From NCBI GenBank assembly GCA_010094025.1, contig ML991814.1:204123-268122 (forward strand): 64,000 bases of DNA. Direction: 5' to 3'. A program made the position numbers and the translations under genes. The DNA comes from Viridothelium virens (lineage: Eukaryota; Ascomycota; Dothideomycetes; Trypetheliales; Trypetheliaceae). The notes below the pieces were generated by a model that worked only from the letters and a program-made list of their open reading frames with translations, was not told the DNA's origin and did no database searches. This document shows, one piece after another, positions 1 through 64,000 of the stretch; within the stretch, counting starts at the first letter, position 1; each line of letters opens with the position of its first letter.

Positions 1-1385
1 CAAAAGCCTTTAACGTCTTCCGACACAAGCATTTCTCCCGATTCTACCCCCTCAGTCATACCCTACAAGTCGGAATCGTCCTTTTCCGCTACCAAATGGG
101 AATGGAAGTATGAACGAGATGCAGACTATCGAGGGTTGACAAAAGAGCAATGTCAAATCGCCTTTCCCAATAATACGTACCAAATTGAGGATGCCGTCGA
201 ACGTTTGGGAGGAAGAAAGATCACTGAATATGACCTGGGTGTCGCGGATGGAAGACTTTGTGTACGAGTAATGATATACAACCAAGAGGTATAGCAATCA
301 GGAAGGATGTCAGTGTCTACCAGCTGACCAAGAATCTCTGAAGATGTTCATCCAGGCGGGTGGTCTGCAGGACGACTCGTATATGGCCTGGCGGTGGGAA
401 GAGCGAATAATTGGTATGCTCATTCACCATCTCAAGCAACAACCAGAGCGTGCTGCCGCTCCTAAGTCTGATGTTCAAAATCTCACGCGTTCTAGGGACA
501 CTGGCTTTAATCTACGATGCCGTCGCCACAGCCCAGCCGGGAACAATACCGAACTCAGTATTCGCATGGTGTTCCGATGACGACACGCTGCGCGCTCATC
601 GCCGTACAGTGATGGGCTACAACCGTCACTATGCTTGGGAAGATCAGCGTGATATCTGGGTGATTCCGGACTTTGGCTACTGGACTTGGCAGAAAGCCAT
701 GGCGGAAAGCTACCGTGACCTCCGACGCAGGCTGCATCACATTTCCGACCACATGAAATGGTCGGATAAGATTCCTCAGATCCTCTGGCGGGGCGATCCC
801 CATGTCAACAAGATCCGTCGCGATCTCATGGCTATCACGGAAGACAAGGAGTGGGCCAATGTAGGGCCGTGTCAGCAAGACGAATGCCATGTCTCGATGC
901 CGAACCACTGCAAATTTATGTTCCTGGCTCACACCGAAGGCATCACCTATTCTGGAAGACTCAAGTTCCTGCAAAACTGTAAGAGCCTGATTATTGCACA
1001 CCAGCTGAATTGGATCGAACATCATACCCATCTTCTCAAACCGGATGGGCCGGAGCAGAACTACGTACTTGTAGAACGGGACTGGTCTGACCTCGAGGAG
1101 AAAATTAGTTACTATACGGATCATCCCGAGGAGGCCGAAGCTATTGCGGAGCGGAGCTACAACTTGTTTGCGAAGCGCTATCACACTCCTGCAGCTATTG
1201 CATGCTATTTCAGGAGTTTGCTTAATACATGGGCCGAGCACCAAGATTTTGAACCTCAGTTGTACCGGAATGGGACAGACGGGAAAATGGAGCTCAACGG
1301 CGTGCCCTATGAACTGTATATCGTAGGTCGGAATTTCATTTTTGAGGGATCCGAAGATGGAAGGTCTATTAAGCATCGTTCCTAA
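1..1385 (+). CDS. GT90 / CAP10-like glycosyltransferase, 5' partial
   Basis: Joined exons <1..288, 344..413 and 496..1385 give 415 visible residues and end at a TAA; the start lies left of the window. The protein reads through TKWEWKYERDADYRGL and LTKEQCQIAFP, then IPNSVFAWCSDDD, VWVIPDFGYWTW-type residues, KIPQILWRGDPHVNKIRRDL, HCKFMFLAHTEGITYSGRLK and a terminal ERSYNLFAKRYHTPAAIACY. This order matches the fungal CAP10/GT90 family (lipopolysaccharide-modifying, KDEL-containing and capsule-associated proteins), which transfer xylose or other sugars in the secretory pathway. The donor and acceptor sugars cannot be read from sequence. Both introns (55 and 82 bp) use GT-AG and restore one frame; the second is in phase 1. 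A convergent K+ channel gene follows after only 154 bp. The N-terminal membrane anchor expected for the family must lie outside the window. Family call is firm; substrate unknown. Confidence 0.88.
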
Positions 1386-1539
1386 GGCGACGTTCGTAAA
1401 GCGTGTTTTTAAGCATGCAATGGCGCTATGGAGGAAATTTTTCAAGTTCTACAAATACAAGTCTATACATCAATCAGATCGGACTCATCACTAGAGTCGT
1501 ACATATACTATTTCCTTTGAATCATCGAAGAAGGGGTTC

Positions 1540-4170
1540 TCAGCCTTTCTCTCCAGGATCTAACAGCCCAACCTCCACATCCTCGTCGATTGCTTTCATA
1601 TCGTGTCTCTCAATATTATTGTAATCATCATGGTCAAGGTCCTTCCGCTTTTTGTTTTTATCCCCCCTCACCTGCAGCCGAATATACCGCGTCATACTCT
1701 CACACAGCCTATCCAGGACGAACTCGGCCTCTGATTGCCCCGTCATCATCGGGCTATCCTCACCAATCCAATCCCATTCGATCAATCCATCCTCTTCCTC
1801 GTCATCTATCTCCTCCCGCCCTTGCTTGGACGTGAACCGTATTAGCCGTGTGAACTCGACCCATTCCTCGTAGGTGTACCGTTTCTGGTCATTATTATCG
1901 TGCTTGAGGTCAGTCGCCGTTTTTCGAATCGCACTGGCCAGTCTCTTCGCCAGCGCATGGTCACTCAGTTGTTCGGTTGCAAGCTCATCGATTGTAGGTG
2001 TGGGCTGCGGCTGGTCATCGAGACCTGCTTGAAACCCTTCTTCTAATCGCTTCTTTGCTGCTTTCTCTTCTCTCCATCTCAAGATCCAGTCGAGCAGCCA
2101 AGGGTTCTTGTCAAGAAAGGCACGCCACAAACCTTTCTTGGGTAGTAGCGTCCAGTCCGCTACCGTGAACGTCCCCTGCTTGAAACCGGAAATGACTGTA
2201 TCTCCCATGTGCGAGATCAAGACCGTCATTGTCGGCACGGCGATCAAGCTCCAAACGATGAATATTGGTCTGCCGGCGTTGCTTTTTGGCGCATAGTCTC
2301 CGTACCCAATGGTCAGTAGCGAGACGTAACAGAAATATAACGCCTCAAAGTAGCTCATCTGCTGATGATTTCGCTCGACTTGCCAGAAAACGACGGCACC
2401 AACGCACCAGAGGATACTGAAAGAAGTGGCAGACATAGTAAGAGCCGCCCAGCGCTTAAATTGCGTCGTCGACTTCTGGATCTGACGCATTGCATTGAAC
2501 CGGTCTCGCTCCTCGCGCAAGAGGATAAGCTTGGGTTTCCGGACTCGGGGAACGGGGTTGACCCGCTTCAGATTCAAGTTAAAATCCAGAGTTCCTTGAC
2601 GCCTCGGCTTAGATGGATTTGAAATGCTTGACCGTGCGACATCGTGTACGGCCTCGTCAGCGTAGCGAAGCGTCCGAGCGCGCTCCCTCATGTTGAAATG
2701 CGTCGAAACGCTGGATCGCCGGCGCTCTGGCGTAGGGACGGGGGGTCGATGCCGATGCGGACGCTCTATATGGACACCGGCGCGCTCTTCAAGCTCAAAG
2801 GAGTCCGTCACGGATCGACCGACAGTTCGGACACGTGCTCTTTCGACGTGGCCCTTCACGACGTTTTCCTGACCAAGCTCGCCAGTAAACCTGCTGATAC
2901 TGGAGATGACGAGACCGAGCATTATGATGCCTCCGACAGAGTATGGGAAAACGATGCCTCTACCAACGTTGTCGGTAGGCGTGAGGTCTCCAAACCCAAC
3001 AGTGAGTATTGTAACGTCGCAAAAGTACAGACCATCGACAAAGCTCCACGGCGTTTGACCCCATCTAGTCTCGAAGGCAGAGAAGACGGCAGCTCCCCCG
3101 GCTAACCAAACAAAGAATAAATATGTTTGCAAAATTAGGTTGCGCTGATCGTCTGTAAGAGCAAAATGCTCCTTGTAATGCCCGAGAAAACAACCAAGCA
3201 TGTTGAACATCAAAAGCATGGAACAGATAAAGTAAAGCACGGCGGCGATGACCGCATACCAAAACCCCTGGCTATATGTTTCTGTTGGTCGATTTGGTGG
3301 GACGTGGATCTCCATAGATACCGTAATTCCTATAAGCTGTCTTTGCGTTAGCTTGACTTAGATGCATGAAAGCCACTGGAGGTGTCCAAGCTGGAATTTG
3401 GAAGGGTGTGATTCTTCGCGAAGAATTCATGATCAAGGACGTGAGCAGGATCAACTCACAATAGCGGTTGCGATATACCAAAGAAAGATCGTCATAGGTA
3501 AGGCAACAATATATCGTATAGTACTCGTGAAATTACAGAACAAAAATATCTGACCGATAAACCCAAGGATAAGAGAAACAACGTTGAGCCAGTAGCACCA
3601 TCGTGGATCCGCAAATGGGACACCCGAGAGGTCTGGTAGAAGGTCTGCTGGAGCGGTGCTCCCGCTCGGAGGTACTAAGCTTACTCGCCATGATGTGACC
3701 AAGGCTGCTATGGAAAGTACGTTTGCAAGGGGCCCGATAGTGGCAGCCAAGAGCCTAAGCAAAAGGTTAGCGCCGATTCTGATATGGCGGATTGTTTTTC
3801 AGAATCTCGAATATCGCATTTTACAATGAATTAATGAGACTTACGGTATAGCCGTTGAAGCGAACCACCAGTCCCTAGAAAGACATCCTGGTGAGTGATC
3901 ATGACCGGTGAAGAGTTTAGCTCGAGACCAAGCTTACTGCTCGCCATCCTCTTTAAAAGCCGTCCCTTTTAAACGGAACCATCTGTAGTTTTTCTCATCA
4001 TTTGACGTTTGGTCGTTTGCTGTTTGCTCAGTAACCGTCACGTCTTCATCCTGGTCGTCTTGACGGTCATCTCCGGGCTTTTTCGTTCCGTCATTGTTGT
4101 CATCCCAATTGCGAAGCTTGTCGGTATTTTCGATTGGAGTGGAGCCAGAATAGGAGAGCGACAAGCTCAT
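1540..4170 (-). CDS. TOK1: TOK1-type two-pore outward-rectifier potassium channel
   Basis: Exons on the minus strand are 4170..3938, 3874..3845 (only 30 nt, encoding DWWFASTAIP), 3754..3460 and 3336..1540, giving 784 residues. Two complete K+ selectivity filters are present: TVGFGD at about residues 298-303 and TIGYGD at about 528-533, each preceded by a pore helix (YFCDVTIL, YFCYVSLL). Eight hydrophobic segments are distributed as in fungal TOK channels: a group before pore 1, one after it, then a pair around pore 2. The N-terminus is acidic and polar, and the C-terminal half is charged and cytosolic. The linker between the pores is long and Arg-rich. TOK channels carry outward K+ current across the plasma membrane. 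The last acceptor was chosen at ACAG before CTTATAG because the nearer TATAG would break frame. Family identity is very secure. Confidence 0.93.
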
Positions 4171-4853
4171 TTTTAATCAGTTGCCAGCTCTTACGATGCA
4201 TGCCAGCAGGAACCAGCCGTTGTCCAAGAGGCAGTTTGCAATTGTAAGCCTTTTTTGCTCCTATGACCCACTCAAGAATGTACAATCCGTGGAGTCGCCC
4301 TAAATTAGATTATGCTCCGAACCCTCACGGGAAACGGCAAGATATCAATACAGGACAGCATGCAAAAGTCTGCCATGGGGTACATCAAGTCCAGCGGCCC
4401 GTCTCAGAACACATTACGTTGTATCTTCGGGTGTAGTTGTATCGCGACGCAGAGTGATAAGGACTTAGCATGTGTTGGCGGATTCTAGAGCCATGACCTA
4501 GAACGTGGCTTGATCCTAGTCCACCATCGGTCAGCCATTTCAAGATTTTCAACCTCCGCGGGGACTGTTCACGTAATGCAGTGGAGAAGCCAATCGTCGT
4601 TCGTGTTGAGTACACTCAATGTTTCCATCCTGGCTTTGCACGCGACGGTAGGATTACGCGTCGACGTCAGATCTGGGATGCATTCAAGGCTACGATCCGC
4701 TTCTGCGTACATAGATAGGATGCTGACATTCCCCAAATCAACCTAGTGAAGATCGATTGATCGTCCTGTCCAAAAGTCACTGAGAAGTTTGACAGTTTGC
4801 ACATTACCTATCTACCTAGAGCATGCAATGGTTTTCTATCTACGTGAAATCTA
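4171..4853. other. Intergenic region, upstream of TOK1 and downstream of ETF-alpha
   Basis: It holds the promoter of the minus-strand channel gene at its left and the 3' region of the minus-strand ETF-alpha gene at its right. The short open frames here have no recognisable domain, and I see no repeat or RNA gene. Confidence 0.5.
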
Positions 4854-6015
4854 CTACTTTAGTTTCTCCGTAAGTTCAGGCACTTTCTCAAACAAGTCTC
4901 CGACCAGACCGACATCCGCGACCTGGAAGATGGGAGCATCGGCATCCTTGTTAATGCATGCAATGACCTTGCTATCCTTCATACCTGCGAGATGCTGTAT
5001 CGCTCCTGAGATACCAGCACAGAGATACAGCTGAGGAGCAACATTCTTTCCTGTCTGTCCAACTTGTAAGCTGTTATCCGCGAACCCGCTATCCACAGCC
5101 GCTCTGGAAGCACCAATGGCCGCGTTCATAGCGTCAGCCAAGGGAGGTATAAGCTTATCAAATTGTTCTTTCGATTTAAGGCCTCTGCCACCAGAGACCA
5201 CCTTGTCTGCCGTAGCAAGGTCTGGTCGATCTGACTTTGCGAGGTTCTCTGATATCCATTCTGTTGAGCATTCTGCTTTCGGATCGACACCTTCCTCAAC
5301 TGCTCCAGATCCCCCCTCCGTTTCTGGAGCTGGAAATGCTGTGCCTCGTACTGTTATTATCTTGGTGTCATCGGACGTCTGGACTGTGAGAATGGCGTTG
5401 CCGGCATAGATTGGTCGAACGAAAGCTGCCAGCATTGCGTCAGTGGACCCAGTTTGAGCCTGATTTCCCCAACATACTTACTGTCTTCCCCTCCGACTTC
5501 AATGATGTCAGAGACCTGTTGCGTATCTAGAAGGGCGGCAACTCGAGGCATCAAGTTCTTGCCAAACGCCGAATGACCAGCCAAGACATGACTAAATCCG
5601 CCCTTCTTAATGTTCTCAACGAGTAGGGGAGCAAAGTTCTCGGGAAGACCCTAAATCAAAACTTGATTTAGCAACGAATATACCCTTATAATCCTATCGA
5701 CGTGGGCCGCACCTTGTCGTATGCCCCGTTGTCCACAAATATCACTTTCTCTAGGCCTTTGACCTTTGCTGCCTCTTCGGCCACGGCTTTGGTGCCACTT
5801 CCTGCAACGAATCCCGTCACAGATCCTCCGAGCTTCTGGGCTGCTGATACGGCGGCTAGGGAGGAGACATTGAGCTTCCCTTCCCGCTGCTCGAGAACCG
5901 CTAATGTGGATAATAGTCGAGATACGGAGGAATGGCGGTTCAACGGGATCGGTCCATTCCGCCGTAGAAGAGACCGAACTGAGCGGACACTCGCCCCTCG
6001 ACTCGCCGCAAACAT
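4854..6015 (-). CDS. etfA: Electron transfer flavoprotein alpha subunit, mitochondrial
   Basis: Exons 6015..5713, 5650..5482 and 5425..4854 give 347 residues, the normal length for this family. The N-terminus ([20 protein letters not shown], then [17 protein letters not shown]) is an Arg/Ser-rich mitochondrial presequence. The ETF adenine/FAD-binding C-terminal domain is intact: [14 protein letters not shown], then [28 protein letters not shown] and the terminal [20 protein letters not shown]. With the beta subunit it takes electrons from matrix acyl-CoA and amino-acid dehydrogenases and passes them to ETF-ubiquinone oxidoreductase. The ATG at 6015 was preferred over an in-frame one 60 bp upstream because translation from 6015 begins directly with the targeting peptide. 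The gene diverges from the SWI3-like gene. Both introns are GT-AG (donors GTGCGG and GTAAGT). Confidence 0.95.
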
Positions 6016-6383
6016 TATGTGTCTAGCCAAGTGCCAGACTAGTGAAGGAGAGATGCATGGAGAAGATGGAAGCAATTCCCCACTATGAATGATGTGACCG
6101 AGGCTAGCCGGACGGCAGCCACAATAAACCGCTTACGTAAGGAGCTCAGCCTCCGAAGAGCAGCGCAGGAACGCGACGAGGAGCTTGACCTGCACCACCA
6201 CGCGCCTCCATCACAACTATCCCATCCCACTATTGCGCTATCCCACCATCTTTTCCCATCCAACACCCTCAACTTGACAGAGTTTGACGCGCTTGCGTCC
6301 GTCTGCGCCAATCACACTGAATGCGCTCTTTCCACGCTTGATTTCTGCAGACGCAGCTTCTATCAAATTAATCTCCAGCCGCA
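6016..6383. promoter_or_regulatory. Shared divergent promoter of ETF-alpha and SWI3-like genes
   Basis: The 368 bp between the two start codons must hold both promoters and both 5' UTRs. An open frame beginning at 6085 runs into the SWI3 gene across its first intron. It adds an unconserved leader and would retain an intron, so the spliced start at 6384 (context GCAATGGCG) is preferred. No TATA box is evident. Confidence 0.6.
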
Positions 6384-8804
6384 ATGGCGGAGCCCATCCC
6401 TGGTGGAGAGATGGATCCGAACACTGCGCAACCTCTGGACACTGCCACTGATGAAGCCGTACATGCTTCTACGGTCGAGCAGTCGGCCCCGCCAGCAGGT
6501 AGGTGACGGACGCTTCACATGCGCAGGGTTGGGGAAGCATATTAACATCAATGCTGTCTCTATAGACCCAGATACATCAATGGTAGAGGAAAAGGAAGAT
6601 TCCGCAGCTCCACCCATCAAAAAATCACCACACGACACCTCTACATCAACTCCTGCAGTCATATCCGATAACCCAATGGATGCTCCACCCGAGCCACCAG
6701 CCGAAGTCGATGCTGCGGATGGCATCGCAGACGAAGATATGGGAGGCATGGATGATGAGACGAAAAAGGAAGAAGGCGCTGATAAGGATGCTCCTGAGGC
6801 GGGCGAGGGTGCAGCAGATCGCCAACCTCAGCAGACAAAAGATAGCCTACAGGCGTCAGCACGGTCACATTTGATTCAACAAACGCATCAGATCATCCTG
6901 CCTAGTTATAGCGCATGGTTCGACATGAACACCATACACAACCTGGAGAGGAAGGCACTCCCTGAATTTTTCAACGAGCGAAACCGGAGTAAGACCCCGG
7001 CTGTATACAAGGACTACCGGGATTTTATGGTCAATACCTACCGTTTAAACCCTGCAGAATATCTCACGGTTACGGCCTGTCGGCGGAACCTGGCTGGCGA
7101 TGTTTGCGCAATCATGCGGGTTCATGCTTTCTTAGAGCAGTGGGGATTAATCAATTATCAGGTTTGTAAAGCCGAAACAATCACGTACCTTCTGACTAAA
7201 CTTACTAGATCGATCCTGATACTCGACCATCTACTACAGGACCCCCATTTACAGGTCATTTCAAGATCATTGCAGACACACCACGGGGTCTCCAGGCACA
7301 CCAACCAGCGCCGCATTCTTACGTTTCTCAGGGCCGTCCTCTCACCGCTACCGAGCGGCTAGCAAATACTCCAGCTCCCTCGAAGTCGGAACTGAACCTT
7401 GAAATACGTCGAAATATCTATGAGGGGAATGGAAAGGAAGTCACCCCTTCAGAGAAAGAGAAGCCAGCCAATGGGGACACCACCGCGGATGGAGAAACCA
7501 CATCGAAAGACTTGACAGAATCACTGAAACAGCCGGGCAAGCAATTCTTTTGTTATGCTTGTGGAGTGGACTGCACACGAGTGCGCTACCATTACTCGAA
7601 ATCGATAGAAGCCGGTCAGGGGAAGACTCCCACAACTGTCAAATACGACCTTTGTCCGGTAGACTTCTTGGAGTGTCGGTTCCCCTCAAATACTGTGGCA
7701 GCCGAGTATACTCGTCTTGAGAATGACAGATATTCGACGGTTCCTGACAAGGACGCGCCATGGACTGACGCAGAGACTCTTGCTCTACTCGAAGCTCTAG
7801 ATGCCGGGCCTAATGACAATTGGGACAAGATTGCTGATGCTGTTGGAACAAGGACGACCGAAGAATGCATTCTCAAATTCCTACAAATGGAGATCGAAGA
7901 CCCCTACCTCGAGAACGACGCCAGCAACGAACCCAGCGGCAGTCTCGCCTACCTCAGCAACGGCCGCATCCCAATAACCCAATCCGACAACCCCGTCCTC
8001 TCCGTCCTCAGCTTCCTCGCCGGTCTCGCCGACCCAACCACCACCGCCGCAGCCGCCGGCAAGAGCGCTGAAGAAATGCGCCGCAACATGCGCGAGCGCC
8101 TCGAAAAAGGCGCCTTCCCCCACCCCAACGACAGCTCCACCAACACCGCAGACAAGGGCAAAGAGAAGGAAAGCAGCGCCTCTGGCGACCCCATCAAAAC
8201 CGAGTCCGCACCCCCCGCCACCGCCGTCACCGACGCCATGGACATCGACCACGCTCGCTCCTCCCACGAACCCACCAGCACCACCGCCCTCGCGACCACC
8301 TCCCCCTCCTCCACCAAAGACGCACCAACAACAAGCCACAACCCCAACCCGATCGCCAGCACGGCGCTCGCCCTCGGCGGCGCCCGCGCCTCCGCCCTCG
8401 CATCCCACCAAGAGCGGCGCCTCACGCGCCTCGTCTCGCAATGCAACAACCTGCAGACGCAAAAACTCGAGCTCAAGCTGCAGCAATTTGCGGACATGGA
8501 GGCGATGCTGCAAGCCGAGCGGCGCGACCTCGAGCGCCGTCGGCAGCAGCTGTTTCTCGATCGGCTGGCGTTCAAGCAGCGCATGGTGGCGGTGGAGGAG
8601 GCGATGCAGCGCGCGTGGAGTGTGGGTGGGGAGGAGGGTGCGAGGTTGGCGAAGGAGGTTGTGGGGGGTGTTTGGCCGGCGGAGAGGATGGGGATGAGTG
8701 TTGCGGCGAGGACGGGGGCGGGGAGTACGGGGAGTGGAGGGGAGGGGGCGGAGGTGAAGCCGGTGGGGGAGGGGACGCCGGGGTATCAGAGTTTGAGGAT
8801 TTGA
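6384..8804 (+). CDS. RSC8: SWI3/RSC8-family subunit of SWI/SNF and RSC chromatin remodellers
   Basis: Exons 6384..6498, 6566..7161 and 7209..8804 give 768 residues. Domains in order: an acidic, Pro-rich N-terminus; SWIRM at about 145-240 ([48 protein letters not shown]); a ZZ-like zinc module at about 345-385 ([19 protein letters not shown] and DLCPVDF); SANT at about 420-465 ([46 protein letters not shown]); and a long coiled coil at about 645-710. This order defines the SWI3/RSC8/SMARCC core scaffold, which dimerises through its coiled coil. Filamentous fungi usually have one such gene, so it may serve both complexes. The 3' part of the last exon has extreme C-then-G composition that does not break the frame. 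Confidence in family is high; SWI/SNF versus RSC assignment is open. Confidence 0.93.
7900..8790. other. GC island with C-to-G skew switch (centre ~8.5 kb)
   Basis: Inside the last SWI3 exon the top strand is C-rich up to about 8440 (roughly 30 C and 9 G in 7981-8040) and G-rich after about 8580 (roughly 34 G and 5 C in 8641-8700). It creates a false 335-codon antisense frame. Confidence 0.75.
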
Positions 8805-9381
8805 GGAGAGGGGTTTTTGCGCTGGAAAGGGGGGCATTACTATTATCGTGAAGGTGTGAGCTGGGCGTTTGGCGGAACCAGGGCACATTTTTCATGAGTG
8901 ATGGACTAAGTGTGGTAGGACTAGTCGAGTTTCTAGCGGCTGTCTGTCTCCCTTGGCTTCTGGTGTTTCCACCTGGTAGATGGAGCGAGAAAAAAGGAAC
9001 TAGGCTGCCCATTGCTCCATATTGTAGGCTTAATTAAAGAATCAAGACGATTTGAGAGTAATTTTCTTGTCCTTTCTATCATTTGATTACCATACGGTGT
9101 GATTCCCGCGCCTGCACGATAACCGCAACGACAACGGCTTGGTGGATGAGGGTGAACGGGCTATAGAAGGCCTGGAACTGCCTGGGAAAGAGTGTTGAGA
9201 CATTTCCGCTCCTGTTGAAGGCTCGGTCAACGAGCTGTGATTCACTTTCTCACCCCGATACACTACTTCCAGCGCCATATCCCTCCCTGTCTATATGATG
9301 GTATACGGTGTAGGAAAAACGCTTCCGCCGTAGTTTTAGTTAGCACTATTTCACATAAGAGAGTTTTGAAATGAGAATCCC
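8805..9381. other. Convergent 3' intergenic region
   Basis: It holds the 3' ends of the SWI3-like gene (+) and the FAD monooxygenase (-). I see no gene or repeat. Confidence 0.5.
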
Positions 9382-11019
9382 CTAATTGGCAGCCGCGACC
9401 TTGGCAGTACCGTGCCTGGCAATTGTGCTGTTCTGCATCATCTCAAAATTGTGGAACGCAACCGCTTGCTTGTAGGAGACATCAATTTCTCTCCTCCCAC
9501 GCTCCAGCACCTCAGCATCGTAAGCATCAACAGCCTCACTCAACGATTTCTTGCCCTCAACCGCGCTGGTGATGGCCTTGATGTAGTAAGAAGCATCTTC
9601 GAGGGCGTTGTTAAGTCCTTGTCCACGGTCTACAGAAGAGGTGAATTTGTTAGTGAAAGAGCAATTATCGGTGATGAAAGAGAAGCTTGGGGTGGTAACT
9701 TACAGGGAGCCATAGGATGTGCCGCATCACCTGCAAGCGTGATACGTCCACCGTGGTTATCCCATTTCTCGGGCTTAGGCCAGTGCGTGAGATGATCGGG
9801 GTGGATCCATGTATCTTCCTTGACCCACGCGGAGGCAGATTTGAAGGGCTCGCAGAGCTGCTGTCCTAGTTCCTTGAAGACACGGTGACGCTCTTCATTG
9901 GTGTCAGGGGTGGATCCACCCCACTTGGAATAGAGCATCTGGAAAACGACGCTCTCTGGCTTGTCGGATTCCTTGACATTTGCAATGTTGATGAAAGCAA
10001 GCATGGGTTGATCGGGATGGACGCCTATCTAGTAAGATTGAATGTTAGTAAGTCTGTCTAAATCGGGTAAGCGTTTCGAAGAATGCTTACCAAAAGCCAA
10101 GGGTGCTCGAAGCTTCGGATGAATTTCGCTTGCTCGCGTGTGAATTGTTGCGTAAGATTCTGCGTACTATTAGCCATTTCCTGAGTCGATAGATGGGTCT
10201 CACATACAAAGATAGTGACTGGTACATGCTCCAGATTGATCTTCTCTGGAGAAAGCACGGCCTCTCGAACTTTACTGTGGACTTTAGAATGTTAGCGAGG
10301 CTCTATGATAAGACAGCTCATTTAAATTTGCCTGCAGGAGCCGCTGGTCTTTCCCGAATCAAGAAGTGATCGAGACGAAAGTGTACTTACCACTATCGCA
10401 GCCAATGACGACGTTACCCTCGGCGGTGGTTCCGTCCTCAAAATAGGCCGTGATCTTGTCTCCATGGTCATCGAGCTTCAGGAACTTCTTGCCATACTGC
10501 ACATCGATGTCCGTGGAAAGCAATAACCTCAGCTTCGTCCGGCTAACCCTCCTCACTGTCTCACTCGGGACTTTCACGACAAGCTCTCCTGTCTTTCCAT
10601 TCTTGATGGGGATGAAGTGGTCTTGCTCCTCGGTCATTTTGGCGTTTGGATCGTTCTGCGTCGTCCAGACATTGTCCTGGAGCTTTTGCGGCCAGTGGTC
10701 AATGTAATTTGAGCCCCAGTGGAAACCCATACTCCACTCTCGCTGCCAGTTAACATATTTTCCGACATCTTGACGCTCGAAGACGGTGAAAGGAATGCCA
10801 TGCTAACAATGGAAAGTCAATGAGACGCGCCACTCGGTACCAGAGAAATGATTGGGTGTTGTACCGTTTTAAGGCCCTGAGCAACAGACAACCCAGTGGT
10901 CCCTAATTTTGTCAGCTTGAAGGCACCAGTTCCTTGACTCTCATTCGAGCTCACCTGCGCCAATAATCAGCACATGGAAGTTTTCCTTTTTTGTCCCGTT
11001 TGTGGTTGATCCATTCATG
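9382..11019 (-). CDS. FAD-dependent monooxygenase (class A, salicylate-hydroxylase-like)
   Basis: Seven exons (11019..10956, 10902..10865, 10802..10391, 10281..10208, 10159..10091, 10028..9704, 9629..9382) give 409 residues in one frame. The Rossmann motif at the N-terminus (FHVLIIGAGTTGLSVAQGL) is split by intron 1. The middle motif reads VVIGCDSVHSKVREAV, a DG motif with Ser in place of Gly. The second FAD motif is GGRITLAGDAAHPMAP, followed across an intron by GQGLNNALEDASYY. This is the class A flavoprotein aromatic hydroxylase fold, which uses NAD(P)H and O2. No signal peptide is seen, so it is probably cytosolic. No polyketide synthase, P450 or regulator lies nearby, so a biosynthetic cluster is not supported here. 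The substrate cannot be inferred. Intron 4 has two possible acceptors; the one that keeps frame was chosen. Confidence 0.87.
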
Positions 11020-12916
11020 GTTGCTACGTTGGTGTGTAGGGGTGCTTTGATGACGATAGGTGAATGTCAAGTGATATGGAGCTTCAAGAGCTTACGGAGA
11101 ATTGACAAGGTCAAAGGCCAGTGAGAATGTACAACTCCACTACAGCTGCCCAGAAAGAGATGCCTTTATATCATATCTTAGTACGCAGCCCCACCACATC
11201 ATGACGGAATCCTTTGGGTGCATGGGTCGCGCACCTCGAATTTGAACCATGCCGCAAAGATCCGCATTGCTGCAGTAAGACCTACTGTTGCAGGGTATGG
11301 TGTTGCCGAGTCATTGGGCAGCCTACTTGCCTACCTGGGTCCAGCGATATTACGTCTCGTCGAACTTAGGTGAGATTCGCAGATTCACAGAATGTCCAAA
11401 CAGTATGCGAAATGATCTTCAATCTTGTGCGAAGAGAAGGGAAGTTTGAATCCTTACGTTCGCATGAGTTCGCATGATTTGGCGTTCCGTGCCACTGATC
11501 CAGGCTTCCTCATGGCTTCCTCATGGCTTTCACCCCAGTCGTGACGGACAAGCGGGCACTAGTTAGTGTGTTGTAACTAATGCACATCTTCATGATGGGC
11601 GATCGACGACTAGTATAGTGTAACTAGGTAACTAGTGAACTTTGTCAATTGGATTGCTGGTTAGGACTGAATGCTCGAGGCGCTTCGGACCCCGAGATAG
11701 GACAAAGGCACAGCATGCGGATGCAGTATTGAGATCCATGTCTTTGGAGGTCAATAATTGCTCACACAAGACATTTTCCAGCAGGGTGAATGCGGTCGGG
11801 GAAGAGGCAAGAGAGGACAGGGTGGATTGGTGGTCGGACCACTGGCACGTACGTTGGAGCTGGAAGAGTAACACCGAGTAAGGTGGAACTACGTACTCCG
11901 CAGAGCGAGTGCTGCCCTGAATGGGTTGCACTGCATGCTTTGCCTTACCTAAGTTAACTTCGCGATGCTTGCCGCCACGCGACATGGTTGTCCGGATGCC
12001 GCACTCCGAGACGAGGCTAGGCTTGACTTTCAAGGTTGCTATCTTCTTTAAAGCAAGCCCGCTCAACGGAAAGTACATATGGATGGGGTCTATCTTAACC
12101 CGAGAGCGTGGTTCCGAAAGGCCATGTGGTTATGCTTCAAGATACGAAGTACGAGATGCAGGAACCGTCGCGTGCTTCTCGCAGGAATGGGGCTCTGATA
12201 GACTCTGCAACACACCCTCTGCTCTACGTACGGGAGACAGAAAGGCGCAATGATGCGCCTTCGGATTTTGTTTCGGGGCTCTGGGGCCCCCGAAATCGGG
12301 CAAGATCAACGACTAAGTGGAAGACTCCAAAGTCTCCGATCTCCAGGTCCACGGTGCCGTGGTTTCTGGTCTGCTGAGAACTCAAAAGACCTTGAAGCTC
12401 GACTTTGCGTCACCGCGCTAAATGTCGTGAGCATGGAGAGAATAAGGTAACTTGGCATTCTTAGGTGGCTGTAGATCTGCTAGATCAGGCAGGGTTCATT
12501 CATGTAATAATACTCCGTAGCAAGCGAAAAACCTTCTAGCCAGAGTCGACCGGAGCTATCTCCGTGCTGCCGCTTTACCAGATTCGCCTCCAGATCCAGA
12601 AAGTGGGAGGCTTCGTAGGGTATACCAAAAAAGTAAAGAGTGTATATAGCAGCCAGGGCACGCATAAACAAACTTGAAGATCCAGTCTGCTCTTCGGTCG
12701 GCTCCCGAGCATCTCCTGTATCCATCTCCAACACTGTCATCACTTGCTTCTATCCCTCAAGGTTACGAGGCTTTACTCCAAGGTTAAACTTCACCGCAAC
12801 TCACAAGTCGGGTGGAATCAAATGCCGAGCACCTAACGTCGTCGGAGTATGTACGGCATCTGTCTGACAGGTGCAGTAGACACCGAACCCGAGCCCTTCT
12901 AAATGGACTTACCATT
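11020..12916. other. Gene-poor intergenic DNA
   Basis: About 1.9 kb without a convincing gene. Open frames up to 148 codons (minus strand, 11632-12078) lack domains or credible splice partners. Base composition is ordinary, without the obvious TpA-rich look of RIP-degraded transposons. It includes a short inverted repeat at 11557-11637, a local duplication of GGCTTCCTCAT near 11505-11530, and one TACTCCGTA at 12511. Confidence 0.5.
11557..11637. repeat. Short inverted repeat, MITE-like or palindromic spacer
   Basis: CACTAGTTA at 11557-11565 is the exact reverse complement of TAACTAGTG at 11629-11637. The 63 bp between contain further TAACTA and TAGT variants. No flanking target-site duplication was evident, so a mobile origin is only a guess. 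Confidence 0.35.
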
Positions 12917-13488
12917 TGTGGAAAGAAGTCGACTGAAGGAATCCGGTGAGGTAATCAACTACCTATTTCTAATGCTCGTGGTGAACGATACGCATCTACA
13001 CGTCTGCCTACCTCTAATAATCCGTTTGGGGAAACTCTTCGCAATCTAGTGTCACCGGTGTCGAAGAAAATCGCCGACTCGAGGCCAGATAGGGATAGAT
13101 TAGCTTGTGGAAAGAAGTAGACTGAAGGAATCCGGTGAGGTAATCAACTACTTCTAATGATCGTGGTAAACGATAAACGATACGCGTCTACACATCCGCC
13201 TACCTCTAATAGCCTGTTTGGGAAAACTCCTCGCAATCCAGTGTCACCGGTGTCGAAGAATCTCGCCGACTCGAGGCCAGATAGGGATAGATTAGCTTGT
13301 GGACAGAAGTAGGCTGAAGGAATCCGGTGAGGTAATCAACTACTTCTAATGATCGTGGTAAACGAGAAACGATAAACGATACCCATCTATATATCTGCCT
13401 ACCTCTAATAACCTAGTCGGGAAAACTCCTCGCAATCCAGTGTCACCGGTGTTGAGGAAACTCGCCGACTCGAGGCTAGATAGGGATA
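12917..13488. repeat. Three tandem copies of a ~190 bp unit
   Basis: Copies begin at TGTGG at 12917, 13106 and 13298 (periods 189 and 192 bp). Each carries GAAGGAATCCGGTGAGGTAA, then ATCAACTAC, TGCCTACCTCTAAT-type and TCGCAATC-type blocks, the palindrome CACCGGTG (13053, 13245, 13444), CGCCGACTCGAGGC and TAGATAGGGATA-like ends. Copies 2 and 3 are closer to each other, sharing small insertions around CGATAAACGATA. No open frame runs through the units, so this is a non-coding minisatellite-like array. The origin is unknown. Confidence 0.85.
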
Positions 13489-13788
13489 ATTGGCGCAAAA
13501 AATGCGTGCACTCTATAGTAGCATCTCTGTTATTCACCGGTCTGAGAGATGTAAGATGGATGACTACACATTTCACCTCGAGTCTTCTAGGTCCATAACT
13601 GATCATGTAAGCATTGTTCATGTCTATCTGTGTCGTTCCGAAGCTCTCTAGCGAATGTAGTCGTCATTCAAGCATCATTCAAGCATCATTAATTCCACCA
13701 CTTCCATGCAAATCACATTAGCATCTCGGAGATTCTTGCTGCATCAGACCACCGCCATGACCGCAGTAAAAGTTGTCCAAGTCCAGTA
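13489..13788. other. Spacer between the tandem array and the secreted-protein gene
   Basis: It contains the 3' flank of the minus-strand gene and a small direct duplication of ATTCAAGCATC near 13667-13690. No gene is seen. Confidence 0.45.
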
Positions 13789-14751
13789 TCACTTCGAGGA
13801 ACTGGATCCACAAGCTGAGGATGAAACGCGCTGTCCATCCAACCCAATGTTGTTCATTGCAGTCGTGTTGAGACCGGAGCAGAGTGTGCCTAGGTACCCC
13901 TCATCTTCACTGATACTGACGAGAATCTGGATGAAGATGCTCGTAGAATAGTAGATGATTTGCTGCTTGCCTTCCGCAGGCGTGATTGGGGAGCTAGCAT
14001 GGTTGCAGAAGATCTGCTGGATCTCTGCTGCGTAGAGGCCCTGCTTGCCGAGATTGGCGCCAAGCGTACTGAATTGCTTGCAGTAGAGCGAGAGAAATGC
14101 GGTCGAGTTGCTTATGCCAACAGCTTCCCACCCATAGAGATTCGAGGCGTCCTGGGCGATCTGTATTTCGGTCTCGGGCGAACCTCCAGCAGGAATTGAT
14201 GATGGCACAGGAAAGCCAGCAGCATCACAGACGGCAGTTTGCACCCGTGTAGCATTGAGAGTTGCGCTAGACAACAGCTCGGCATTCATTGTAGAGCACA
14301 TGGACTTGAGGAACGCCGTGTTGCCTGGAGCGACGTTGAGAATCTGGGTGGTGAAGATCTCGGAGCTGTAGAATGTGGCATTAGACGCTGCAGCGGCCGG
14401 GTCCGGAGGAGCTCCATCGGCTGAGTCGATGACCTGAGTCCGAGGTAAGCTTTCAAGTTCCATGAGCAAAACACATCAACGCAAGATAATTACCGAGCGA
14501 ATGAGTGCAGTGTTGAGTCCCTCGGCAGCCCAAGTGCCTGAGATCCCAGAGAAGTTGGCACACATGGAGTGCAAGAAATCTTGGCTTGGCGCGCCACCGA
14601 CAAGCTGCCAGGCGAAGAGAAGGGTAGCATTGTCGGTCAATTGCGTGAGTGGGTCGGTGGAGGGAGAAATAGAATCACGGCGAAGGGCTCCACCGTGGAC
14701 ACCACTGGCCAAGGCCATGATGCCAGTCAGAAGAAAAGTCAAGAACAACAT
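13789..14751 (-). CDS. Secreted protein of four degenerate ~60-residue Cys repeats, unknown function
   Basis: Exons 14751..14494 and 14433..13789 give 300 residues. The N-terminus (MLFLTFLLTGIMALASGVHG) is a clear signal peptide, followed by ALRRD, a possible dibasic processing site. The mature protein consists of four imperfect repeats. Their cores are FLHSMCANFSG with ALIRSVIDSA, FLKSMCSTMNA with RVQTAVCDAA, FLSLYCKQFST with EIQQIFCNHA, and YLGTLCSGLNT with RVSSSACGSS. Repeats 2-4 carry two Cys each at matching spacing, while repeat 1 lacks the second. N-glycosylation sequons recur (NAT, NFS, NST, NTT). The secretion, repeats and paired Cys suggest a cell-surface, wall-associated or effector-like protein of small helical disulfide modules; that is inference. 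I do not recognise the family. It lies beside the gene-poor tandem-repeat region. Confidence 0.8.
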
Positions 14752-15643
14752 GATTGTTGAAGCTATGGAACTTCTTGAAGTTGTTTTAGAGAGTGCTTTG
14801 GAAAGTTCTTTGGATCGATCTGATTGTGAAAGAAGAAATTCGGAGGGGAAGTTTGGCGAATGAAGGAGAAGGGAATGAATACCTGATATATGAAGGAACT
14901 TGTCTCCTAGGTAATTACAAAACCATATCACTCATATGACTGGCCCCACAAAAGAGAGTGTTTTGGGGATTGCTGCCTACGACATCATGCTCAGGGTGAT
15001 ATGTGAAGTCGTACTTAGCGCCATTTAACTACCAAAAGGGGAAGGCATTCCAGGAGGGCTCCCGTCTGTAACACAAAGTCTCAACTGCTCACACAAAAGG
15101 GTTAAGTGAGGCCAATTAGCTCTTGGCTGATAATTCGGACCGATCACGTTGGCGGAGAGACACTTCCTTAAACGAATGAAATTCCGTGCAGCACGCCATC
15201 CCATCCATGACTTACAATCCCTTGTGTGACCTTTCCTCGCAGGTATTTCGAGCATTTTCAGGGGCTGAGATGCGAAAACCGTCCAGCTTCATCATGGTCA
15301 AGGACTGTAGAGCCGAGCTAACTCTTGCACCGCTATCGAAATAAAGATCACTTCCTGTCCGATATCGGGGTAGTACGAACGATGTGGGAGAGGTCTTTGT
15401 CGCTCACACTCTTTTCAACAATTCTCCACATCAGCGTGACAAACTTGAAACTAAAGAGCACCGCCTACATTTGTGGTGACCACTCCTTCGATTCCCTGCT
15501 TCTCCAACTCCGCGGAACTTGTGGTCACTGATTCGGAAAGAGATGTTCACTACATCGTTCCCACGTTGCTTTTGGAACAAATATCGTAACATAGAATTTT
15601 AAGCCATCAGAGCATGAGCATTACTGGACTTGACTTGCATTGC
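14752..15643. other. Intergenic region upstream of the secreted-protein gene
   Basis: It holds the promoter of the minus-strand secreted-protein gene, and at its right the 3' flank of the RRN5-like gene. The short open frames look random. Confidence 0.45.
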
Positions 15644-18004
15644 TCAAATGCCCTCAACGAATTCTTCGCCTATGTCTCCCTGATCATCCAGCACCATCTC
15701 TGCACCGAACATGACGCTGGGGTCATCATAAAGACCAGTGTATAGACCTTCATCAGCGAATGATAGCGGAGCTTCATCATCTTCGTAGATCTCGTCATCC
15801 TCTTGGAACCCATCAATTGGCTGCTCTTCAACGTCTCCTTCGCCATCCCCCGGGAACCCATCAATTGTCTGCTCTTCGATCTCTTCTTCGCCACGCGCAG
15901 AGGGTTCGCGGTCACTCGGCTGACCTTGAGATTCAGTATCTTGACGGTCGGCGTCATGACGGCTCCTGGCGGCTTTTGCTTCTTGGACATCCATTTTCCT
16001 TTTCGCCCGTTTCGCCCGTCGATAATCCCTCCGCAGCTCCGTAGCCCAAAAGGCATTACGAGGAATGTGGTAATCGCCATAAGTCTCCCACTCTGCTCGG
16101 TAGTCCGTGTAGTTCTCCCAACTGTCTTCTGCGTCTGCGTGAAACTTTGGTAGCCCTGCGCGACCCGATCCAAGCGAAGGCTTTGCTGATGCCGCTCTCT
16201 CCTGAAGTAGGGGTGGATCCCGCCCAAGCACTTGCCAAAGACGCAGTTCTTCCTGAGCAGCCTGTACACGATCGTAAGTTTCGGTCCATTGGTCAAGCCG
16301 AAGGTAAGGCTCAGCTCGGTCCTCAAACTTCGGAAGACGCTTCCGCTTCCGTGACATCGTCTCGTTAGCAGGCCCTTCGCCAGTGCTTAAGACCTCTTGA
16401 TCCTCCTGATGCTCGTCAGTTGAGTCGTCAAAATCGGCGCTATCCCAGTTTTCGAGGGAATCGTTGGATGGCTCGGCAGCTGCCGCCATTTTACACGCTG
16501 CTTCATATTGCTTGGAATACCTGGTAAGCTGTAGTACCGCTTGCTCCGTTGTAAAATGATCTGTAACGCGTACAACGCCCTTCCTATACTTCGTCATCTG
16601 AAGTCTGCACTTCCTCGCGACACCGGCGAGAATTTCGCGTGAATTCTGAGGCATGCCTAGAAGGTCTCTAGCTGCTTCCACGTCGGCTGTAAAAATCATT
16701 GGTACCTTGTTGAGCGGGTTGAGACTCTGTCCACTATATTTATCGGAGGCTCGAAGACGTGAATGAGCCTGATTGATGACCGCCTGCACGAGTCGTCGGG
16801 TGACATTGACGATCAAGCTATGGAAGTCTGAAAATGCAGTGTAATAAATTGAAGGTACTTGGCCTTCGAGGGCTAAGGCTCTCCAATCAGGAGCATTCCC
16901 AAACTCGTAGGGGCCCTCGGGTGGTACTTGACGCATAAATAACTCGTCCATGAGTGATAGCCAATTCGGGGCGACAAAAAGTCTTGCAGCTGGCCAATAT
17001 TCGAGAGCCGCCCGTTCATTTTCCTCATCCTCTTTGCTTTGCTGTATTCCACCGTCTGTCTGAATCCCACTGGTTGTTGCTGGGCCATATTCATGCGGCT
17101 CGGGTTCAATCTCAGCACCATCTTCTTCGTTCGAGTTTTCTTCGTCCGATTCCTCGCCAGGATCTGTGTCAACAATTAAACCGCCTCCTTCGCCTCCATC
17201 GGAATCAGGATCTGGGTTATTGTTCTTGTAGTCATTCTCTTCACGGTTGTAGGCCCTGTCTAGCTTCGCCGCCATTTTGTTGTCGAGTAACCAATTCTCT
17301 CCATGTCGTGTGAACTCTACAGTGACGTCCTGCTTCTCACACTTCCAAGCCAATGAAGTGGCTGCGTATTCAAGAGCTTCGCAGCACCCGTCGCTTATCT
17401 CGAACGCAGCCGGTACCTGAGTCGTATAATCGAGAAGCTTTCCCGAAGTTTTGTACTGTTGTTCCTGTTGTGAGGCTGCGCGCAAATGCAATAGTAGACT
17501 TTGGGTTTGAACTTCCGATTTTGACCCTATGGCAGTTGCAATATCTTTAGTTGCGTTCTTGCCTTTCCTAGCGAGTGCGCGAAGGAAAATCTCAAATTCT
17601 TTTTGAGACCAGCGCGAAGCACCTAGCTGAAGTACGAGATCGTCAGGACTTGGAATCTCGAGAAGATCGATCCCTGCAGCTTCTTCTATTGCAGTATTCA
17701 GCAATGGCCGGAAGCCCTCGGCAGCACCTCTCGTGTATATGCAGTCCTTGTCCACAGAGGTAATTTGCTTTCTGACGATTTCTTGTTCCCAAGGTTCTGG
17801 ATTCTTACGTGTCCGATATGTTACATTGCTCGTGCTCCTAGGAGGGCGTCTTCCTTTCGATTTTGATGGGCGATTGGCCGCGTCGCTTTGTCGTTTTTCG
17901 TTATCAAGGGCCAACAATCTGGGATCAATGAGCTGATCTATTGAGTCCAAAAGATCTGCGACCTGTCCAGATCCCGCTGGAGAATTGCTTTCAACCGAGT
18001 TCAT
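15644..18004 (-). CDS. RRN5-like Pol I upstream activation factor subunit (SANT domain)
   Basis: A single uninterrupted exon of 786 residues. The N-terminus is polar and basic (PSKSKGRRPPRSTSNVTYRT). A SANT/Myb-like module lies near residues 150-195: SRWSQKEFEIFLRALARKGK, then DIATAIGSKSEVQTQSLLLH. A conserved block (AFEISDGCCEALEYAATSLA, then WLLDNKMAAKLD) follows. Next come an acidic linker, a region resembling a histone fold (VPMIFTADVEAARDLLGMPQ, NSREILAGVARKCRLQMTKY), and an acidic C-terminus with two copies of an EEQTIDGF/EEQPIDGF motif. This architecture fits fungal Rrn5, which binds rDNA upstream elements with Rrn9, Rrn10 and histones H3/H4. The assignment rests on architecture, not clear identity, so other SANT proteins remain possible. 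The gene diverges from IRC3 with 295 bp between the starts. Confidence 0.55.
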   Translation of the reverse strand: MNSVESNSPAGSGQVADLLDSIDQLIDPRLLALDNEKRQSDAANRPSKSKGRRPPRSTSNVTYRTRKNPEPWEQEIVRKQITSVDKDCIYTRGAAEGFRPLLNTAIEEAAGIDLLEIPSPDDLVLQLGASRWSQKEFEIFLRALARKGKNATKDIATAIGSKSEVQTQSLLLHLRAASQQEQQYKTSGKLLDYTTQVPAAFEISDGCCEALEYAATSLAWKCEKQDVTVEFTRHGENWLLDNKMAAKLDRAYNREENDYKNNNPDPDSDGGEGGGLIVDTDPGEESDEENSNEEDGAEIEPEPHEYGPATTSGIQTDGGIQQSKEDEENERAALEYWPAARLFVAPNWLSLMDELFMRQVPPEGPYEFGNAPDWRALALEGQVPSIYYTAFSDFHSLIVNVTRRLVQAVINQAHSRLRASDKYSGQSLNPLNKVPMIFTADVEAARDLLGMPQNSREILAGVARKCRLQMTKYRKGVVRVTDHFTTEQAVLQLTRYSKQYEAACKMAAAAEPSNDSLENWDSADFDDSTDEHQEDQEVLSTGEGPANETMSRKRKRLPKFEDRAEPYLRLDQWTETYDRVQAAQEELRLWQVLGRDPPLLQERAASAKPSLGSGRAGLPKFHADAEDSWENYTDYRAEWETYGDYHIPRNAFWATELRRDYRRAKRAKRKMDVQEAKAARSRHDADRQDTESQGQPSDREPSARGEEEIEEQTIDGFPGDGEGDVEEQPIDGFQEDDEIYEDDEAPLSFADEGLYTGLYDDPSVMFGAEMVLDDQGDIGEEFVEGI

Positions 18005-18299
18005 ATTCGTATATGGTAGCTTCCCAACGCTGTTTCACGAGATACATTATGTGGCAACCACTCTCAATAGTTAGTGCTCAACGCAAAGTATGCTTGGCTA
18101 GGTCGCTTCGGTACTGAAATTCGAGGAGTGCCGATCTCGATTCTGGTTATGGAGGTTGTGATTTGGGTGGTGTGACGAAGGCTTCACCTCGGACTTTTCT
18201 CCGCGCCTGTTAGAGGTACGATAGGATAGCTCGCCACGCTCGCGTCGCATCATAATCGACCCAGCCAAAGTCCCAAATACGACGCTCCCTCAACGATTG

Positions 18300-20561
18300 A
18301 TGCTTGTGATCTCAGCACCTCTAAAAAAGCTATGGAGACCACTGATATACTTTCGACCTCGCTCACTAAGCTCGAGGCTCCATAGCACGCCCGTCATTCA
18401 CGCGCGAACACGTCGGAGCTCCGTTCTCAACGTGCCACCCACCAGCCAAATAGGTATACCTCATATCAATCTACGGAAATACCAGGAAGAATGCATACAA
18501 GCAGTTCTGTCTCATCTAGCAAATGGCCACCGTCGGCTGGGCATATCTTTGGCTACAGGAAGCGGTAAGACTGTAAGATACTGGAAACCATGAGATATGC
18601 TTCATATGCTAATTTGGGGGATAAAGGTAATCTTCACACATCTGATAGATCGTGTCCCTTCTATTGAAGAGGATGCTACTCAAACGCTCATTCTGGCGCA
18701 TCGCCGGGAGCTCGTAGAGCAGGCCGCGAGGCATTGCTCAGCCGCCAATCCTACAAAGACAGTCGAGGTGGAGATGGGGAACAACCATGCAAGCGGCTCG
18801 GCAGATATTACGGTAGCATCGGTGCAAAGCATAACATCTGGCGAGAGAATATGCAAATATGACCCTCGGAGATTTAAGCTCGTGATGGTAGATGAAGCAC
18901 ATCATATAGTTGCGCCGCAGTATTTGAGCATTCTGGAGCATTTTGGGCTGAGTTATGGCCACCAACAAGCCAAGATGGCTCTGATTGGTGTCTCGGCCAC
19001 TTTCTCCAGGCTCGATGGGCTCAGCTTAGGTTCCGTTATTGACCATATTGTTTATCATAAGTACGCTACCTCTGGAAAACTCTTCAACAACAAGAAGCTG
19101 ACGCAATCACACAGGGACTATGTGGATTTGATGAACGAGGATTGGCTCGCTGATGCAGTCTTTACTACCGTACAGACGAAAACGGATCTCTCCACAGTGA
19201 AGACCAGCAGCGCGGGTGACTTCCAGACCCCCTCTCTATCAAAAGCCGTCAACACCCCTGAGACAAATGCGATCACAGTGCGCTCGTGGTTGAAAAAGGC
19301 GGAGGGAAGAAAGTCGACATTAGTTTTTTGCGTCGATGTTGCGCACGTTATTGCCTTGGCCAGTACTTTTATCCAACACGGGATCAAAGCCAAGTACATT
19401 ACGAGCAATACCCATCCCCGCGCTCGCAGTGAAACCTTAGATGCTTTTAGACGCGGCGACTTCCCCGTTCTTCTCAATTGCGGCATCTTCACAGAGGGTA
19501 CAGACATCCCGAATATAGATTGCATCATCCTGGCCAGACCGACGAAATCTCGAAACCTCCTCGTCCAGATGATCGGACGTGGCACGAGGAAATATCCTGG
19601 GAAGGAAAACTGCCACATCGTTGACTTTGTTTCTTCGCTAGAAACAGGTGTTGTCACAACTCCTACTCTATTCGGACTGGATCCCACGTTGATCGTGGAG
19701 AAGGCCGATGTAAAGAAGCTCGAGCAGCTCCGCGATGGTAGGGATCGCGAACAGGAGCTGAAAGAACAAGCCTCAGCTATGTCAGTGGCAGCTGGTACAA
19801 AGTTGAAGGGCAGTGTCACTTTTACCGACTACAAGTCGATCACGGACTTAATCGACGATACTTCTCTGGACCGCTACATACGAGCCATTAGCTCATACAC
19901 GTGGGTCCGCGTGGGCGAGAACAAGCACATTCTTTCCTGTCGAAACCAGGGCCATCTTACGATTGAGAAAGCCAACGACGACTTCGTTGTCAAATACACT
20001 CAGCAAATCCCAGGAAAAATTGGTGGGCCAATGGCGCGGCCTCGAGAGCTCTCAAGATCCGTCACTTTCGACCACGCCGTCAATGCTGCTGATACCTTTG
20101 CCAAGGATACCTTCCCAGCGATCTACATACTCCAGTCTGCGCCGTGGCGCAAGAAACCTGCCTCCGAGTCTCAAGTCGAGTTTTTGAATACATCGAGGGA
20201 CAATGATAAGAAATTGGGGTCCGATACGCTCACGATGGGCAAGGCGAGCGACATGATCACAAAGATCAAACACGGAGTTCGAGGCCGTTTCAGAAAGTCC
20301 CAAGCTGGCTTACAAAAGACAAGGAAGACCGAAGAAAAACGGCGGAGATTGCGAGACAGGGAAGCTGTCCGCGTAGGACCGCTGCGGCGGAATGATCGAT
20401 CTGTAGTAGGGACGCCAGAAACTGTATCTGCGGCAGTAAATACTAACCCCCAGTCGCATGGGGATGGGTTCTTAGCTCGAGATAGAGGCTTCGAGCAATC
20501 GATGAAGCAGCTTCGTCACAAATCAGATACAAGCACGGCTTCGGGGTGGGCAATCCCGTGA
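18300..20561 (+). CDS. IRC3: Mitochondrial DEAD/DEAH-box helicase Irc3
   Basis: Exons 18300..18572 and 18627..20561 give 735 residues. The N-terminus ([20 protein letters not shown]) is a mitochondrial presequence. Superfamily 2 motifs are complete: Q-region [13 protein letters not shown], motif I LATGSGKT, Ia [20 protein letters not shown] at about 180, [44 protein letters not shown] and [15 protein letters not shown]. Irc3 is a branched-DNA helicase that maintains mitochondrial DNA. The 54 bp intron falls exactly after GKT of the Walker A motif, in phase 0. The C-terminus is basic with an NLS-like [17 protein letters not shown] stretch. The ATG at 18300 is chosen because it directly precedes the presequence. 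Confidence 0.92.
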
Positions 20562-21096
20562 AACGGTAAAAGATTAATGAATAATGAATAATGAATCTCG
20601 TTCTGATTGTTATAACCATGGATGTGTGACTACTGCTCTCTACAGCGATTGCGGGTACAGAACAGAGAATTTAGGTTCATAGGTTTTCGGAGTATCAAGG
20701 AGAGCGACACTACATTCAAAGCCACTGAGCCATGTTACTGCTACAGAGGGCTGGAACGACGTCCACATTGATTTTAAGCAACGTGTGATTCGGTGGTGAG
20801 TTTTCATGGTTTATTGCACGGTTACCTAGATACTTTCATTCCCTGGCTGCTCAACTGCAGGCTCGAGCATGATGCTCAAAAGCCAGAGGAGCAAGCCAAC
20901 TTTAAATAATAGATGTTCAATGCAACAGTGCCAAAAGGACCAACAACATGTCAAAGTCACGCCATTGCAAACTCACACATGTTGTGCTGGCGCAGGAGGC
21001 AATATCCACTGTCAAATCAAAAGAAAAAGGATATTGTGATGAAAGACAGAAGTGCAATATGGTTATCAACCCAGCAGAAATCCTGGGTAGATGCTC
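20562..21096. other. Convergent 3' intergenic region
   Basis: It holds the 3' flanks of IRC3 (+) and the La gene (-). A small direct repeat AATGAATAATGAAT lies right after the IRC3 stop. Nothing else is seen. Confidence 0.5.
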
Positions 21097-23024
21097 TTAA
21101 GCAGAGCCTCCAGCAGCAACTCCATCTTCTTTCAGCTTCTTCGCAGTTTCTCCATCTACCTCGTCATCGTCTTGGCGCGCGCGCTTCTTTGTGGGAGCAG
21201 CCTTGACTGCTTCTTTGGTGGTAGTAGCTTCAGCTGCTTCTTGAGTGGCAGCAGACCCGACTGCTGTGGTGATCTTCGTCTTCTCAATAACCTTCTCTGC
21301 CTTTGCCTTCTTGTTTGAGGCCTTCTCCGCATCATCGTCATCGTCATCATCATCATCACGTGAGCGCTTCTTGCTGATGGCAGGTTCAGCCTTGGCTGTG
21401 GATTTGGGCTCTGAATTAGCAGTCTCAGCAGCGTCATCGCCATTTGAATCAATGTTCTTCCCCGTCTTCGCCTCATCTGTCTTAGTCTTCTTGACGGGAG
21501 CGGCTTCAGCGTCTTCTTCATCTTCATCGCGGCTGCGCTTTTTTGTTAGAAAAGCCTCGGCTTTGGTCTGAAGTTTGGTCGCTGGCACGTCAGTGTCGAC
21601 GGCACCCTCAGCAGTCGATACATGGTTCTTCTCAGTCTCACCCTCCCCAGTCTTAGTCTTCTTGACAGGAGTAGAATCAACTTCTTCCTCGTCCTCATCA
21701 CGCTCACGCTTCGATCTAGTATTCTTTGCAGTATCGTCCTGCTTCTTCTTGCTATCTTCGTCACGGCGAGTACGCCAGTCGCGATCGTCTTCGCCATCAC
21801 GGTAACTATGACCACGCGAATCATTTTTATCTGAGCGGCGATTATCACGGCGATTATCTTGACGTCGATTGTCCCGACCGTTGCGATTCTGGAACCTGCC
21901 GTTGCGTTGACCACGACCACGGTTGTTGTTGCTCGGCTGAATCTTGCCTGACTTGATGTCTTCCACCTTCTGCTCACAATAGTCCTTCTTGCTCTTGATG
22001 ACAAGAGGCATTTCATGAAACTTGGGTGGCGGATCTAGCTGAAGAAACTGTTTGGCAGCTTCCTCAGTCTCGAACTCAACGAAGATACTGCCCTTGAATA
22101 ACCGATCTGGCGTGCGGCGGAGACGGATAGCTCCGATTGGCCCATAAGGAGCAAAAAATGCCTCAATAGCAAGTTGAGTGTCGTTGGACTCTTCACCAAA
22201 ACCTTTGACATAGATAGTCCTTGGCATGGCCGCATCTGCGATGATTTTGACATTGTCATCCGGATCGCACAAGCTTGCATCAAGGGGAGTCTTGCGCTTG
22301 ACTTCATCATTTTCGGTGACATCCAAGGAGTCGCTCTCCTTGAGAGCCTTGACGACGGCAGAGTATGGTTGAAAGCGCTTCATACGCTTGAAAGTGTGCA
22401 GCTGCTTGATGGAGAATGGCTTGTTTTCGGGGCCTCCGACCTGGCTGAACAAGAATTTGTCGAGAGGAAGGTTTGAGTCCGAGAAGTAGAACTCAACCTT
22501 ATACATTGTTTAGTCGAATCACGCATGCGAAGTATTTGTAGGACCAACCTGTTTGCGAATTTCATCTGGATCATCTGTCTCGGGTAGAGACGATGGGTCA
22601 AATTTGCTTTGGTTATTACGGCGTGTGTATCGTCCGTTATTGGGCCTTCCATGACCATTAGTTTTTCCGTCATTGGATCGACGTCGATTGGTATTGTCGT
22701 TGTTGGCGCCTGAGTTGCGCTCTGAAGCCGTAGCTTTCCCCGCTTGGGTATCGTTTTCGTTAGATTTGATCTTCATGTCATTGTCTCCACCTGTCAGAAG
22801 TCAGTGAAGATGCTTACAATGTGAGCGAGTAGCCTACCTTTGACAGCCTCTTCTTTCTGTTTGGCAGCTTCTTGAGCATCAGCGACTTCTTCGGCAGGGG
22901 TGCTGGTGGGTTCTTTGGCAGCTTCAACAGCCTTGCCGGTAAGCTTCTCAGTTGCAGATTGGTCATTGGGAATGGAAGTCGCTGAAGGATCAGGCTCAGT
23001 AGCCTGGACCTTGAGATCGGCCAT
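21097..23024 (-). CDS. sla1: La RNA-binding protein (Sla1/Lhp1)
   Basis: Exons 23024..22838, 22790..22549 and 22497..21097 give 609 residues. The La motif spans the second splice junction: DDPDEIRKQ joins VEFYFSDSNLPLDKFLFSQV, followed by FSIKQLHTFKRMKRFQPY. An RRM follows (RTIYVKGFGEESN, GSIFVEFETEEAA) and ends in KSKKDYCEQK. La proteins bind the UUU-OH 3' ends of Pol III transcripts and assist tRNA maturation in the nucleus. The family is usually about 275-300 residues in yeasts. Here the C-terminus is greatly extended: an Arg/Asn/Gly-rich RNA-binding stretch, then four imperfect repeats of a basic K-R-x-R, acidic run, KK-x-K unit. The N-terminal 110 residues are polar. Identity is secure; the role of the tail is unknown. 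Confidence 0.94.
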
Positions 23025-23586
23025 TACAGGCAGGTTCAGTAGATGTTGAGGAGAGTTTAGACTTGCGGTAAACCTAAGATCGGTAGATCAAAGAGGAAGG
23101 GAAGCGGATTAGGAAGCAGTGCTAACAGCTCTGAGGGTAAGATAGGGCTTCGAAAGCTAGTAGCAGTGGTATTTGAGTGAGGAAATCGGGACTGAGAAAG
23201 TGGATGGTGGGTAGAAGTTTAGTAGGTGCGTGGGCAGGTGACTCAAGAAATGGCTCGAAGAAGTGGGGCAAATTAGGATTCGCGGCTAGCGCTCGGATCA
23301 GAGAAGTGAGAAGGAATTCAATTTGTGAGAGAGCCGACGCAAGAGCAATATTCGTGGTGAGAACGGAGTGGTATTGTAGTCACTTCACGGAGCATCCAAG
23401 TGTGAAGCTTTGAATTTTCGTCGAGCTGCATTTGTGGAGGGGCTCGCGCTGGCCAATCGTTTCGAGCTCCGCCGACATCCCGATCCCCGATGTGCAGGGG
23501 GTCGACTGTACCTCGAAAAAGTCCCATGAAGTGATGATTCCCCGTCCAGCTCGCACGAACGTTTAGCCACTCGATATTAACCAGTC
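23025..23586. promoter_or_regulatory. Divergent promoter region of La and mitochondrial uS4 genes
   Basis: The two start codons are 562 bp apart on opposite strands, so both promoters lie here. No TATA box or known operator was recognised. Confidence 0.5.
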
Positions 23587-25004
23587 ATGAGGAAGAAGCC
23601 CAAATTTCATGGCCTCAAGAAAATTGTATTGTCTATTCATCTTTGTTTCCATTCGAAGAGATGTCGCTAACCGGTTTACTCATAGAAAGTCCGCCAATCA
23701 TGGAACAAATTCAATCTCTACAACCTCTCTCGCATGCAAAAGCTCACCGTCGAGGACAAGACGTTCTTCCAGCAGAAATGGGCAGCTAAGGCGGTGACAC
23801 GCGCCTACCACGGAGAACAGATAAAAGAGAAGCAATGGCAGAGGATGTTTGATACAAGAATACCCTCAGTTCAATCAATGGATCATCGGTATCTAGCACA
23901 GCATGATGGATCTGAGCAAGCTGCTGGACGGGGCTCGGGAATTGAGCTGTCCAATGGGCTGGCCAAGAAGAGCCAGCCGAGGACGCCCTATATGCATATG
24001 GTGTATGGCCCAACAGAAAGGAGATTAGATACTGCCATATGGAGGGCCCTCTTTGCAAGTAGCGTACGACAAGCACGACAATTCGTAACGCACGGAGGCG
24101 TTAAAGTCAATGGCAAGAAGGTTAGACTGATAAATCTTGATGAAGGGCATCTTTATCTTATTTTATGTTCCTACAGATGATATACCCGGGATACCAGCTC
24201 AATCCAGGAGATATGTTTCAAGTCGATCCCGATCGAGTCATGTTCGCGACAGGAGCAATGAAGAACCAAGACAAAGCCTACAAGAAAGCGAAGTCACGCG
24301 AAGCCCAAGCAGCAGAAGAAGGAGCTACAGAAGAGGCCACGGCGGACGAAGGCAAAGAAGTATCTACCGAAACTGACAACACGTCAGAACAGGAAGATGG
24401 AGCTATCAACGCAAAATCAGACACTCCTCCCGAAGACCCTGAGCTCTCCCTCAAAGACCGCCAGAAAACCATCAAATCCCTCCTCGAAAACGCCAAGCTC
24501 ATCCTCTCCGACCCACACGACCGCCTTTCCGCCCCCCGCAAACAAGAATGGCGCGCCTTCTCCAAGCTCGTGCGCAGCACACTCTCCCGCGCTCGCACCA
24601 CCTCCGACGCCACCACCTCCGACCTGGAATCACAATTCCAGCTGCTGAAATCCAAGCTCGCGCCCACCTCGAGCTCCGCATCCAGCAAAGCCGCCGCCGA
24701 GGCGCACCAGCGCGAAGCAGAGGCGCGGATATCAGCCGAGGACGAGAGGATGCTGCGGGAAGCGCTGGAGCGAGCGTACGAGAATCCGGTCGATGATGCG
24801 AAGCCGTATGCAACCCCTTGGAGGCCGAGACCGTATATGAGTCCGTTTGCGTTCATCCCGAGGTACCTGGAGGTGAATCAGAATGTGTGTTCGGCGGTGT
24901 ATTTGAGGCATCCGGTGGCGAGGCCGGGGTTGGCGGAGGTGCCTACGCCGTTTCATTTGGAGACGAGTCAGTTGGCGTTCAACTGGTATTTGAGACGGAG
25001 GTAG
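23587..25004 (+). CDS. NAM9: Mitochondrial small-subunit ribosomal protein uS4 (Nam9)
   Basis: Exons 23587..23625 (13 codons, [13 protein letters not shown]), 23686..24120 and 24177..25004 give 433 residues. The start of exon 2 ([17 protein letters not shown]) and the block [18 protein letters not shown] match fungal Nam9. The S4 RNA-binding domain is [20 protein letters not shown], then [15 protein letters not shown] joined across an intron to [19 protein letters not shown]. The protein sits in the mitoribosomal small subunit and affects decoding fidelity. A long Glu/Ala-rich insertion separates the S4 domain from a conserved C-terminus ([20 protein letters not shown] to FNWYLRRR). The last 600 bp show the C-to-G composition switch. 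Confidence 0.92.
24420..24990. other. GC island with C-to-G skew switch (centre ~24.7 kb)
   Basis: In the uS4m last exon, 24481-24540 has about 31 C and 8 G, while 24901-24960 has about 25 G and 13 C. The frame is preserved throughout. Confidence 0.65.
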
Positions 25005-25453
25005 ATAAGCAACTTCATGCATGACCTGAGCGTAGATTTCTAGTGTACTATAAACGGTTTGCTTGTATGCTGGTTGCGCTATGTAGATCTATGTAGATAC
25101 ACTGACAATACAACCGCTCTGATAAGCTGCTCGACCCGAAGGGAGCTGCTATTCTGTTAAGCTATGACCCCATCCTCATTACGCCATAGCGATACCGTTC
25201 CGCACCTAAGGAACCTTGCCTTTTCCTACGCCTTTTGGAAGCTCATCGCGCCAGTGTCCAACGCCAATATCTTTACAATGAAAGGTCAAAGAAACCAGAG
25301 CAATGCGTCAAAAATCGCGGATTAAGTCCTTGCTGAGCTAGAACTCGGAAGCCAGCGACAAGCATGCTTGGAATGAGGTGAAACTCGAAAGACTCTAAGG
25401 AAGCGCAACAATGACATAGAAGGCCAAAGAGTAAAAGAAGGCCACGAACGAGT
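25005..25453. other. Convergent 3' intergenic region
   Basis: It holds the 3' flanks of uS4m (+) and the type I membrane protein gene (-). No gene or repeat is seen. Confidence 0.5.
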
Positions 25454-27330
25454 CTAGTCGCCATATTGGTTCTGCTGTTCATCATCGTAGGGTTTATCGC
25501 GATGCTCATCTTGATTTTCATAGTCCTCATACTTTGTCCTCATCGTCTCCGTGCTCTGCCTTGGGCTTATTTCAATGATGCTGCTCTCTGGCGACCAATG
25601 ATGGTCGGAGGACGAGCTTGGTGCATATTGTGCAAATCCATCGGCGACGGTAGTAATCTCATCATCGTGCTCCTCGTATCCAGGCAAGCCTGCGCTTCCT
25701 GGCTCCGTCGTGTAACTTGGAAGACTGCTCGTTCGGCTGAGAGGCAGCGAATATCTGTCCGAGGCATTGGAGCTCCTTCGAGATGTATACTGTCCGCTGT
25801 GTTGGTTGGCTGGCTCTGTTTGAGGCTGCCCATAACGGCCTTCTTCCGCTCTGACGATATCACTAACGACTTCATGGGCATTATGTAGCTGCCTGATCTC
25901 TTCTTGCATGGCTTCCTCGAGGAGTCCCTCTTGGTCGCGTATTAGAGAACGCTTCTCTTCGTAGTCACTAATTCGCCGATCGCGTTTGTGCCACCAGTCA
26001 CGCCATCGTCGACGTCGATAAGCCCTCTTGTAGGAGCGCAGATTACGACGTTCTTGACGATCTGCGAGTCTTTCGACTTTTTGGCGAGAGGAACAACAGC
26101 AGCAACGGATAGCAATAAAGATGCAACTACATCCAAGAGCAGCCGCAACAGCACCAAGAGCAACAACGAGACCTTTGGAGAGCTTGGGCTTGGAATCTTG
26201 GTCATTAGAGTCATTTGGGGAATCCTCAGCGGTTCTGGTCTCGTTCCAGTGCCCTTGTGTATTGGAAGCCATAATGACCTTTTGCTTCTGATCATGGCTA
26301 TGATCATGGAGTCGAGCATACATGCCCTTGATAGCGCCATGGGCCTTGTGTAAGATAGCTTTCAGAACGCAGCCGAAGTTGTCGCACTGGTCGATATATT
26401 CTGTCAGCGTGAAAACGTCTTTTCCCAAGTGGGTGCTGATAACTTTCTCTTTAGTGCGGATGATGTCGCGGAGCTCCCTTACATGAGACTGGAGTTCCCT
26501 GAGCTCCTCGATTTCATGCTCGATGAATTCCTGGTCCTTAGACAGTGCTGCTTGGACTTGTAGATTATCCTTCAGCGCTGCTACGTCAATACGAAGATGA
26601 GCCGGAGGATCCCGCCAATCGTCAGGCGGTTCCAAATTGTCTGTACCGTCTTTCGGGGCGTTCACGAGAGTGCCAAGGCGGAGAAGCTGTGGGATAGGAA
26701 GATGTCTATATGATAGCCGGAAGCCAACGGGTTGTTTTAGATCCTGGCCGTCAACACCCTCGACCTGAAATTCCAGTAGCAGAGCTACGCTACCGGTCCT
26801 ATCTGTAGCCGGTAGGCCGCCCAAGAGGCATGATGAGTTCCATGAAAAGTACACTGAATGAAAGGAGGATCCAGATTGAACATTCACATTGCCACGTCCA
26901 GTAGTAAAATCATCACTGTACGTCTCAGTGCGTAGTTTGAAGGGAAGTAGCTCGCCATTCAGGGTGAGGTTCGAAGTATCGCAAGGATCTTCTGAAGGAA
27001 GTACTTCTATTTCGAATTCCTGCGGCGAATTAATAGATCAACTCGTGCCTGAGGATGAGCGACACGTACAAGAGCGTCGTCATCACTTTGGCCTCCATCT
27101 TGGCGGCTGCAGCTTGGACAAGGCACAGATAGGAGTGCCTGAGCATTATGTGGATCTAACAGCAAGATCAGTTTGATGGGCTAATGGAGCAGCTGCTGTT
27201 GTGGGTATGTGCTACCAAGCTCTAGAACCCTGGGCGTAAGTGAAGATATATCTTCATTGATTGCTCGGGGAGCTGCCAGTGTCCGTCCAATTGCTGGAAG
27301 CAAGGCCAACGCCTTCAGAAAGCCGTGCAT
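25454..27330 (-). CDS. Fungal type I membrane protein with Cys-rich juxtamembrane tail, unknown function
   Basis: Exons 27330..27229, 27180..27070 and 27019..25454 give 592 residues. The N-terminus (MHGFLKALALLPAIGRTLAA) is a signal peptide. The luminal part contains VPCPSCSRQDGG, then DPCDTSNLTLNGELLPFK and NSSCLLGG with several Cys, as expected for a disulfide-bonded ectodomain. A helical stretch with coiled-coil character follows (EFIEHEIEELRELQSHVREL). One transmembrane helix (GLVVALGAVAAALGCSCIFI) is followed at once by CCCCSS, likely S-acylation sites. The cytosolic tail is strongly basic, then Ser/Tyr-rich. Intron 1 (48 bp) is a multiple of three and contains an in-frame stop, so splicing is required to join signal peptide and body. 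Similar proteins are widespread in ascomycetes, but I know no function. Confidence 0.78.
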
Positions 27331-27752
27331 GATGTTGATTTAGTACCTCCACCTGGAGGTGAAGAGTCACCTGCTCTGGGTGAAGATTACAGGGACATCT
27401 GTTTTAGCAAAGAGGTGTAATCGAGCACCACACTGCTGAGCCAAGCTCGTGAGAAGACTTGACTCAACAGAAGGTCCATCGAATCGAGGGGCTTTAGGCA
27501 ACAACATTGTTTAAGACCGAGCCGTCGACTCGTAAGCTGGTGGGCTGAGTCCTTCCTTGGCGCCGCGGGACCGCTTCGGCCAAGCTTCCAACGCCCGAGC
27601 ACGTACGCCACCGTACGGATTTCTGAGCGAGAGCTCCGCGTCCGCTTTGATGTCACACCATAACAACTTTTGACTCGCTGCCAGGCCCTTGCTAACGAGG
27701 CATCCGAATACCCCGCGACTTGCTTTTTTGATAGGTCGACAGCTGATAGGCC
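27331..27752. promoter_or_regulatory. Divergent promoter of the membrane protein and LSM4 genes
   Basis: The two start codons are 422 bp apart on opposite strands, so both promoters lie here. No TATA box was recognised. Confidence 0.5.
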
Positions 27753-28272
27753 ATGGTAAGCTAGCACATCCCATGGGTTTTATGCGCACGTATTGAATGA
27801 CAATGGATGTGCAGGCGCTGACGCCTCGTCCACAAGCTTCCGTTAGGACTCTTGACCGCCGCCCAGGGCCATCCTATGCTAGTCGAACTCAAGAATGGCG
27901 AGACGCTTAATGGACATTTGGTTAATTGCGACACCTGGATGAATCTAACCTTGAAAGAGGTAGTTCAGACAAGTCCAGAGGGAGACAAGTTCTTTAAACT
28001 ACGCGAAGCATATGTAAGAGGCAGTAATGTATGTCAAGTTCTAACTCGAGGACCATGGTGTTCAACCGCCGCTAAAAGCATCTCAGATCAAGTATCTCCG
28101 CGTCCCTGATGAAATCATCGATTTGGTCAAAGAGCAGCAACAAAATCAGCAGTCGGCTCGCGGAGGACGTGGTGGTCAACAACAACAGCGTGGCGGACCG
28201 GGTGGCAGAGGAGACAGAGGCAGAGGTGCTGGTCGTGGAGGAAGAGCACGAGGGCGTGGGCGAGGACAGTGA
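27753..28272 (+). CDS. LSM4: U6 snRNA-associated Sm-like protein LSm4
   Basis: Exons 27753..27755 (the ATG alone, followed directly by GTAAGC), 27837..28028 and 28087..28272 give 126 residues. The protein starts [20 protein letters not shown], the canonical LSm4 beginning, which supports the ATG-only exon. Sm1 continues [20 protein letters not shown] and Sm2 is [14 protein letters not shown]. The C-terminus is an RGG/Gln-rich tail ([20 protein letters not shown]). LSm4 is in the LSm1-7 ring (mRNA decapping, P-bodies) and the LSm2-8 ring (U6 snRNA, splicing). The RGG tail is a typical site of arginine methylation and promotes P-body assembly in other fungi. Both introns are in phase 0. Confidence 0.95.
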
Positions 28273-28848
28273 ACGCTGCAGTCAGAAGGAATGGTACAAT
28301 GAGCGCGCTTCTACAAAACAGACGCCATCGGAGAATGCGCTTGCCCTACGAAACACTAGGGATCAAACGAGTCGGATGGATCTTACTACATGTTCTACTC
28401 GTCTGGAAGGTCTCTCATCGCAACGCGATGTCGACTCTCAAAAAAAACATGGTTGCCGAAGTCTCAGTCAGGATGCTTTGCCAACAAGTTTAAACTCACT
28501 AGAGTTCAGAGCTGTAGATAGATATCAAGCATGCCAGTTTCAACGCTTGTGCTCAAATTTTTAGGCTCTGAGCGAACGGCATAAATTGATAAGACGATAG
28601 TAGTGCAGACAGACCGTTTTGTATGCTTTAAAGCTTGTTCATATATTAGAACAGGTAGGAGGATTATGCACTAGGCCGACCCAATCTGATCAAAATGGGA
28701 TTCCCTCAATTCCATGTGCAAAGTCTGACCGAAGTGCTGTGCGGTGGCTGCGGCTATGTGACGGCGTACTAGGTACGGCTTGCAGCGGGTGACGGTTTTC
28801 TTAGCGGCTTAAAGGACCAGATGCAGTCCAACTGCCATCCACGTTGTT
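28273..28848. other. Intergenic region between LSM4 and the PPR gene
   Basis: It holds the LSM4 3' flank and the promoter of the PPR gene. An open frame continuing past the LSM4 stop in another phase is a shadow. No RNA gene or repeat was seen. Confidence 0.5.
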
Positions 28849-30900
28849 ATGCGCAAGACAATCTTCATTGCGGACGGTCTATGGCAATGCCTTTGTCCTC
28901 AATCTTCACAGCGAACGCTGTCAATTCGCCGGGTTCCAAGAATACAACATCACACGAAGCAAAAACGTCTCCTTTCCGATTTGCAAGCGGACTACAAACC
29001 TGTCACAACGCCAAGCAATGTGAGCTCAGCGCCTCCTCATAGCAAATCGGCGACAACTTGGAACTACAGACCGCAGACGAAAGAGATCTCAGATTCACGA
29101 TTCAAAATCAGTCCACTTTCCGATTCGCAAGCGGATGACAAACCTATCATAACGGGAAGGATTGTGAGCCCAGCGCATCTTCATAGCGAATCGGTGAGAA
29201 CTTGGAACTACAGAGCGCAGAAGACAGAGATCTCAGATCCACGATTGCAAAATGTACCTTCGCAAAAGGCGGGAAAAAAGGAAACGCCACGAATATCTAT
29301 ACCAGAGCTCTATGACCAACTGCGAGTGGAAGCAGCTAAAGGCGAGTATGGCAAAACTCACAGGTCTATAGATCTTCTTGTAAGGGTCCACCATGAGCAA
29401 CCGAACTTGAGGATCTTCGCTGCAAAGATTTTGGTCAATATTCATAGCGAACTAGGCTCCGCCCTTGCGGTAGCAGAGACGCTGAAAGAACTCAGGAGCG
29501 AGAATTTGCAACCGGATGCCGGACTCTGTCATGATATCTTGAGGGTACTCGCGATTCATCCTGATCACCTGCTCCAAAGCGAGATTCTCGAGTACATGCG
29601 GCAGAAATGGTTTACGCTCTCTCCTATTGGGGAACATGACGTCGTTGTTGGTTTACTTGCGGATCATCAATATGAAATGGCCCTTGATAGGATAGAGCGC
29701 ATGTGGAATGAGGACATTGTCATCCGGAGCTGGCTCCTCGATTTGACTGTCTACGTTCTTCTGGAAAACGAAGAGGTCGAAACCGCTTTCCGTTTCATGA
29801 AAGCAAGCGTGAACCGAAACGAGAACTCTATTTCTCCCACAGCTTGGTACCAATTGCTGGGTGTTGCAAGTAGCAATTACCATTATGATGCGACCGTACA
29901 TACGTGGAGGTTGAGAGTTGAGTCTGGCTACCTCAATCCACCCAGCGGCATATGCCTCAATGTTCTGAACACTGCTGCTCGACACGGAGATACGCAACTG
30001 GCTACGGACGTCCTACGTATATTAGGCGATCGAGGCACGGTTTTTAGCCATGAACACTACGAAGCCCTGATTGACGCCTACGCAACATACGGTGACATCG
30101 ACACTGCATTCAAGGTTCTCTCTCTCATGGACAACGAAAATATACGCCCTGAGCTCGCATCCACGAGGGCAATCTTCCATGCACTGAAGGACAGATCAAA
30201 ACAGACGGACAAGGCTCTTGAGTCTCTGAAAGAGCTCAAATCAAGCGGCCAAAAAGTTCCTGCTGCTGCAATGAACGTCGTTATTGAGGCTACGGTGCAT
30301 CAAAATCGGACCTCAGATGCACTCGAGCAATACAAGGCTCTTCACGAAATCTGTGACCAAGGTCCAAACACCGAAACCTTCAATGTTCTATTGCGTGGTT
30401 GCAGACAGGACAAGATCAAAGCCATGTTTGTGGCTTCAGAGATGCGCGCCTTGAATGTGCCTACCAACGAACTGACCTATGACCGCCTTATCCTCGCATG
30501 CATGCTATCTAACAGTGATGACTACGAAGATGCCATGCTATACTACGTTGAGATGAAGACTCGAGGATGGAAGCTGAGGAGAGGCACTCAGTTTATGTTG
30601 CTAAAGCGCTGTGTGGAAGCCGTAGATATGCGGGCACCAGAAATATTAAAAGACATGGCGCTCCTCCCCGACAACACTTACATTTCGAGCAGGAGGTGGT
30701 TTGAAAATAATTGGGCTGGTCCACCAATTGAGGATCTTCCTGAGATATCGGATCGGAGCGTTCGGCAGTCAAGGCCACCGAGTTGGGAGGACCCGATTAA
30801 GCGAAGAACGCTGAGGTCGAAGAATGAAGGAGTTCATATGCCTGCGGTTAGAGTGCTGAATGTAGCATCTTCGAACGAGGCAATGCAGGAACATAGGTAG
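28849..30900 (+). CDS. Pentatricopeptide-repeat protein, probably mitochondrial
   Basis: A single exon of 683 residues. The N-terminus is basic and hydrophobic (MRKTIFIADGLWQCLCPQSS, RRVPRIQHHTKQKR), consistent with mitochondrial import. A 48-residue tandem duplication follows, each copy ending in TWNYR and ISD. From about residue 150 the protein is a series of helical pairs of PPR type, for example TAWYQLLGVASSNYHYDATV, YEALIDAYATYGDIDTAFKV, MNVVIEATVHQNRTSDALEQ, TFNVLLRGCRQDKIKAMFVA and YDRLILACMLSNSDDYEDAM. PPR proteins bind organellar RNA and act in its maturation, stability or translation. The specific target cannot be predicted. The C-terminus is polar. Confidence 0.82.
   Translation: MRKTIFIADGLWQCLCPQSSQRTLSIRRVPRIQHHTKQKRLLSDLQADYKPVTTPSNVSSAPPHSKSATTWNYRPQTKEISDSRFKISPLSDSQADDKPIITGRIVSPAHLHSESVRTWNYRAQKTEISDPRLQNVPSQKAGKKETPRISIPELYDQLRVEAAKGEYGKTHRSIDLLVRVHHEQPNLRIFAAKILVNIHSELGSALAVAETLKELRSENLQPDAGLCHDILRVLAIHPDHLLQSEILEYMRQKWFTLSPIGEHDVVVGLLADHQYEMALDRIERMWNEDIVIRSWLLDLTVYVLLENEEVETAFRFMKASVNRNENSISPTAWYQLLGVASSNYHYDATVHTWRLRVESGYLNPPSGICLNVLNTAARHGDTQLATDVLRILGDRGTVFSHEHYEALIDAYATYGDIDTAFKVLSLMDNENIRPELASTRAIFHALKDRSKQTDKALESLKELKSSGQKVPAAAMNVVIEATVHQNRTSDALEQYKALHEICDQGPNTETFNVLLRGCRQDKIKAMFVASEMRALNVPTNELTYDRLILACMLSNSDDYEDAMLYYVEMKTRGWKLRRGTQFMLLKRCVEAVDMRAPEILKDMALLPDNTYISSRRWFENNWAGPPIEDLPEISDRSVRQSRPPSWEDPIKRRTLRSKNEGVHMPAVRVLNVASSNEAMQEHR
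28972..29259 (+). repeat. 144 bp in-frame tandem duplication in the PPR leader
   Basis: Two copies begin at CTTTCCGATT (28972 and 29116), 144 bp apart. They encode LSDLQADYKPVTT with TTWNYRPQTKEISDSR, and LSDSQADDKPIIT with RTWNYRAQKTEISDPR. Divergence is modest at the DNA level, so the duplication is not brand new. Confidence 0.85.
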
Positions 30901-31275
30901 CTAATGTTTTGTCTGAAGTAATCGCTCATAAAGTAGAATAATCAAAACCAGCATTGTACCTCAATTGACCATTCCAAACGGCGGAGCGAAATGGAACGTT
31001 TCCAAGGTGGCTTTGGTGCGTGAGCCTTTCCCTATAGAATGACGTAGCCAGCATGGAGAACCGGTCATTGTGCTTTTTCCAAGCAAGGAACCCCAAAACA
31101 TCCACAACATCTCAACCAGGACGGAAACAAGGCCGTCCCAACTATACTTCGTTTCTTCGACAGACTATTGCATATCCTGCTCTGAGAGATTAATATTCCT
31201 GAATCTTCTCCGCTTCCAATGGGTTATAACTCATTTCCATTCCTTTATCACCAAGAAGATAGAAGCGGACGATAG
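30901..31275. other. Promoter region of the PTEN-like gene
   Basis: It holds the 3' flank of the PPR gene and the 5' region of TEP1. No other element was recognised. Confidence 0.5.
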
Positions 31276-33220
31276 ATGGTACGCGACTAATCTCTGCCTC
31301 TAATCAAGAGTATTCGGGACAACAACGGTTAACAGTCTTCAGGCTTCTCTCTTACGCCAAATCGTCGCCGGCCCTCGCGCAAGGCATCCAGAAGCTGGTC
31401 TAGACCTCTGCTACGTGACCGACAACAGTAAGCATGATAACTCCCTCCCAAATTCCCTATCCTCCTCGCACCCCTAAGCAATCATGCACATCCCAACCAC
31501 CCTTTCCTCACTCCCCACAGTCATCGCCACCTCCGGCCCCAGCGGCACCTACCCCCAACGCGCCTACCGCAACCCACTCGACACCCTCGTCAAGTTCCTC
31601 GACACCAAGCACGGCGCAGAATGGGCGATCTGGGAGTTCCGGGCCGAGGGCACGGGCTACCCGGACAAGGAAGTCTACGGGCGCATCTGGCACTACCCTT
31701 GGCCAGACCACCATCCGCCGCCGTTCCGGCTCATCCCGATGATCATGGCGAGCATGCGGAATTGGCTGAAGGAAACGGATCGAGAGGGGAAGGGGGAAGA
31801 GAAGAAGGGGAACAGGGTGGTGGTGGTGCATTGTAAGGCGGGGAAGGGCAGGAGTGGGACCGCGGCGTGCAGTTATTTGATTGCGGAGGCTGGGTGGACG
31901 GTGGAGGAGGCGTTGCAGCGGTTTACAGAGAGGAGGATGAGGCCGGGGTTTGGAGCCGGGGTGTCGATACCGAGTCAGCTGAGGTGGATTGGGTATGTGG
32001 ATCGGTGGGCGAGGAATGGGAAGATCTATGTGGAGAGGCAGGTGGAGATTACGGAGCTCCATGTCTGGGGGGTGAGGGATGGGGTCAAGATTTCGGTGGA
32101 AGGGTTTGTCGATGAGGGAAAGACAATCAAGACTTTCCACGTGTTTCAAAAGAACGAACGGCAGATTGTCAGGGGTGTTCTCAAGGCAGACACACACCTG
32201 GGAGATGTCGTGGCTGAGGTTATAAATCGCTCGAACAGCATAAAGAAGTCAAAGCGGTCGAGGACGCTAGCTGATACTTCCACCAGTACGAGTACATCTA
32301 AGGATTCATCGCAAAGTTCGAAAGCGTCCACGCAATTAGATGAAGAGCAGGGTGCCGACGTCATATTCAGACCATCTGCACGAGTCGTACTCCCATCAAA
32401 CGACATCAATATCGATTTCGAGAGACGAAACAAGGCAGCAGCGGGGTGGACTATGGTCACGTCTGTTGCTCATGTCTGGTTTAACACCTTTTTTGAAGGC
32501 CAAGGCCCGGAAAAAGAGGGCGAACCTAATGATTCTGGAGTTTTTGAGATTGAATGGGATGCAATTGATGGAATCAAAGGAAGTTCAAGAAAAGGAACAC
32601 AATGCTTCGACAAGCTTTCCGTCGTCTGGCGTACCATTGACAGTCTAGACCGGCAAGCTTCTGTGGTTATACAGGAGCCTAAGGAAGGCGAGGCGGTCCC
32701 GCAAACTGCACCTGCTGATTGGAGAGGACAGAAGAACAGCACACCAGATGAAGGGAAAGATCTTGGCTTGCGAGTCTCTAGCCCTATCAGTGCTTCCGTC
32801 AGCAGGGCGAACAGCATAAAAGGTAACACCAACCAATCCAAGGAAGAGGCGGATGAGATGACCGGTGTTCGCTCGGATGTCAGCAATAGTGACGAAGCCG
32901 CGAGCGAATCAGCAAAGAATAAGGGGCCTTTGCCGCTATCTTCAGATCTACCTCCCCCGGGTGACATGCAGGCCACATCGCAGATAGAAAACTCTGAAAA
33001 CCACAGAAATCAGGACACATCTGACGCAGCGTCGCCACGCATACCCCAGACTACGTCACCGCAGTTAATGGGCAGTCCTATAGAGGGGGTAATCAAAGGT
33101 GTACAACATATCTCAACCGAAGATCTGCCAGACGGCAAACCTCAGCAGGACCTGAAGACCTCGCCAGAACACATGCTGGGACATCTGAAGAAGCAAAAGG
33201 ACACGAGCACGAGTTCTTAA
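31276..33220 (+). CDS. TEP1: PTEN-family phosphoinositide 3-phosphatase
   Basis: Exons 31276..31278 (ATG only, followed by GTACGC), 31343..31427 and 31521..33220 give 595 residues. The protein begins M-ASLLRQIVAGPRARHPEAG and LDLCYVTDN, then joins IIATSGPSGTYPQRAYRNPL. The phosphatase core follows: WAIWEFRAEGTGYPD, IWHYPWPDHHPPPF and the active-site loop HCKAGKGRSGT, with the catalytic Cys at about residue 134 and Arg six residues later. The two loop lysines typical of PTEN specificity for PIP3 are kept. A C2-like region follows (VEITELHVWGVRDGVKISVE to SVAHVWFNTFFEG), with a long Ser/Asp-rich insertion, and then a disordered tail of about 150 residues. It is expected to oppose PI3-kinase signalling at membranes. 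The first half of the long exon lies in a GC island. Confidence 0.92.
31480..32110. other. GC island with C-to-G skew switch (centre ~31.7 kb)
   Basis: Within TEP1, 31501-31560 has about 33 C and 8 G, and 31861-31920 about 29 G and 10 C. The phosphatase motifs are intact across the switch. Confidence 0.7.
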
Positions 33221-34129
33221 AGAAACGGCAGCAACCTGATTGAGGGTGTTGATTGAGTCCAATGGATGACAATGCCTCGAAACGGGTCTCGTCAGGCTTG
33301 ATTGGGTAGGCAGAAGACGCCCGAATATGCCGGGTGATATGGTATGATTTGGCATCTGATTATTGAATCGGTCAGGACGGACATGATGCCGGATGTGCCC
33401 TGAATCTCAGCTGCATCTCGAATTGGAGGATGCAAGTCGGGAGTCAGATGCATTAAGACTCGGCTGTGAGAGCAGTAGTGCTGGGCGGCAGCGCTAAAGT
33501 CATCGAACATGATCGTGAGAGAGCAGATGCCGCTTGAGGCGCGCCAGTTTAGTCACTGTGGTAGAGTCATTGGTCGTGAGAAGGCATAAGGGCGGTCGTA
33601 AGATAGGTCAGTCAATATGAATCCCAGTCAGATCCCGGCTGCAGCAAAGATGCAGCCTAGATCCACTTGATGAGTCTCAATACTCGCCACGGTGAATGGG
33701 TGAGTGCTGAGTCGCTGCCTTCGCCGGTTACCCAGATGGCCAAGGCAGGCGTGGCGAGGCAGGCCCCACCAGAGACTACGCCACACGCTATTTCGACAAT
33801 GATCCGTGTAAATCCATCGTTGATTGTGATGGCGATTCTCCACCTGCAGTTCAGCCTCACGATCCCAGATGCAGGAGCGGTGACCGACCCCGGACTCATA
33901 CCCATGGTTACAGATTCTGGTCATCGTTAGCACTTCATAAATCACCACCTACCGGCTCCATTCCGTTGTCTCTTTGTGTCGAATCACCTTCCCCGCAAAT
34001 ACCTCTCGACGTCCTCCACCGTTGAACGTAGAATCACCTTTTTCCTGTGCCACCACGCGATACAGAGTGTCCAACGTGTTACTGGTCTCTTGGAAGATTA
34101 GATGCCAATGCTAAGGACTACTGCGCTTG
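33221..34129. other. Intergenic region between TEP1 and the AAA ATPase gene
   Basis: A 909 bp gap. Overlapping open frames of 80-106 codons on both strands around 33630-33950 include a hydrophobic minus-strand one at 33657-33905 (IVEIACGVVSGGACLATPAL). None has a domain, signal peptide at its start or splice support, so no gene is called. Confidence 0.45.
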
Positions 34130-37100
34130 ATGCCAGCGAGTGAATCCACTCAAACGCAATCCCCCGCCTCTTCTACAAAGAGCGAAAATCCCATCACCCC
34201 TAGCTCCACCCCATCTGAGTCCTCGGACATCCTTCGAGAGGCCGCTGACGACGACCGCATATTTCTCAACGCAGACGTCGCCGCCAGGATATTCGGCGAT
34301 CCAGGCACTAACATGGACGGAGCTACTGAAGACAGGACTACCATTGATGCCGATCCCACCACCAACGATCAATCGACGAATGTGCAGACAGAGCTTAAGC
34401 CGGAAGATCAAGTGAAAGCTACGGATGCTACATCGGCCAAAGCAAAAAAGACTGGGAAGCACAGGAAGCGCAGGAAGCACTCGAAACGTAGCAAAAAGTC
34501 AAAGAAGGCTAAGGATCAGTCCAGTGACGAAGATTCCGAGGATTCAGACTCCGACTCCGACTCCGACTCAGACGAAGGCAGCGATTCAGACGAGAGTTCG
34601 TCCGAAGACGAGAAGCGTAAACAACGCAAACGGAGAGCACGGCGGCGGAAGGCAAAGGCGGCCAAGAAGCGAATGTCGAAGCGTCATGAGTCCTCGGATT
34701 CAACGTCAGACTCAGCAGATTCAGACAATGATTTATCCGACGATTCCTCAGAAGAAGAAGAGCGACGCAAGCGGCACCGCAAACGGCGGCGGTCGAAGCG
34801 ACATCAAGACGACGATGACGAGGAGGAAGAGGCTGAAGATGAAGATGGTGAAGCTGAAGCAGAATCAAGTGAGACTGCAAACCTACAGCAATTGCAACGA
34901 CTTATGGCAGGCCTCAGCGCCTCAGGCGGTCTTGGCGCCACCGGTCGTAGCGCTTCGCGTAACCTGCGCAATGCCCTACGTGTAGCCACGAGAACTAACA
35001 AGTTGAAGAAAAGGAAGAAGCGAGCAGGTAGACGAGGAAGTACTTTGGAATTTAAGAGAGTGGATGAGTTGTGGGACAGTTCAATTCACAATTACAAGCT
35101 CAAGGAGAGCGCGGAAGATGAAGAGGATGAGTTCAACGAATACGTCTTCACGGTTCGTCGGAAGTTCGACTGGGAGAATAAATACAGGAGCACTGTTGTC
35201 GATATCAAGTCGACTCTCCTTAAGGAAGCTCTTCAGGAAGTGATGAAAGACGTGAAGGGCGTATCACTTGTCGAGGACCAGCCAAGCATTGACCCGAATA
35301 TGCTCTTCCTTTACAGTGACGAGCTAAAGGCGCACATGAAGACTCTCAAAGCCAAACTGAAGAAAGAGAAGAAGAGAAAGACCAAGAGGCGCCTGGACAA
35401 GCAGCGGTCTCACTGCAAAGTCATGCTAAAATACCTAAACCATGACTATGAAGAAGTTAAAAAGACCCTCAACCCGATGCTGAAGGCAGGCAACATCACT
35501 TTCGACCTCCTGTGGGCACTATTCAAGCCGAACACCATCGCCTTTACCAACACATACGGCTCTACTGAGGATCCGCGGTGTTTCAAAGTTGACTACGCGA
35601 ATAAAGAATGCTCGTTCATGAGAGGAGAGTGGTATTGTATCGAAGGCCGTTACCTCGAGTATGACGGGAAGAGCTACGGTATGGGCGACTTTGAAGTTAA
35701 CGTAGACTCCTTCAAAGGACCCCGCAAGATCACCAGTCTCGCCACCTACCCGCTACAATACCACAAGGAGCCCGAGGAACTGAAGCAGAAGCTCATCGAG
35801 CGTGGCAAGCGCTTCGTCGCCATGGAAGGCATGAACTACCGGTTCCATAAGGGCCTCGCCTTCCAGAAGCGCAAGAAGACAGTCGCTAAAGTCAACATCA
35901 ATGGCCGCATCATGGTCGACCCGGCCATCTTCCGTCGCATCAACCCTAACTACCAGATCTCGCAGATTCAACCCAAGGAGGACGACGACTACTTTGGCAT
36001 GGATGATAGCGACGAGGACGACGGCTCTTCCTGCTGCTGTTGCTGTGATGACGAAGATTCAGACGACAATGATTTGGCGCTTCAACACACCCGGTCGGGC
36101 GCCGACGATCGCGAGGAGAAGGAAGAGCGCACCAAGTACAAGGTTGTCATGGACAAAGATAACGAACCCATCGTGGTGCAGGTGCCGGTGGATGAGAACG
36201 GCGCCGAGATCCGCAACCAGAAGCTTGAGGGGCTAGAAGGTGGTAGCGAGGGGAAGGTGCAGCGGCAGTTCACCGAGGAGGAGCTGCTGATTGCGTCGCC
36301 GGTGGTGCTCGGGTTCGCGTTCAGCGAGAAGCTGTGGCTTGAGTTTAGTCTGAGTGGAGTGCGCGATATTGAGTGGGATGAGAATGCATTCGAGGCACTC
36401 GTCATGCCGCCGAATCATAAGCGCATTGTCAAGGCCTTGGTGGAGTCGCACAAGTTCCATGCAGCAAAGACGATCGATGATGTGATCCAGGGGAAGGGCA
36501 AGGGCCTTGTCTCAGTATTACACGGCCCGCCGGGAACAGGCAAGACGCTGACTGCGGAGGGGATCGCGGAGCTACTCAGGTGTCCATTATACATGGTCTC
36601 GGCTGGTGAGCTGGGTACCGACCCTGCCAGACTGGAGCATGAGCTGCAGAAGATTTTGGATATCGCACACTCTTGGGGGGCAGTTCTACTTTTAGACGAG
36701 GCGGACGTCTTCTTGGAGCGTCGCGAGATTCACGACATCCATCGTAATGCGCTCGTCAGCGTGTTCCTCCGTCTGCTCGAATACTTCCAGGGTATTCTCT
36801 TCCTCACCACGAACCGAGTCGAGACATTTGACGATGCCATTCAGAGTCGTGTACACGTGGCTCTAAGATACGTGGAGCTTGACCATAAGGCTAGGAAGGA
36901 GGTATGGAGAATGTTCGTGGAGAAGTGCCGGGCGGTGGAGGGGGTGGAGACTGCAACATTTAAGGATAGTGACTTTGAGAGCTTGGCTAGGAAGACGATG
37001 AACGGTCGCCAGGTCAGTTATAAACGTTCCACTGCCAACCTACTTCAGCAGCTAATGACAAATCTTAGATCAAGAATGTCGTCCGCACTGCTCAGGCTCT

Positions 37101-37227
37101 TGCAGTCAATGAGAGAGAAGCCCTTTCCATGGATCATATCAAGAAGGTTCTTGAGGTGGCAGAGAGCTTCGATCGTGATTTGAAGGGTGGAACTGGATAT
37201 CTGGATGCAATGCGGAGCTACACATGA
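34130..37227 (+). CDS. Large AAA+ ATPase with long charged N-terminal region
   Basis: Exons 34130..37012 and 37069..37227 give 1013 residues. The first 300 residues are low complexity: Ser/Thr, then alternating basic (KHRKRRKHSKRSKKSKKAK) and acidic Ser-Asp runs, with nuclear-localisation character. A conserved middle region (YVFTVRRKFDWENKY, then FEVNVDSFKGPRKITSLATY and YPLQYH) is typical of the filamentous-fungal AAA proteins that carry an uncharacterised N-domain. After an acidic segment with five consecutive Cys (SSCCCCCDDED), one AAA module follows: VLHGPPGTGKTLTAEGIAEL (Walker A near 800), AVLLLDEADVFLERRE (Walker B), a sensor-1 region with TTNRVETFDDAIQSRVHVAL, and a helical lid completed by exon 2 (IKNVVRTAQALAVNEREALS). 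Family members are numerous in moulds and their substrates are unknown. The motifs needed for ATP hydrolysis look intact. Confidence 0.88.
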
Positions 37228-37541
37228 GGCTACTTGACTAGCTTGGTCTTAGATGACGGAATGATATGCAATTGAAATATCACGGCCGTGTGTACTCGGG
37301 CGCTTCGCTTTGGCAGCAACCTCCCTTAGTCTTAACTGTTGGTTACATTGAGATTGGATGCATAGGAACAATTCCGGCGATCTGATTTGCTCGGATGTGA
37401 GCTCAACCGATATTCTTAACCAGTTTTGGAATCTCCGCTCAGCCAGCAATGAATATCCCTTGTCAAGATCTTAGGTATTCAACCACCTGTTGCAACCATA
37501 CTTCCCTCCCAATCGTACAAATCCTCATCTGAGGGCGAAAT
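37228..37541. other. Convergent 3' intergenic region
   Basis: It holds the 3' flanks of the AAA gene (+) and the F-box-like gene (-). No other feature is seen. Confidence 0.5.
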
Positions 37542-38429
37542 TTACGGCATAGCAACATAGCCCCATCCAGCAGCGGACGAAGTTCCCAACACCCCTTCTG
37601 ACAAATTCCTAAACTCGCTATTCAAACTCCTCCCCTTACCCTCCTGCCCAGCCCCCTCCCCCATCCAAACCCAAAACTCACGACCCCCCTCTCTTTCCTC
37701 AAACCCCCTCCTCTCCTCCTCCTCCGCCGCTCCCTCTTTCCTCCGCTGCCCCTTCCACAACCGGAAAACCAACGACCGATACACTAACCGCCGAATCTCC
37801 TCCTGCTCAAAACACCCTTCCAGCCGCACCACAAGCTTCCGCACACTCACACTCCTACTTCCACTCTTGTCAACACTCCCCCCACCCATCTCCCTCACCA
37901 TCTCCGCCAAGATATACGCCAGCGTATGGCACTGGCTCAGGTACGCGACCTCCGCATACGCGCCGAAATACGCCTCGGGCCGACGGGGCAGCAGCGTCAG
38001 CGAGCTGAGGTGCAGGGCAGAGCAGCCGAAGGCGAGACCGTGCCAGGACTCCCCGAGGGGCCGCAGATGCGAGATCTGCGCCGACAGCTGGATGTGGCGG
38101 ATGCTGGCGAGGAGGGAGAGCGGGAGGCGGAGAGGTGATGGCGAAGACGGATTAGACGAGGACAAGGAAGAATTGGCGGGGGGGATGGTTGTGGAGGTAG
38201 AGGATGAGAGTTCGAGCGGCGCCGCGGAGTGCGTGAGGAACGGGATCGAGGCGTAGGCGAGGTGCGACGCTTCGCTGTGGATGAGGCGGCAGGTGAGGAG
38301 GGGTCGGAGGATTGAAGAGGCTGGTGGGGGGAGGGGTGGGTTGGAGAGGAGGGTCGTGGTGTAGGGTGGTGTGAAGACGAATTCGTAGATGAGATTGCGG
38401 AGTTCGGCGGGGAGGTCGAGGAGGCTCAT
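37542..38429 (-). CDS. F-box/2EXR-like fungal protein
   Basis: A single exon of 295 residues. The N-terminus MSLLDLPAELRNLIYEFVFT is the hallmark of the large fungal family with an F-box-like or 2EXR domain, and LRPLLTCRLIHSEASHLAYA continues that domain. The remainder is variable and ends in WGYVAMP. These proteins are abundant in moulds; a role as substrate adaptor for SCF ubiquitin ligases is often assumed but unproven. Almost the whole gene lies in a GC island with extreme skew, producing many Ser/Pro runs near residues 75-105 and Arg/Glu/Gly-rich runs near 235-265. Divergent promoter with the next gene. Confidence 0.72.
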   Translation of the reverse strand: MSLLDLPAELRNLIYEFVFTPPYTTTLLSNPPLPPPASSILRPLLTCRLIHSEASHLAYASIPFLTHSAAPLELSSSTSTTIPPANSSLSSSNPSSPSPLRLPLSLLASIRHIQLSAQISHLRPLGESWHGLAFGCSALHLSSLTLLPRRPEAYFGAYAEVAYLSQCHTLAYILAEMVREMGGGSVDKSGSRSVSVRKLVVRLEGCFEQEEIRRLVYRSLVFRLWKGQRRKEGAAEEEERRGFEEREGGREFWVWMGEGAGQEGKGRSLNSEFRNLSEGVLGTSSAAGWGYVAMP

Positions 38430-38430
38430 G
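37560..38430. other. GC island with C-to-G skew switch (centre ~38.0 kb)
   Basis: The strongest island. 37621-37680 has about 33 C and 2 G, and 38281-38340 about 38 G and 4 C, with a balanced centre near 37990-38080. The left half is pyrimidine-rich and the right half purine-rich. Confidence 0.8.
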
Positions 38431-38784
38431 GTCGGTGAGAGCCGGTGTGAGATTGGGGGTGGATGGACGAGAAGGGTGTTTGAAGAGCAATCAGAGACAT
38501 GTGATGACTACATGGTCGAGGTCTCTGGATGTATGCTTCGGTAATTGTAGTACTTACTTTAGTCCGTCTGATAGCGCGATAATTCGGTACAAAGCGTACC
38601 AAAGTAGCTGATTGGGGTTCAAGACGGCAGGGATGTGCTCTCCCGCATATCATAACAGCTCCAGGGTGGGGGATTTGTCTTTTCCAACACCGTCCTTCAG
38701 CTGACATTCAAGTACCCCCTTTCCTTCGAGACACCACCTGAATGTCTTCAAGAAAATCCAGAGGGACGCGACTGAGATTGTAGA
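38430..38784. promoter_or_regulatory. Divergent promoter of the F-box-like and Cys/His-rich genes
   Basis: The two start codons are 355 bp apart on opposite strands, so both promoters lie here. No recognised motif. Confidence 0.45.
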
Positions 38785-40020
38785 ATGTCTTCCGTTGAGG
38801 TTCTGAGCGGGCCTCTGTCAAATCTACATGGCATCTCTTTCACTAAGGCTGCGGCTGATTCAGCTCCGCCTACAAAGAGAAGGAGAACAGATTTAATGGA
38901 CATCAAAGAGCTGGCAGAATTTCTCAGAGAGGAAACCAATCTTCTTACAGGTAAGCTGGAACATCCCTTAACTTCACATGAAGTCTCTTTTTGTTGCACC
39001 ATATGTCCAAATTACTTCATCTTACTACTCTACATACTCAAGGACGAAATATTTGCTTTTTGTGTAGGAAGATGGAGATGAAAAAAAAATTAAATAAATA
39101 AATGAAAGAAGAAGCTGCCGAAGCAAGTTACATTCCTTTGAAACTGACAGCAAATTCAAGAGCTACCAACCCACGTCCGCGACAGTATCACGGTCACCCC
39201 CGACGCCATCGCCCTCTTCGCCTACTATGTCCGCCAACTCATCGGGCGAGACTACACCATGACGCAGAACGACTACTTCATCAACCGACTCCCCGTCTAC
39301 CTCCCTGCCATCACGCAAGTACGCTCCCTCCCCGACGGCGGCCCCCTCCATGCACACGACCTGATCTACCGCGTCGCCATGTACCACTTCCACAAGCTAG
39401 CCTTCCTCCGCAGCCACTGGGCGCCGACACCGGCCTCAATCCAGGCCTTCCAAGCCATCGACGAAGTGATGCTGAGCATCTCGGTGGACCTGTGGGAGAA
39501 AGCGCCGGAGCACTGGACTTCGCCGGCGATGCGCAACCTGATCGGTCGGATCCGCGACACGCAGCAGGACCAGGCCAACCCGGACATGGCGCGCAAGTAC
39601 CTGCACCGCACGGCGCAGTTCCTGGCGGAGATGCGCGCGGCCACGACGGCGCGCATGCTGGCGCGGAAGCTGGGCGAGGACAGGTTGCCGGTGGAGCTGG
39701 TGGGCGAGCTCGAGCGGCAGATTCTGGCGTCGAGAAGGTTGCCGTATTTGCCGACGGCGGGGGCGGTGAGGCGGTTGTGGGTGCCGCGGCCCGGGTTACC
39801 GCTGTGTTCGGTGCATTGGACGAAGTGCTCGAAGACGTGTCCGAATATTATGGAGATTGACTGGGTGGGGAAGGAGAGGAGGTTTGTCTATTATCATCAG
39901 GGGAGGCAGAGGTGTCATTTGGAGCACTGTAGGGGCCATCATGAGTTCTTTCCGGACGATCCGTATGATACGAATTTTTTGCTCTATCGGACGAATGGGG
40001 GTGTAGGTTTCTTTGATTGA
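38785..40020 (+). CDS. Unknown fungal protein with NLS and Cys/His-rich C-terminus
   Basis: Exons 38785..38950 and 39161..40020 give 341 residues. The N-terminus has a nuclear-localisation-like PPTKRRRTD and an acidic helix (DIKELAEFLREETNLL). The middle is helical (ALFAYYVRQLIGRDYTMTQN, IYRVAMYHFHKLAFLRSHWA, MARKYLHRTAQFLAEMRAAT). The C-terminus has regularly placed Cys and His: LPLCSVHWTKCSKTCPN, then RQRCHLEHCRGHHEFF, suggesting a metal site. I do not recognise a family. The 210 bp intron is long for this locus and contains an A-rich AAAT microsatellite near 39080-39105. The acceptor at 39161 was inferred from frame alone and could be wrong by a small exon. Confidence 0.6.
39160..39860. 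other. GC island with C-to-G skew switch (centre ~39.55 kb)
   Basis: 39301-39360 has about 31 C and 11 G; 39721-39780 about 28 G and 11 C. It generates a false 252-codon frame on the same strand. Confidence 0.65.
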
Positions 40021-40517
40021 GGTATTCAGCTTGCTTTGGGAAAGAGTGTTCTGTTAGACAGTGAATAGCGTTACTGTTCTCGCGCGTCTTTCTCAATGCT
40101 ACACACGACCAGGATTCTTGTCTCCAGGTAGATGGCGTTATTGGGAGCTCTCGCCTGTTTTCTTTATCAAGACCAGCGTTGGATTCTCGGTTATGTTATG
40201 TTCGTGTAGAATACATAGGCTAGGTAAATACATAACATCACTCCACAAAACTGGCGCGCTGAGCGGTTAACAGAGCAGCTCTTCCCTATCGGGGAAGAAT
40301 ATCCACAACGCGAGATGCAGTTCAGATTGGGGACAAATGTAATGCATTGCGTCACTCAACAACATGAACTTCTATTCTCGATTCTGCAGGCCTTTGTTGA
40401 ACCGGGTAACGAGCGTCCATAACCTCTGACTACAGTTCTTGTATCTGGCTTACTTCGTTAGGGGACAAAGAGAAAACCTTGTAACAACAGTTGTGAGCAA
40501 ATATCCCATGGGGCTGT
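40021..40517. other. Convergent 3' intergenic region
   Basis: It holds the 3' flanks of the Cys/His-rich gene (+) and the Asp/Tyr-rich gene (-). No gene or repeat was recognised. Confidence 0.45.
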
Positions 40518-41186
40518 TCAATAACGCCCTCCTCTGCCCATACGAGATCTCCTGCGCGAGCGGTAGAAGCCGTCATCGTAGTCGTCGAAGTAGTCGTCAC
40601 GGCTGAAAGGAGACATGTAGTCCGAATCATAATCGTCGTCATACATGCGACTCATTGTACTATCGCTGTCGTAACCATCACGATACGGATCATAATAACG
40701 CGATAAGCCGTGAAGCCCGGGTCTGCGGCGACTGGAGAAATAGTTGAAGCGCTGGATTTCTCCGGGTCTATATCGTCCATGCCTTCGATGCAGTCATAAG
40801 AGTCAGCAGACATTGTCTTAGATACTGATCGGACGATATACAGACCTTGGGGAGAAGTATCGCAGGTCATCCTCGTACTCACTGTCGTCGTCCAAGAAAG
40901 GATAACCTCTTCGTATACCATTCCCGCCACGCGGTCGCCTGGAGTGGTAGGGCATACGCGGCCCCATTGAATCATATGGTCCAAATGGAAGATGGTTGCT
41001 GCCATGTAGCCCACCGAACCCGCCTGCAGGTAATGGCCCATAACCCATAAAGCCAGGGTCACGATAACCTGGGAAGAGCGCTTCACGCAGATGAGGAGGG
41101 ACCATAGAAGCTTGTGTGCGCAACGCTTCGTGAGGCGAACAATAGTCTACTCCAGGCCGAGGAGGCCTTGGACATCTTGTGAGCAT
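40518..41186 (-). CDS. Small Asp/Tyr/Arg-rich low-complexity protein, unknown function
   Basis: Exons 41186..40846 and 40731..40518 give 184 residues. The first exon encodes MLTRCPRPPRPGVDYCSPHE and a Gly/Pro/Phe-rich stretch with FPGYRDPGFMGYGPLPAGGF. The second encodes SRRRPGLHGLSRYYDPYRDG, then repeated acidic-aromatic units (MYDDDYDSDYMSPF, DDYFDDYDDGFYRS) and a basic end RRRSRMGRGGRY. The biased composition suggests an intrinsically disordered protein, possibly RNA-associated because of the RGG-like end. The start is uncertain: a possible acceptor (CTCACAG) 14 bp upstream of this ATG would extend it with LLPG and an unknown upstream exon. Confidence 0.55.
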
Positions 41187-42183
41187 TCCCGGAAGTAAAC
41201 CTGTGAGAGCCTTGTCGAGGATATGGTGCAGAACTTGAAAAGTGAAAAGTTCAGATCTTTAGGGTTTCACTACTCAATGAAGAAAGGTAGAGAGAAATAC
41301 TGATGTGATATGGGGAATGATAAAATTAGTCCAAACTGGGAAAGAGGAAGAGCCAGATACTTAAGGTGGCATTGCGTGGGAAGCGTGAAGGAACAGCACA
41401 TCTTGCAGAGACATTTTTGAGTGGAAGTGCCTCTTGTTGAGATTAGGACAGCCAGCAAAATCCTTGCTGCAGCAGCACAAATACAACTACAAACGCCCAC
41501 GCTAAACAGATTTAGTCTTACAAACAAGAAGTGCTCCTCCGGATGGCTGATCTTTGACGCAGGTGACCAGGAGCAATGGTCGCAAGAGCTTACTGCCACA
41601 CAAGCCGCGATTCCGGAGGAGAGGAGTTGAAAGCAGCAACCCTTAATAGCGTCAGAATAGATGGTACGCGAAAAGTTGTTGGGGAACTTGTTTGACAAAG
41701 TCTCCAGGCGGAAGCCGCAGCCGGAGGTAGACGCAAAGAAATACTGCGATTGGTCGAACATTGCACCAATCGTATCCCCCGTGAACTGGAGCAAACAGAT
41801 CGAAGATTTGCGCAGCAAACTCCGGAGGTGACCGTTAAATATCACAGAGTAAAGGAGACCCAGAAATCCTCAAGATACTCCACCGAAGAGTGTCAGAATT
41901 TGTGGGCATTTCCGCTGGGGGACTCCTGGCTCGTACGAAACAAGAATGGGTCTATTCCACCATCCAGTTAGCTCTTCTTGCATTTTTTCCCTTAGCTCTT
42001 TGTCTGAATCGAGTCCTTTCAGTCTGTAGTGCAAAGCCAATGTTTCCAGAAGTTTCCCCGAGGGTCCCCGAACCCTGTGGAGGTAGCGCATTCTCTGGGC
42101 CCACGAATTCTGCCAATCCCTTGTGCCCACGAATTCTTGCAAGCTGGAACCAGTTTCCACTAGCATGTGTAATGATTGAGGGC
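41187..42183. other. Unassigned stretch with minus-strand open frames
   Basis: Minus-strand open frames at 42166-41870 (98 codons) and 41845-41270 (191 codons) have no recognised domain. From the ATG at 41761, a 56-codon segment (MFDQSQYFFASTSGCGFRLE...GIAACVA) ends at a good donor GTAAGC at 41593, so an upstream exon of the Asp/Tyr-rich gene or a small separate gene is possible. GAATTCGTGGGC occurs twice near 42095-42135. No gene is called. Confidence 0.35.
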
Positions 42184-44019
42184 TTAGTAATACTTAGCTC
42201 CTTGAATCGGGGAGCTTGCCTCTGTCTCTGTAGTCACGGCCAGGCGTCTTCGAGACTCTCCACTAGAAGTGGCCACAGCTCCATACCGCACACGTCGTGA
42301 TCCTGTAACCTCCACGATCTCCTTAGCAGTCATGTTGCTTCCGGCTTCATGGAGAATTTCCGGATCAAAGGCCCTCGCAAGTTCGAGAGGCGACATGCTA
42401 ACCCCACGACCTATCGTCCTCCATCCCGAAAGCGCAGTCAGCGCGCCGATAATGTTAAGCAATATTACGGCAAGGGCAGCGGCCAGAAAGTTCCAATTGA
42501 ACTCGAAGACCACCTTCTGGGACACAGCATCCATAGAAACATTCTGACTCGTCCCAAAGTCAAATTGAGGGTAGGAGTGCGCCGTGTTGTTAACGGCTTG
42601 CTCAAAATTTGTCAGATAGTTGTAGCTCTGATACTCAAACAATCTCCCTCCCGTTAGTGCCGGAATAGTCTGCATTGCGTACCTGAGAGAAAGCTCATCA
42701 AGTGAAGTAAGAAGGTCAGGTAGGGGATTGGTGAAGCCTATCACCGCGAAGCCATGAAAAGTTTGATTTATATTCACGGATAGTGTTGATTCATTGGTGT
42801 ACTTCCGAGCACTAGCGCCTTGAAAGTAATATGTTTGATCCTCAATTTCCAAGTAGGCGAGAGAGTCGTAAATATCACTGATGGCTTGGCCAAAAGGTGC
42901 AATTGTATACATTCCCGGAGGAAGGGTCTGGTCGTAAAAGCTCAGCGTTCTACTCCGCGTCCAGTCCGCGTCCTGGTTAATACTTATACTGCCGTTCATT
43001 ATGTTTAGGCTAAGTTGGATGAAAGCCGGCCGAACAGAGCAATTATAAGTCTGGACTGTACCACCAGTGATGTCGTCGTAGAACAAGGAGTTGATGGTGA
43101 AGTTATCGCCGGTTTGCCCCCCACCAAATTCCGTGAGGACCTGGAATTGGGGAATGTAATCAGATCGATCTACGGCATATTGTCCCACAAATTGAGTCAT
43201 CTCCTTGGTCACAGGCATATCCATCAGAGAACCTCGGCCCGCGCTGCAGTCTCTGTCAAAGCCCGCAATGGTAACGTTTGTGTAACAGATGGCGTCACAC
43301 GTAGCATTGGTTGGCACGTTCATCGGCAGCTTGTTGGTCATTCCCAACAGAGCATTCCCCATCTCTGGTTGATAGAATTTGATCGAATCGTGGTTGTTTT
43401 CATTGAAGTATGACTTGAGATTCCACATAGGCTGTAGACGTATAGGGAGATTTGCTTGTGCAGGAAGGATCTGCTGAACTGTAACGATGGTGGACGCTCT
43501 TTGCAACAATGGTCCAGTAGCAGCCAGAAGAGAAGCAAAAATACCTATAAGGCGCACTTTGCTGAATCCAAGAGAGGGGGTCAGAAATACTGATTTCATG
43601 CTTGTCCCATATCCCCATGTAAGATGTAAGTCTTTCAAGGTCGTTCCCCGCAGAGCCCGATTCCACCAGGATATTACGAGACCTTTTGCCACAGCGTAAC
43701 GCATGATGTTGTTGAAAACAGTAGAAATTATTGATAGATAGACTGCGGGAGTAGGATTCCAAGTGTCGATAGGCTTGCCACGAGAATAGACGAGGATAAA
43801 GGCGCTTAGTGCGGCAAGCAGCAATGAGCTCATCACGGCTAGGAGTTCAAGGATGGGCATATGGGAGCTGAAGCCGAATTTCCAACTTCGTGGGCGAATG
43901 ACGTTAAGTAAGTGATCAGTATCGCCAGTAGCAACAGCATCCACGTTGTCGGAGGCCAAGGCCTTGTCCAAAGTCTCCTGAAATTCAAAATCTTGTACAG
44001 AGTGGTATTGACTATCCAT
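42184..44019 (-). CDS. Multi-pass fungal membrane protein with glycosylated extracellular loop, unknown function
   Basis: A single exon of 611 residues from the ATG at 44019; a longer frame upstream begins only at a TTG. Three hydrophobic segments lie in the first 180 residues (ILELLAVMSSLLLAALSAFI, VYLSIISTVFNNIM, LIGIFASLLAATGPLL), with the pattern SWWNRALRGTTLKDLHLTWG between them. Then comes a large loop of about 300 residues with many N-glycosylation sequons and Cys (NATCDAICYTNVTIAGFDRD, TYNCSV). A final transmembrane helix (FLAAALAVILLNIIGALTAL) and a short cytosolic tail complete it. This topology and the tryptophan motif are typical of a large, variable, filamentous-fungus-specific membrane family. 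No function is known to me. Confidence 0.78.
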   Translation of the reverse strand: MDSQYHSVQDFEFQETLDKALASDNVDAVATGDTDHLLNVIRPRSWKFGFSSHMPILELLAVMSSLLLAALSAFILVYSRGKPIDTWNPTPAVYLSIISTVFNNIMRYAVAKGLVISWWNRALRGTTLKDLHLTWGYGTSMKSVFLTPSLGFSKVRLIGIFASLLAATGPLLQRASTIVTVQQILPAQANLPIRLQPMWNLKSYFNENNHDSIKFYQPEMGNALLGMTNKLPMNVPTNATCDAICYTNVTIAGFDRDCSAGRGSLMDMPVTKEMTQFVGQYAVDRSDYIPQFQVLTEFGGGQTGDNFTINSLFYDDITGGTVQTYNCSVRPAFIQLSLNIMNGSISINQDADWTRSRTLSFYDQTLPPGMYTIAPFGQAISDIYDSLAYLEIEDQTYYFQGASARKYTNESTLSVNINQTFHGFAVIGFTNPLPDLLTSLDELSLRYAMQTIPALTGGRLFEYQSYNYLTNFEQAVNNTAHSYPQFDFGTSQNVSMDAVSQKVVFEFNWNFLAAALAVILLNIIGALTALSGWRTIGRGVSMSPLELARAFDPEILHEAGSNMTAKEIVEVTGSRRVRYGAVATSSGESRRRLAVTTETEASSPIQGAKYY

Positions 44020-46298
44020 CCTGTGATTGCAAATGACTGGCTGAAAACTTGACAAAAGCTGTAAGGCCCAAGGTAGAGACTCGTGGGCAAATACGGACAG
44101 TAACGAAGTAGAAGGTAAATAAGACAGTCGACGGCTATTACTTCGAAGGTTCTGCGGTTGTTAGCCTCATTTGGGAACAGGTATGCTATGTACTGTCGAA
44201 GCAGTATCTTTCTGTAATTAGCTCTCTGATGGAAAAATTTGTCTGGAACCCCCCATTGTCAATTAATGCCGCGTGCTTGACACGCATTAGTTTTGTATCA
44301 GCCGTAAATTATCTGTCATTTACTGTAAGTCCGAAAACAGCAACTTGCCGGTATCTGACTGAAATCTCTCAATAAGAATATGTCGATAAGCAGCATTAGA
44401 CTTACTCAATTCCGCCCTTTAGAAGTGAATCAAGTGAAGCACGAACTCTCTTCGAGGAACATCGCAGTAAGCAAGAAAGCTGGTCATGTTCATTGTCTTT
44501 AGTTATCCAGGAGGTCTATCGGCTCGGCTATCACCCATGATGGAAGAAATGAAGGAGATGGAAGATGTACATGGTTTCAGTTCTGTGAAGTGATGGACCA
44601 GCCAGTAACAAACATTCGGCACAAGGCGACAGACGATATGCAGGGGCCCCTCGAGTCGATACATCGGTGGTGGTAGGTGAATGAAACCCCCATGATGTTG
44701 GCTCATGTTTTAACCCAAATCTGGTCCTTTTGCTGAACTGAAAAAGAAAAACGCATTAATATCGTGAGACGGTTAGTGCATGGCATAATCCTCACAAATT
44801 TAGCCTATATTCCTTGGGATTAGATCCATCAAAGACAGGCGCGAGTTGTACCGGGACGTAGAAATTCGGAACAGCGACTTAGAGCTGCAGAAAGGATGCG
44901 CAGTAGAGTAGTTGTAATATTGCTTTTCACATGCAGCTCTGATGCGAGCAAGCATTGGAGCAGATGCAACAAGGCAATGAGGATGGAAGAAGAAAAACAC
45001 TTGGAGTTGCGACTATCAAAAGAAAATAATAGCAGATTTGGAACAAGACTTAACCTCCCTTAAATCACCGCATTCGAGGCGACTCTAGCGGCACCGAACA
45101 GCCCATATGCGCTATCACTAAGCAATGCCAGTGGACTAGGAGTTGGTGAGGCCATACTTATACCTGCACTAAATGAAGACATTCCACGGCCAACTCAATC
45201 GTTGAAGTGACGACCTCCACTTGAGTTGTAAGGTAGTGGGAAAAGGTCCGTGCGCTCGCTCTGGATACGTCTTCCAAATTCGGTGAACATGAACAGCTCC
45301 TCCTTCACAAGTCCTAGAATACTGGGAGACAACGCTCAACAGGTGCAAAAGGACTATAGACGTGAGGGAGAGCCTGTCCAGGGCGATTGTCGATTTTGCT
45401 CGACCGGATGGCCAGCGCAGCAGACACAAGAGTGTTCGGCCCAAGACACCTCGCATGAGAGGCAACGAGAAAAATCGAGCTGGCTGTATCATTCTTCGAC
45501 GAGACGTCCTTGCCAGGCTGGCCAAATACATAGAGAATTCCGAACACCAGCTAGCACCCATCAGAAATACCTTGGATCAACGACTTTGGCTTGCTAATAC
45601 CGGTGGTGTACTGATCCCGACGGCGGGCTCGAGGTGTTGAAATGGCTTGTTTCTACGAGCGTAGACATCTGTTTTCTCATTTGGGTAGTCTCGCCGTGGA
45701 GATTGTAATGGCTTGGGAGCGGGGACGTTGCGCTGCGCTTGGAGCTTCCATCTCTTTATAATTGGTTCCTGCCGTTCACGCTGCCCCTAAATACGGTTTA
45801 CCGCACCGAATGGTCAGGAAGCTTGCGTGCTCGCCAACGTAGATCTCGAATCACAAACCCGACGAGAGTCGGAGACTGGAGAAGGCGACGCGTGAGGTGG
45901 TAAAGTGCGAGGGTTTTGTGGGGCTCACCAGGCTGGCGAGAGGAGGGCATTAGGGGAGCTTTCGTGTTTGATGTTAGTGTGGCGTGGGTGGCCGTTTAGG
46001 TCAAGCCATCGGCATTTTCCGTCGGCGAGAAGTCAGGAACCGCATCTTGACCTGGAGATCCTCACCACTTCGACCACTTTTTCCCACACCCTCACGTGTC
46101 CACGCCTCGAATCACGTCTCTGATATCTTGCGTCATTGCCAATCTGCTTGACTTGTTACCCCACGCGACGCAAATAACAACCTTTTCCAGTCGTTTCCCA
46201 CTACTGTATTGCATAGCTGAATCCTGCAGGCCTGTAAAGTCCCTGCAGCACCTCGTAAGGCTTGTTCCATCAAGTACATTCGAATCCAAACTTCCACA
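44020..46298. other. Gene-poor 2.3 kb intergenic region
   Basis: No convincing gene. Overlapping frames of 92-130 codons at 45169-45640 occur on both strands; the plus-strand one at 45362-45640 contains GCIILRRDVLARLAKYIENS and starts only at GTG. The right end is the promoter and 5' UTR of the GYF gene. No tRNA or repeat array was recognised. Confidence 0.45.
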
Positions 46299-49200
46299 AT
46301 GGCTCCTTCGACTTTTGCTTCGGCGGCAGCGAGCAACAACTCGACTCCCTCGCGGACCGACAGTGGAGACGGGTAAGTGTCACGCTCCATCTTTCTTCCT
46401 CGTCTTCACCTACCCCTTCACACCTTGGCAGTATACACCTGCAAGTTTCCAGCCTGTCAAGGTACGAATCATGCCAGTAACCACCTACGGAGTATTCAAG
46501 CCTCCTTGTAGACTGAGCTACGACGAGGCGAGGATCGCTACCAGGATTCCACCTGGTGGCGACGACACGCTATCACACCAGAAAACAGATTTGAAAGGCG
46601 CACACTAACCTTTCAAGATCGCGACGGACAAACGGGGCTACCCAGACATTTCGTCGGTCGTCCCTCGCCGCGTCCTCCATCAATCCAAATACCAGAGAGG
46701 GCTCAACACCGTCATCCAATATTTACGTTCCCCCTCATATAGCTTCCAGTCGTAATGGTGTTCCCGCTGAAGCGCGATATTCAAAAGATCAGCTTCTTGA
46801 CCTCCTCAAACAACAGCAAGAAGCCATCCATCAGGCTCAAGATCTCTCTGCTCTGTTCGTTGGTGGATGGGATGGGCGGGACACGAACGGAGCAAACTAT
46901 GGTGATTTAGAGCCAAGGGAGAGGGGTCTGAATGGGCTGCCCCATGGAGCTGAAATATGCTGGGAATCAAATGGAGGTATACAGCCATTGGGTCTGATTG
47001 AAATGACTGAGGAGGAGAAAGAGGTTCGAACTTCGTGACCAGTTTCCCTGGCTCAGGCTAATACACTTCCAGCATTTTACCACGAGCGTGAATTCACCCA
47101 TAAAACCACCAACTCAGAATGCAAATAAAGATGGCTCGGCGCGTGATGGCTTGTCTCTTCGCAAATCCTCCATTACACGAGACCCCAATAATCCTGCATC
47201 GTTCGGCTTGGCCTCTCCTACAGCTACTCGATCTGGTGCAAGACGGCGGGAGCCAAGCGAATCTTATCCCTTTCCAAGCTCCGTCACTTCACCTTCCACT
47301 GGCAGTAAATCCTTCAGGGAGGATGGCAACCCGGCTCAACCACCACCTTCACTTTTAAGAAGGCGGACCGATTTCAAAGAAGGTACATCGACGCCAGATA
47401 CAGAGGAAAAAGAGAAGGATAAACCTCGAGAAGAAGGACCAGGCCAGTCGGGACCAACAGGAACTTTGAAGAGAACCGCGACAGGACCGTTAAGTGCGGG
47501 ACTCACTACACCTTCTTCGCCCTGGTCTTCTACCCCGCAAAGTGCTGGATTCAACCCTGTAGGAGGCGCTTTCGGGAGTTTCGCAATCGGTGCCTCCCAA
47601 GCTACATCCACAGCCGAAAGCCGGACAGGTTTTGGTAGCGTAAGAGGTCAAAGCAGATTTAAGGGTCTCATGTCCAAGGACAATAATGAAGATGCGAATA
47701 GGAATATCAGGGAAAAGCAGTCAGCTGGCGAGCTTGGGAAGATTGATGAGGGCGGCCAAACTTATCAGCCGCAAGCTTGGATGGACGCACGACGGGATCG
47801 TACGCTCACTATGGACACAGATGAAGGGGCTCGTGCCGGAAGTGCGGCTCTTGGAGGCGCCCAAGATATCAGTCCTCCCCGAACCCAAGTAGGGGCTGCC
47901 TCCGGCACACCATCTCGTGGAGATTCTAGAGATGATTATGGCTTTTCCGCTTTCGGTATGACTCCGGACCATTTGCCGGGCGGACTACGTGATATACTGC
48001 AAAACCGTGATCAATTGCAACAACTCGCAAACCAGCAGCAGAGCGGCGCTGGTACATTCGAGCCCATGAGCCCGACCGATACGAACCCATTCCAGAGCCC
48101 AGAAACACACCCACAGGACGCCGATGTAGACGAGTCAGATCTTCAAGCTGCGCATTTACCAGGCCTAGGTAGCCATGCAGCTGATCAAGGGGGTCTGCCG
48201 GGATTCTCTGCCCTTGGTGGACTTGGAGGCTTCGGTCGAACTCACATGGCTCCTGAAAGCGATAGAAGCCAGACGTCAAGTGCCGGACCGAACAGACAGT
48301 TTCCTAATCTGACCGGATTGGGTGGTTTGCCAGGCTTGGGTAACAGCACGTGGGGCAGCAGTGCACCTATAGGAACCCCCCTGAGAGAGAGAACAAGCAC
48401 CAATGCTTTTGCTGACAACTTCCTTGGCTCATCTGCAGAAGTCCAATCGCCTAGTCTCGCCGGTCTCGGCCCCAGTAATATCTTCGGGTCTGGCGCAGGT
48501 ATGGGCTTTGGTGGAGCTGCCAATGTCTCCCGTGGGAGTAGACTAGGGTCCCTCCTCCCAACAGCTATGCAAGACGAAATGCGACCTCGAGAAGACATTG
48601 GCCCACTTGAGGAAAACATTGGTAGTGAAAACCGAGACCGCAATCTTGGCAGCTTTGGTGCTGCTGCGCAACACAGGTTTGACACAGGTCTGGGAAGAGA
48701 GAGTGACAGTCCGTTCCATGCTGCTCGTGGCGTATTTGATGAAATTCTGGGATCTGCATCTGCACCTGGAGATACAGGGGCCAAACCACATGGTCAGCCA
48801 CAGCCCCAAGCAGGTATGCCTGGCAGTTCCTCAGTCATGGGCGCTTCCGCATCATTTAATCAAGGCCCTCAACAACGCCCTCCTCAGCAGCCGGACATAA
48901 GGCAAAGTCAGGGCCCGGCAAGTTCAGGTTCCAGCCAACCTCCACCCGCTCAACAAAGAACCATGGTAATGCCAGACCGAATGAGATGGATCTATCGAGA
49001 TCCTCAGGGCAATACACAAGGTCCATGGTCTGGTTTAGAAATGCATGATTGGTACAAAGCTGGCTTCTTCTCTCCGGAGCTGTTGGTGAAGAAGTACGAA
49101 GATCCAGACTACGAGCCTCTTGCTCAACTGATCCGTCGCATTGGCAACTCCCGCGAGCCATTCCTTGTTCCGCAAATTGGCATCCCTCATGGTCCCCCAA

Positions 49201-51396
49201 GTGGTGGTCCCAGCGCATGGTCTGGACAGAACCCATCTACAAGCCAGCCTACAGCAACAGGTCAACCCCCATTCGCTTCAGCCTTCCCTAGCTTCGGGAC
49301 TACACTCACAGCCGAGCAGCAAAACGCTCTGGAAAGGAGGAAACAAGAGGAACAATATCTTATGGCTCGTCAGAAGGAACATTTACAGGCGCAGCACCAA
49401 TATCAAAGGCAGATGCAGATGTCTGGTCCGCTTGGTTCCATTCCTCAGCAATTGCAGCATCACTCCAGCGCGCATAGCTTGCAGAGCCAGCCAAGCTTCG
49501 GCAGCATAACCTCACCCAGTGGTTATCAACAGTCACCATCGCAAACCCAGATTCAGACTGCGCAAAGTGGACCTGGTTTTTTTGACAATTCTTTTCGACC
49601 TGCGCCATCGACATTTACTGGGGCTATGGGATCGGACCAGGAAGCAATCAATAGGATGAAAGATCAAGAAATATCGGGCTTACTCGGACGTCGCAACCAA
49701 AGTCAGGCTAGTCAACCTCCATTCACTGGTCAGGCAGGTCAATTTGATCCCCAGCAAGATCCCGCACATTCGCAACAAGTGGCTCAGATGCTGAATGACC
49801 GCTCACGACTTCAACGCGAGCAAGCCGAGTATGACTCTCAGCCACGTTTCAATCAGCAAGAGGAGCAAACTACGGCCGCTCGTTTGCAGCAGTTTCATGG
49901 GTTGAGAGCTAGCCAGATGCAGGAGCCGACAGTACCGACGGAAGGAGTGATTGGACAACCACAAAGTCAGCAAAGCGCCGCTTTCCAGCAGGAACGACAG
50001 CAAGAGGTGAACGAGGAACAAAATCAGATACCTACGGCTCATGGTCAAATGCCGTCTCCAAGGACCCTGGCATTAGTAGACTCACTGCCTGCCGAAGCCC
50101 TCTCTCTTACCGAGCAAGTCCAGAAAGCTGCATCGGCTCAGCAGTCACCCGTTCCTCAATCTCCTTGGGCCAAAGTTGAAACAGGTATGCCTCAGCCTTT
50201 CCCTCCACCTCCATCCCAATCACCCTTGCCGGCGCCTGCAGCCCAGAGAAGCCGACACAATGTTGCCGAGGCCTTATCCGCTGAATCACGCTCGCGCTCA
50301 GAGACTCCTGTTGAGACACCAACATCGATTGCACCATGGGCAAAGGAATCTACTGAAGCTCCAAAAGGTCCTTCTCTCAAGGAAATTCAAGAACTGGAGG
50401 CCAAGAAGGCGGCCCAACGTGACGCAGAAGAAGCAGCGGTCAGACGGGCAGCCTTTGAAAAGGACCTCATGGTCCAACAAATGGCTCCACAGCCTGCTCC
50501 TGGACTACCGCAGAGTTCCACTTGGGGCAGCGGGCAATCTCCCGTCACTCCAGGCTCCGCCGCAGCATCCGCTTGGGCAAAACCTCTTGCAGGCAAACCT
50601 ACAGGGTCGGGGGGCGCTGGTCCTGGAAAAACACTTGCTCAGATACAGAAAGAAGAAGAGGCCCGCAAGAAACTGGCCGCAGCAGCGAAGGTGTCATCGA
50701 CCGCAGCAGCAGGCTCTGGAACTGCCCCTCCCTTGTCATCCGGAAAGAGATATGCGGATCTCGCAAGCAAGACCGCTGCTCCTCAGCCGAGTCTTGGCGG
50801 AGGTGCTTGGACGACAGTGGGAGCAAATGGCAAGACGAAGGCAACTGCCCCGCCCACCGCGCCAGCCGCGAATCGCGCCGCCAGCAGTGCTGCTACTCTT
50901 TCTGCGGCAGCTCCTCGCCCTAAGCCCACAGCGACGCCGAGTCGGAGCGCAACCATTGGAGGAGCGGTCAGCCAGGCGAATGCCCAGGAAGAGTTCAAGA
51001 AGTGGGCCATCACTGAACTACGACCAGACTTGAAGGGCAATATTTCTGGTACGTCGCACACAACGTCTACTTCACTGATTATGATGCTAATGATTCGCAG
51101 TCGACGATTTTGTCGCAACTCTTATGGCTCTCCCGTCCGACAGCGATATGATCACCGAAGCTGTGCACTCGTCTTCTCAAACGATTGATAGCCGTCACTT
51201 TGCTGATGAATTCATCCGTCGCCGTAAGCTCGCAGACCGGGGAATGGTCGATCCTAGCGGTACGTCGTCCCCGGCTTCGGCAGCTGAAAATAAGAGTGGT
51301 GGATGGAGCGAGGTGGCCAAGAAAGGGCCTGCTACTAAGGAGGAGCCCAACAACTTCAAGGTTGTTGCTGCGAAGAAAAAGGGTACGAAGCGTTAA
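46299..51396 (+). CDS. GYF-domain protein (Smy2/Mpd2 type)
   Basis: Exons 46299..46372, 46618..47023, 47073..51048 and 51101..51396 give 1583 residues. Exon 1 starts MAPSTFASAAASNNSTPSRT; exon 2 carries the conserved INPNTREGSTPSSNIYVPPH and SKDQLLDLLKQQQEA blocks. The GYF domain lies near residue 796-860: MRWIYRDPQGNTQGPWSGLE, then MHDWYKAGFFSPELLVKKYE, with GFF in place of the eponymous GYF. Gln/Pro/Ser-rich disordered sequence surrounds it. A long Ala/Lys-rich helical region follows, and the C-terminus (FVATLMALPSDSDMITEAVH to FADEFIRRRKLAD) ends in a basic tail. GYF domains bind PPG-phi proline motifs; the fungal relatives act in mRNA regulation, COPII-linked transport and stress granules. 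The 245 bp first intron is the longest in the gene. Confidence 0.9.
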
Positions 51397-51722
51397 AAGG
51401 TAATGATTTTGCTTTATGTGTTTAGCAATTACAATGGATTGCGTTAGGACTGGTAGCGAACTGGCAAGGGTAACATGAATGCATGAATGCATGAAGCATT
51501 GCATTACTTGAGTAAGCCCCGGTAGGATAGTCTCAGACTCCTACGTGCGGTTTTGTACAGTATGAGTATATGCGAAGCAGTTATTAACGCCACACTCCCT
51601 ACACCTGTTCGCTTCCTTGATACGTCCAATACTTCAACTTCAATGCAGATTCTCTCATAACGTCCGTCCATGCCGTAATCCTACCCTTTCCACAAAAAAT
51701 CTTTGTACTCCGTATTGTCCCT
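51397..51722. other. Convergent 3' intergenic region
   Basis: It holds the 3' flanks of the GYF gene (+) and SPC24 (-), a small ATGCATGA/TGAATGCA tandem near 51475-51495, and one TACTCCGTA at 51706. Confidence 0.5.
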
Positions 51723-52504
51723 CTACATCGTTTGCCAAAAATAATTCGCGTAGAAGAACCTTGAGAACTTCGGATCGATGTTGACCACATGCACGTCTCC
51801 CTTCTGACTATTCCGTATGATCGCCTTGTTGTACGCGCCCGTCTCTCGATCCGGCTCGATGTCGATGCCCAAGCTGCGATAAACCTTGAGCTTCAATCTG
51901 TGCGATATCTCCCACATTAGCAACCATCATGACTCCCACTTTCATTTCGTCCCCTCCCTTCCATCAACGCAAAACAAAGACAAGATATACGGAACTCATT
52001 CCACACTCACATCACCTCATCCTCCCCCTCCCTCCCCTCCCTCTCCGCGGCTCCCCCCTCCGCCCCCTGCGCCTCCAACTCGCTCAACACCCCCCTCTGC
52101 CCCTCCCACTCCATCTCCAGCCGCTCCCCCTCGACCTCAAGGTCGCTCGCCGCCTTCGCAATCCGAAACTTCTGCGTATCGAGCGCCAGGATCCGCGACG
52201 CGTGCTCCGTCGGGTTATGCGCCGACGTCTCGACGTCGTGCTGCGAGGACAGATGCGCGAGCTGTCGTGTTAGCCGCTGCAGGCTGCTGGTCGCGGAGGA
52301 GAGGCGTAGGCTGCGCGCTGTGGTGAGGGTGCTGAGGGAGGAGGAGATGCGGCTGAGGGCGGCGCGGTCGGGGGTGATGTTGAAGTTGGAGGTGCATTCG
52401 GAGATGAGCTGGAGGGGGGGATGGCTGGGTTAGTGAGGTGGGTTGGGGGGGTTTACGAGGGGGAGGGTAGTGCGTACGGTTGCGGGATCTTCGTCGAGGA
52501 GCAT
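51723..52504 (-). CDS. SPC24: Kinetochore protein Spc24
   Basis: Exons 52504..52478 (nine codons, MLLDEDPAT), 52408..52011 and 51897..51723 give 199 residues. The N-terminal two thirds form a coiled coil ([60 protein letters not shown]). The globular C-terminus is the signature of Spc24: [40 protein letters not shown] and [17 protein letters not shown] at the very end. Spc24 pairs with Spc25 in the Ndc80 complex and docks it to the inner kinetochore. Exon 2 coincides with a GC island, giving Glu/Gly/Arg-rich sequence before the globular domain. The exon 2 donor was set at GTGAGT (52010), which restores the conserved frame. The gene diverges from FIS1. Confidence 0.92.
51990..52480. other. GC island with C-to-G skew switch (centre ~52.2 kb)
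   Basis: 52021-52080 has about 41 C and 8 G; 52381-52440 about 31 G and 5 C. It covers SPC24 exon 2 and its first intron. Confidence 0.75.
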
Positions 52505-52770
52505 GATGATTGTTGCGCGAAACTGTGGGATTTTTAGGGAGATTGCGGATGCTCGAAATGTGACGTTCGCGACCTAATGGGTTCTGGTCGTTTGATCTTT
52601 GAATTTGTGTAGGGAGTTGAGAGGTTGAAGTCGTGGTGTTGTGACTCTTGGTCCCCACAACAACGAACCATGTTTGGTAAGCGTGACATCGGCCAGGCGT
52701 GGGGCAGGCTTCATCAAGATTGACGCAACCAGAAAATAACCCGATTTTCCGTCAATCCTAAGTCACATTC
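52505..52770. promoter_or_regulatory. Divergent promoter of SPC24 and FIS1
   Basis: Only 266 bp separate the two start codons, so the two promoters must overlap. No motif recognised. Confidence 0.5.
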
Positions 52771-53460
52771 ATGAGTTCACAACTTCCCTGTGAGTTTCTA
52801 ATTACCGTTCAAAACTGTGATCTTGCTATGATACTAACACATTTGTCTACAGACGCCGCGGATGCGGAAAGGTACGTTGCTCTCTTCCGGTCCTTCGCCG
52901 AGACTCAGAGGCCATCACATATGCAGTGTCCCACATAGTCTCGTTGCTCTTTGACCGACTACTAACCTGCTCTGGTAGTCCGCTCAAGCCAGCCGAGCTG
53001 CAAGTTCTTCGAGCGCAGTATGAAAAAGAGGGCGAATACGTCAGCCTGCAAACCAAATTCAACTATGCCTGGGTAATCTTCGAACACCTGTCATACGCTG
53101 GATCGTACGATCTAATAGCGATTCAAGGGCCTAATCAAGTCGCAAAATCGATCTGAGCAACAAGAAGGCGTCCGACTACTCTCCGAAATCTTCCGTAACT
53201 CGCCGGAACGACGGCGAGAATGCCTCTACTACCTCGCCTTGGGCAACTACAAGCTTGGAAACTACGCCGAAGCAAGAAGATACAATGACCTTCTCCTAGA
53301 CCTCGAGCCAGGTAACTTGCAGGCAGGCAGCTTAAGAGGGCTCATCGATGACAAAGTGGCCAAGGAAGGGTTGATGGGCGCTGCGATCGTGGGCGGACTT
53401 GCTGTTGGCGCCGCCGTTGTGGGTAGCTTGATATTCAGAGGAGCATCGCGGAAGAGATGA
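52771..53460 (+). CDS. FIS1: Mitochondrial fission protein Fis1
   Basis: Exons 52771..52789 (19 nt), 52853..52871 (19 nt), 52979..53072 and 53128..53460 give 154 residues, the usual Fis1 length. The start is [20 protein letters not shown]. The TPR-like core reads [31 protein letters not shown] and [20 protein letters not shown], then [17 protein letters not shown]-terminal membrane anchor ([20 protein letters not shown]) ends in the basic ASRKR, as in outer-mitochondrial-membrane tail-anchored proteins. Fis1 recruits the dynamin-related fission machinery to mitochondria and peroxisomes. The two 19 nt micro-exons are supported by frame and by conservation of the joined N-terminus. Confidence 0.94.
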
Positions 53461-54314
53461 TAAGTTTCGTTGTAAATATGCTTCAGTGAATGCGTCTGGA
53501 GTAAACTGGTGGGAAATTTCGGTTGATTCAGGTCGGACTGGGAGCAATTCTGACGCAGCAAATGCTGAAATCACTCATTCTCAAGGCACTGCGCGCGCGA
53601 AGCCTAGTCAGGTCCGTGATTCACCAGACAGAAGCGCACGGTGAGTACAGCAAGGGTATCATCTCTTGAGTCAGGATGTTTCCCAAAATGGCAACAAGTC
53701 AATATATAATTCACTGCTCAAGTTATGGAAGGGTCGACCAATCCGTTTGCTCTGCCAAGTCAGTGTACAGCTCTGTAACTTGGCTATGGTTAGTAAATCA
53801 AGAATTTCACTTTTCAGGTGACGGAGTCATGTGCTTCTGATCTAGTAGTGAAGACAAGGTTCCTTGGACAAAGTGGCGGAATTTGGGATCGCAGATTTAG
53901 TATAAAGGGTCCAGCGGGTCTCACCTTGGGTGACGGTGACGTACATTCTCAATGCGGCCGAACCGAAGTACTTGGAAGGTAATCGACATCCCGACCTGAG
54001 GTACTCACCGTACAGCCTGACCGTCAAGCCTACGGATCACCATAGTTTCCCTATATCCATTTACTAAAGCACCTTCCCCCTCAAGCTGCGACTCCGACTA
54101 TATTGTGGTGATCCATCCAGATCCATACCACGTAGCCTTTGTCCTCGCGCGCAACAAACCTCCGTTCTACATGACAAATCCTTACTGCTGAGCTGCAGAC
54201 AGCCAGCAGCTCGAGTACACTTGTCCTAGCTATCCTTTTTCCTTAAATTCTCCTGGCACCATCAATCTTTTCGATCGCGGCCTCTGGACTTAAGATCCAC
54301 GCACTACCACAATT
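53461..54314. other. Intergenic region between FIS1 and the RING gene
   Basis: It holds the FIS1 3' flank and the promoter of the RING-H2 gene. No gene or repeat was recognised in its 854 bp. Confidence 0.5.
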
Positions 54315-55809
54315 ATGAATCGCCCAGGTCAGCAACGGGATATGGTATTTTGCCACGAGTGCGAGAACGAGTGGTACAGAGACGAGCATGGTTTAATGTG
54401 TCCAACTTGTCACTCGGATTTCACAGAAATCGTAGGTTTTATCATTGAACTCGGTCTCAGAGGGAGTTGGTAATGCGCGTGTTGCTGGTGGCTAACAAAT
54501 CAATGTGCGATAGATTGAGCAAGAACATGACCCAAGAGTTGAGCGACAATTACATGCGGACGATGAGGACTCAGAGTCATTACCTAGCTTACTACATGAA
54601 CATGAACATCAGCATAACCCGTGGCGCGACGCTCCTGATCCAGATGAAGAAGACATTGATGGAGTTGGTAATATGTGGCAACATGAATCTCGGGATCGAT
54701 CACGGACACCACAGCAACCTGAACTGGCTGACGGCCATCCTCTTATGCAGAATTTTGCCACCATGCTCCAAGGCATCGCAGGAAGATCGATGAGCCCGAG
54801 AATGCACCCAGATGATCCAGCGAGCGCAAATAGGGCTGGGACGAGGATTTTGCGACATGGTCCACATATGGAGATACGACGAGAAGGGCCAAATGCTTCC
54901 TTTTACTTCTCGTCATATTCGTCCGGCCCAAGCACGTTCGGTGGAAGTGGACGCCAAGATCCTCAAGATCATTTTGGCGGCATCCCAAGGTCAGTAGTTC
55001 TTGGCAGTTCTGCTGTGGTAGTCCCACTTTGCTGACTCGAAGCGAGTAGCATGATGGCTCAATTATTTGCCGAGCTGGAACCCGGCATGTCTCCGTCAGG
55101 ACGTCGAAATCGTGGAGCCCCAGGATCCCCTGATGCGCCACCGATGAGCCCGCTTCAGATGGTATTTTCATCAATTTTTGGTCCTCCAGGAGGCATCCAC
55201 GGAGATGCAGTATATTCACAAGAAGCTTTTGATCGGGTAATGTCACAACTGATGGAGCAAAACCAAACGGGAACTGCTCCCGGGCCAGCATCTGCAGAAG
55301 CAATTGCTTCTTTACCGGCTAAGAGAGTGGATAAGAGCATGCTTGATGATCAAGGCAAAGCAGAGTGCAGTATATGTATGGAAGAGGTGAAGCTCGACGA
55401 TAGCGTTACCGCGTTACCATGCAAGCATTGGTTTCATCCAGACTGCATTAAAGCCTGGCTCAACGAGCACGACACGTGCCCACATTGTCGGGAAGGTATC
55501 ATGCCAAAGGATGTCACTAATAGCCAGACTAGCAGTGTCAGAACGCCAGATCAGCCACCGCTCCACAGTCAGAATCCTTGGTCTCCAGGATTCCATCGCG
55601 GTTCCGGTTCGCAGGAGAATCCTTGGGTAATCACCACAGAAAGTCGAAGAAGTTCAAGACATCCTTTCTCAGAGTCTAGGCATAGTAGCTCTGGAAGAAG
55701 TAGTGGCCACAGCCGTCGTAGTAGCAATGGACCGGATGGCGGTGGAGGAGGTGGTTTCACGGACAGAGTACGCAGCATGTTTGGTGGAGGGTCGAGCAGC
55801 CGACATTAA
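54315..55809 (+). CDS. RING-H2 E3 ubiquitin ligase with N-terminal zinc ribbon
   Basis: Exons 54315..54431, 54514..54989 and 55050..55809 give 450 residues. The N-terminus (VFCHECENEWYRDEHGLMCP followed by TCHSDF) is a four-cysteine zinc ribbon as in RNF126/RNF115-type ligases. A disordered acidic stretch follows. The C3H2C3 RING is complete near residues 303-345: CSICMEEVKLDDSVTALPCK, then HWFHPDCIKAWLNEHDTCPH and CR, with every metal ligand present. The tail is Ser/Arg-rich and ends in GGGGGFTDRVRSMFGGGSSS. The zinc-ribbon plus C-terminal RING layout suggests a role in protein quality control, as in its animal relatives; fungal substrates are unknown. Confidence 0.9.
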
Positions 55810-56917
55810 CGTGATGTTAATTGTGTAGGCTTTAGGATTTCTCTACTGGGTATCTTCTTTGAGGGCAACCAGTACTTCTCAAGTTTCAAGATGGGATGGC
55901 TCCGGGCTTAGTATTCACGGAGATTTGGTAGCTGATCATACTCACGCTCACCTTAACAATGGGAATGAGCGAGGTCTCTGCAGTGCTCTTAGATCAAAGA
56001 TTCAGCCGCCAGTAGAACCTCACATTTGCGCCCAAATGATACGTGCATCAGCAACGCCCCGAATTGATGTGGCGCTAGGGAGAGAGGCAAAAACTGAAAT
56101 CAATCATCGGCCCCTTGAAGGCGGAGAGCCATTAAGCGCTAGTACCGAACGGTCACTGCCGAAGTCGCTGCCGCTTGTTCGGGCAAGAACAACGGACGTG
56201 CAGCTGGAGTGGTGGGTTACTGTAGATAGGTATGTACGGAGTACTCCGTGTCGAGTTGGAAACGTGACAAGCAACAAAAGGTTACGGCCGCTGTAAATCA
56301 ATAGCGCTAAATGCACACCGCACGATATTGAGCTCCATCGAGTATGAAGTGCGGCTACTCATCAGTCTATCAGCAGTACCAGCCGATAGTCTAGCAGGGG
56401 AAGAAAGACGATAAGGCGGGCATTGATTGGACCGTCTCTCATGCGACTTCGTTCGACAAAGTCGCATCATCGCTCCCGCATTGCCCAACCTCCCCCGTCA
56501 CCCACCCCGTCGTTGTTAAGCCGTCCGGTGAGTTTCTGACAAGCTCCACTCGTCTGTTTGCGAGCTCACCTGAATTCCGCCAGCTCGTGAGACTGTTTCC
56601 AAACAAATCTGCCGCCGTGAAGGGGCTTCCACTCGTTTACCTTGTTTGCTGACGCCTCCGTACCCTCGCTTCTCCGACCTCCTTCTCCGCCATCCTCCGC
56701 CGGCCAAGAATCCCACTCCAAACACCTCGTTGTGACATTTAGTTCCCTCCCAACCCTCTTTTCTCCTTCGGCTTCGCTCTCGATCGATCTGGGACTTAAG
56801 CAAGCTCTGCGGCTCGTCAATTCCTCAACTCCTTGGCCGTCCATCCCTCCGACCGACCTACTAATCCCTACATTCCACAGCTCAGCACGGTGGCTTGTTT
56901 AACAGAGCAGGGCTTAG
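55810..56917. other. Intergenic region upstream of BST1
   Basis: About 1.1 kb with no gene. It contains the overlapping inverted nonamers TACGGAGTA and TACTCCGTG (56235-56250) and, at its right, the BST1 promoter with CT-rich stretches near 56660-56790. Confidence 0.5.
56235..56250. repeat. Palindrome made of overlapping TACGGAGTA/TACTCCGTG
   Basis: The near-perfect dyad is a back-to-back pair of the nonamer TACTCCGTA, which is also found singly at 12511, 46486 (as TACGGAGTA) and 51706. Confidence 0.6.
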
Positions 56918-59900
56918 ATGCGGCGGCCGCCGTCTGGGTCAAACAGTGAGCACAGCGGTAGCCCTATACAACAACAATCGCTTGATGCCTTCGACCTGGA
57001 CTTCGAATCTGATGTTGGATCAGCACTTAGAATTTCCGGTGAAGTCGGCCGGTGGGATCACGCGAGTCAAAGGGGAGGAGCACAAAAAGACCGGTCACCA
57101 AATCTTTTAGCAAAACCACGCTCGAGAGAGTGGAAAACATTTGGGGCTGCAACGTTTTCAGCAGACGATGCCCTCTCCAATTCTGAGATTGTCTTCGACA
57201 AGGCGAAATTCGACGACGGGATGGCTGATACTCCAAAGCGGCCGAAAAATCGACTACGAAGCCCATGGGCAATTTCATTCTCGACAGTCGCGGCTACGCT
57301 CCTTTCTGCATTGCTCGTGATCCTCATCGTACAATCGTTTCTCACCCGTCAACTGGATCCGAAAGGATGCGAATTGAGCTACATGCGGCCCGCCTTTGCG
57401 AAGTATTCCGACTTTGACACTGAGCATACTCGTTTCGCCAGCAAATACTCCCTGTATCTATATAGAGAAGGTGGTATTGATGAAGACACTAGGGTGAGTC
57501 TTCTGGACCAAGGTTAGAGCTATATTTTGCTGATATTTTGTAGGTCAAAGGAATTCCTGTACTCTTCATTCCTGGCAATGCTGGAAGTTACAAGCAAGTA
57601 CGCCCTCTCGCGGCCGAAGCTGCTAACTATTTCCACGATGTTCTTCGTCACGATGGGAATGCACTCAGGAATGGAAAGAGAACACTTGACTTCTTCTCAG
57701 TCGACTTCAATGAAGATATTACCGCATTTCACGGACAAACGTTGCTAGACCAAGCCGAGTACCTCAACGATGCTATTTCCTTCATTCTGTCGTTATACCA
57801 TGACCCCAATCGGTCAGTGAGAGAGACTGGTTTGCCTGACCCCAGCTCTGTCATGATCATCGGGCATTCTATGGGAGGTGTTGTTGCACGGACAATGCTG
57901 ACAATGCCGAATTACCAAACAAGTTCAATCAATACAATCGTCACTCTTTCGGCCCCACATAGTCGGCCCCCAGTCTCATTTGATGGCGAGATAGTTAAGA
58001 CGTATTCAAAGGTGAACAGTTATTGGAGAAGTGCTCATTCGCAGAAATGGGCAAACAAGAATCCTCTTTGGCATGTTACTCTAGTATCTATCACTGGGGG
58101 AGCGCTTGATACTATGGTTCCGTCCGAATACGCAAGCCTAGCGTCTATCGTTCCAGAGACTCATGGATTCACAGTCTTCACATCTTCCATACCGAATGTT
58201 TGGACGGGTATGGACCATCTCGCTATTATGTGGTGCGACCAATTCCGCAAAAGCGTGATCCGAGCGCTCTACGATGTTGCCGATGTACGCCGTCCATCTC
58301 AGACTCAACCGCGAGCAGAGCGCATGCGAATCTTTAGAAAACGGCTTCTAACAGGCATGGAGGATGTTGCTGAGAAGCTTCTTCCTCAAGAAGAGCCGCG
58401 TACACTTCTCACATTGGAGGACAAGTCAAACGCTATGGTCTCTCAAGGTGAGAGGCTAACCCTCCGAGAGTTTGGCAAAGCCAGAAAACCGCGAGCGCAT
58501 TTATTACCGATGCCTCCACAGGGGACAAACATGGAAGGGACCAGGTTCACGCTACTAAGCAATCAGCCTTTGGACGCCAATTCTCCACTAGAAGTGTTAT
58601 TCTGCAGCGTCTTTCCTCTTCAGGCCGAACAAAGGGCAGACGTCTTTTCGATGAACATGGACCTCTCCGGAGACAATACTGGCTCGACACGGCTTGCTTG
58701 CAAGAATGGGGCTAGTGATGCCATACTGCTACCTGCCTCAACTCGAGAGTCTGAATATCCCTTCGATCGCGCGCCAACTTTCTCGTATCTTCAATACGAT
58801 TTAGAAGCTCTTGCAGAGCATCAATTTGTCGCTGTTGTCGACAAAGCCAAAGAACCCACTGCTGGTTGGGTCATGGCCGGATTCTCTGCTGAGTCCGCGT
58901 CAACAATTCGGACTAATATTGGACTACGTACATTACTTACCTCTGGGCTTGACCTGCACATGCACAGCACTCGATCCATGGTTAATGAAATTAATATTCC
59001 CGCACTGTATTCTGGACTCCTGTCATATAAGATTAGCATAAGCAAGCAAGGCTGTGAGGGTGGTCAAGAATTGTTCACTCCGCTTCTGAGGCAGTATGTC
59101 TCTGAGCCATATGAGTCCAAATTCTTCGTCAATGTCAAGGAGGCCGACATCAACATCCATGGTGTAGCTCCCTACATGCCCCCACCTTTGAAAGGCATCA
59201 GTGCTGCCCAAGGTTTGTCTCTACAAATCTGGTCCGATCCAACATGCCATCACACTGTTTCGCTATCGTTGAAGCTCGATTTCATTGGTAGTATGGGCAA
59301 ATTGGTGATGAGATATCGAACTGTCTTTGCAGCCTTCCCGTTGGTAGCAGTCGCTCTTGTCCTTAGGAAGCAGTTCAGTGTGTACGATGACACCGGTACG
59401 TTCTGCCTATGCTCTGAAGTTTGAAGGGCTCACTAACGCGCCACAGGTATCTTTATGCCATTCGCTGAGGCCCTTGATCACAGTCTGAAGACTTCCCTAC
59501 CTGTGGTAGTAATGATCCTTAGCTTTCTGGCAATGTCTCTGGCAAATGCATCTCAAAAGAGTCAAAACGTGGTTCCAAATCGTCCATTGGACGCTGTTCG
59601 GAATGCTACTGAAAGTGCATCGGACTTTACGCAGAACGACCTACTTCTGGGGTCACAAGATCCATTCTTCTGGTTTCTCGTGCCTCTGTTTGGACTCATT
59701 AGTGTCGGAATCTGTGTTCTGATCAATTACGCAACCCTAATCATCACACATGGACTTGCCTTTGTCTACAGCCGACTCTGGTCAATTCCTCCAAAGAACG
59801 ATGACGGAAAGTGAGTTGTCCCACTCGTCATCACCGTGTAGTTTGATAGACTGACCCTAGTAAGACGAACACCAACTGCGTTCGCTGTCACGTCTCTGCG

Positions 59901-60584
59901 CCAGAGGATCATCACCACTGCCTTCCTAGTTCTGCTGGTTTCGACGGTTATTCCGTACCAATTTGCGTATATGGTATTGTGCATTGTGCAGTTCGCAACT
60001 TCGATACGAGCTCTACGACTACTGTGGGAGACTGTAAGTAAATTTCATCCGTAGTTCTAGCTGACTGGAGGCTGACTTGTGAAGCGGGCACCTGCGAACC
60101 ACAACTTCTTCAATTATACGCATACAATGCTTGTTCTCATGGTCTGGGTGCTTCCGATCAACTTGCCCGTTCTGGTTGTTTGGGTACATAATCTCGCCGT
60201 CCACTGGCTGACGCCGTTCTCGTCACATCACAACATACTCTCCGTCATGCCGTTCATCCTTTTGGTCGAAACGTTAAGTACTGGCCGAATGATACCACGA
60301 GTAACAACACGGTATGATGTTTACTTTTCCCATATTTTCCTACTTCTGTGCTAACACCGTGCAGCGTTCGGTTTGTCTCAAATATACTACTCATTATTCT
60401 GGCGCTTTACGCAGCTGTCTACGGGGTCTCATACGCTTACCTCCTCCATCACCTTGTCAACGTATTTTCCGCATGGCTGTTTGGGCTTCACATTGCCGAC
60501 AGCTCTTTTTCCTTTAGTGGCTTGAGTCACATATTGGACGAGCGAGTCGAAGATGGTAATAATGATATCAAGAAAAGACCGTAA
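56918..60584 (+). CDS. BST1: GPI inositol-deacylase Bst1 (PGAP1 family)
   Basis: Six exons (56918..57493, 57544..59395, 59447..59810, 59865..60033, 60085..60311, 60365..60584) give 1135 residues. A cytosolic N-terminus of about 125 residues precedes a transmembrane segment (AISFSTVAATLLSALLVILI). The luminal hydrolase domain follows: CELSYMRPAFAKYSDFDTEH, VKGIPVLFIPGNAGSYKQVR and the lipase nucleophile motif IIGHSMGGVVART (Ser in GHSMG near 299), with a later MDHLAIMWCDQFRK containing the expected His. The C-terminal third is a multi-pass membrane region (SLPVVVMILSFLAMSL, DPFFWFLVPLFGLISVGICV, HTMLVLMVWVLPINLPVLVV, SNILLIILALYAAVYGVSYA). Bst1 removes the inositol acyl chain from GPI anchors in the ER, which promotes export of GPI proteins. 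The exon 4 acceptor was taken at TAAG (59864) because the nearer TAG would break the frame. Confidence 0.94.
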
Positions 60585-61409
60585 TACACCTATACTCAGC
60601 TTTCTTTCTCATTCTTTCCCGTGTAACAGCATTTTCTGCTACTTGGCGCTGCAAGTCGGGTCACTGAGCGAATTTTCCATTCCCCAATTCCTTGGGGTGG
60701 CGAGCATCTGAAAAGAATTAATGCTAATGCTGGGCATCTTGTCGGCTTCACTGTACATATAGAGAGAAGACCTCGATTTTGCATAGCCTGCGTGACGGAT
60801 CCTCACGGGCTGGATTCCTGTCTGCTTCTGTCGAGGTTGGTTTGGGGTAAGTTTGGTAATGTATATAATGAGAGTAGTCGTAGGTCTCCAACTTAACAGT
60901 AGTTAGGGCCACAAAAGGGCAACAAGAAGTATATATCGTTTTTGTGTCAAAATGACGGTTTTGGAGGAGGGGCAAGGGATGCAATTCCACTTTTCAGTGC
61001 ATGAAATCCATCGCACATAGACCATACAAATCACCTCAAATGGTACCTCCCAATGTACTGATGTTTCCGGCGTTCGAGTTCGCGGCCAATTGGAATGATG
61101 CAGTTTCAAATACAGAAATACAGCGGTGCCTGATCGACAGCAGGGATACAGCTCCCCCAGATTTCATGACGCCATGCTACGGATGTAGCGGTTTCGGCAA
61201 TTGTTTTTCTCCCCACTCTTGAGATCAGCTCAACGAGTTTTGTGTCCAGGATTCGGCGGAGAATTACCGTCCTGTCCTACGTAATTTGGCACTAGCCGTA
61301 AATCAATTTAATATGTGTGTATATGTTGCTCAAGTTTTCCGAAATTTGCGAGTCCCATTTCCTTGGCAAGGTCTCCAAGTCGACCATATAACATTGACAG
61401 AGAAACATT
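60585..61409. other. Intergenic region between BST1 and the Yellow/MRJP-like gene
   Basis: It holds the BST1 3' flank and the next promoter. No gene or repeat was recognised in its 825 bp. Confidence 0.5.
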
Positions 61410-62748
61410 ATGAGGCCTACGCTGACCCTGGTAGCCCTTATAGCCCTCGTAGCGGGGGCTATCGCTCAAGTCACATTTCAAAATAGTTCCCAGACAATAC
61501 TGCGCGTCGATAATGGCTCCTACGGACCAGAGATCGAGGAGTATCATTACTACTACGACCAATGGCCTATCGGATTATCCGTCTCGAGCAAGGGCAGGCT
61601 TTTCGTCTGCTACACTCGAGGCGACTATCAATTCACTTTAGGAGAAGCTGTCAACAAGACTGCTGAGGTGCCGTATCCCGCTGGCCTCAACCTTCCCGCG
61701 TCCGAGACTAATACGACGTGGCATGGCATTCAATTTGGTAGTAATAATCAGACGGGACTTATCAGTGTACAAGCACTGTACATTACGCCAGCCACAGCAA
61801 ATCGCCCTGAAACACTATGGGTGCTGGATACTGGAAGACCCACGATCATGAACGCCCAAGGGGTGCCGACTATGCCGTACGGCCAGCCAGGTGGACCGAA
61901 GGTCATCGGAATCTCCTTAAATAACGATACGGTCTACGCGACGTACACTTTTCCATCGGATGTCCATTATCCCGACTCTTACATGAATGATATCCGATTT
62001 GGTAAGCCAAACCAATCGCAAGCTTCAATCTTTAAAAGGCTAAGTGTTTCCAGACCTCCGATCAAATGTGACCTCGAGCGGCCAAGGCATCGCCTACATC
62101 GTTGATAGCAGTAACGAAGGCCGCCCTGGCTTCATCATGCTCGATCTCGGAACCGGTGACTCTTGGCGACGCCTATCTCAGGACGCCTCCGTCCTCCGTG
62201 TCGACCAAGACGTACCGTCTTATCAAGGCCATCCCTTCTACCAGAACACGCTCGGCAGCCCGATCGGTCACCTTCAGGAGGGCCTCGACGGCATCCAGCT
62301 TTCACCAGATGGCAAGACAATCTACTACTCGCCCCTTACAGGTAACTACTTGTACTCAGTGCCCGCCGCCAATCTCCGGGAGAGGGATACCAATCCCCTG
62401 GCCGACCAAGCAGCGCATAACAATGTCAGTAACCTTGGCCAGCGCGGTGGTAACGCGAACGGCTTTGAGGGCGATTCAAATGGGCTGGTCTATCAGCTCA
62501 TGCCGGAGCACAACGCCATATATTACTACGATCCGCGGGATCTGCAAACGCACGGGTATGTACGGGATCCAAGGATCATCTGGCCTGACAGTGCAAGTAT
62601 TGGCGCGGATGGGTACTTTTACATGAATATCAATCAGTTGCCATACCAACCCATGTGGAACGGGGGTGTGGATTTGAGGATGCACCCTGGTGCGGTGCTG
62701 AGATGCAAGCTGCTAGGAAACGGAACGAAGATTTCAACGCTTGGGTGA
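61410..62748 (+). CDS. Secreted Yellow / major-royal-jelly-like protein
   Basis: Exons 61410..62001 and 62054..62748 give 428 residues. The N-terminus (MRPTLTLVALIALVAGAIAQ) is a signal peptide. The beta-propeller body carries family landmarks: WPIGLSVSSKGRLFVCYTRG, ALYITPATANRPETLWVLDT, GRP, GIAYIVDSSNEGRPGFIMLD, EGLDGIQLSPDGKTIYYSPL and GNYLYSVPA, with IIWPDSASIGADGYFYMNIN near the end. These features are shared with the Yellow/MRJP family of insects and with bacterial and fungal relatives. Several NxS/T sequons support secretion. The biochemical role in fungi is not established; binding or lactonase-like chemistry is only conjecture. The single intron (52 bp) is in phase 1. Confidence 0.86.
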
Positions 62749-62912
62749 GCCAGAAATCGGCTACTGCTTTACTTAGATTAGGGGAGAAAGCAAAAGCTGG
62801 AGAGGACAGAATAGAGAGGCAGGAACGCTGATCACCAAGATACCACATAGCCAAGTAGAAACGTATGGTCCATTTCTTTTCGTATCTTTCTATCGTTTTG
62901 TGTCCTACAGTC

Positions 62913-64000
62913 CTACAATCCTTTGGCAGAATTTACTGCGCGGACAATTCCATAACTTGCTCCTGCTGCAAGCGCACCAACAACTAGAGTATGTAATGCG
63001 CTCCACAATGCTGCTATTTTCGTGGTTCCCATCGCCTTCGCCTTAGCAAACCCAAACAGGAGCAAGATGGCCGCCGTTATGCCGATAGACAAGAAGAGAG
63101 CGAAATTAACGTTGTGAGAAGCAAAGTAGGGTATCATCGGGATAAGTCCTCCTGGAAGCTCGAGTTAGTTGTCTCTCAGTCAATCCCATTGCATCGACCT
63201 CCAACAAAGGACTGACCAATGAAATATGACGAGCCCATAGCAAGCGCCGACATCCAATTCTGGGAGGTTTTTGGCTTCTCCAACCGAAGTTCAAACGCCA
63301 TCATAAACTGCACCAAAGTCAGCCAGTCAGTTCTCTCCGACCCATTTATTCCACCTCATATCCTGTATTCTTAGGGAAAACCCCATCCTGCCACACCTTC
63401 CTCCACACCAAAAGTGGCATCTCCAACAAACAAAGCAAACCTCACATACATTAACCCACTCCTCCGGCCTCCTCCTCAACTCCTCCACTACTCCCCTCCC
63501 CGCCCCCGGACTAATCCCATACCCCGCCAAAACCCGATACGTCTTCTCCTCCACCCTCACCTCTCTCTCCCTCTCCCTTTGCCCCCTCACCTCCGCCTCC
63601 ACCACCCCCAATCCTGCCTCCACATCCCCCGCCCTGACCTGCATCTCCTGTCCCGCCGCCGCCGTCCCCAACGCCTCGACCTCCTTCTGCGCCCTTGCCT
63701 CCGCCACCTCATACTGCTTCTGCTCCGTCGCCGCCGCAAGATACGCACCGAGGCCCATAGAGATCGCGCCGGAGAACAACTCCGCGAGGCCGCCGAGGAT
63801 GACGAGGCGGGAGGAGCCGAGGGAGGAGAGGCCGGCGGTGAGGGCGAAGGGGACGGTCAGGCCGTCGGCGAGGCCGAGGCTGGTGTCGCGGAGGAGGGTG
63901 GAGCGTTTCTTGCGGTGGGGCGGGCGGGGTTCTGAGTGTGGGTGGCTGTCGTGGTTGTGGTGGTGGTGGAGATGGTGGTTGTGGGAGGGAGAGGGAGGGG
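62913..64000 (-). CDS. CCC1: CCC1/VIT1-family vacuolar iron/manganese transporter, 5' partial
   Basis: Exons >64000..63450, 63307..63217 and 63151..62913 are visible; the start lies beyond the window. The first visible stretch is His-rich (HNHHLHHHHNHD) and is followed by RKKRSTLLRDTSLGLADGLT, VPFALTAGLSSLGSSRLVIL and GGLAELFSGAISMGLGAYLA, the first transmembrane pair of the family. A charged membrane-proximal helix domain follows (QKQYEVAEARAQKEVEALGT; REREREVRVEEKTYRVLAGY), then FMMAFELRLEKPKTSQNWMS. The last hydrophobic segments are ALAMGSSYFIGGLIPMIPYF, FALFLSIGITAAILLLFGFA and IAALWSALHTLVVGALAAGA. Family members load Fe2+ or Mn2+ into the vacuole. The acidic central helices are the usual metal-binding part, here lengthened by a GC-island segment. 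Confidence 0.9.
63400..64000. other. GC island with C-to-G skew switch (centre ~63.75 kb), cut by window end
   Basis: 63541-63600 has about 36 C and 3 G; 63781-63840 about 33 G and 15 C. The left half is almost pure pyrimidine and the right half purine-rich. It covers the 5' exon of the CCC1-like gene. Confidence 0.75.

Follow-up and report, generated by a model that had tools for sequence, protein, structure and literature searches.

C-to-G islands and their host genes

The window (the whole 64-kb stretch of DNA that was analyzed) contains about 23 genes, as counted by hand from open reading frames, and seven of them carry an island where the top strand switches from C-rich to G-rich. Its gene content suggests nuclear DNA from a filamentous ascomycete. 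Two of these islands, 4 and 5, lie only 1.6 kb apart, the closest spacing observed. The gene names TOK1, NAM9, PTEN, Ccc1, and PGAP1 are presumptive or follow from family membership. For the genes PTEN-like, g39, and Ccc1-like, and for introns, boundaries were placed partly by eye. The window yielded neither a tRNA nor an Rfam match at gathering score, and scans of viral contigs and genome contigs, each run with one window protein or part of a protein, found no close relatives.

In the coordinates assigned by an HMM, island 1 (7901..8875; C arm 7901–8437, center 8438–8583, G arm 8584–8875) lies within the 3′ portion of a plus-strand gene resembling SWI3/RSC8, whose protein has Pfam SWIRM-assoc_1 and SWIRM domains and Ssr1 (23cp) as its top PDB match. 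The G arm continues ∼70 bp beyond the stop codon, and the ∼1.8 kb before the C arm are weakly C-biased (skew −0.18, −0.06). Island 2 (24422..24941; C arm 24422–24683, center 24684–24867, G arm 24868–24941) is in the 3′ half of the plus-strand gene for mitochondrial uS4 (NAM9), which has its S4 domain in an upstream exon and a mitochondrial ribosomal protein S4 (6yw5) as top PDB match. Island 3 (31441..32118; C arm 31441–31606, center 31607–31745, G arm 31746–32118) lies within the 5′ portion of a gene for a PTEN-like phosphatase (plus strand; Pfam DSPc 1.6e-9, with PTEN_C2 under its cut-off). Its C arm takes in most of an intron placed by eye at 31428..31520 (plus strand; A24 C42 G7 T20), and the ∼1.1 kb of CDS past its G arm are nearly unskewed (−0.05 then 0.07).

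Island 4 (37585..38487; C arm 37585–37908, center 37909–38088, G arm 38089–38487) covers almost the entirety of a small F-box-like gene on the minus strand, whose F-box match is under the Pfam cut-off. Island 5 (39163..39935; C arm 39163–39459, center 39460–39655, G arm 39656–39935) lies in the large exon of g39, an unassigned plus-strand gene for which a Pfam search gave no match. Island 6 (51909..52643; C arm 51909–52173, center 52174–52234, G arm 52235–52643) takes in most of the minus-strand gene for the kinetochore protein Spc24 (Pfam Spc24 1.5e-37), together with two introns and the 5′ flank; intron 1 (52409..52477, minus strand), inside the G arm, has a top-strand composition of A9 C5 G40 T15. 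Island 7 (63381..64000; C arm 63381–63735, center 63736–63794, G arm from 63795) runs past the end of the window and is in a VIT/CCC1-like iron transporter gene on the minus strand (Pfam VIT1 6.6e-23). In the six genes with estimable, approximate limits, island centers are at 0.20–0.89 of gene length.

A step scan, in which the G−C of the 300 bp to the left of each point was subtracted from that of the 300 bp to the right, yielded seven C-to-G peaks in the window above a threshold of 84 (8485, 24709, 31737, 37921, 39462, 52208, and 63699; D = 114–207), whereas the largest step of either sign in 300 dinucleotide-preserving shuffles was 90. Results varied slightly with scan width: with 400 bp, the same seven peaks were recovered plus one at 56883; with 200 bp, island 5 was missed and peaks at 46858 and 56878 were added; and with 150 bp, five of the seven were retained. 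The HMM, which has four states in free order and was used to seek triplets of C-rich, balanced, and G-rich segments, identified islands of 0.5–1 kb at the same seven locations, each passing through a GC-rich, unskewed middle. The seven islands reported in a preliminary description are real. Of the C:G ratios given there, 3:1–16:1 on the left and 1:2–1:9 on the right, the upper values apply to some 100-bp bins only, and those of HMM arms are milder (∼2.5:1 to 7:1 and ∼1:2.4 to 1:5, respectively). An eighth triplet, at 34146–36382, has an A-rich middle of 2 kb and was not counted as an island.

The same description found no island of opposite order, and this stands insofar as the free-order HMM identified no reversed triplet of G-rich, balanced, and C-rich segments in the window. 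Weaker G-to-C steps do exist. The step scan gave 12 such peaks with D of at least 84, of which eight are outer edges of islands and four are not (23451, 46000, 56466, and 1537; D 84–92).

A strand-specific bias at silent sites

Each island is the footprint, centered on a point, of a substitution bias that is strand-specific and resides in silent sites. Among fourfold sites 75–400 bp from a center, 249 of the 351 on the 5′ side carry C, and 210 of the 265 on the 3′ side carry G (distances were taken from centers of the HMM middle state, three of which were moved by 10–37 bp in the model fit described below). Fourfold GC is 0.88–0.94 within 100 bp of centers versus 0.45 at 700–1200 bp. The asymmetry, S, is 0.17 at 0–50 bp (bootstrap −0.04 to 0.35), peaks at 150–300 bp, and is −0.17 at 700–1200 bp, the effect being gone past ∼700 bp. 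All seven island genes have the C-to-G order on their coding strand, which by symmetry is automatic for an intragenic C-to-G island.

The islands had been placed inside exons of genes on both strands. Both strands are indeed represented, but arms also take in parts of four introns, of two 5′ flanks, and of one 3′ flank (introns by eye). Pooled, these noncoding pieces have A77 C112 G17 T52 in left arms and A59 C32 G151 T94 in right arms, and the left is mirror-equal to the reverse complement of the right (chi-square p = 0.51). They are skewed without being raised in GC (0.50 left, 0.54 right; G is 0.07 on the left), and their AT skew flips sign across the center. Permutation of synonymous codons with amino acids preserved gave z of 5.1–9.0 in all seven island genes. 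Because the skew is present in introns and flanks and survives this permutation, neither codon usage nor amino acid composition is its cause, and the earlier worry that codon usage could produce the pattern can be set aside. Mirror-image arms, an unskewed GC-rich center, and the crossing of exon, intron, and flank borders do fit the bidirectional process from a point that had been proposed.

Two-fold sites reveal what is lost as well as gained. The C:T ratio in NNY codons is 95:8 in the C arm and 17:52 in the G arm, and the G:A ratio in NNR codons is 115:6 in the G arm and 20:34 in the C arm, relative to a background of 925:902 and 856:653, respectively, in 16 other CDSs (the 20 other pieces of CDS minus NAM9a, a putative Fis1, RINGa, and the first part of MRJP, with weak switches included). 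C is therefore under-used at two-fold sites of the G arm (p = 2e-5). Under-use of G at those of the C arm has p = 0.005 against the 16 CDSs and 0.19 against flanks of the same genes.

One rule fits the fourfold sites: C is favored over all other bases on the strand that runs 5′ to 3′ into the point. By the symmetry of this rule, the top strand becomes rich in C on the left of the point and in G on its right. The fit has a point scatter of ∼155 bp and a reach of ∼370 bp, with an AIC of 2296 versus 2691 for a symmetric GC bias alone (scatter fixed at 60 bp). A scatter of ∼150 bp makes the center rich in both C and G, and an extra GC bias is unneeded at fourfold sites. Adding a symmetric bias or a penalty on G to the three-parameter model gave no better likelihood; for two of the three more complex models the final negative log-likelihood was in fact slightly higher, the optimizer having halted just short. 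Patterns at two-fold sites and in noncoding arms imply that this simplest rule is an incomplete account.

Candidate causes of the islands

A related skew is already published as an average. McLean and Tirosh (2011) described fungal genes as C-biased at 5′ ends and G-biased at 3′ ends, and that paper places the skew at fourfold sites and into UTRs in most fungi examined, with several filamentous ascomycetes among its data sets (PMC3315797). Like the islands, that skew passes from C to G along the coding strand, occurs at fourfold sites and in flanking noncoding DNA, and is accompanied by a shift in amino acids. It is, however, a genome average anchored at start and stop codons, whereas what is new here are discrete islands of 0.5–1 kb in some genes only, which switch anywhere in the gene, have a GC-rich unskewed center, and change the sign of AT skew. 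Full-text searches of open-licence PubMed Central papers brought up no title or abstract opening that concerns discrete C-to-G islands or that explains the fungal skew by recombination.

The explanations offered in 2011 invoke the phase of transcription, with mutation or selection moving the 5′ portion of a transcription unit toward C and its 3′ portion toward G on the coding strand. The shift would come either from Pol II cofactors or repair that differ with position in the gene, or from avoidance of C close to the 3′ end. We consider it somewhat unlikely that transcription accounts for the islands. A gene-level pattern of the same polarity is on record for most fungi examined (PMC3315797), all seven islands are intragenic in a compatible order (one that symmetry alone would give), and skew is higher in the 3′ half of 14 of 21 other pieces of CDS (p = 0.096). 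Yet islands are in only seven of ∼23 genes and a tie to start or stop codons is not seen, with centers located anywhere between 0.20 and 0.89; nor would transcription leave the CDS of the PTEN-like gene nearly unskewed after the G arm or the long stretch of SWI3 before the C arm only weakly biased. The central, unskewed GC peak is not predicted, and AT skew, which that paper describes as flat and mostly positive along genes (PMC3315797), changes sign across the noncoding arms. Should transcription prove to be the cause, the islands would still show a signal concentrated at discrete intragenic points that the published average hides.

Bidirectional replication initiation, in which outward leading strands turn G-rich as in bacteria, matches the sign of the switch and, on the G side, the excess of T relative to A; origins normally have this polarity. 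But forks run many kilobases while the asymmetry is absent at 700–1200 bp, a spacing of 1.6 kb seems too dense, and a fourfold GC of ∼0.9 near centers is unexplained. An initiation site, raised as an option in the preliminary description, is quite improbable for a skew so short. We regard as more improbable still that selection acted on coding sequence or RNA through codon optimality, amino acid runs, or a long mRNA hairpin between C and G halves. Encoded residues, pooled over islands, are shifted (L, S, H, and A raised in C arms; R, G, E, and V in G arms), left-right duplex energy is more than 2 sd below arm-wise shuffles in islands 1, 6, and 7, and folding of the whole island is below shuffles in island 6 (z −4.5). 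Against selection, introns and flanks carry the same bias, the amino acid-preserving permutation leaves it strong, and pooled G arms prefer T at NNY but G at fourfold sites, with the reverse in C arms of the same genes. Both folding measures stay above −2 sd in four of the seven islands (30 shuffles each) and inverted-repeat pairs of 14–40 nt number just six across all seven, so that, despite the signals in three and one of the islands, a hairpin or palindrome was rejected as a general cause. Chance or an assembly quirk is scarcely credible. Seven like polarities taken alone have a one-sided probability of 1/128, which leaves chance some room, but the steps exceed the maximum from shuffles, and leave-one-out template scores for the six complete islands are +21 to +113 in the true polarity and −87 to −122 when swapped; the CDSs analyzed contain zero internal stops.

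GC-biased conversion (gBGC) in its usual form favors G and C alike and raises local GC. Its hotspots resemble the islands in a rise of silent-site GC over a few hundred bases, which in the islands occurs at fourfold sites and not in noncoding arms. The islands differ in that mainly C is favored on the left and G on the right, and at two-fold sites of the G arm T takes the place of C. A strand-equal preference from AT to GC, by which gBGC is recognized, is contradicted by these sites, where only C or T is allowed, and by the symmetric model being 395 AIC units worse, so the usual gBGC suggested earlier does not account for the islands.

We favor, at close to an even chance, the reading that island points are candidate recombination-initiation sites with strand-specific biased repair. 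The points would be preferred intragenic sites of recombination initiated by double-strand breaks, either meiotic or mitotic. Once the 5′ ends were resected, the strand ending 3′ at the break would pair with the homologue. Mismatches to a G of the homologue (T:G, A:G, and G:G) would then be corrected to that G more often than mismatches lacking G are corrected. C would consequently build up on the invading 3′ strand. Alternatively, within the same frame, the outward strand may be extruded as a single strand during repair synthesis and damaged (C>G, C>T, and A>G). Both versions predict the observed polarity, whereas direct damage to the resected 3′ tail would yield the opposite. Context-dependent, deaminase-like damage was rejected, as fourfold preference is similar across neighboring bases (C 0.61–0.87 in C arms, G 0.72–0.89 in G arms). 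No clear shared motif was found at the seven centers, where the best 7–10-mers are GC-rich words that reach but do not exceed the 95th percentile from Markov resampling.

Mapped recombination in other organisms offers partial parallels. Around human meiotic breaks, mutational asymmetry is absent within ±100 bp and strong in the flanks (PMC7615360). The symmetric center, asymmetric surroundings, and mirror-image sides reported there are like those of the islands, but these data are rare variants over kilobases, whereas islands are base composition at sub-kilobase scale; furthermore, one interpretation of that text is that damage to the left forward-strand tail would deplete C, the reverse of island polarity (PMC7615360). 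In the filamentous ascomycete Zymoseptoria tritici, 1435 of 2578 mapped hotspots are in exons (PMC5844332), making intragenic hotspots at an island-like density plausible. The same text describes gBGC there as weak or absent and does not contain the word "skew" (PMC5844332). Its gBGC test used intergenic 10-kb windows (PMC5844332), a design that would miss a strand-specific sub-kilobase effect.

A broader proposal is possible, and we offer it tentatively: that recombination-initiation sites of filamentous ascomycetes imprint on silent sites a mirror-image, strand-specific signature in which C wins on the 3′-ended strand, and that the known skew from 5′ C to 3′ G is the average of such footprints and not a product of transcription. 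A significant C-to-G change was reported in 33% of genes in Candida albicans, 14% in Saccharomyces cerevisiae, and 7.5% in Schizosaccharomyces pombe (PMC3315797). C. albicans is described as asexual (PMC3845650), so a purely meiotic cause fits these frequencies badly. If the proposal is true, the 2011 skew, previously given two transcription-based explanations, would gain a testable cause, one genome would suffice to locate hotspots and tell their polarity, and conversion bias would depend on which strand carries the mismatch, a dependence that ordinary GC-bias models average out. Were the points break sites, a fine-scale map of historical hotspots could be drawn from base composition alone for any such fungus. 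The islands also alter the protein composition and codon statistics of conserved genes, such as those encoding Spc24 and SWI3.

Weaker switches outside the islands

The list of seven islands is incomplete for weaker switches. Among 20 other pieces of CDS, which include SWI3a and NAM9a, upstream exons of island genes, five have a C-to-G switch at p < 0.05 and none a G-to-C switch, with about one of each expected by chance. A matched filter on the raw sequence gave no excess of C-to-G outside islands (best scores 16.0 true, 17.7 swapped) and its scores were alike among the best ten of each polarity, whereas the codon-based test did separate the polarities. Six of the seven island CDSs also give a G-to-C switch at p < 0.05, located at the outer edge of an arm or close to it. 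One weaker C-to-G switch (approximately 35900..36382, plus strand; center ∼36115, z 4.7) is in an AAA-ATPase gene (Pfam AAA), and another (approximately 62200..62748, plus strand; center ∼62469, z 3.0) is in a major-royal-jelly-protein-like gene (Pfam MRJP).

Polarity of the islands

The seven switches of the top strand from C-rich to G-rich are real. In a step scan with 300-bp halves, D (the difference in G–C between the 300 bp right and the 300 bp left of a point) reaches 114–207 at the islands, against a maximum of 90, counting either sign, in 300 dinucleotide shuffles. Changing the scan widths dropped one or two of the seven switches or added points outside islands. A free-order HMM returned eight C/balanced/G triplets: the seven islands and one more, whose A-rich middle is 2 kb long and which we left out of the island count. 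This last one is in an AAA-ATPase gene (34146–36382), where a long A-rich, T-poor middle lies between short C-rich and G-rich segments, a shape unlike that of the seven islands.

The preliminary description found no island of the opposite order. This holds at the level of islands, with zero G/balanced/C triplets in the free-order HMM, but weak G-to-C switches do occur. Four peaks of this kind are away from island edges (D of 84–92; two barely exceed the shuffle maximum), in bins with a GC content of 0.44–0.56 compared with 0.60–0.70 in the richest island bins. The strongest at 150, 200, and 400 bp is at 45864–46800, upstream of the GYF ORF and adjoining no island (D of 91 at 300 bp; local GC of 0.52–0.56). 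Leave-one-out templates of the six complete islands scored +21 to +113 in true polarity and −87 to −122 when swapped.

Outside the islands, a matched filter scoring the island profile along raw sequence favored neither direction. At the codon level, 5 of 20 CDS pieces outside islands change from C to G at p<0.05 and none from G to C, where chance predicts approximately one per polarity. The weak C-to-G pieces are o15644, the upstream exon of NAM9, PPR, AAA, and MRJP. A solitary C-rich segment (56653–56888) directly upstream of PGAP1-like ORFs has no G arm and is similar to the C-biased promoters of published fungal skew. Islands 4, 6, and 7 are in minus-strand genes and the others in plus-strand genes, but gene strand is uninformative because the pattern is symmetric under reverse complement.

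Silent and strand-specific substitution bias

The bias is silent and not driven by coding. At fourfold sites 75–400 bp from the center, the 5′ side has C 249, A 41, G 44, and T 17, and the 3′ side has G 210, C 22, T 19, and A 14, relative to a background of A 1058, C 1182, G 920, and T 1215 in 16 other CDSs. Codon usage or amino-acid composition had been considered as a cause, but a within-gene synonymous-codon shuffle, which preserves each protein and its codon usage, still gives z of 5.1–9.0 in all seven genes. As first described, all islands are located in genes, but they are not confined to exons, as arms include equally skewed intron and flank pieces (left A 77, C 112, G 17, T 52; right A 59, C 32, G 151, T 94). 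These noncoding pieces are mirror-equal (left versus reverse complement of right, p=0.51). They are mostly in outer arms and show no rise in GC (0.50 left, 0.54 right). Pooled over the seven genes, L, S, H, and A are raised in C arms and R, G, E, and V in G arms. The small F-box-like (37585–38487) and Spc24 (51909–52643) genes are mostly contained within islands.

Codons with restricted choices reveal strand specificity. C/T-only codons have 95 C:8 T in C arms and 17 C:52 T in G arms (background 925:902), and G/A-only codons have 115 G:6 A in G arms and 20 G:34 A in C arms (background 856:653). The C deficit in G arms is significant against background CDSs (p=2e-5) and flanks of the same genes (p=0.002); the G deficit in C arms is so against the larger background only (p=0.005; own flanks, 0.19). 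Since C is replaced by T in G arms, ordinary GC-biased conversion, an initial suggestion, cannot be the cause, and the bias is strand-specific rather than GC-biased.

Excess of GC at fourfold sites peaks within 100 bp of the center, while C/G asymmetry is approximately zero at the center and maximal at 150–300 bp; both are gone at 700–1200 bp. A model with three parameters, in which the strand leading into a point favors C, the point has Gaussian scatter, and reach is limited, estimates a sigma of ∼155 bp and a reach of ∼370 bp (AIC of 2296; n=1141 fourfold sites). In this model, point scatter alone suffices to yield a GC-rich, unskewed center. On its own, symmetric GC bias fitted worse (AIC of 2691), and neither adding it to the model nor penalizing G improved the likelihood across the 1141 sites. 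Two-fold and noncoding sites nonetheless suggest an additional G penalty that the fourfold fit does not need. Neighboring bases have little influence, which argues against a deaminase-like context.

Candidate origins of the islands

The islands mark a genuine and strong substitution footprint that is mirror-symmetric and strand-specific. Recombination initiation is the best candidate for their cause: the reach is below 1 kb, sites occur roughly once per 9 kb, the center is free of asymmetry, the arms mirror each other, and exon borders make no difference. Flanks of human breaks likewise are symmetric in the center and asymmetric outside (PMC7615360). In Zymoseptoria tritici, exons hold 1435 of 2578 hotspots (PMC5844332). 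As we read the human text, damage to resected 3′ tails would be expected to deplete the left top strand of C, opposite to the island polarity. Island polarity constrains the chemistry and is compatible with two options. One, inferred from background on mismatch repair and glycosylases, is that mismatches with G offered by the homologue (T:G, A:G, and G:G on the invading strand) would be repaired to that G more often than other mismatches are repaired. In the other, the outward-running nascent strand would suffer damage. Candida albicans, described as asexual (PMC3845650) and yet skewed at the gene level in 33% of genes (PMC3315797), speaks against an exclusively meiotic origin. This skew would be reconciled with recombination by a mitotic route, which is among the two models put forward for the GC content of this species (PMC3845650).

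Transcription is the alternative. McLean and Tirosh reported that in most fungi examined, genes favor C toward the 5′ end and G toward the 3′ end, a skew that holds at fourfold sites, reaches promoters and UTRs, and was proposed to reflect transcription-phase mutation or C-avoidance; in one group, mainly in Candida and Saccharomyces, C changes steeply to G from the promoter (PMC3315797). A C-to-G island within a gene adds to this average with the same sign, and islands are a sharper form of the published skew. However, the signal is concentrated in approximately one-third of genes counted rather than a gradient in every gene, island centers are 0.20–0.89 along the gene, long weakly skewed or unskewed CDSs are beside islands in the PTEN-like and SWI3 genes, and AT skew reverses sign across an island. 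These features fit an intragenic point better than gene ends, and we consider a transcription-based origin unlikely, though far from negligible.

Gene content and repeats

Judged by gene content, the window appears to be compact nuclear DNA of filamentous-ascomycete type. It encodes a SWI3/RSC8-like subunit (SWIRM and Myb domains), mitochondrial uS4 (best solved match, mitochondrial ribosomal S4, entry 6yw5), and a PTEN-like phosphatase (DSPc match; PTEN_C2 below cut-off). By family, there are also Spc24, a VIT/CCC1-like transporter, La, GYF, DUF7025 AAA-ATPase, PGAP1, and MRJP-like proteins. Scans of viral contigs and prokaryote genomes, each for a single window protein or a segment of it, found no close relative, and the analysis draws on this window and published work. 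A 192-bp unit occurs three times head-to-tail (12916–13488; 88% match) in a region with no ORF of 150 aa. The PPR-like gene has, close to its start, two copies of a 144-bp unit (28972–29253; 85% match), a duplication that is in frame because there are no indels between copies.
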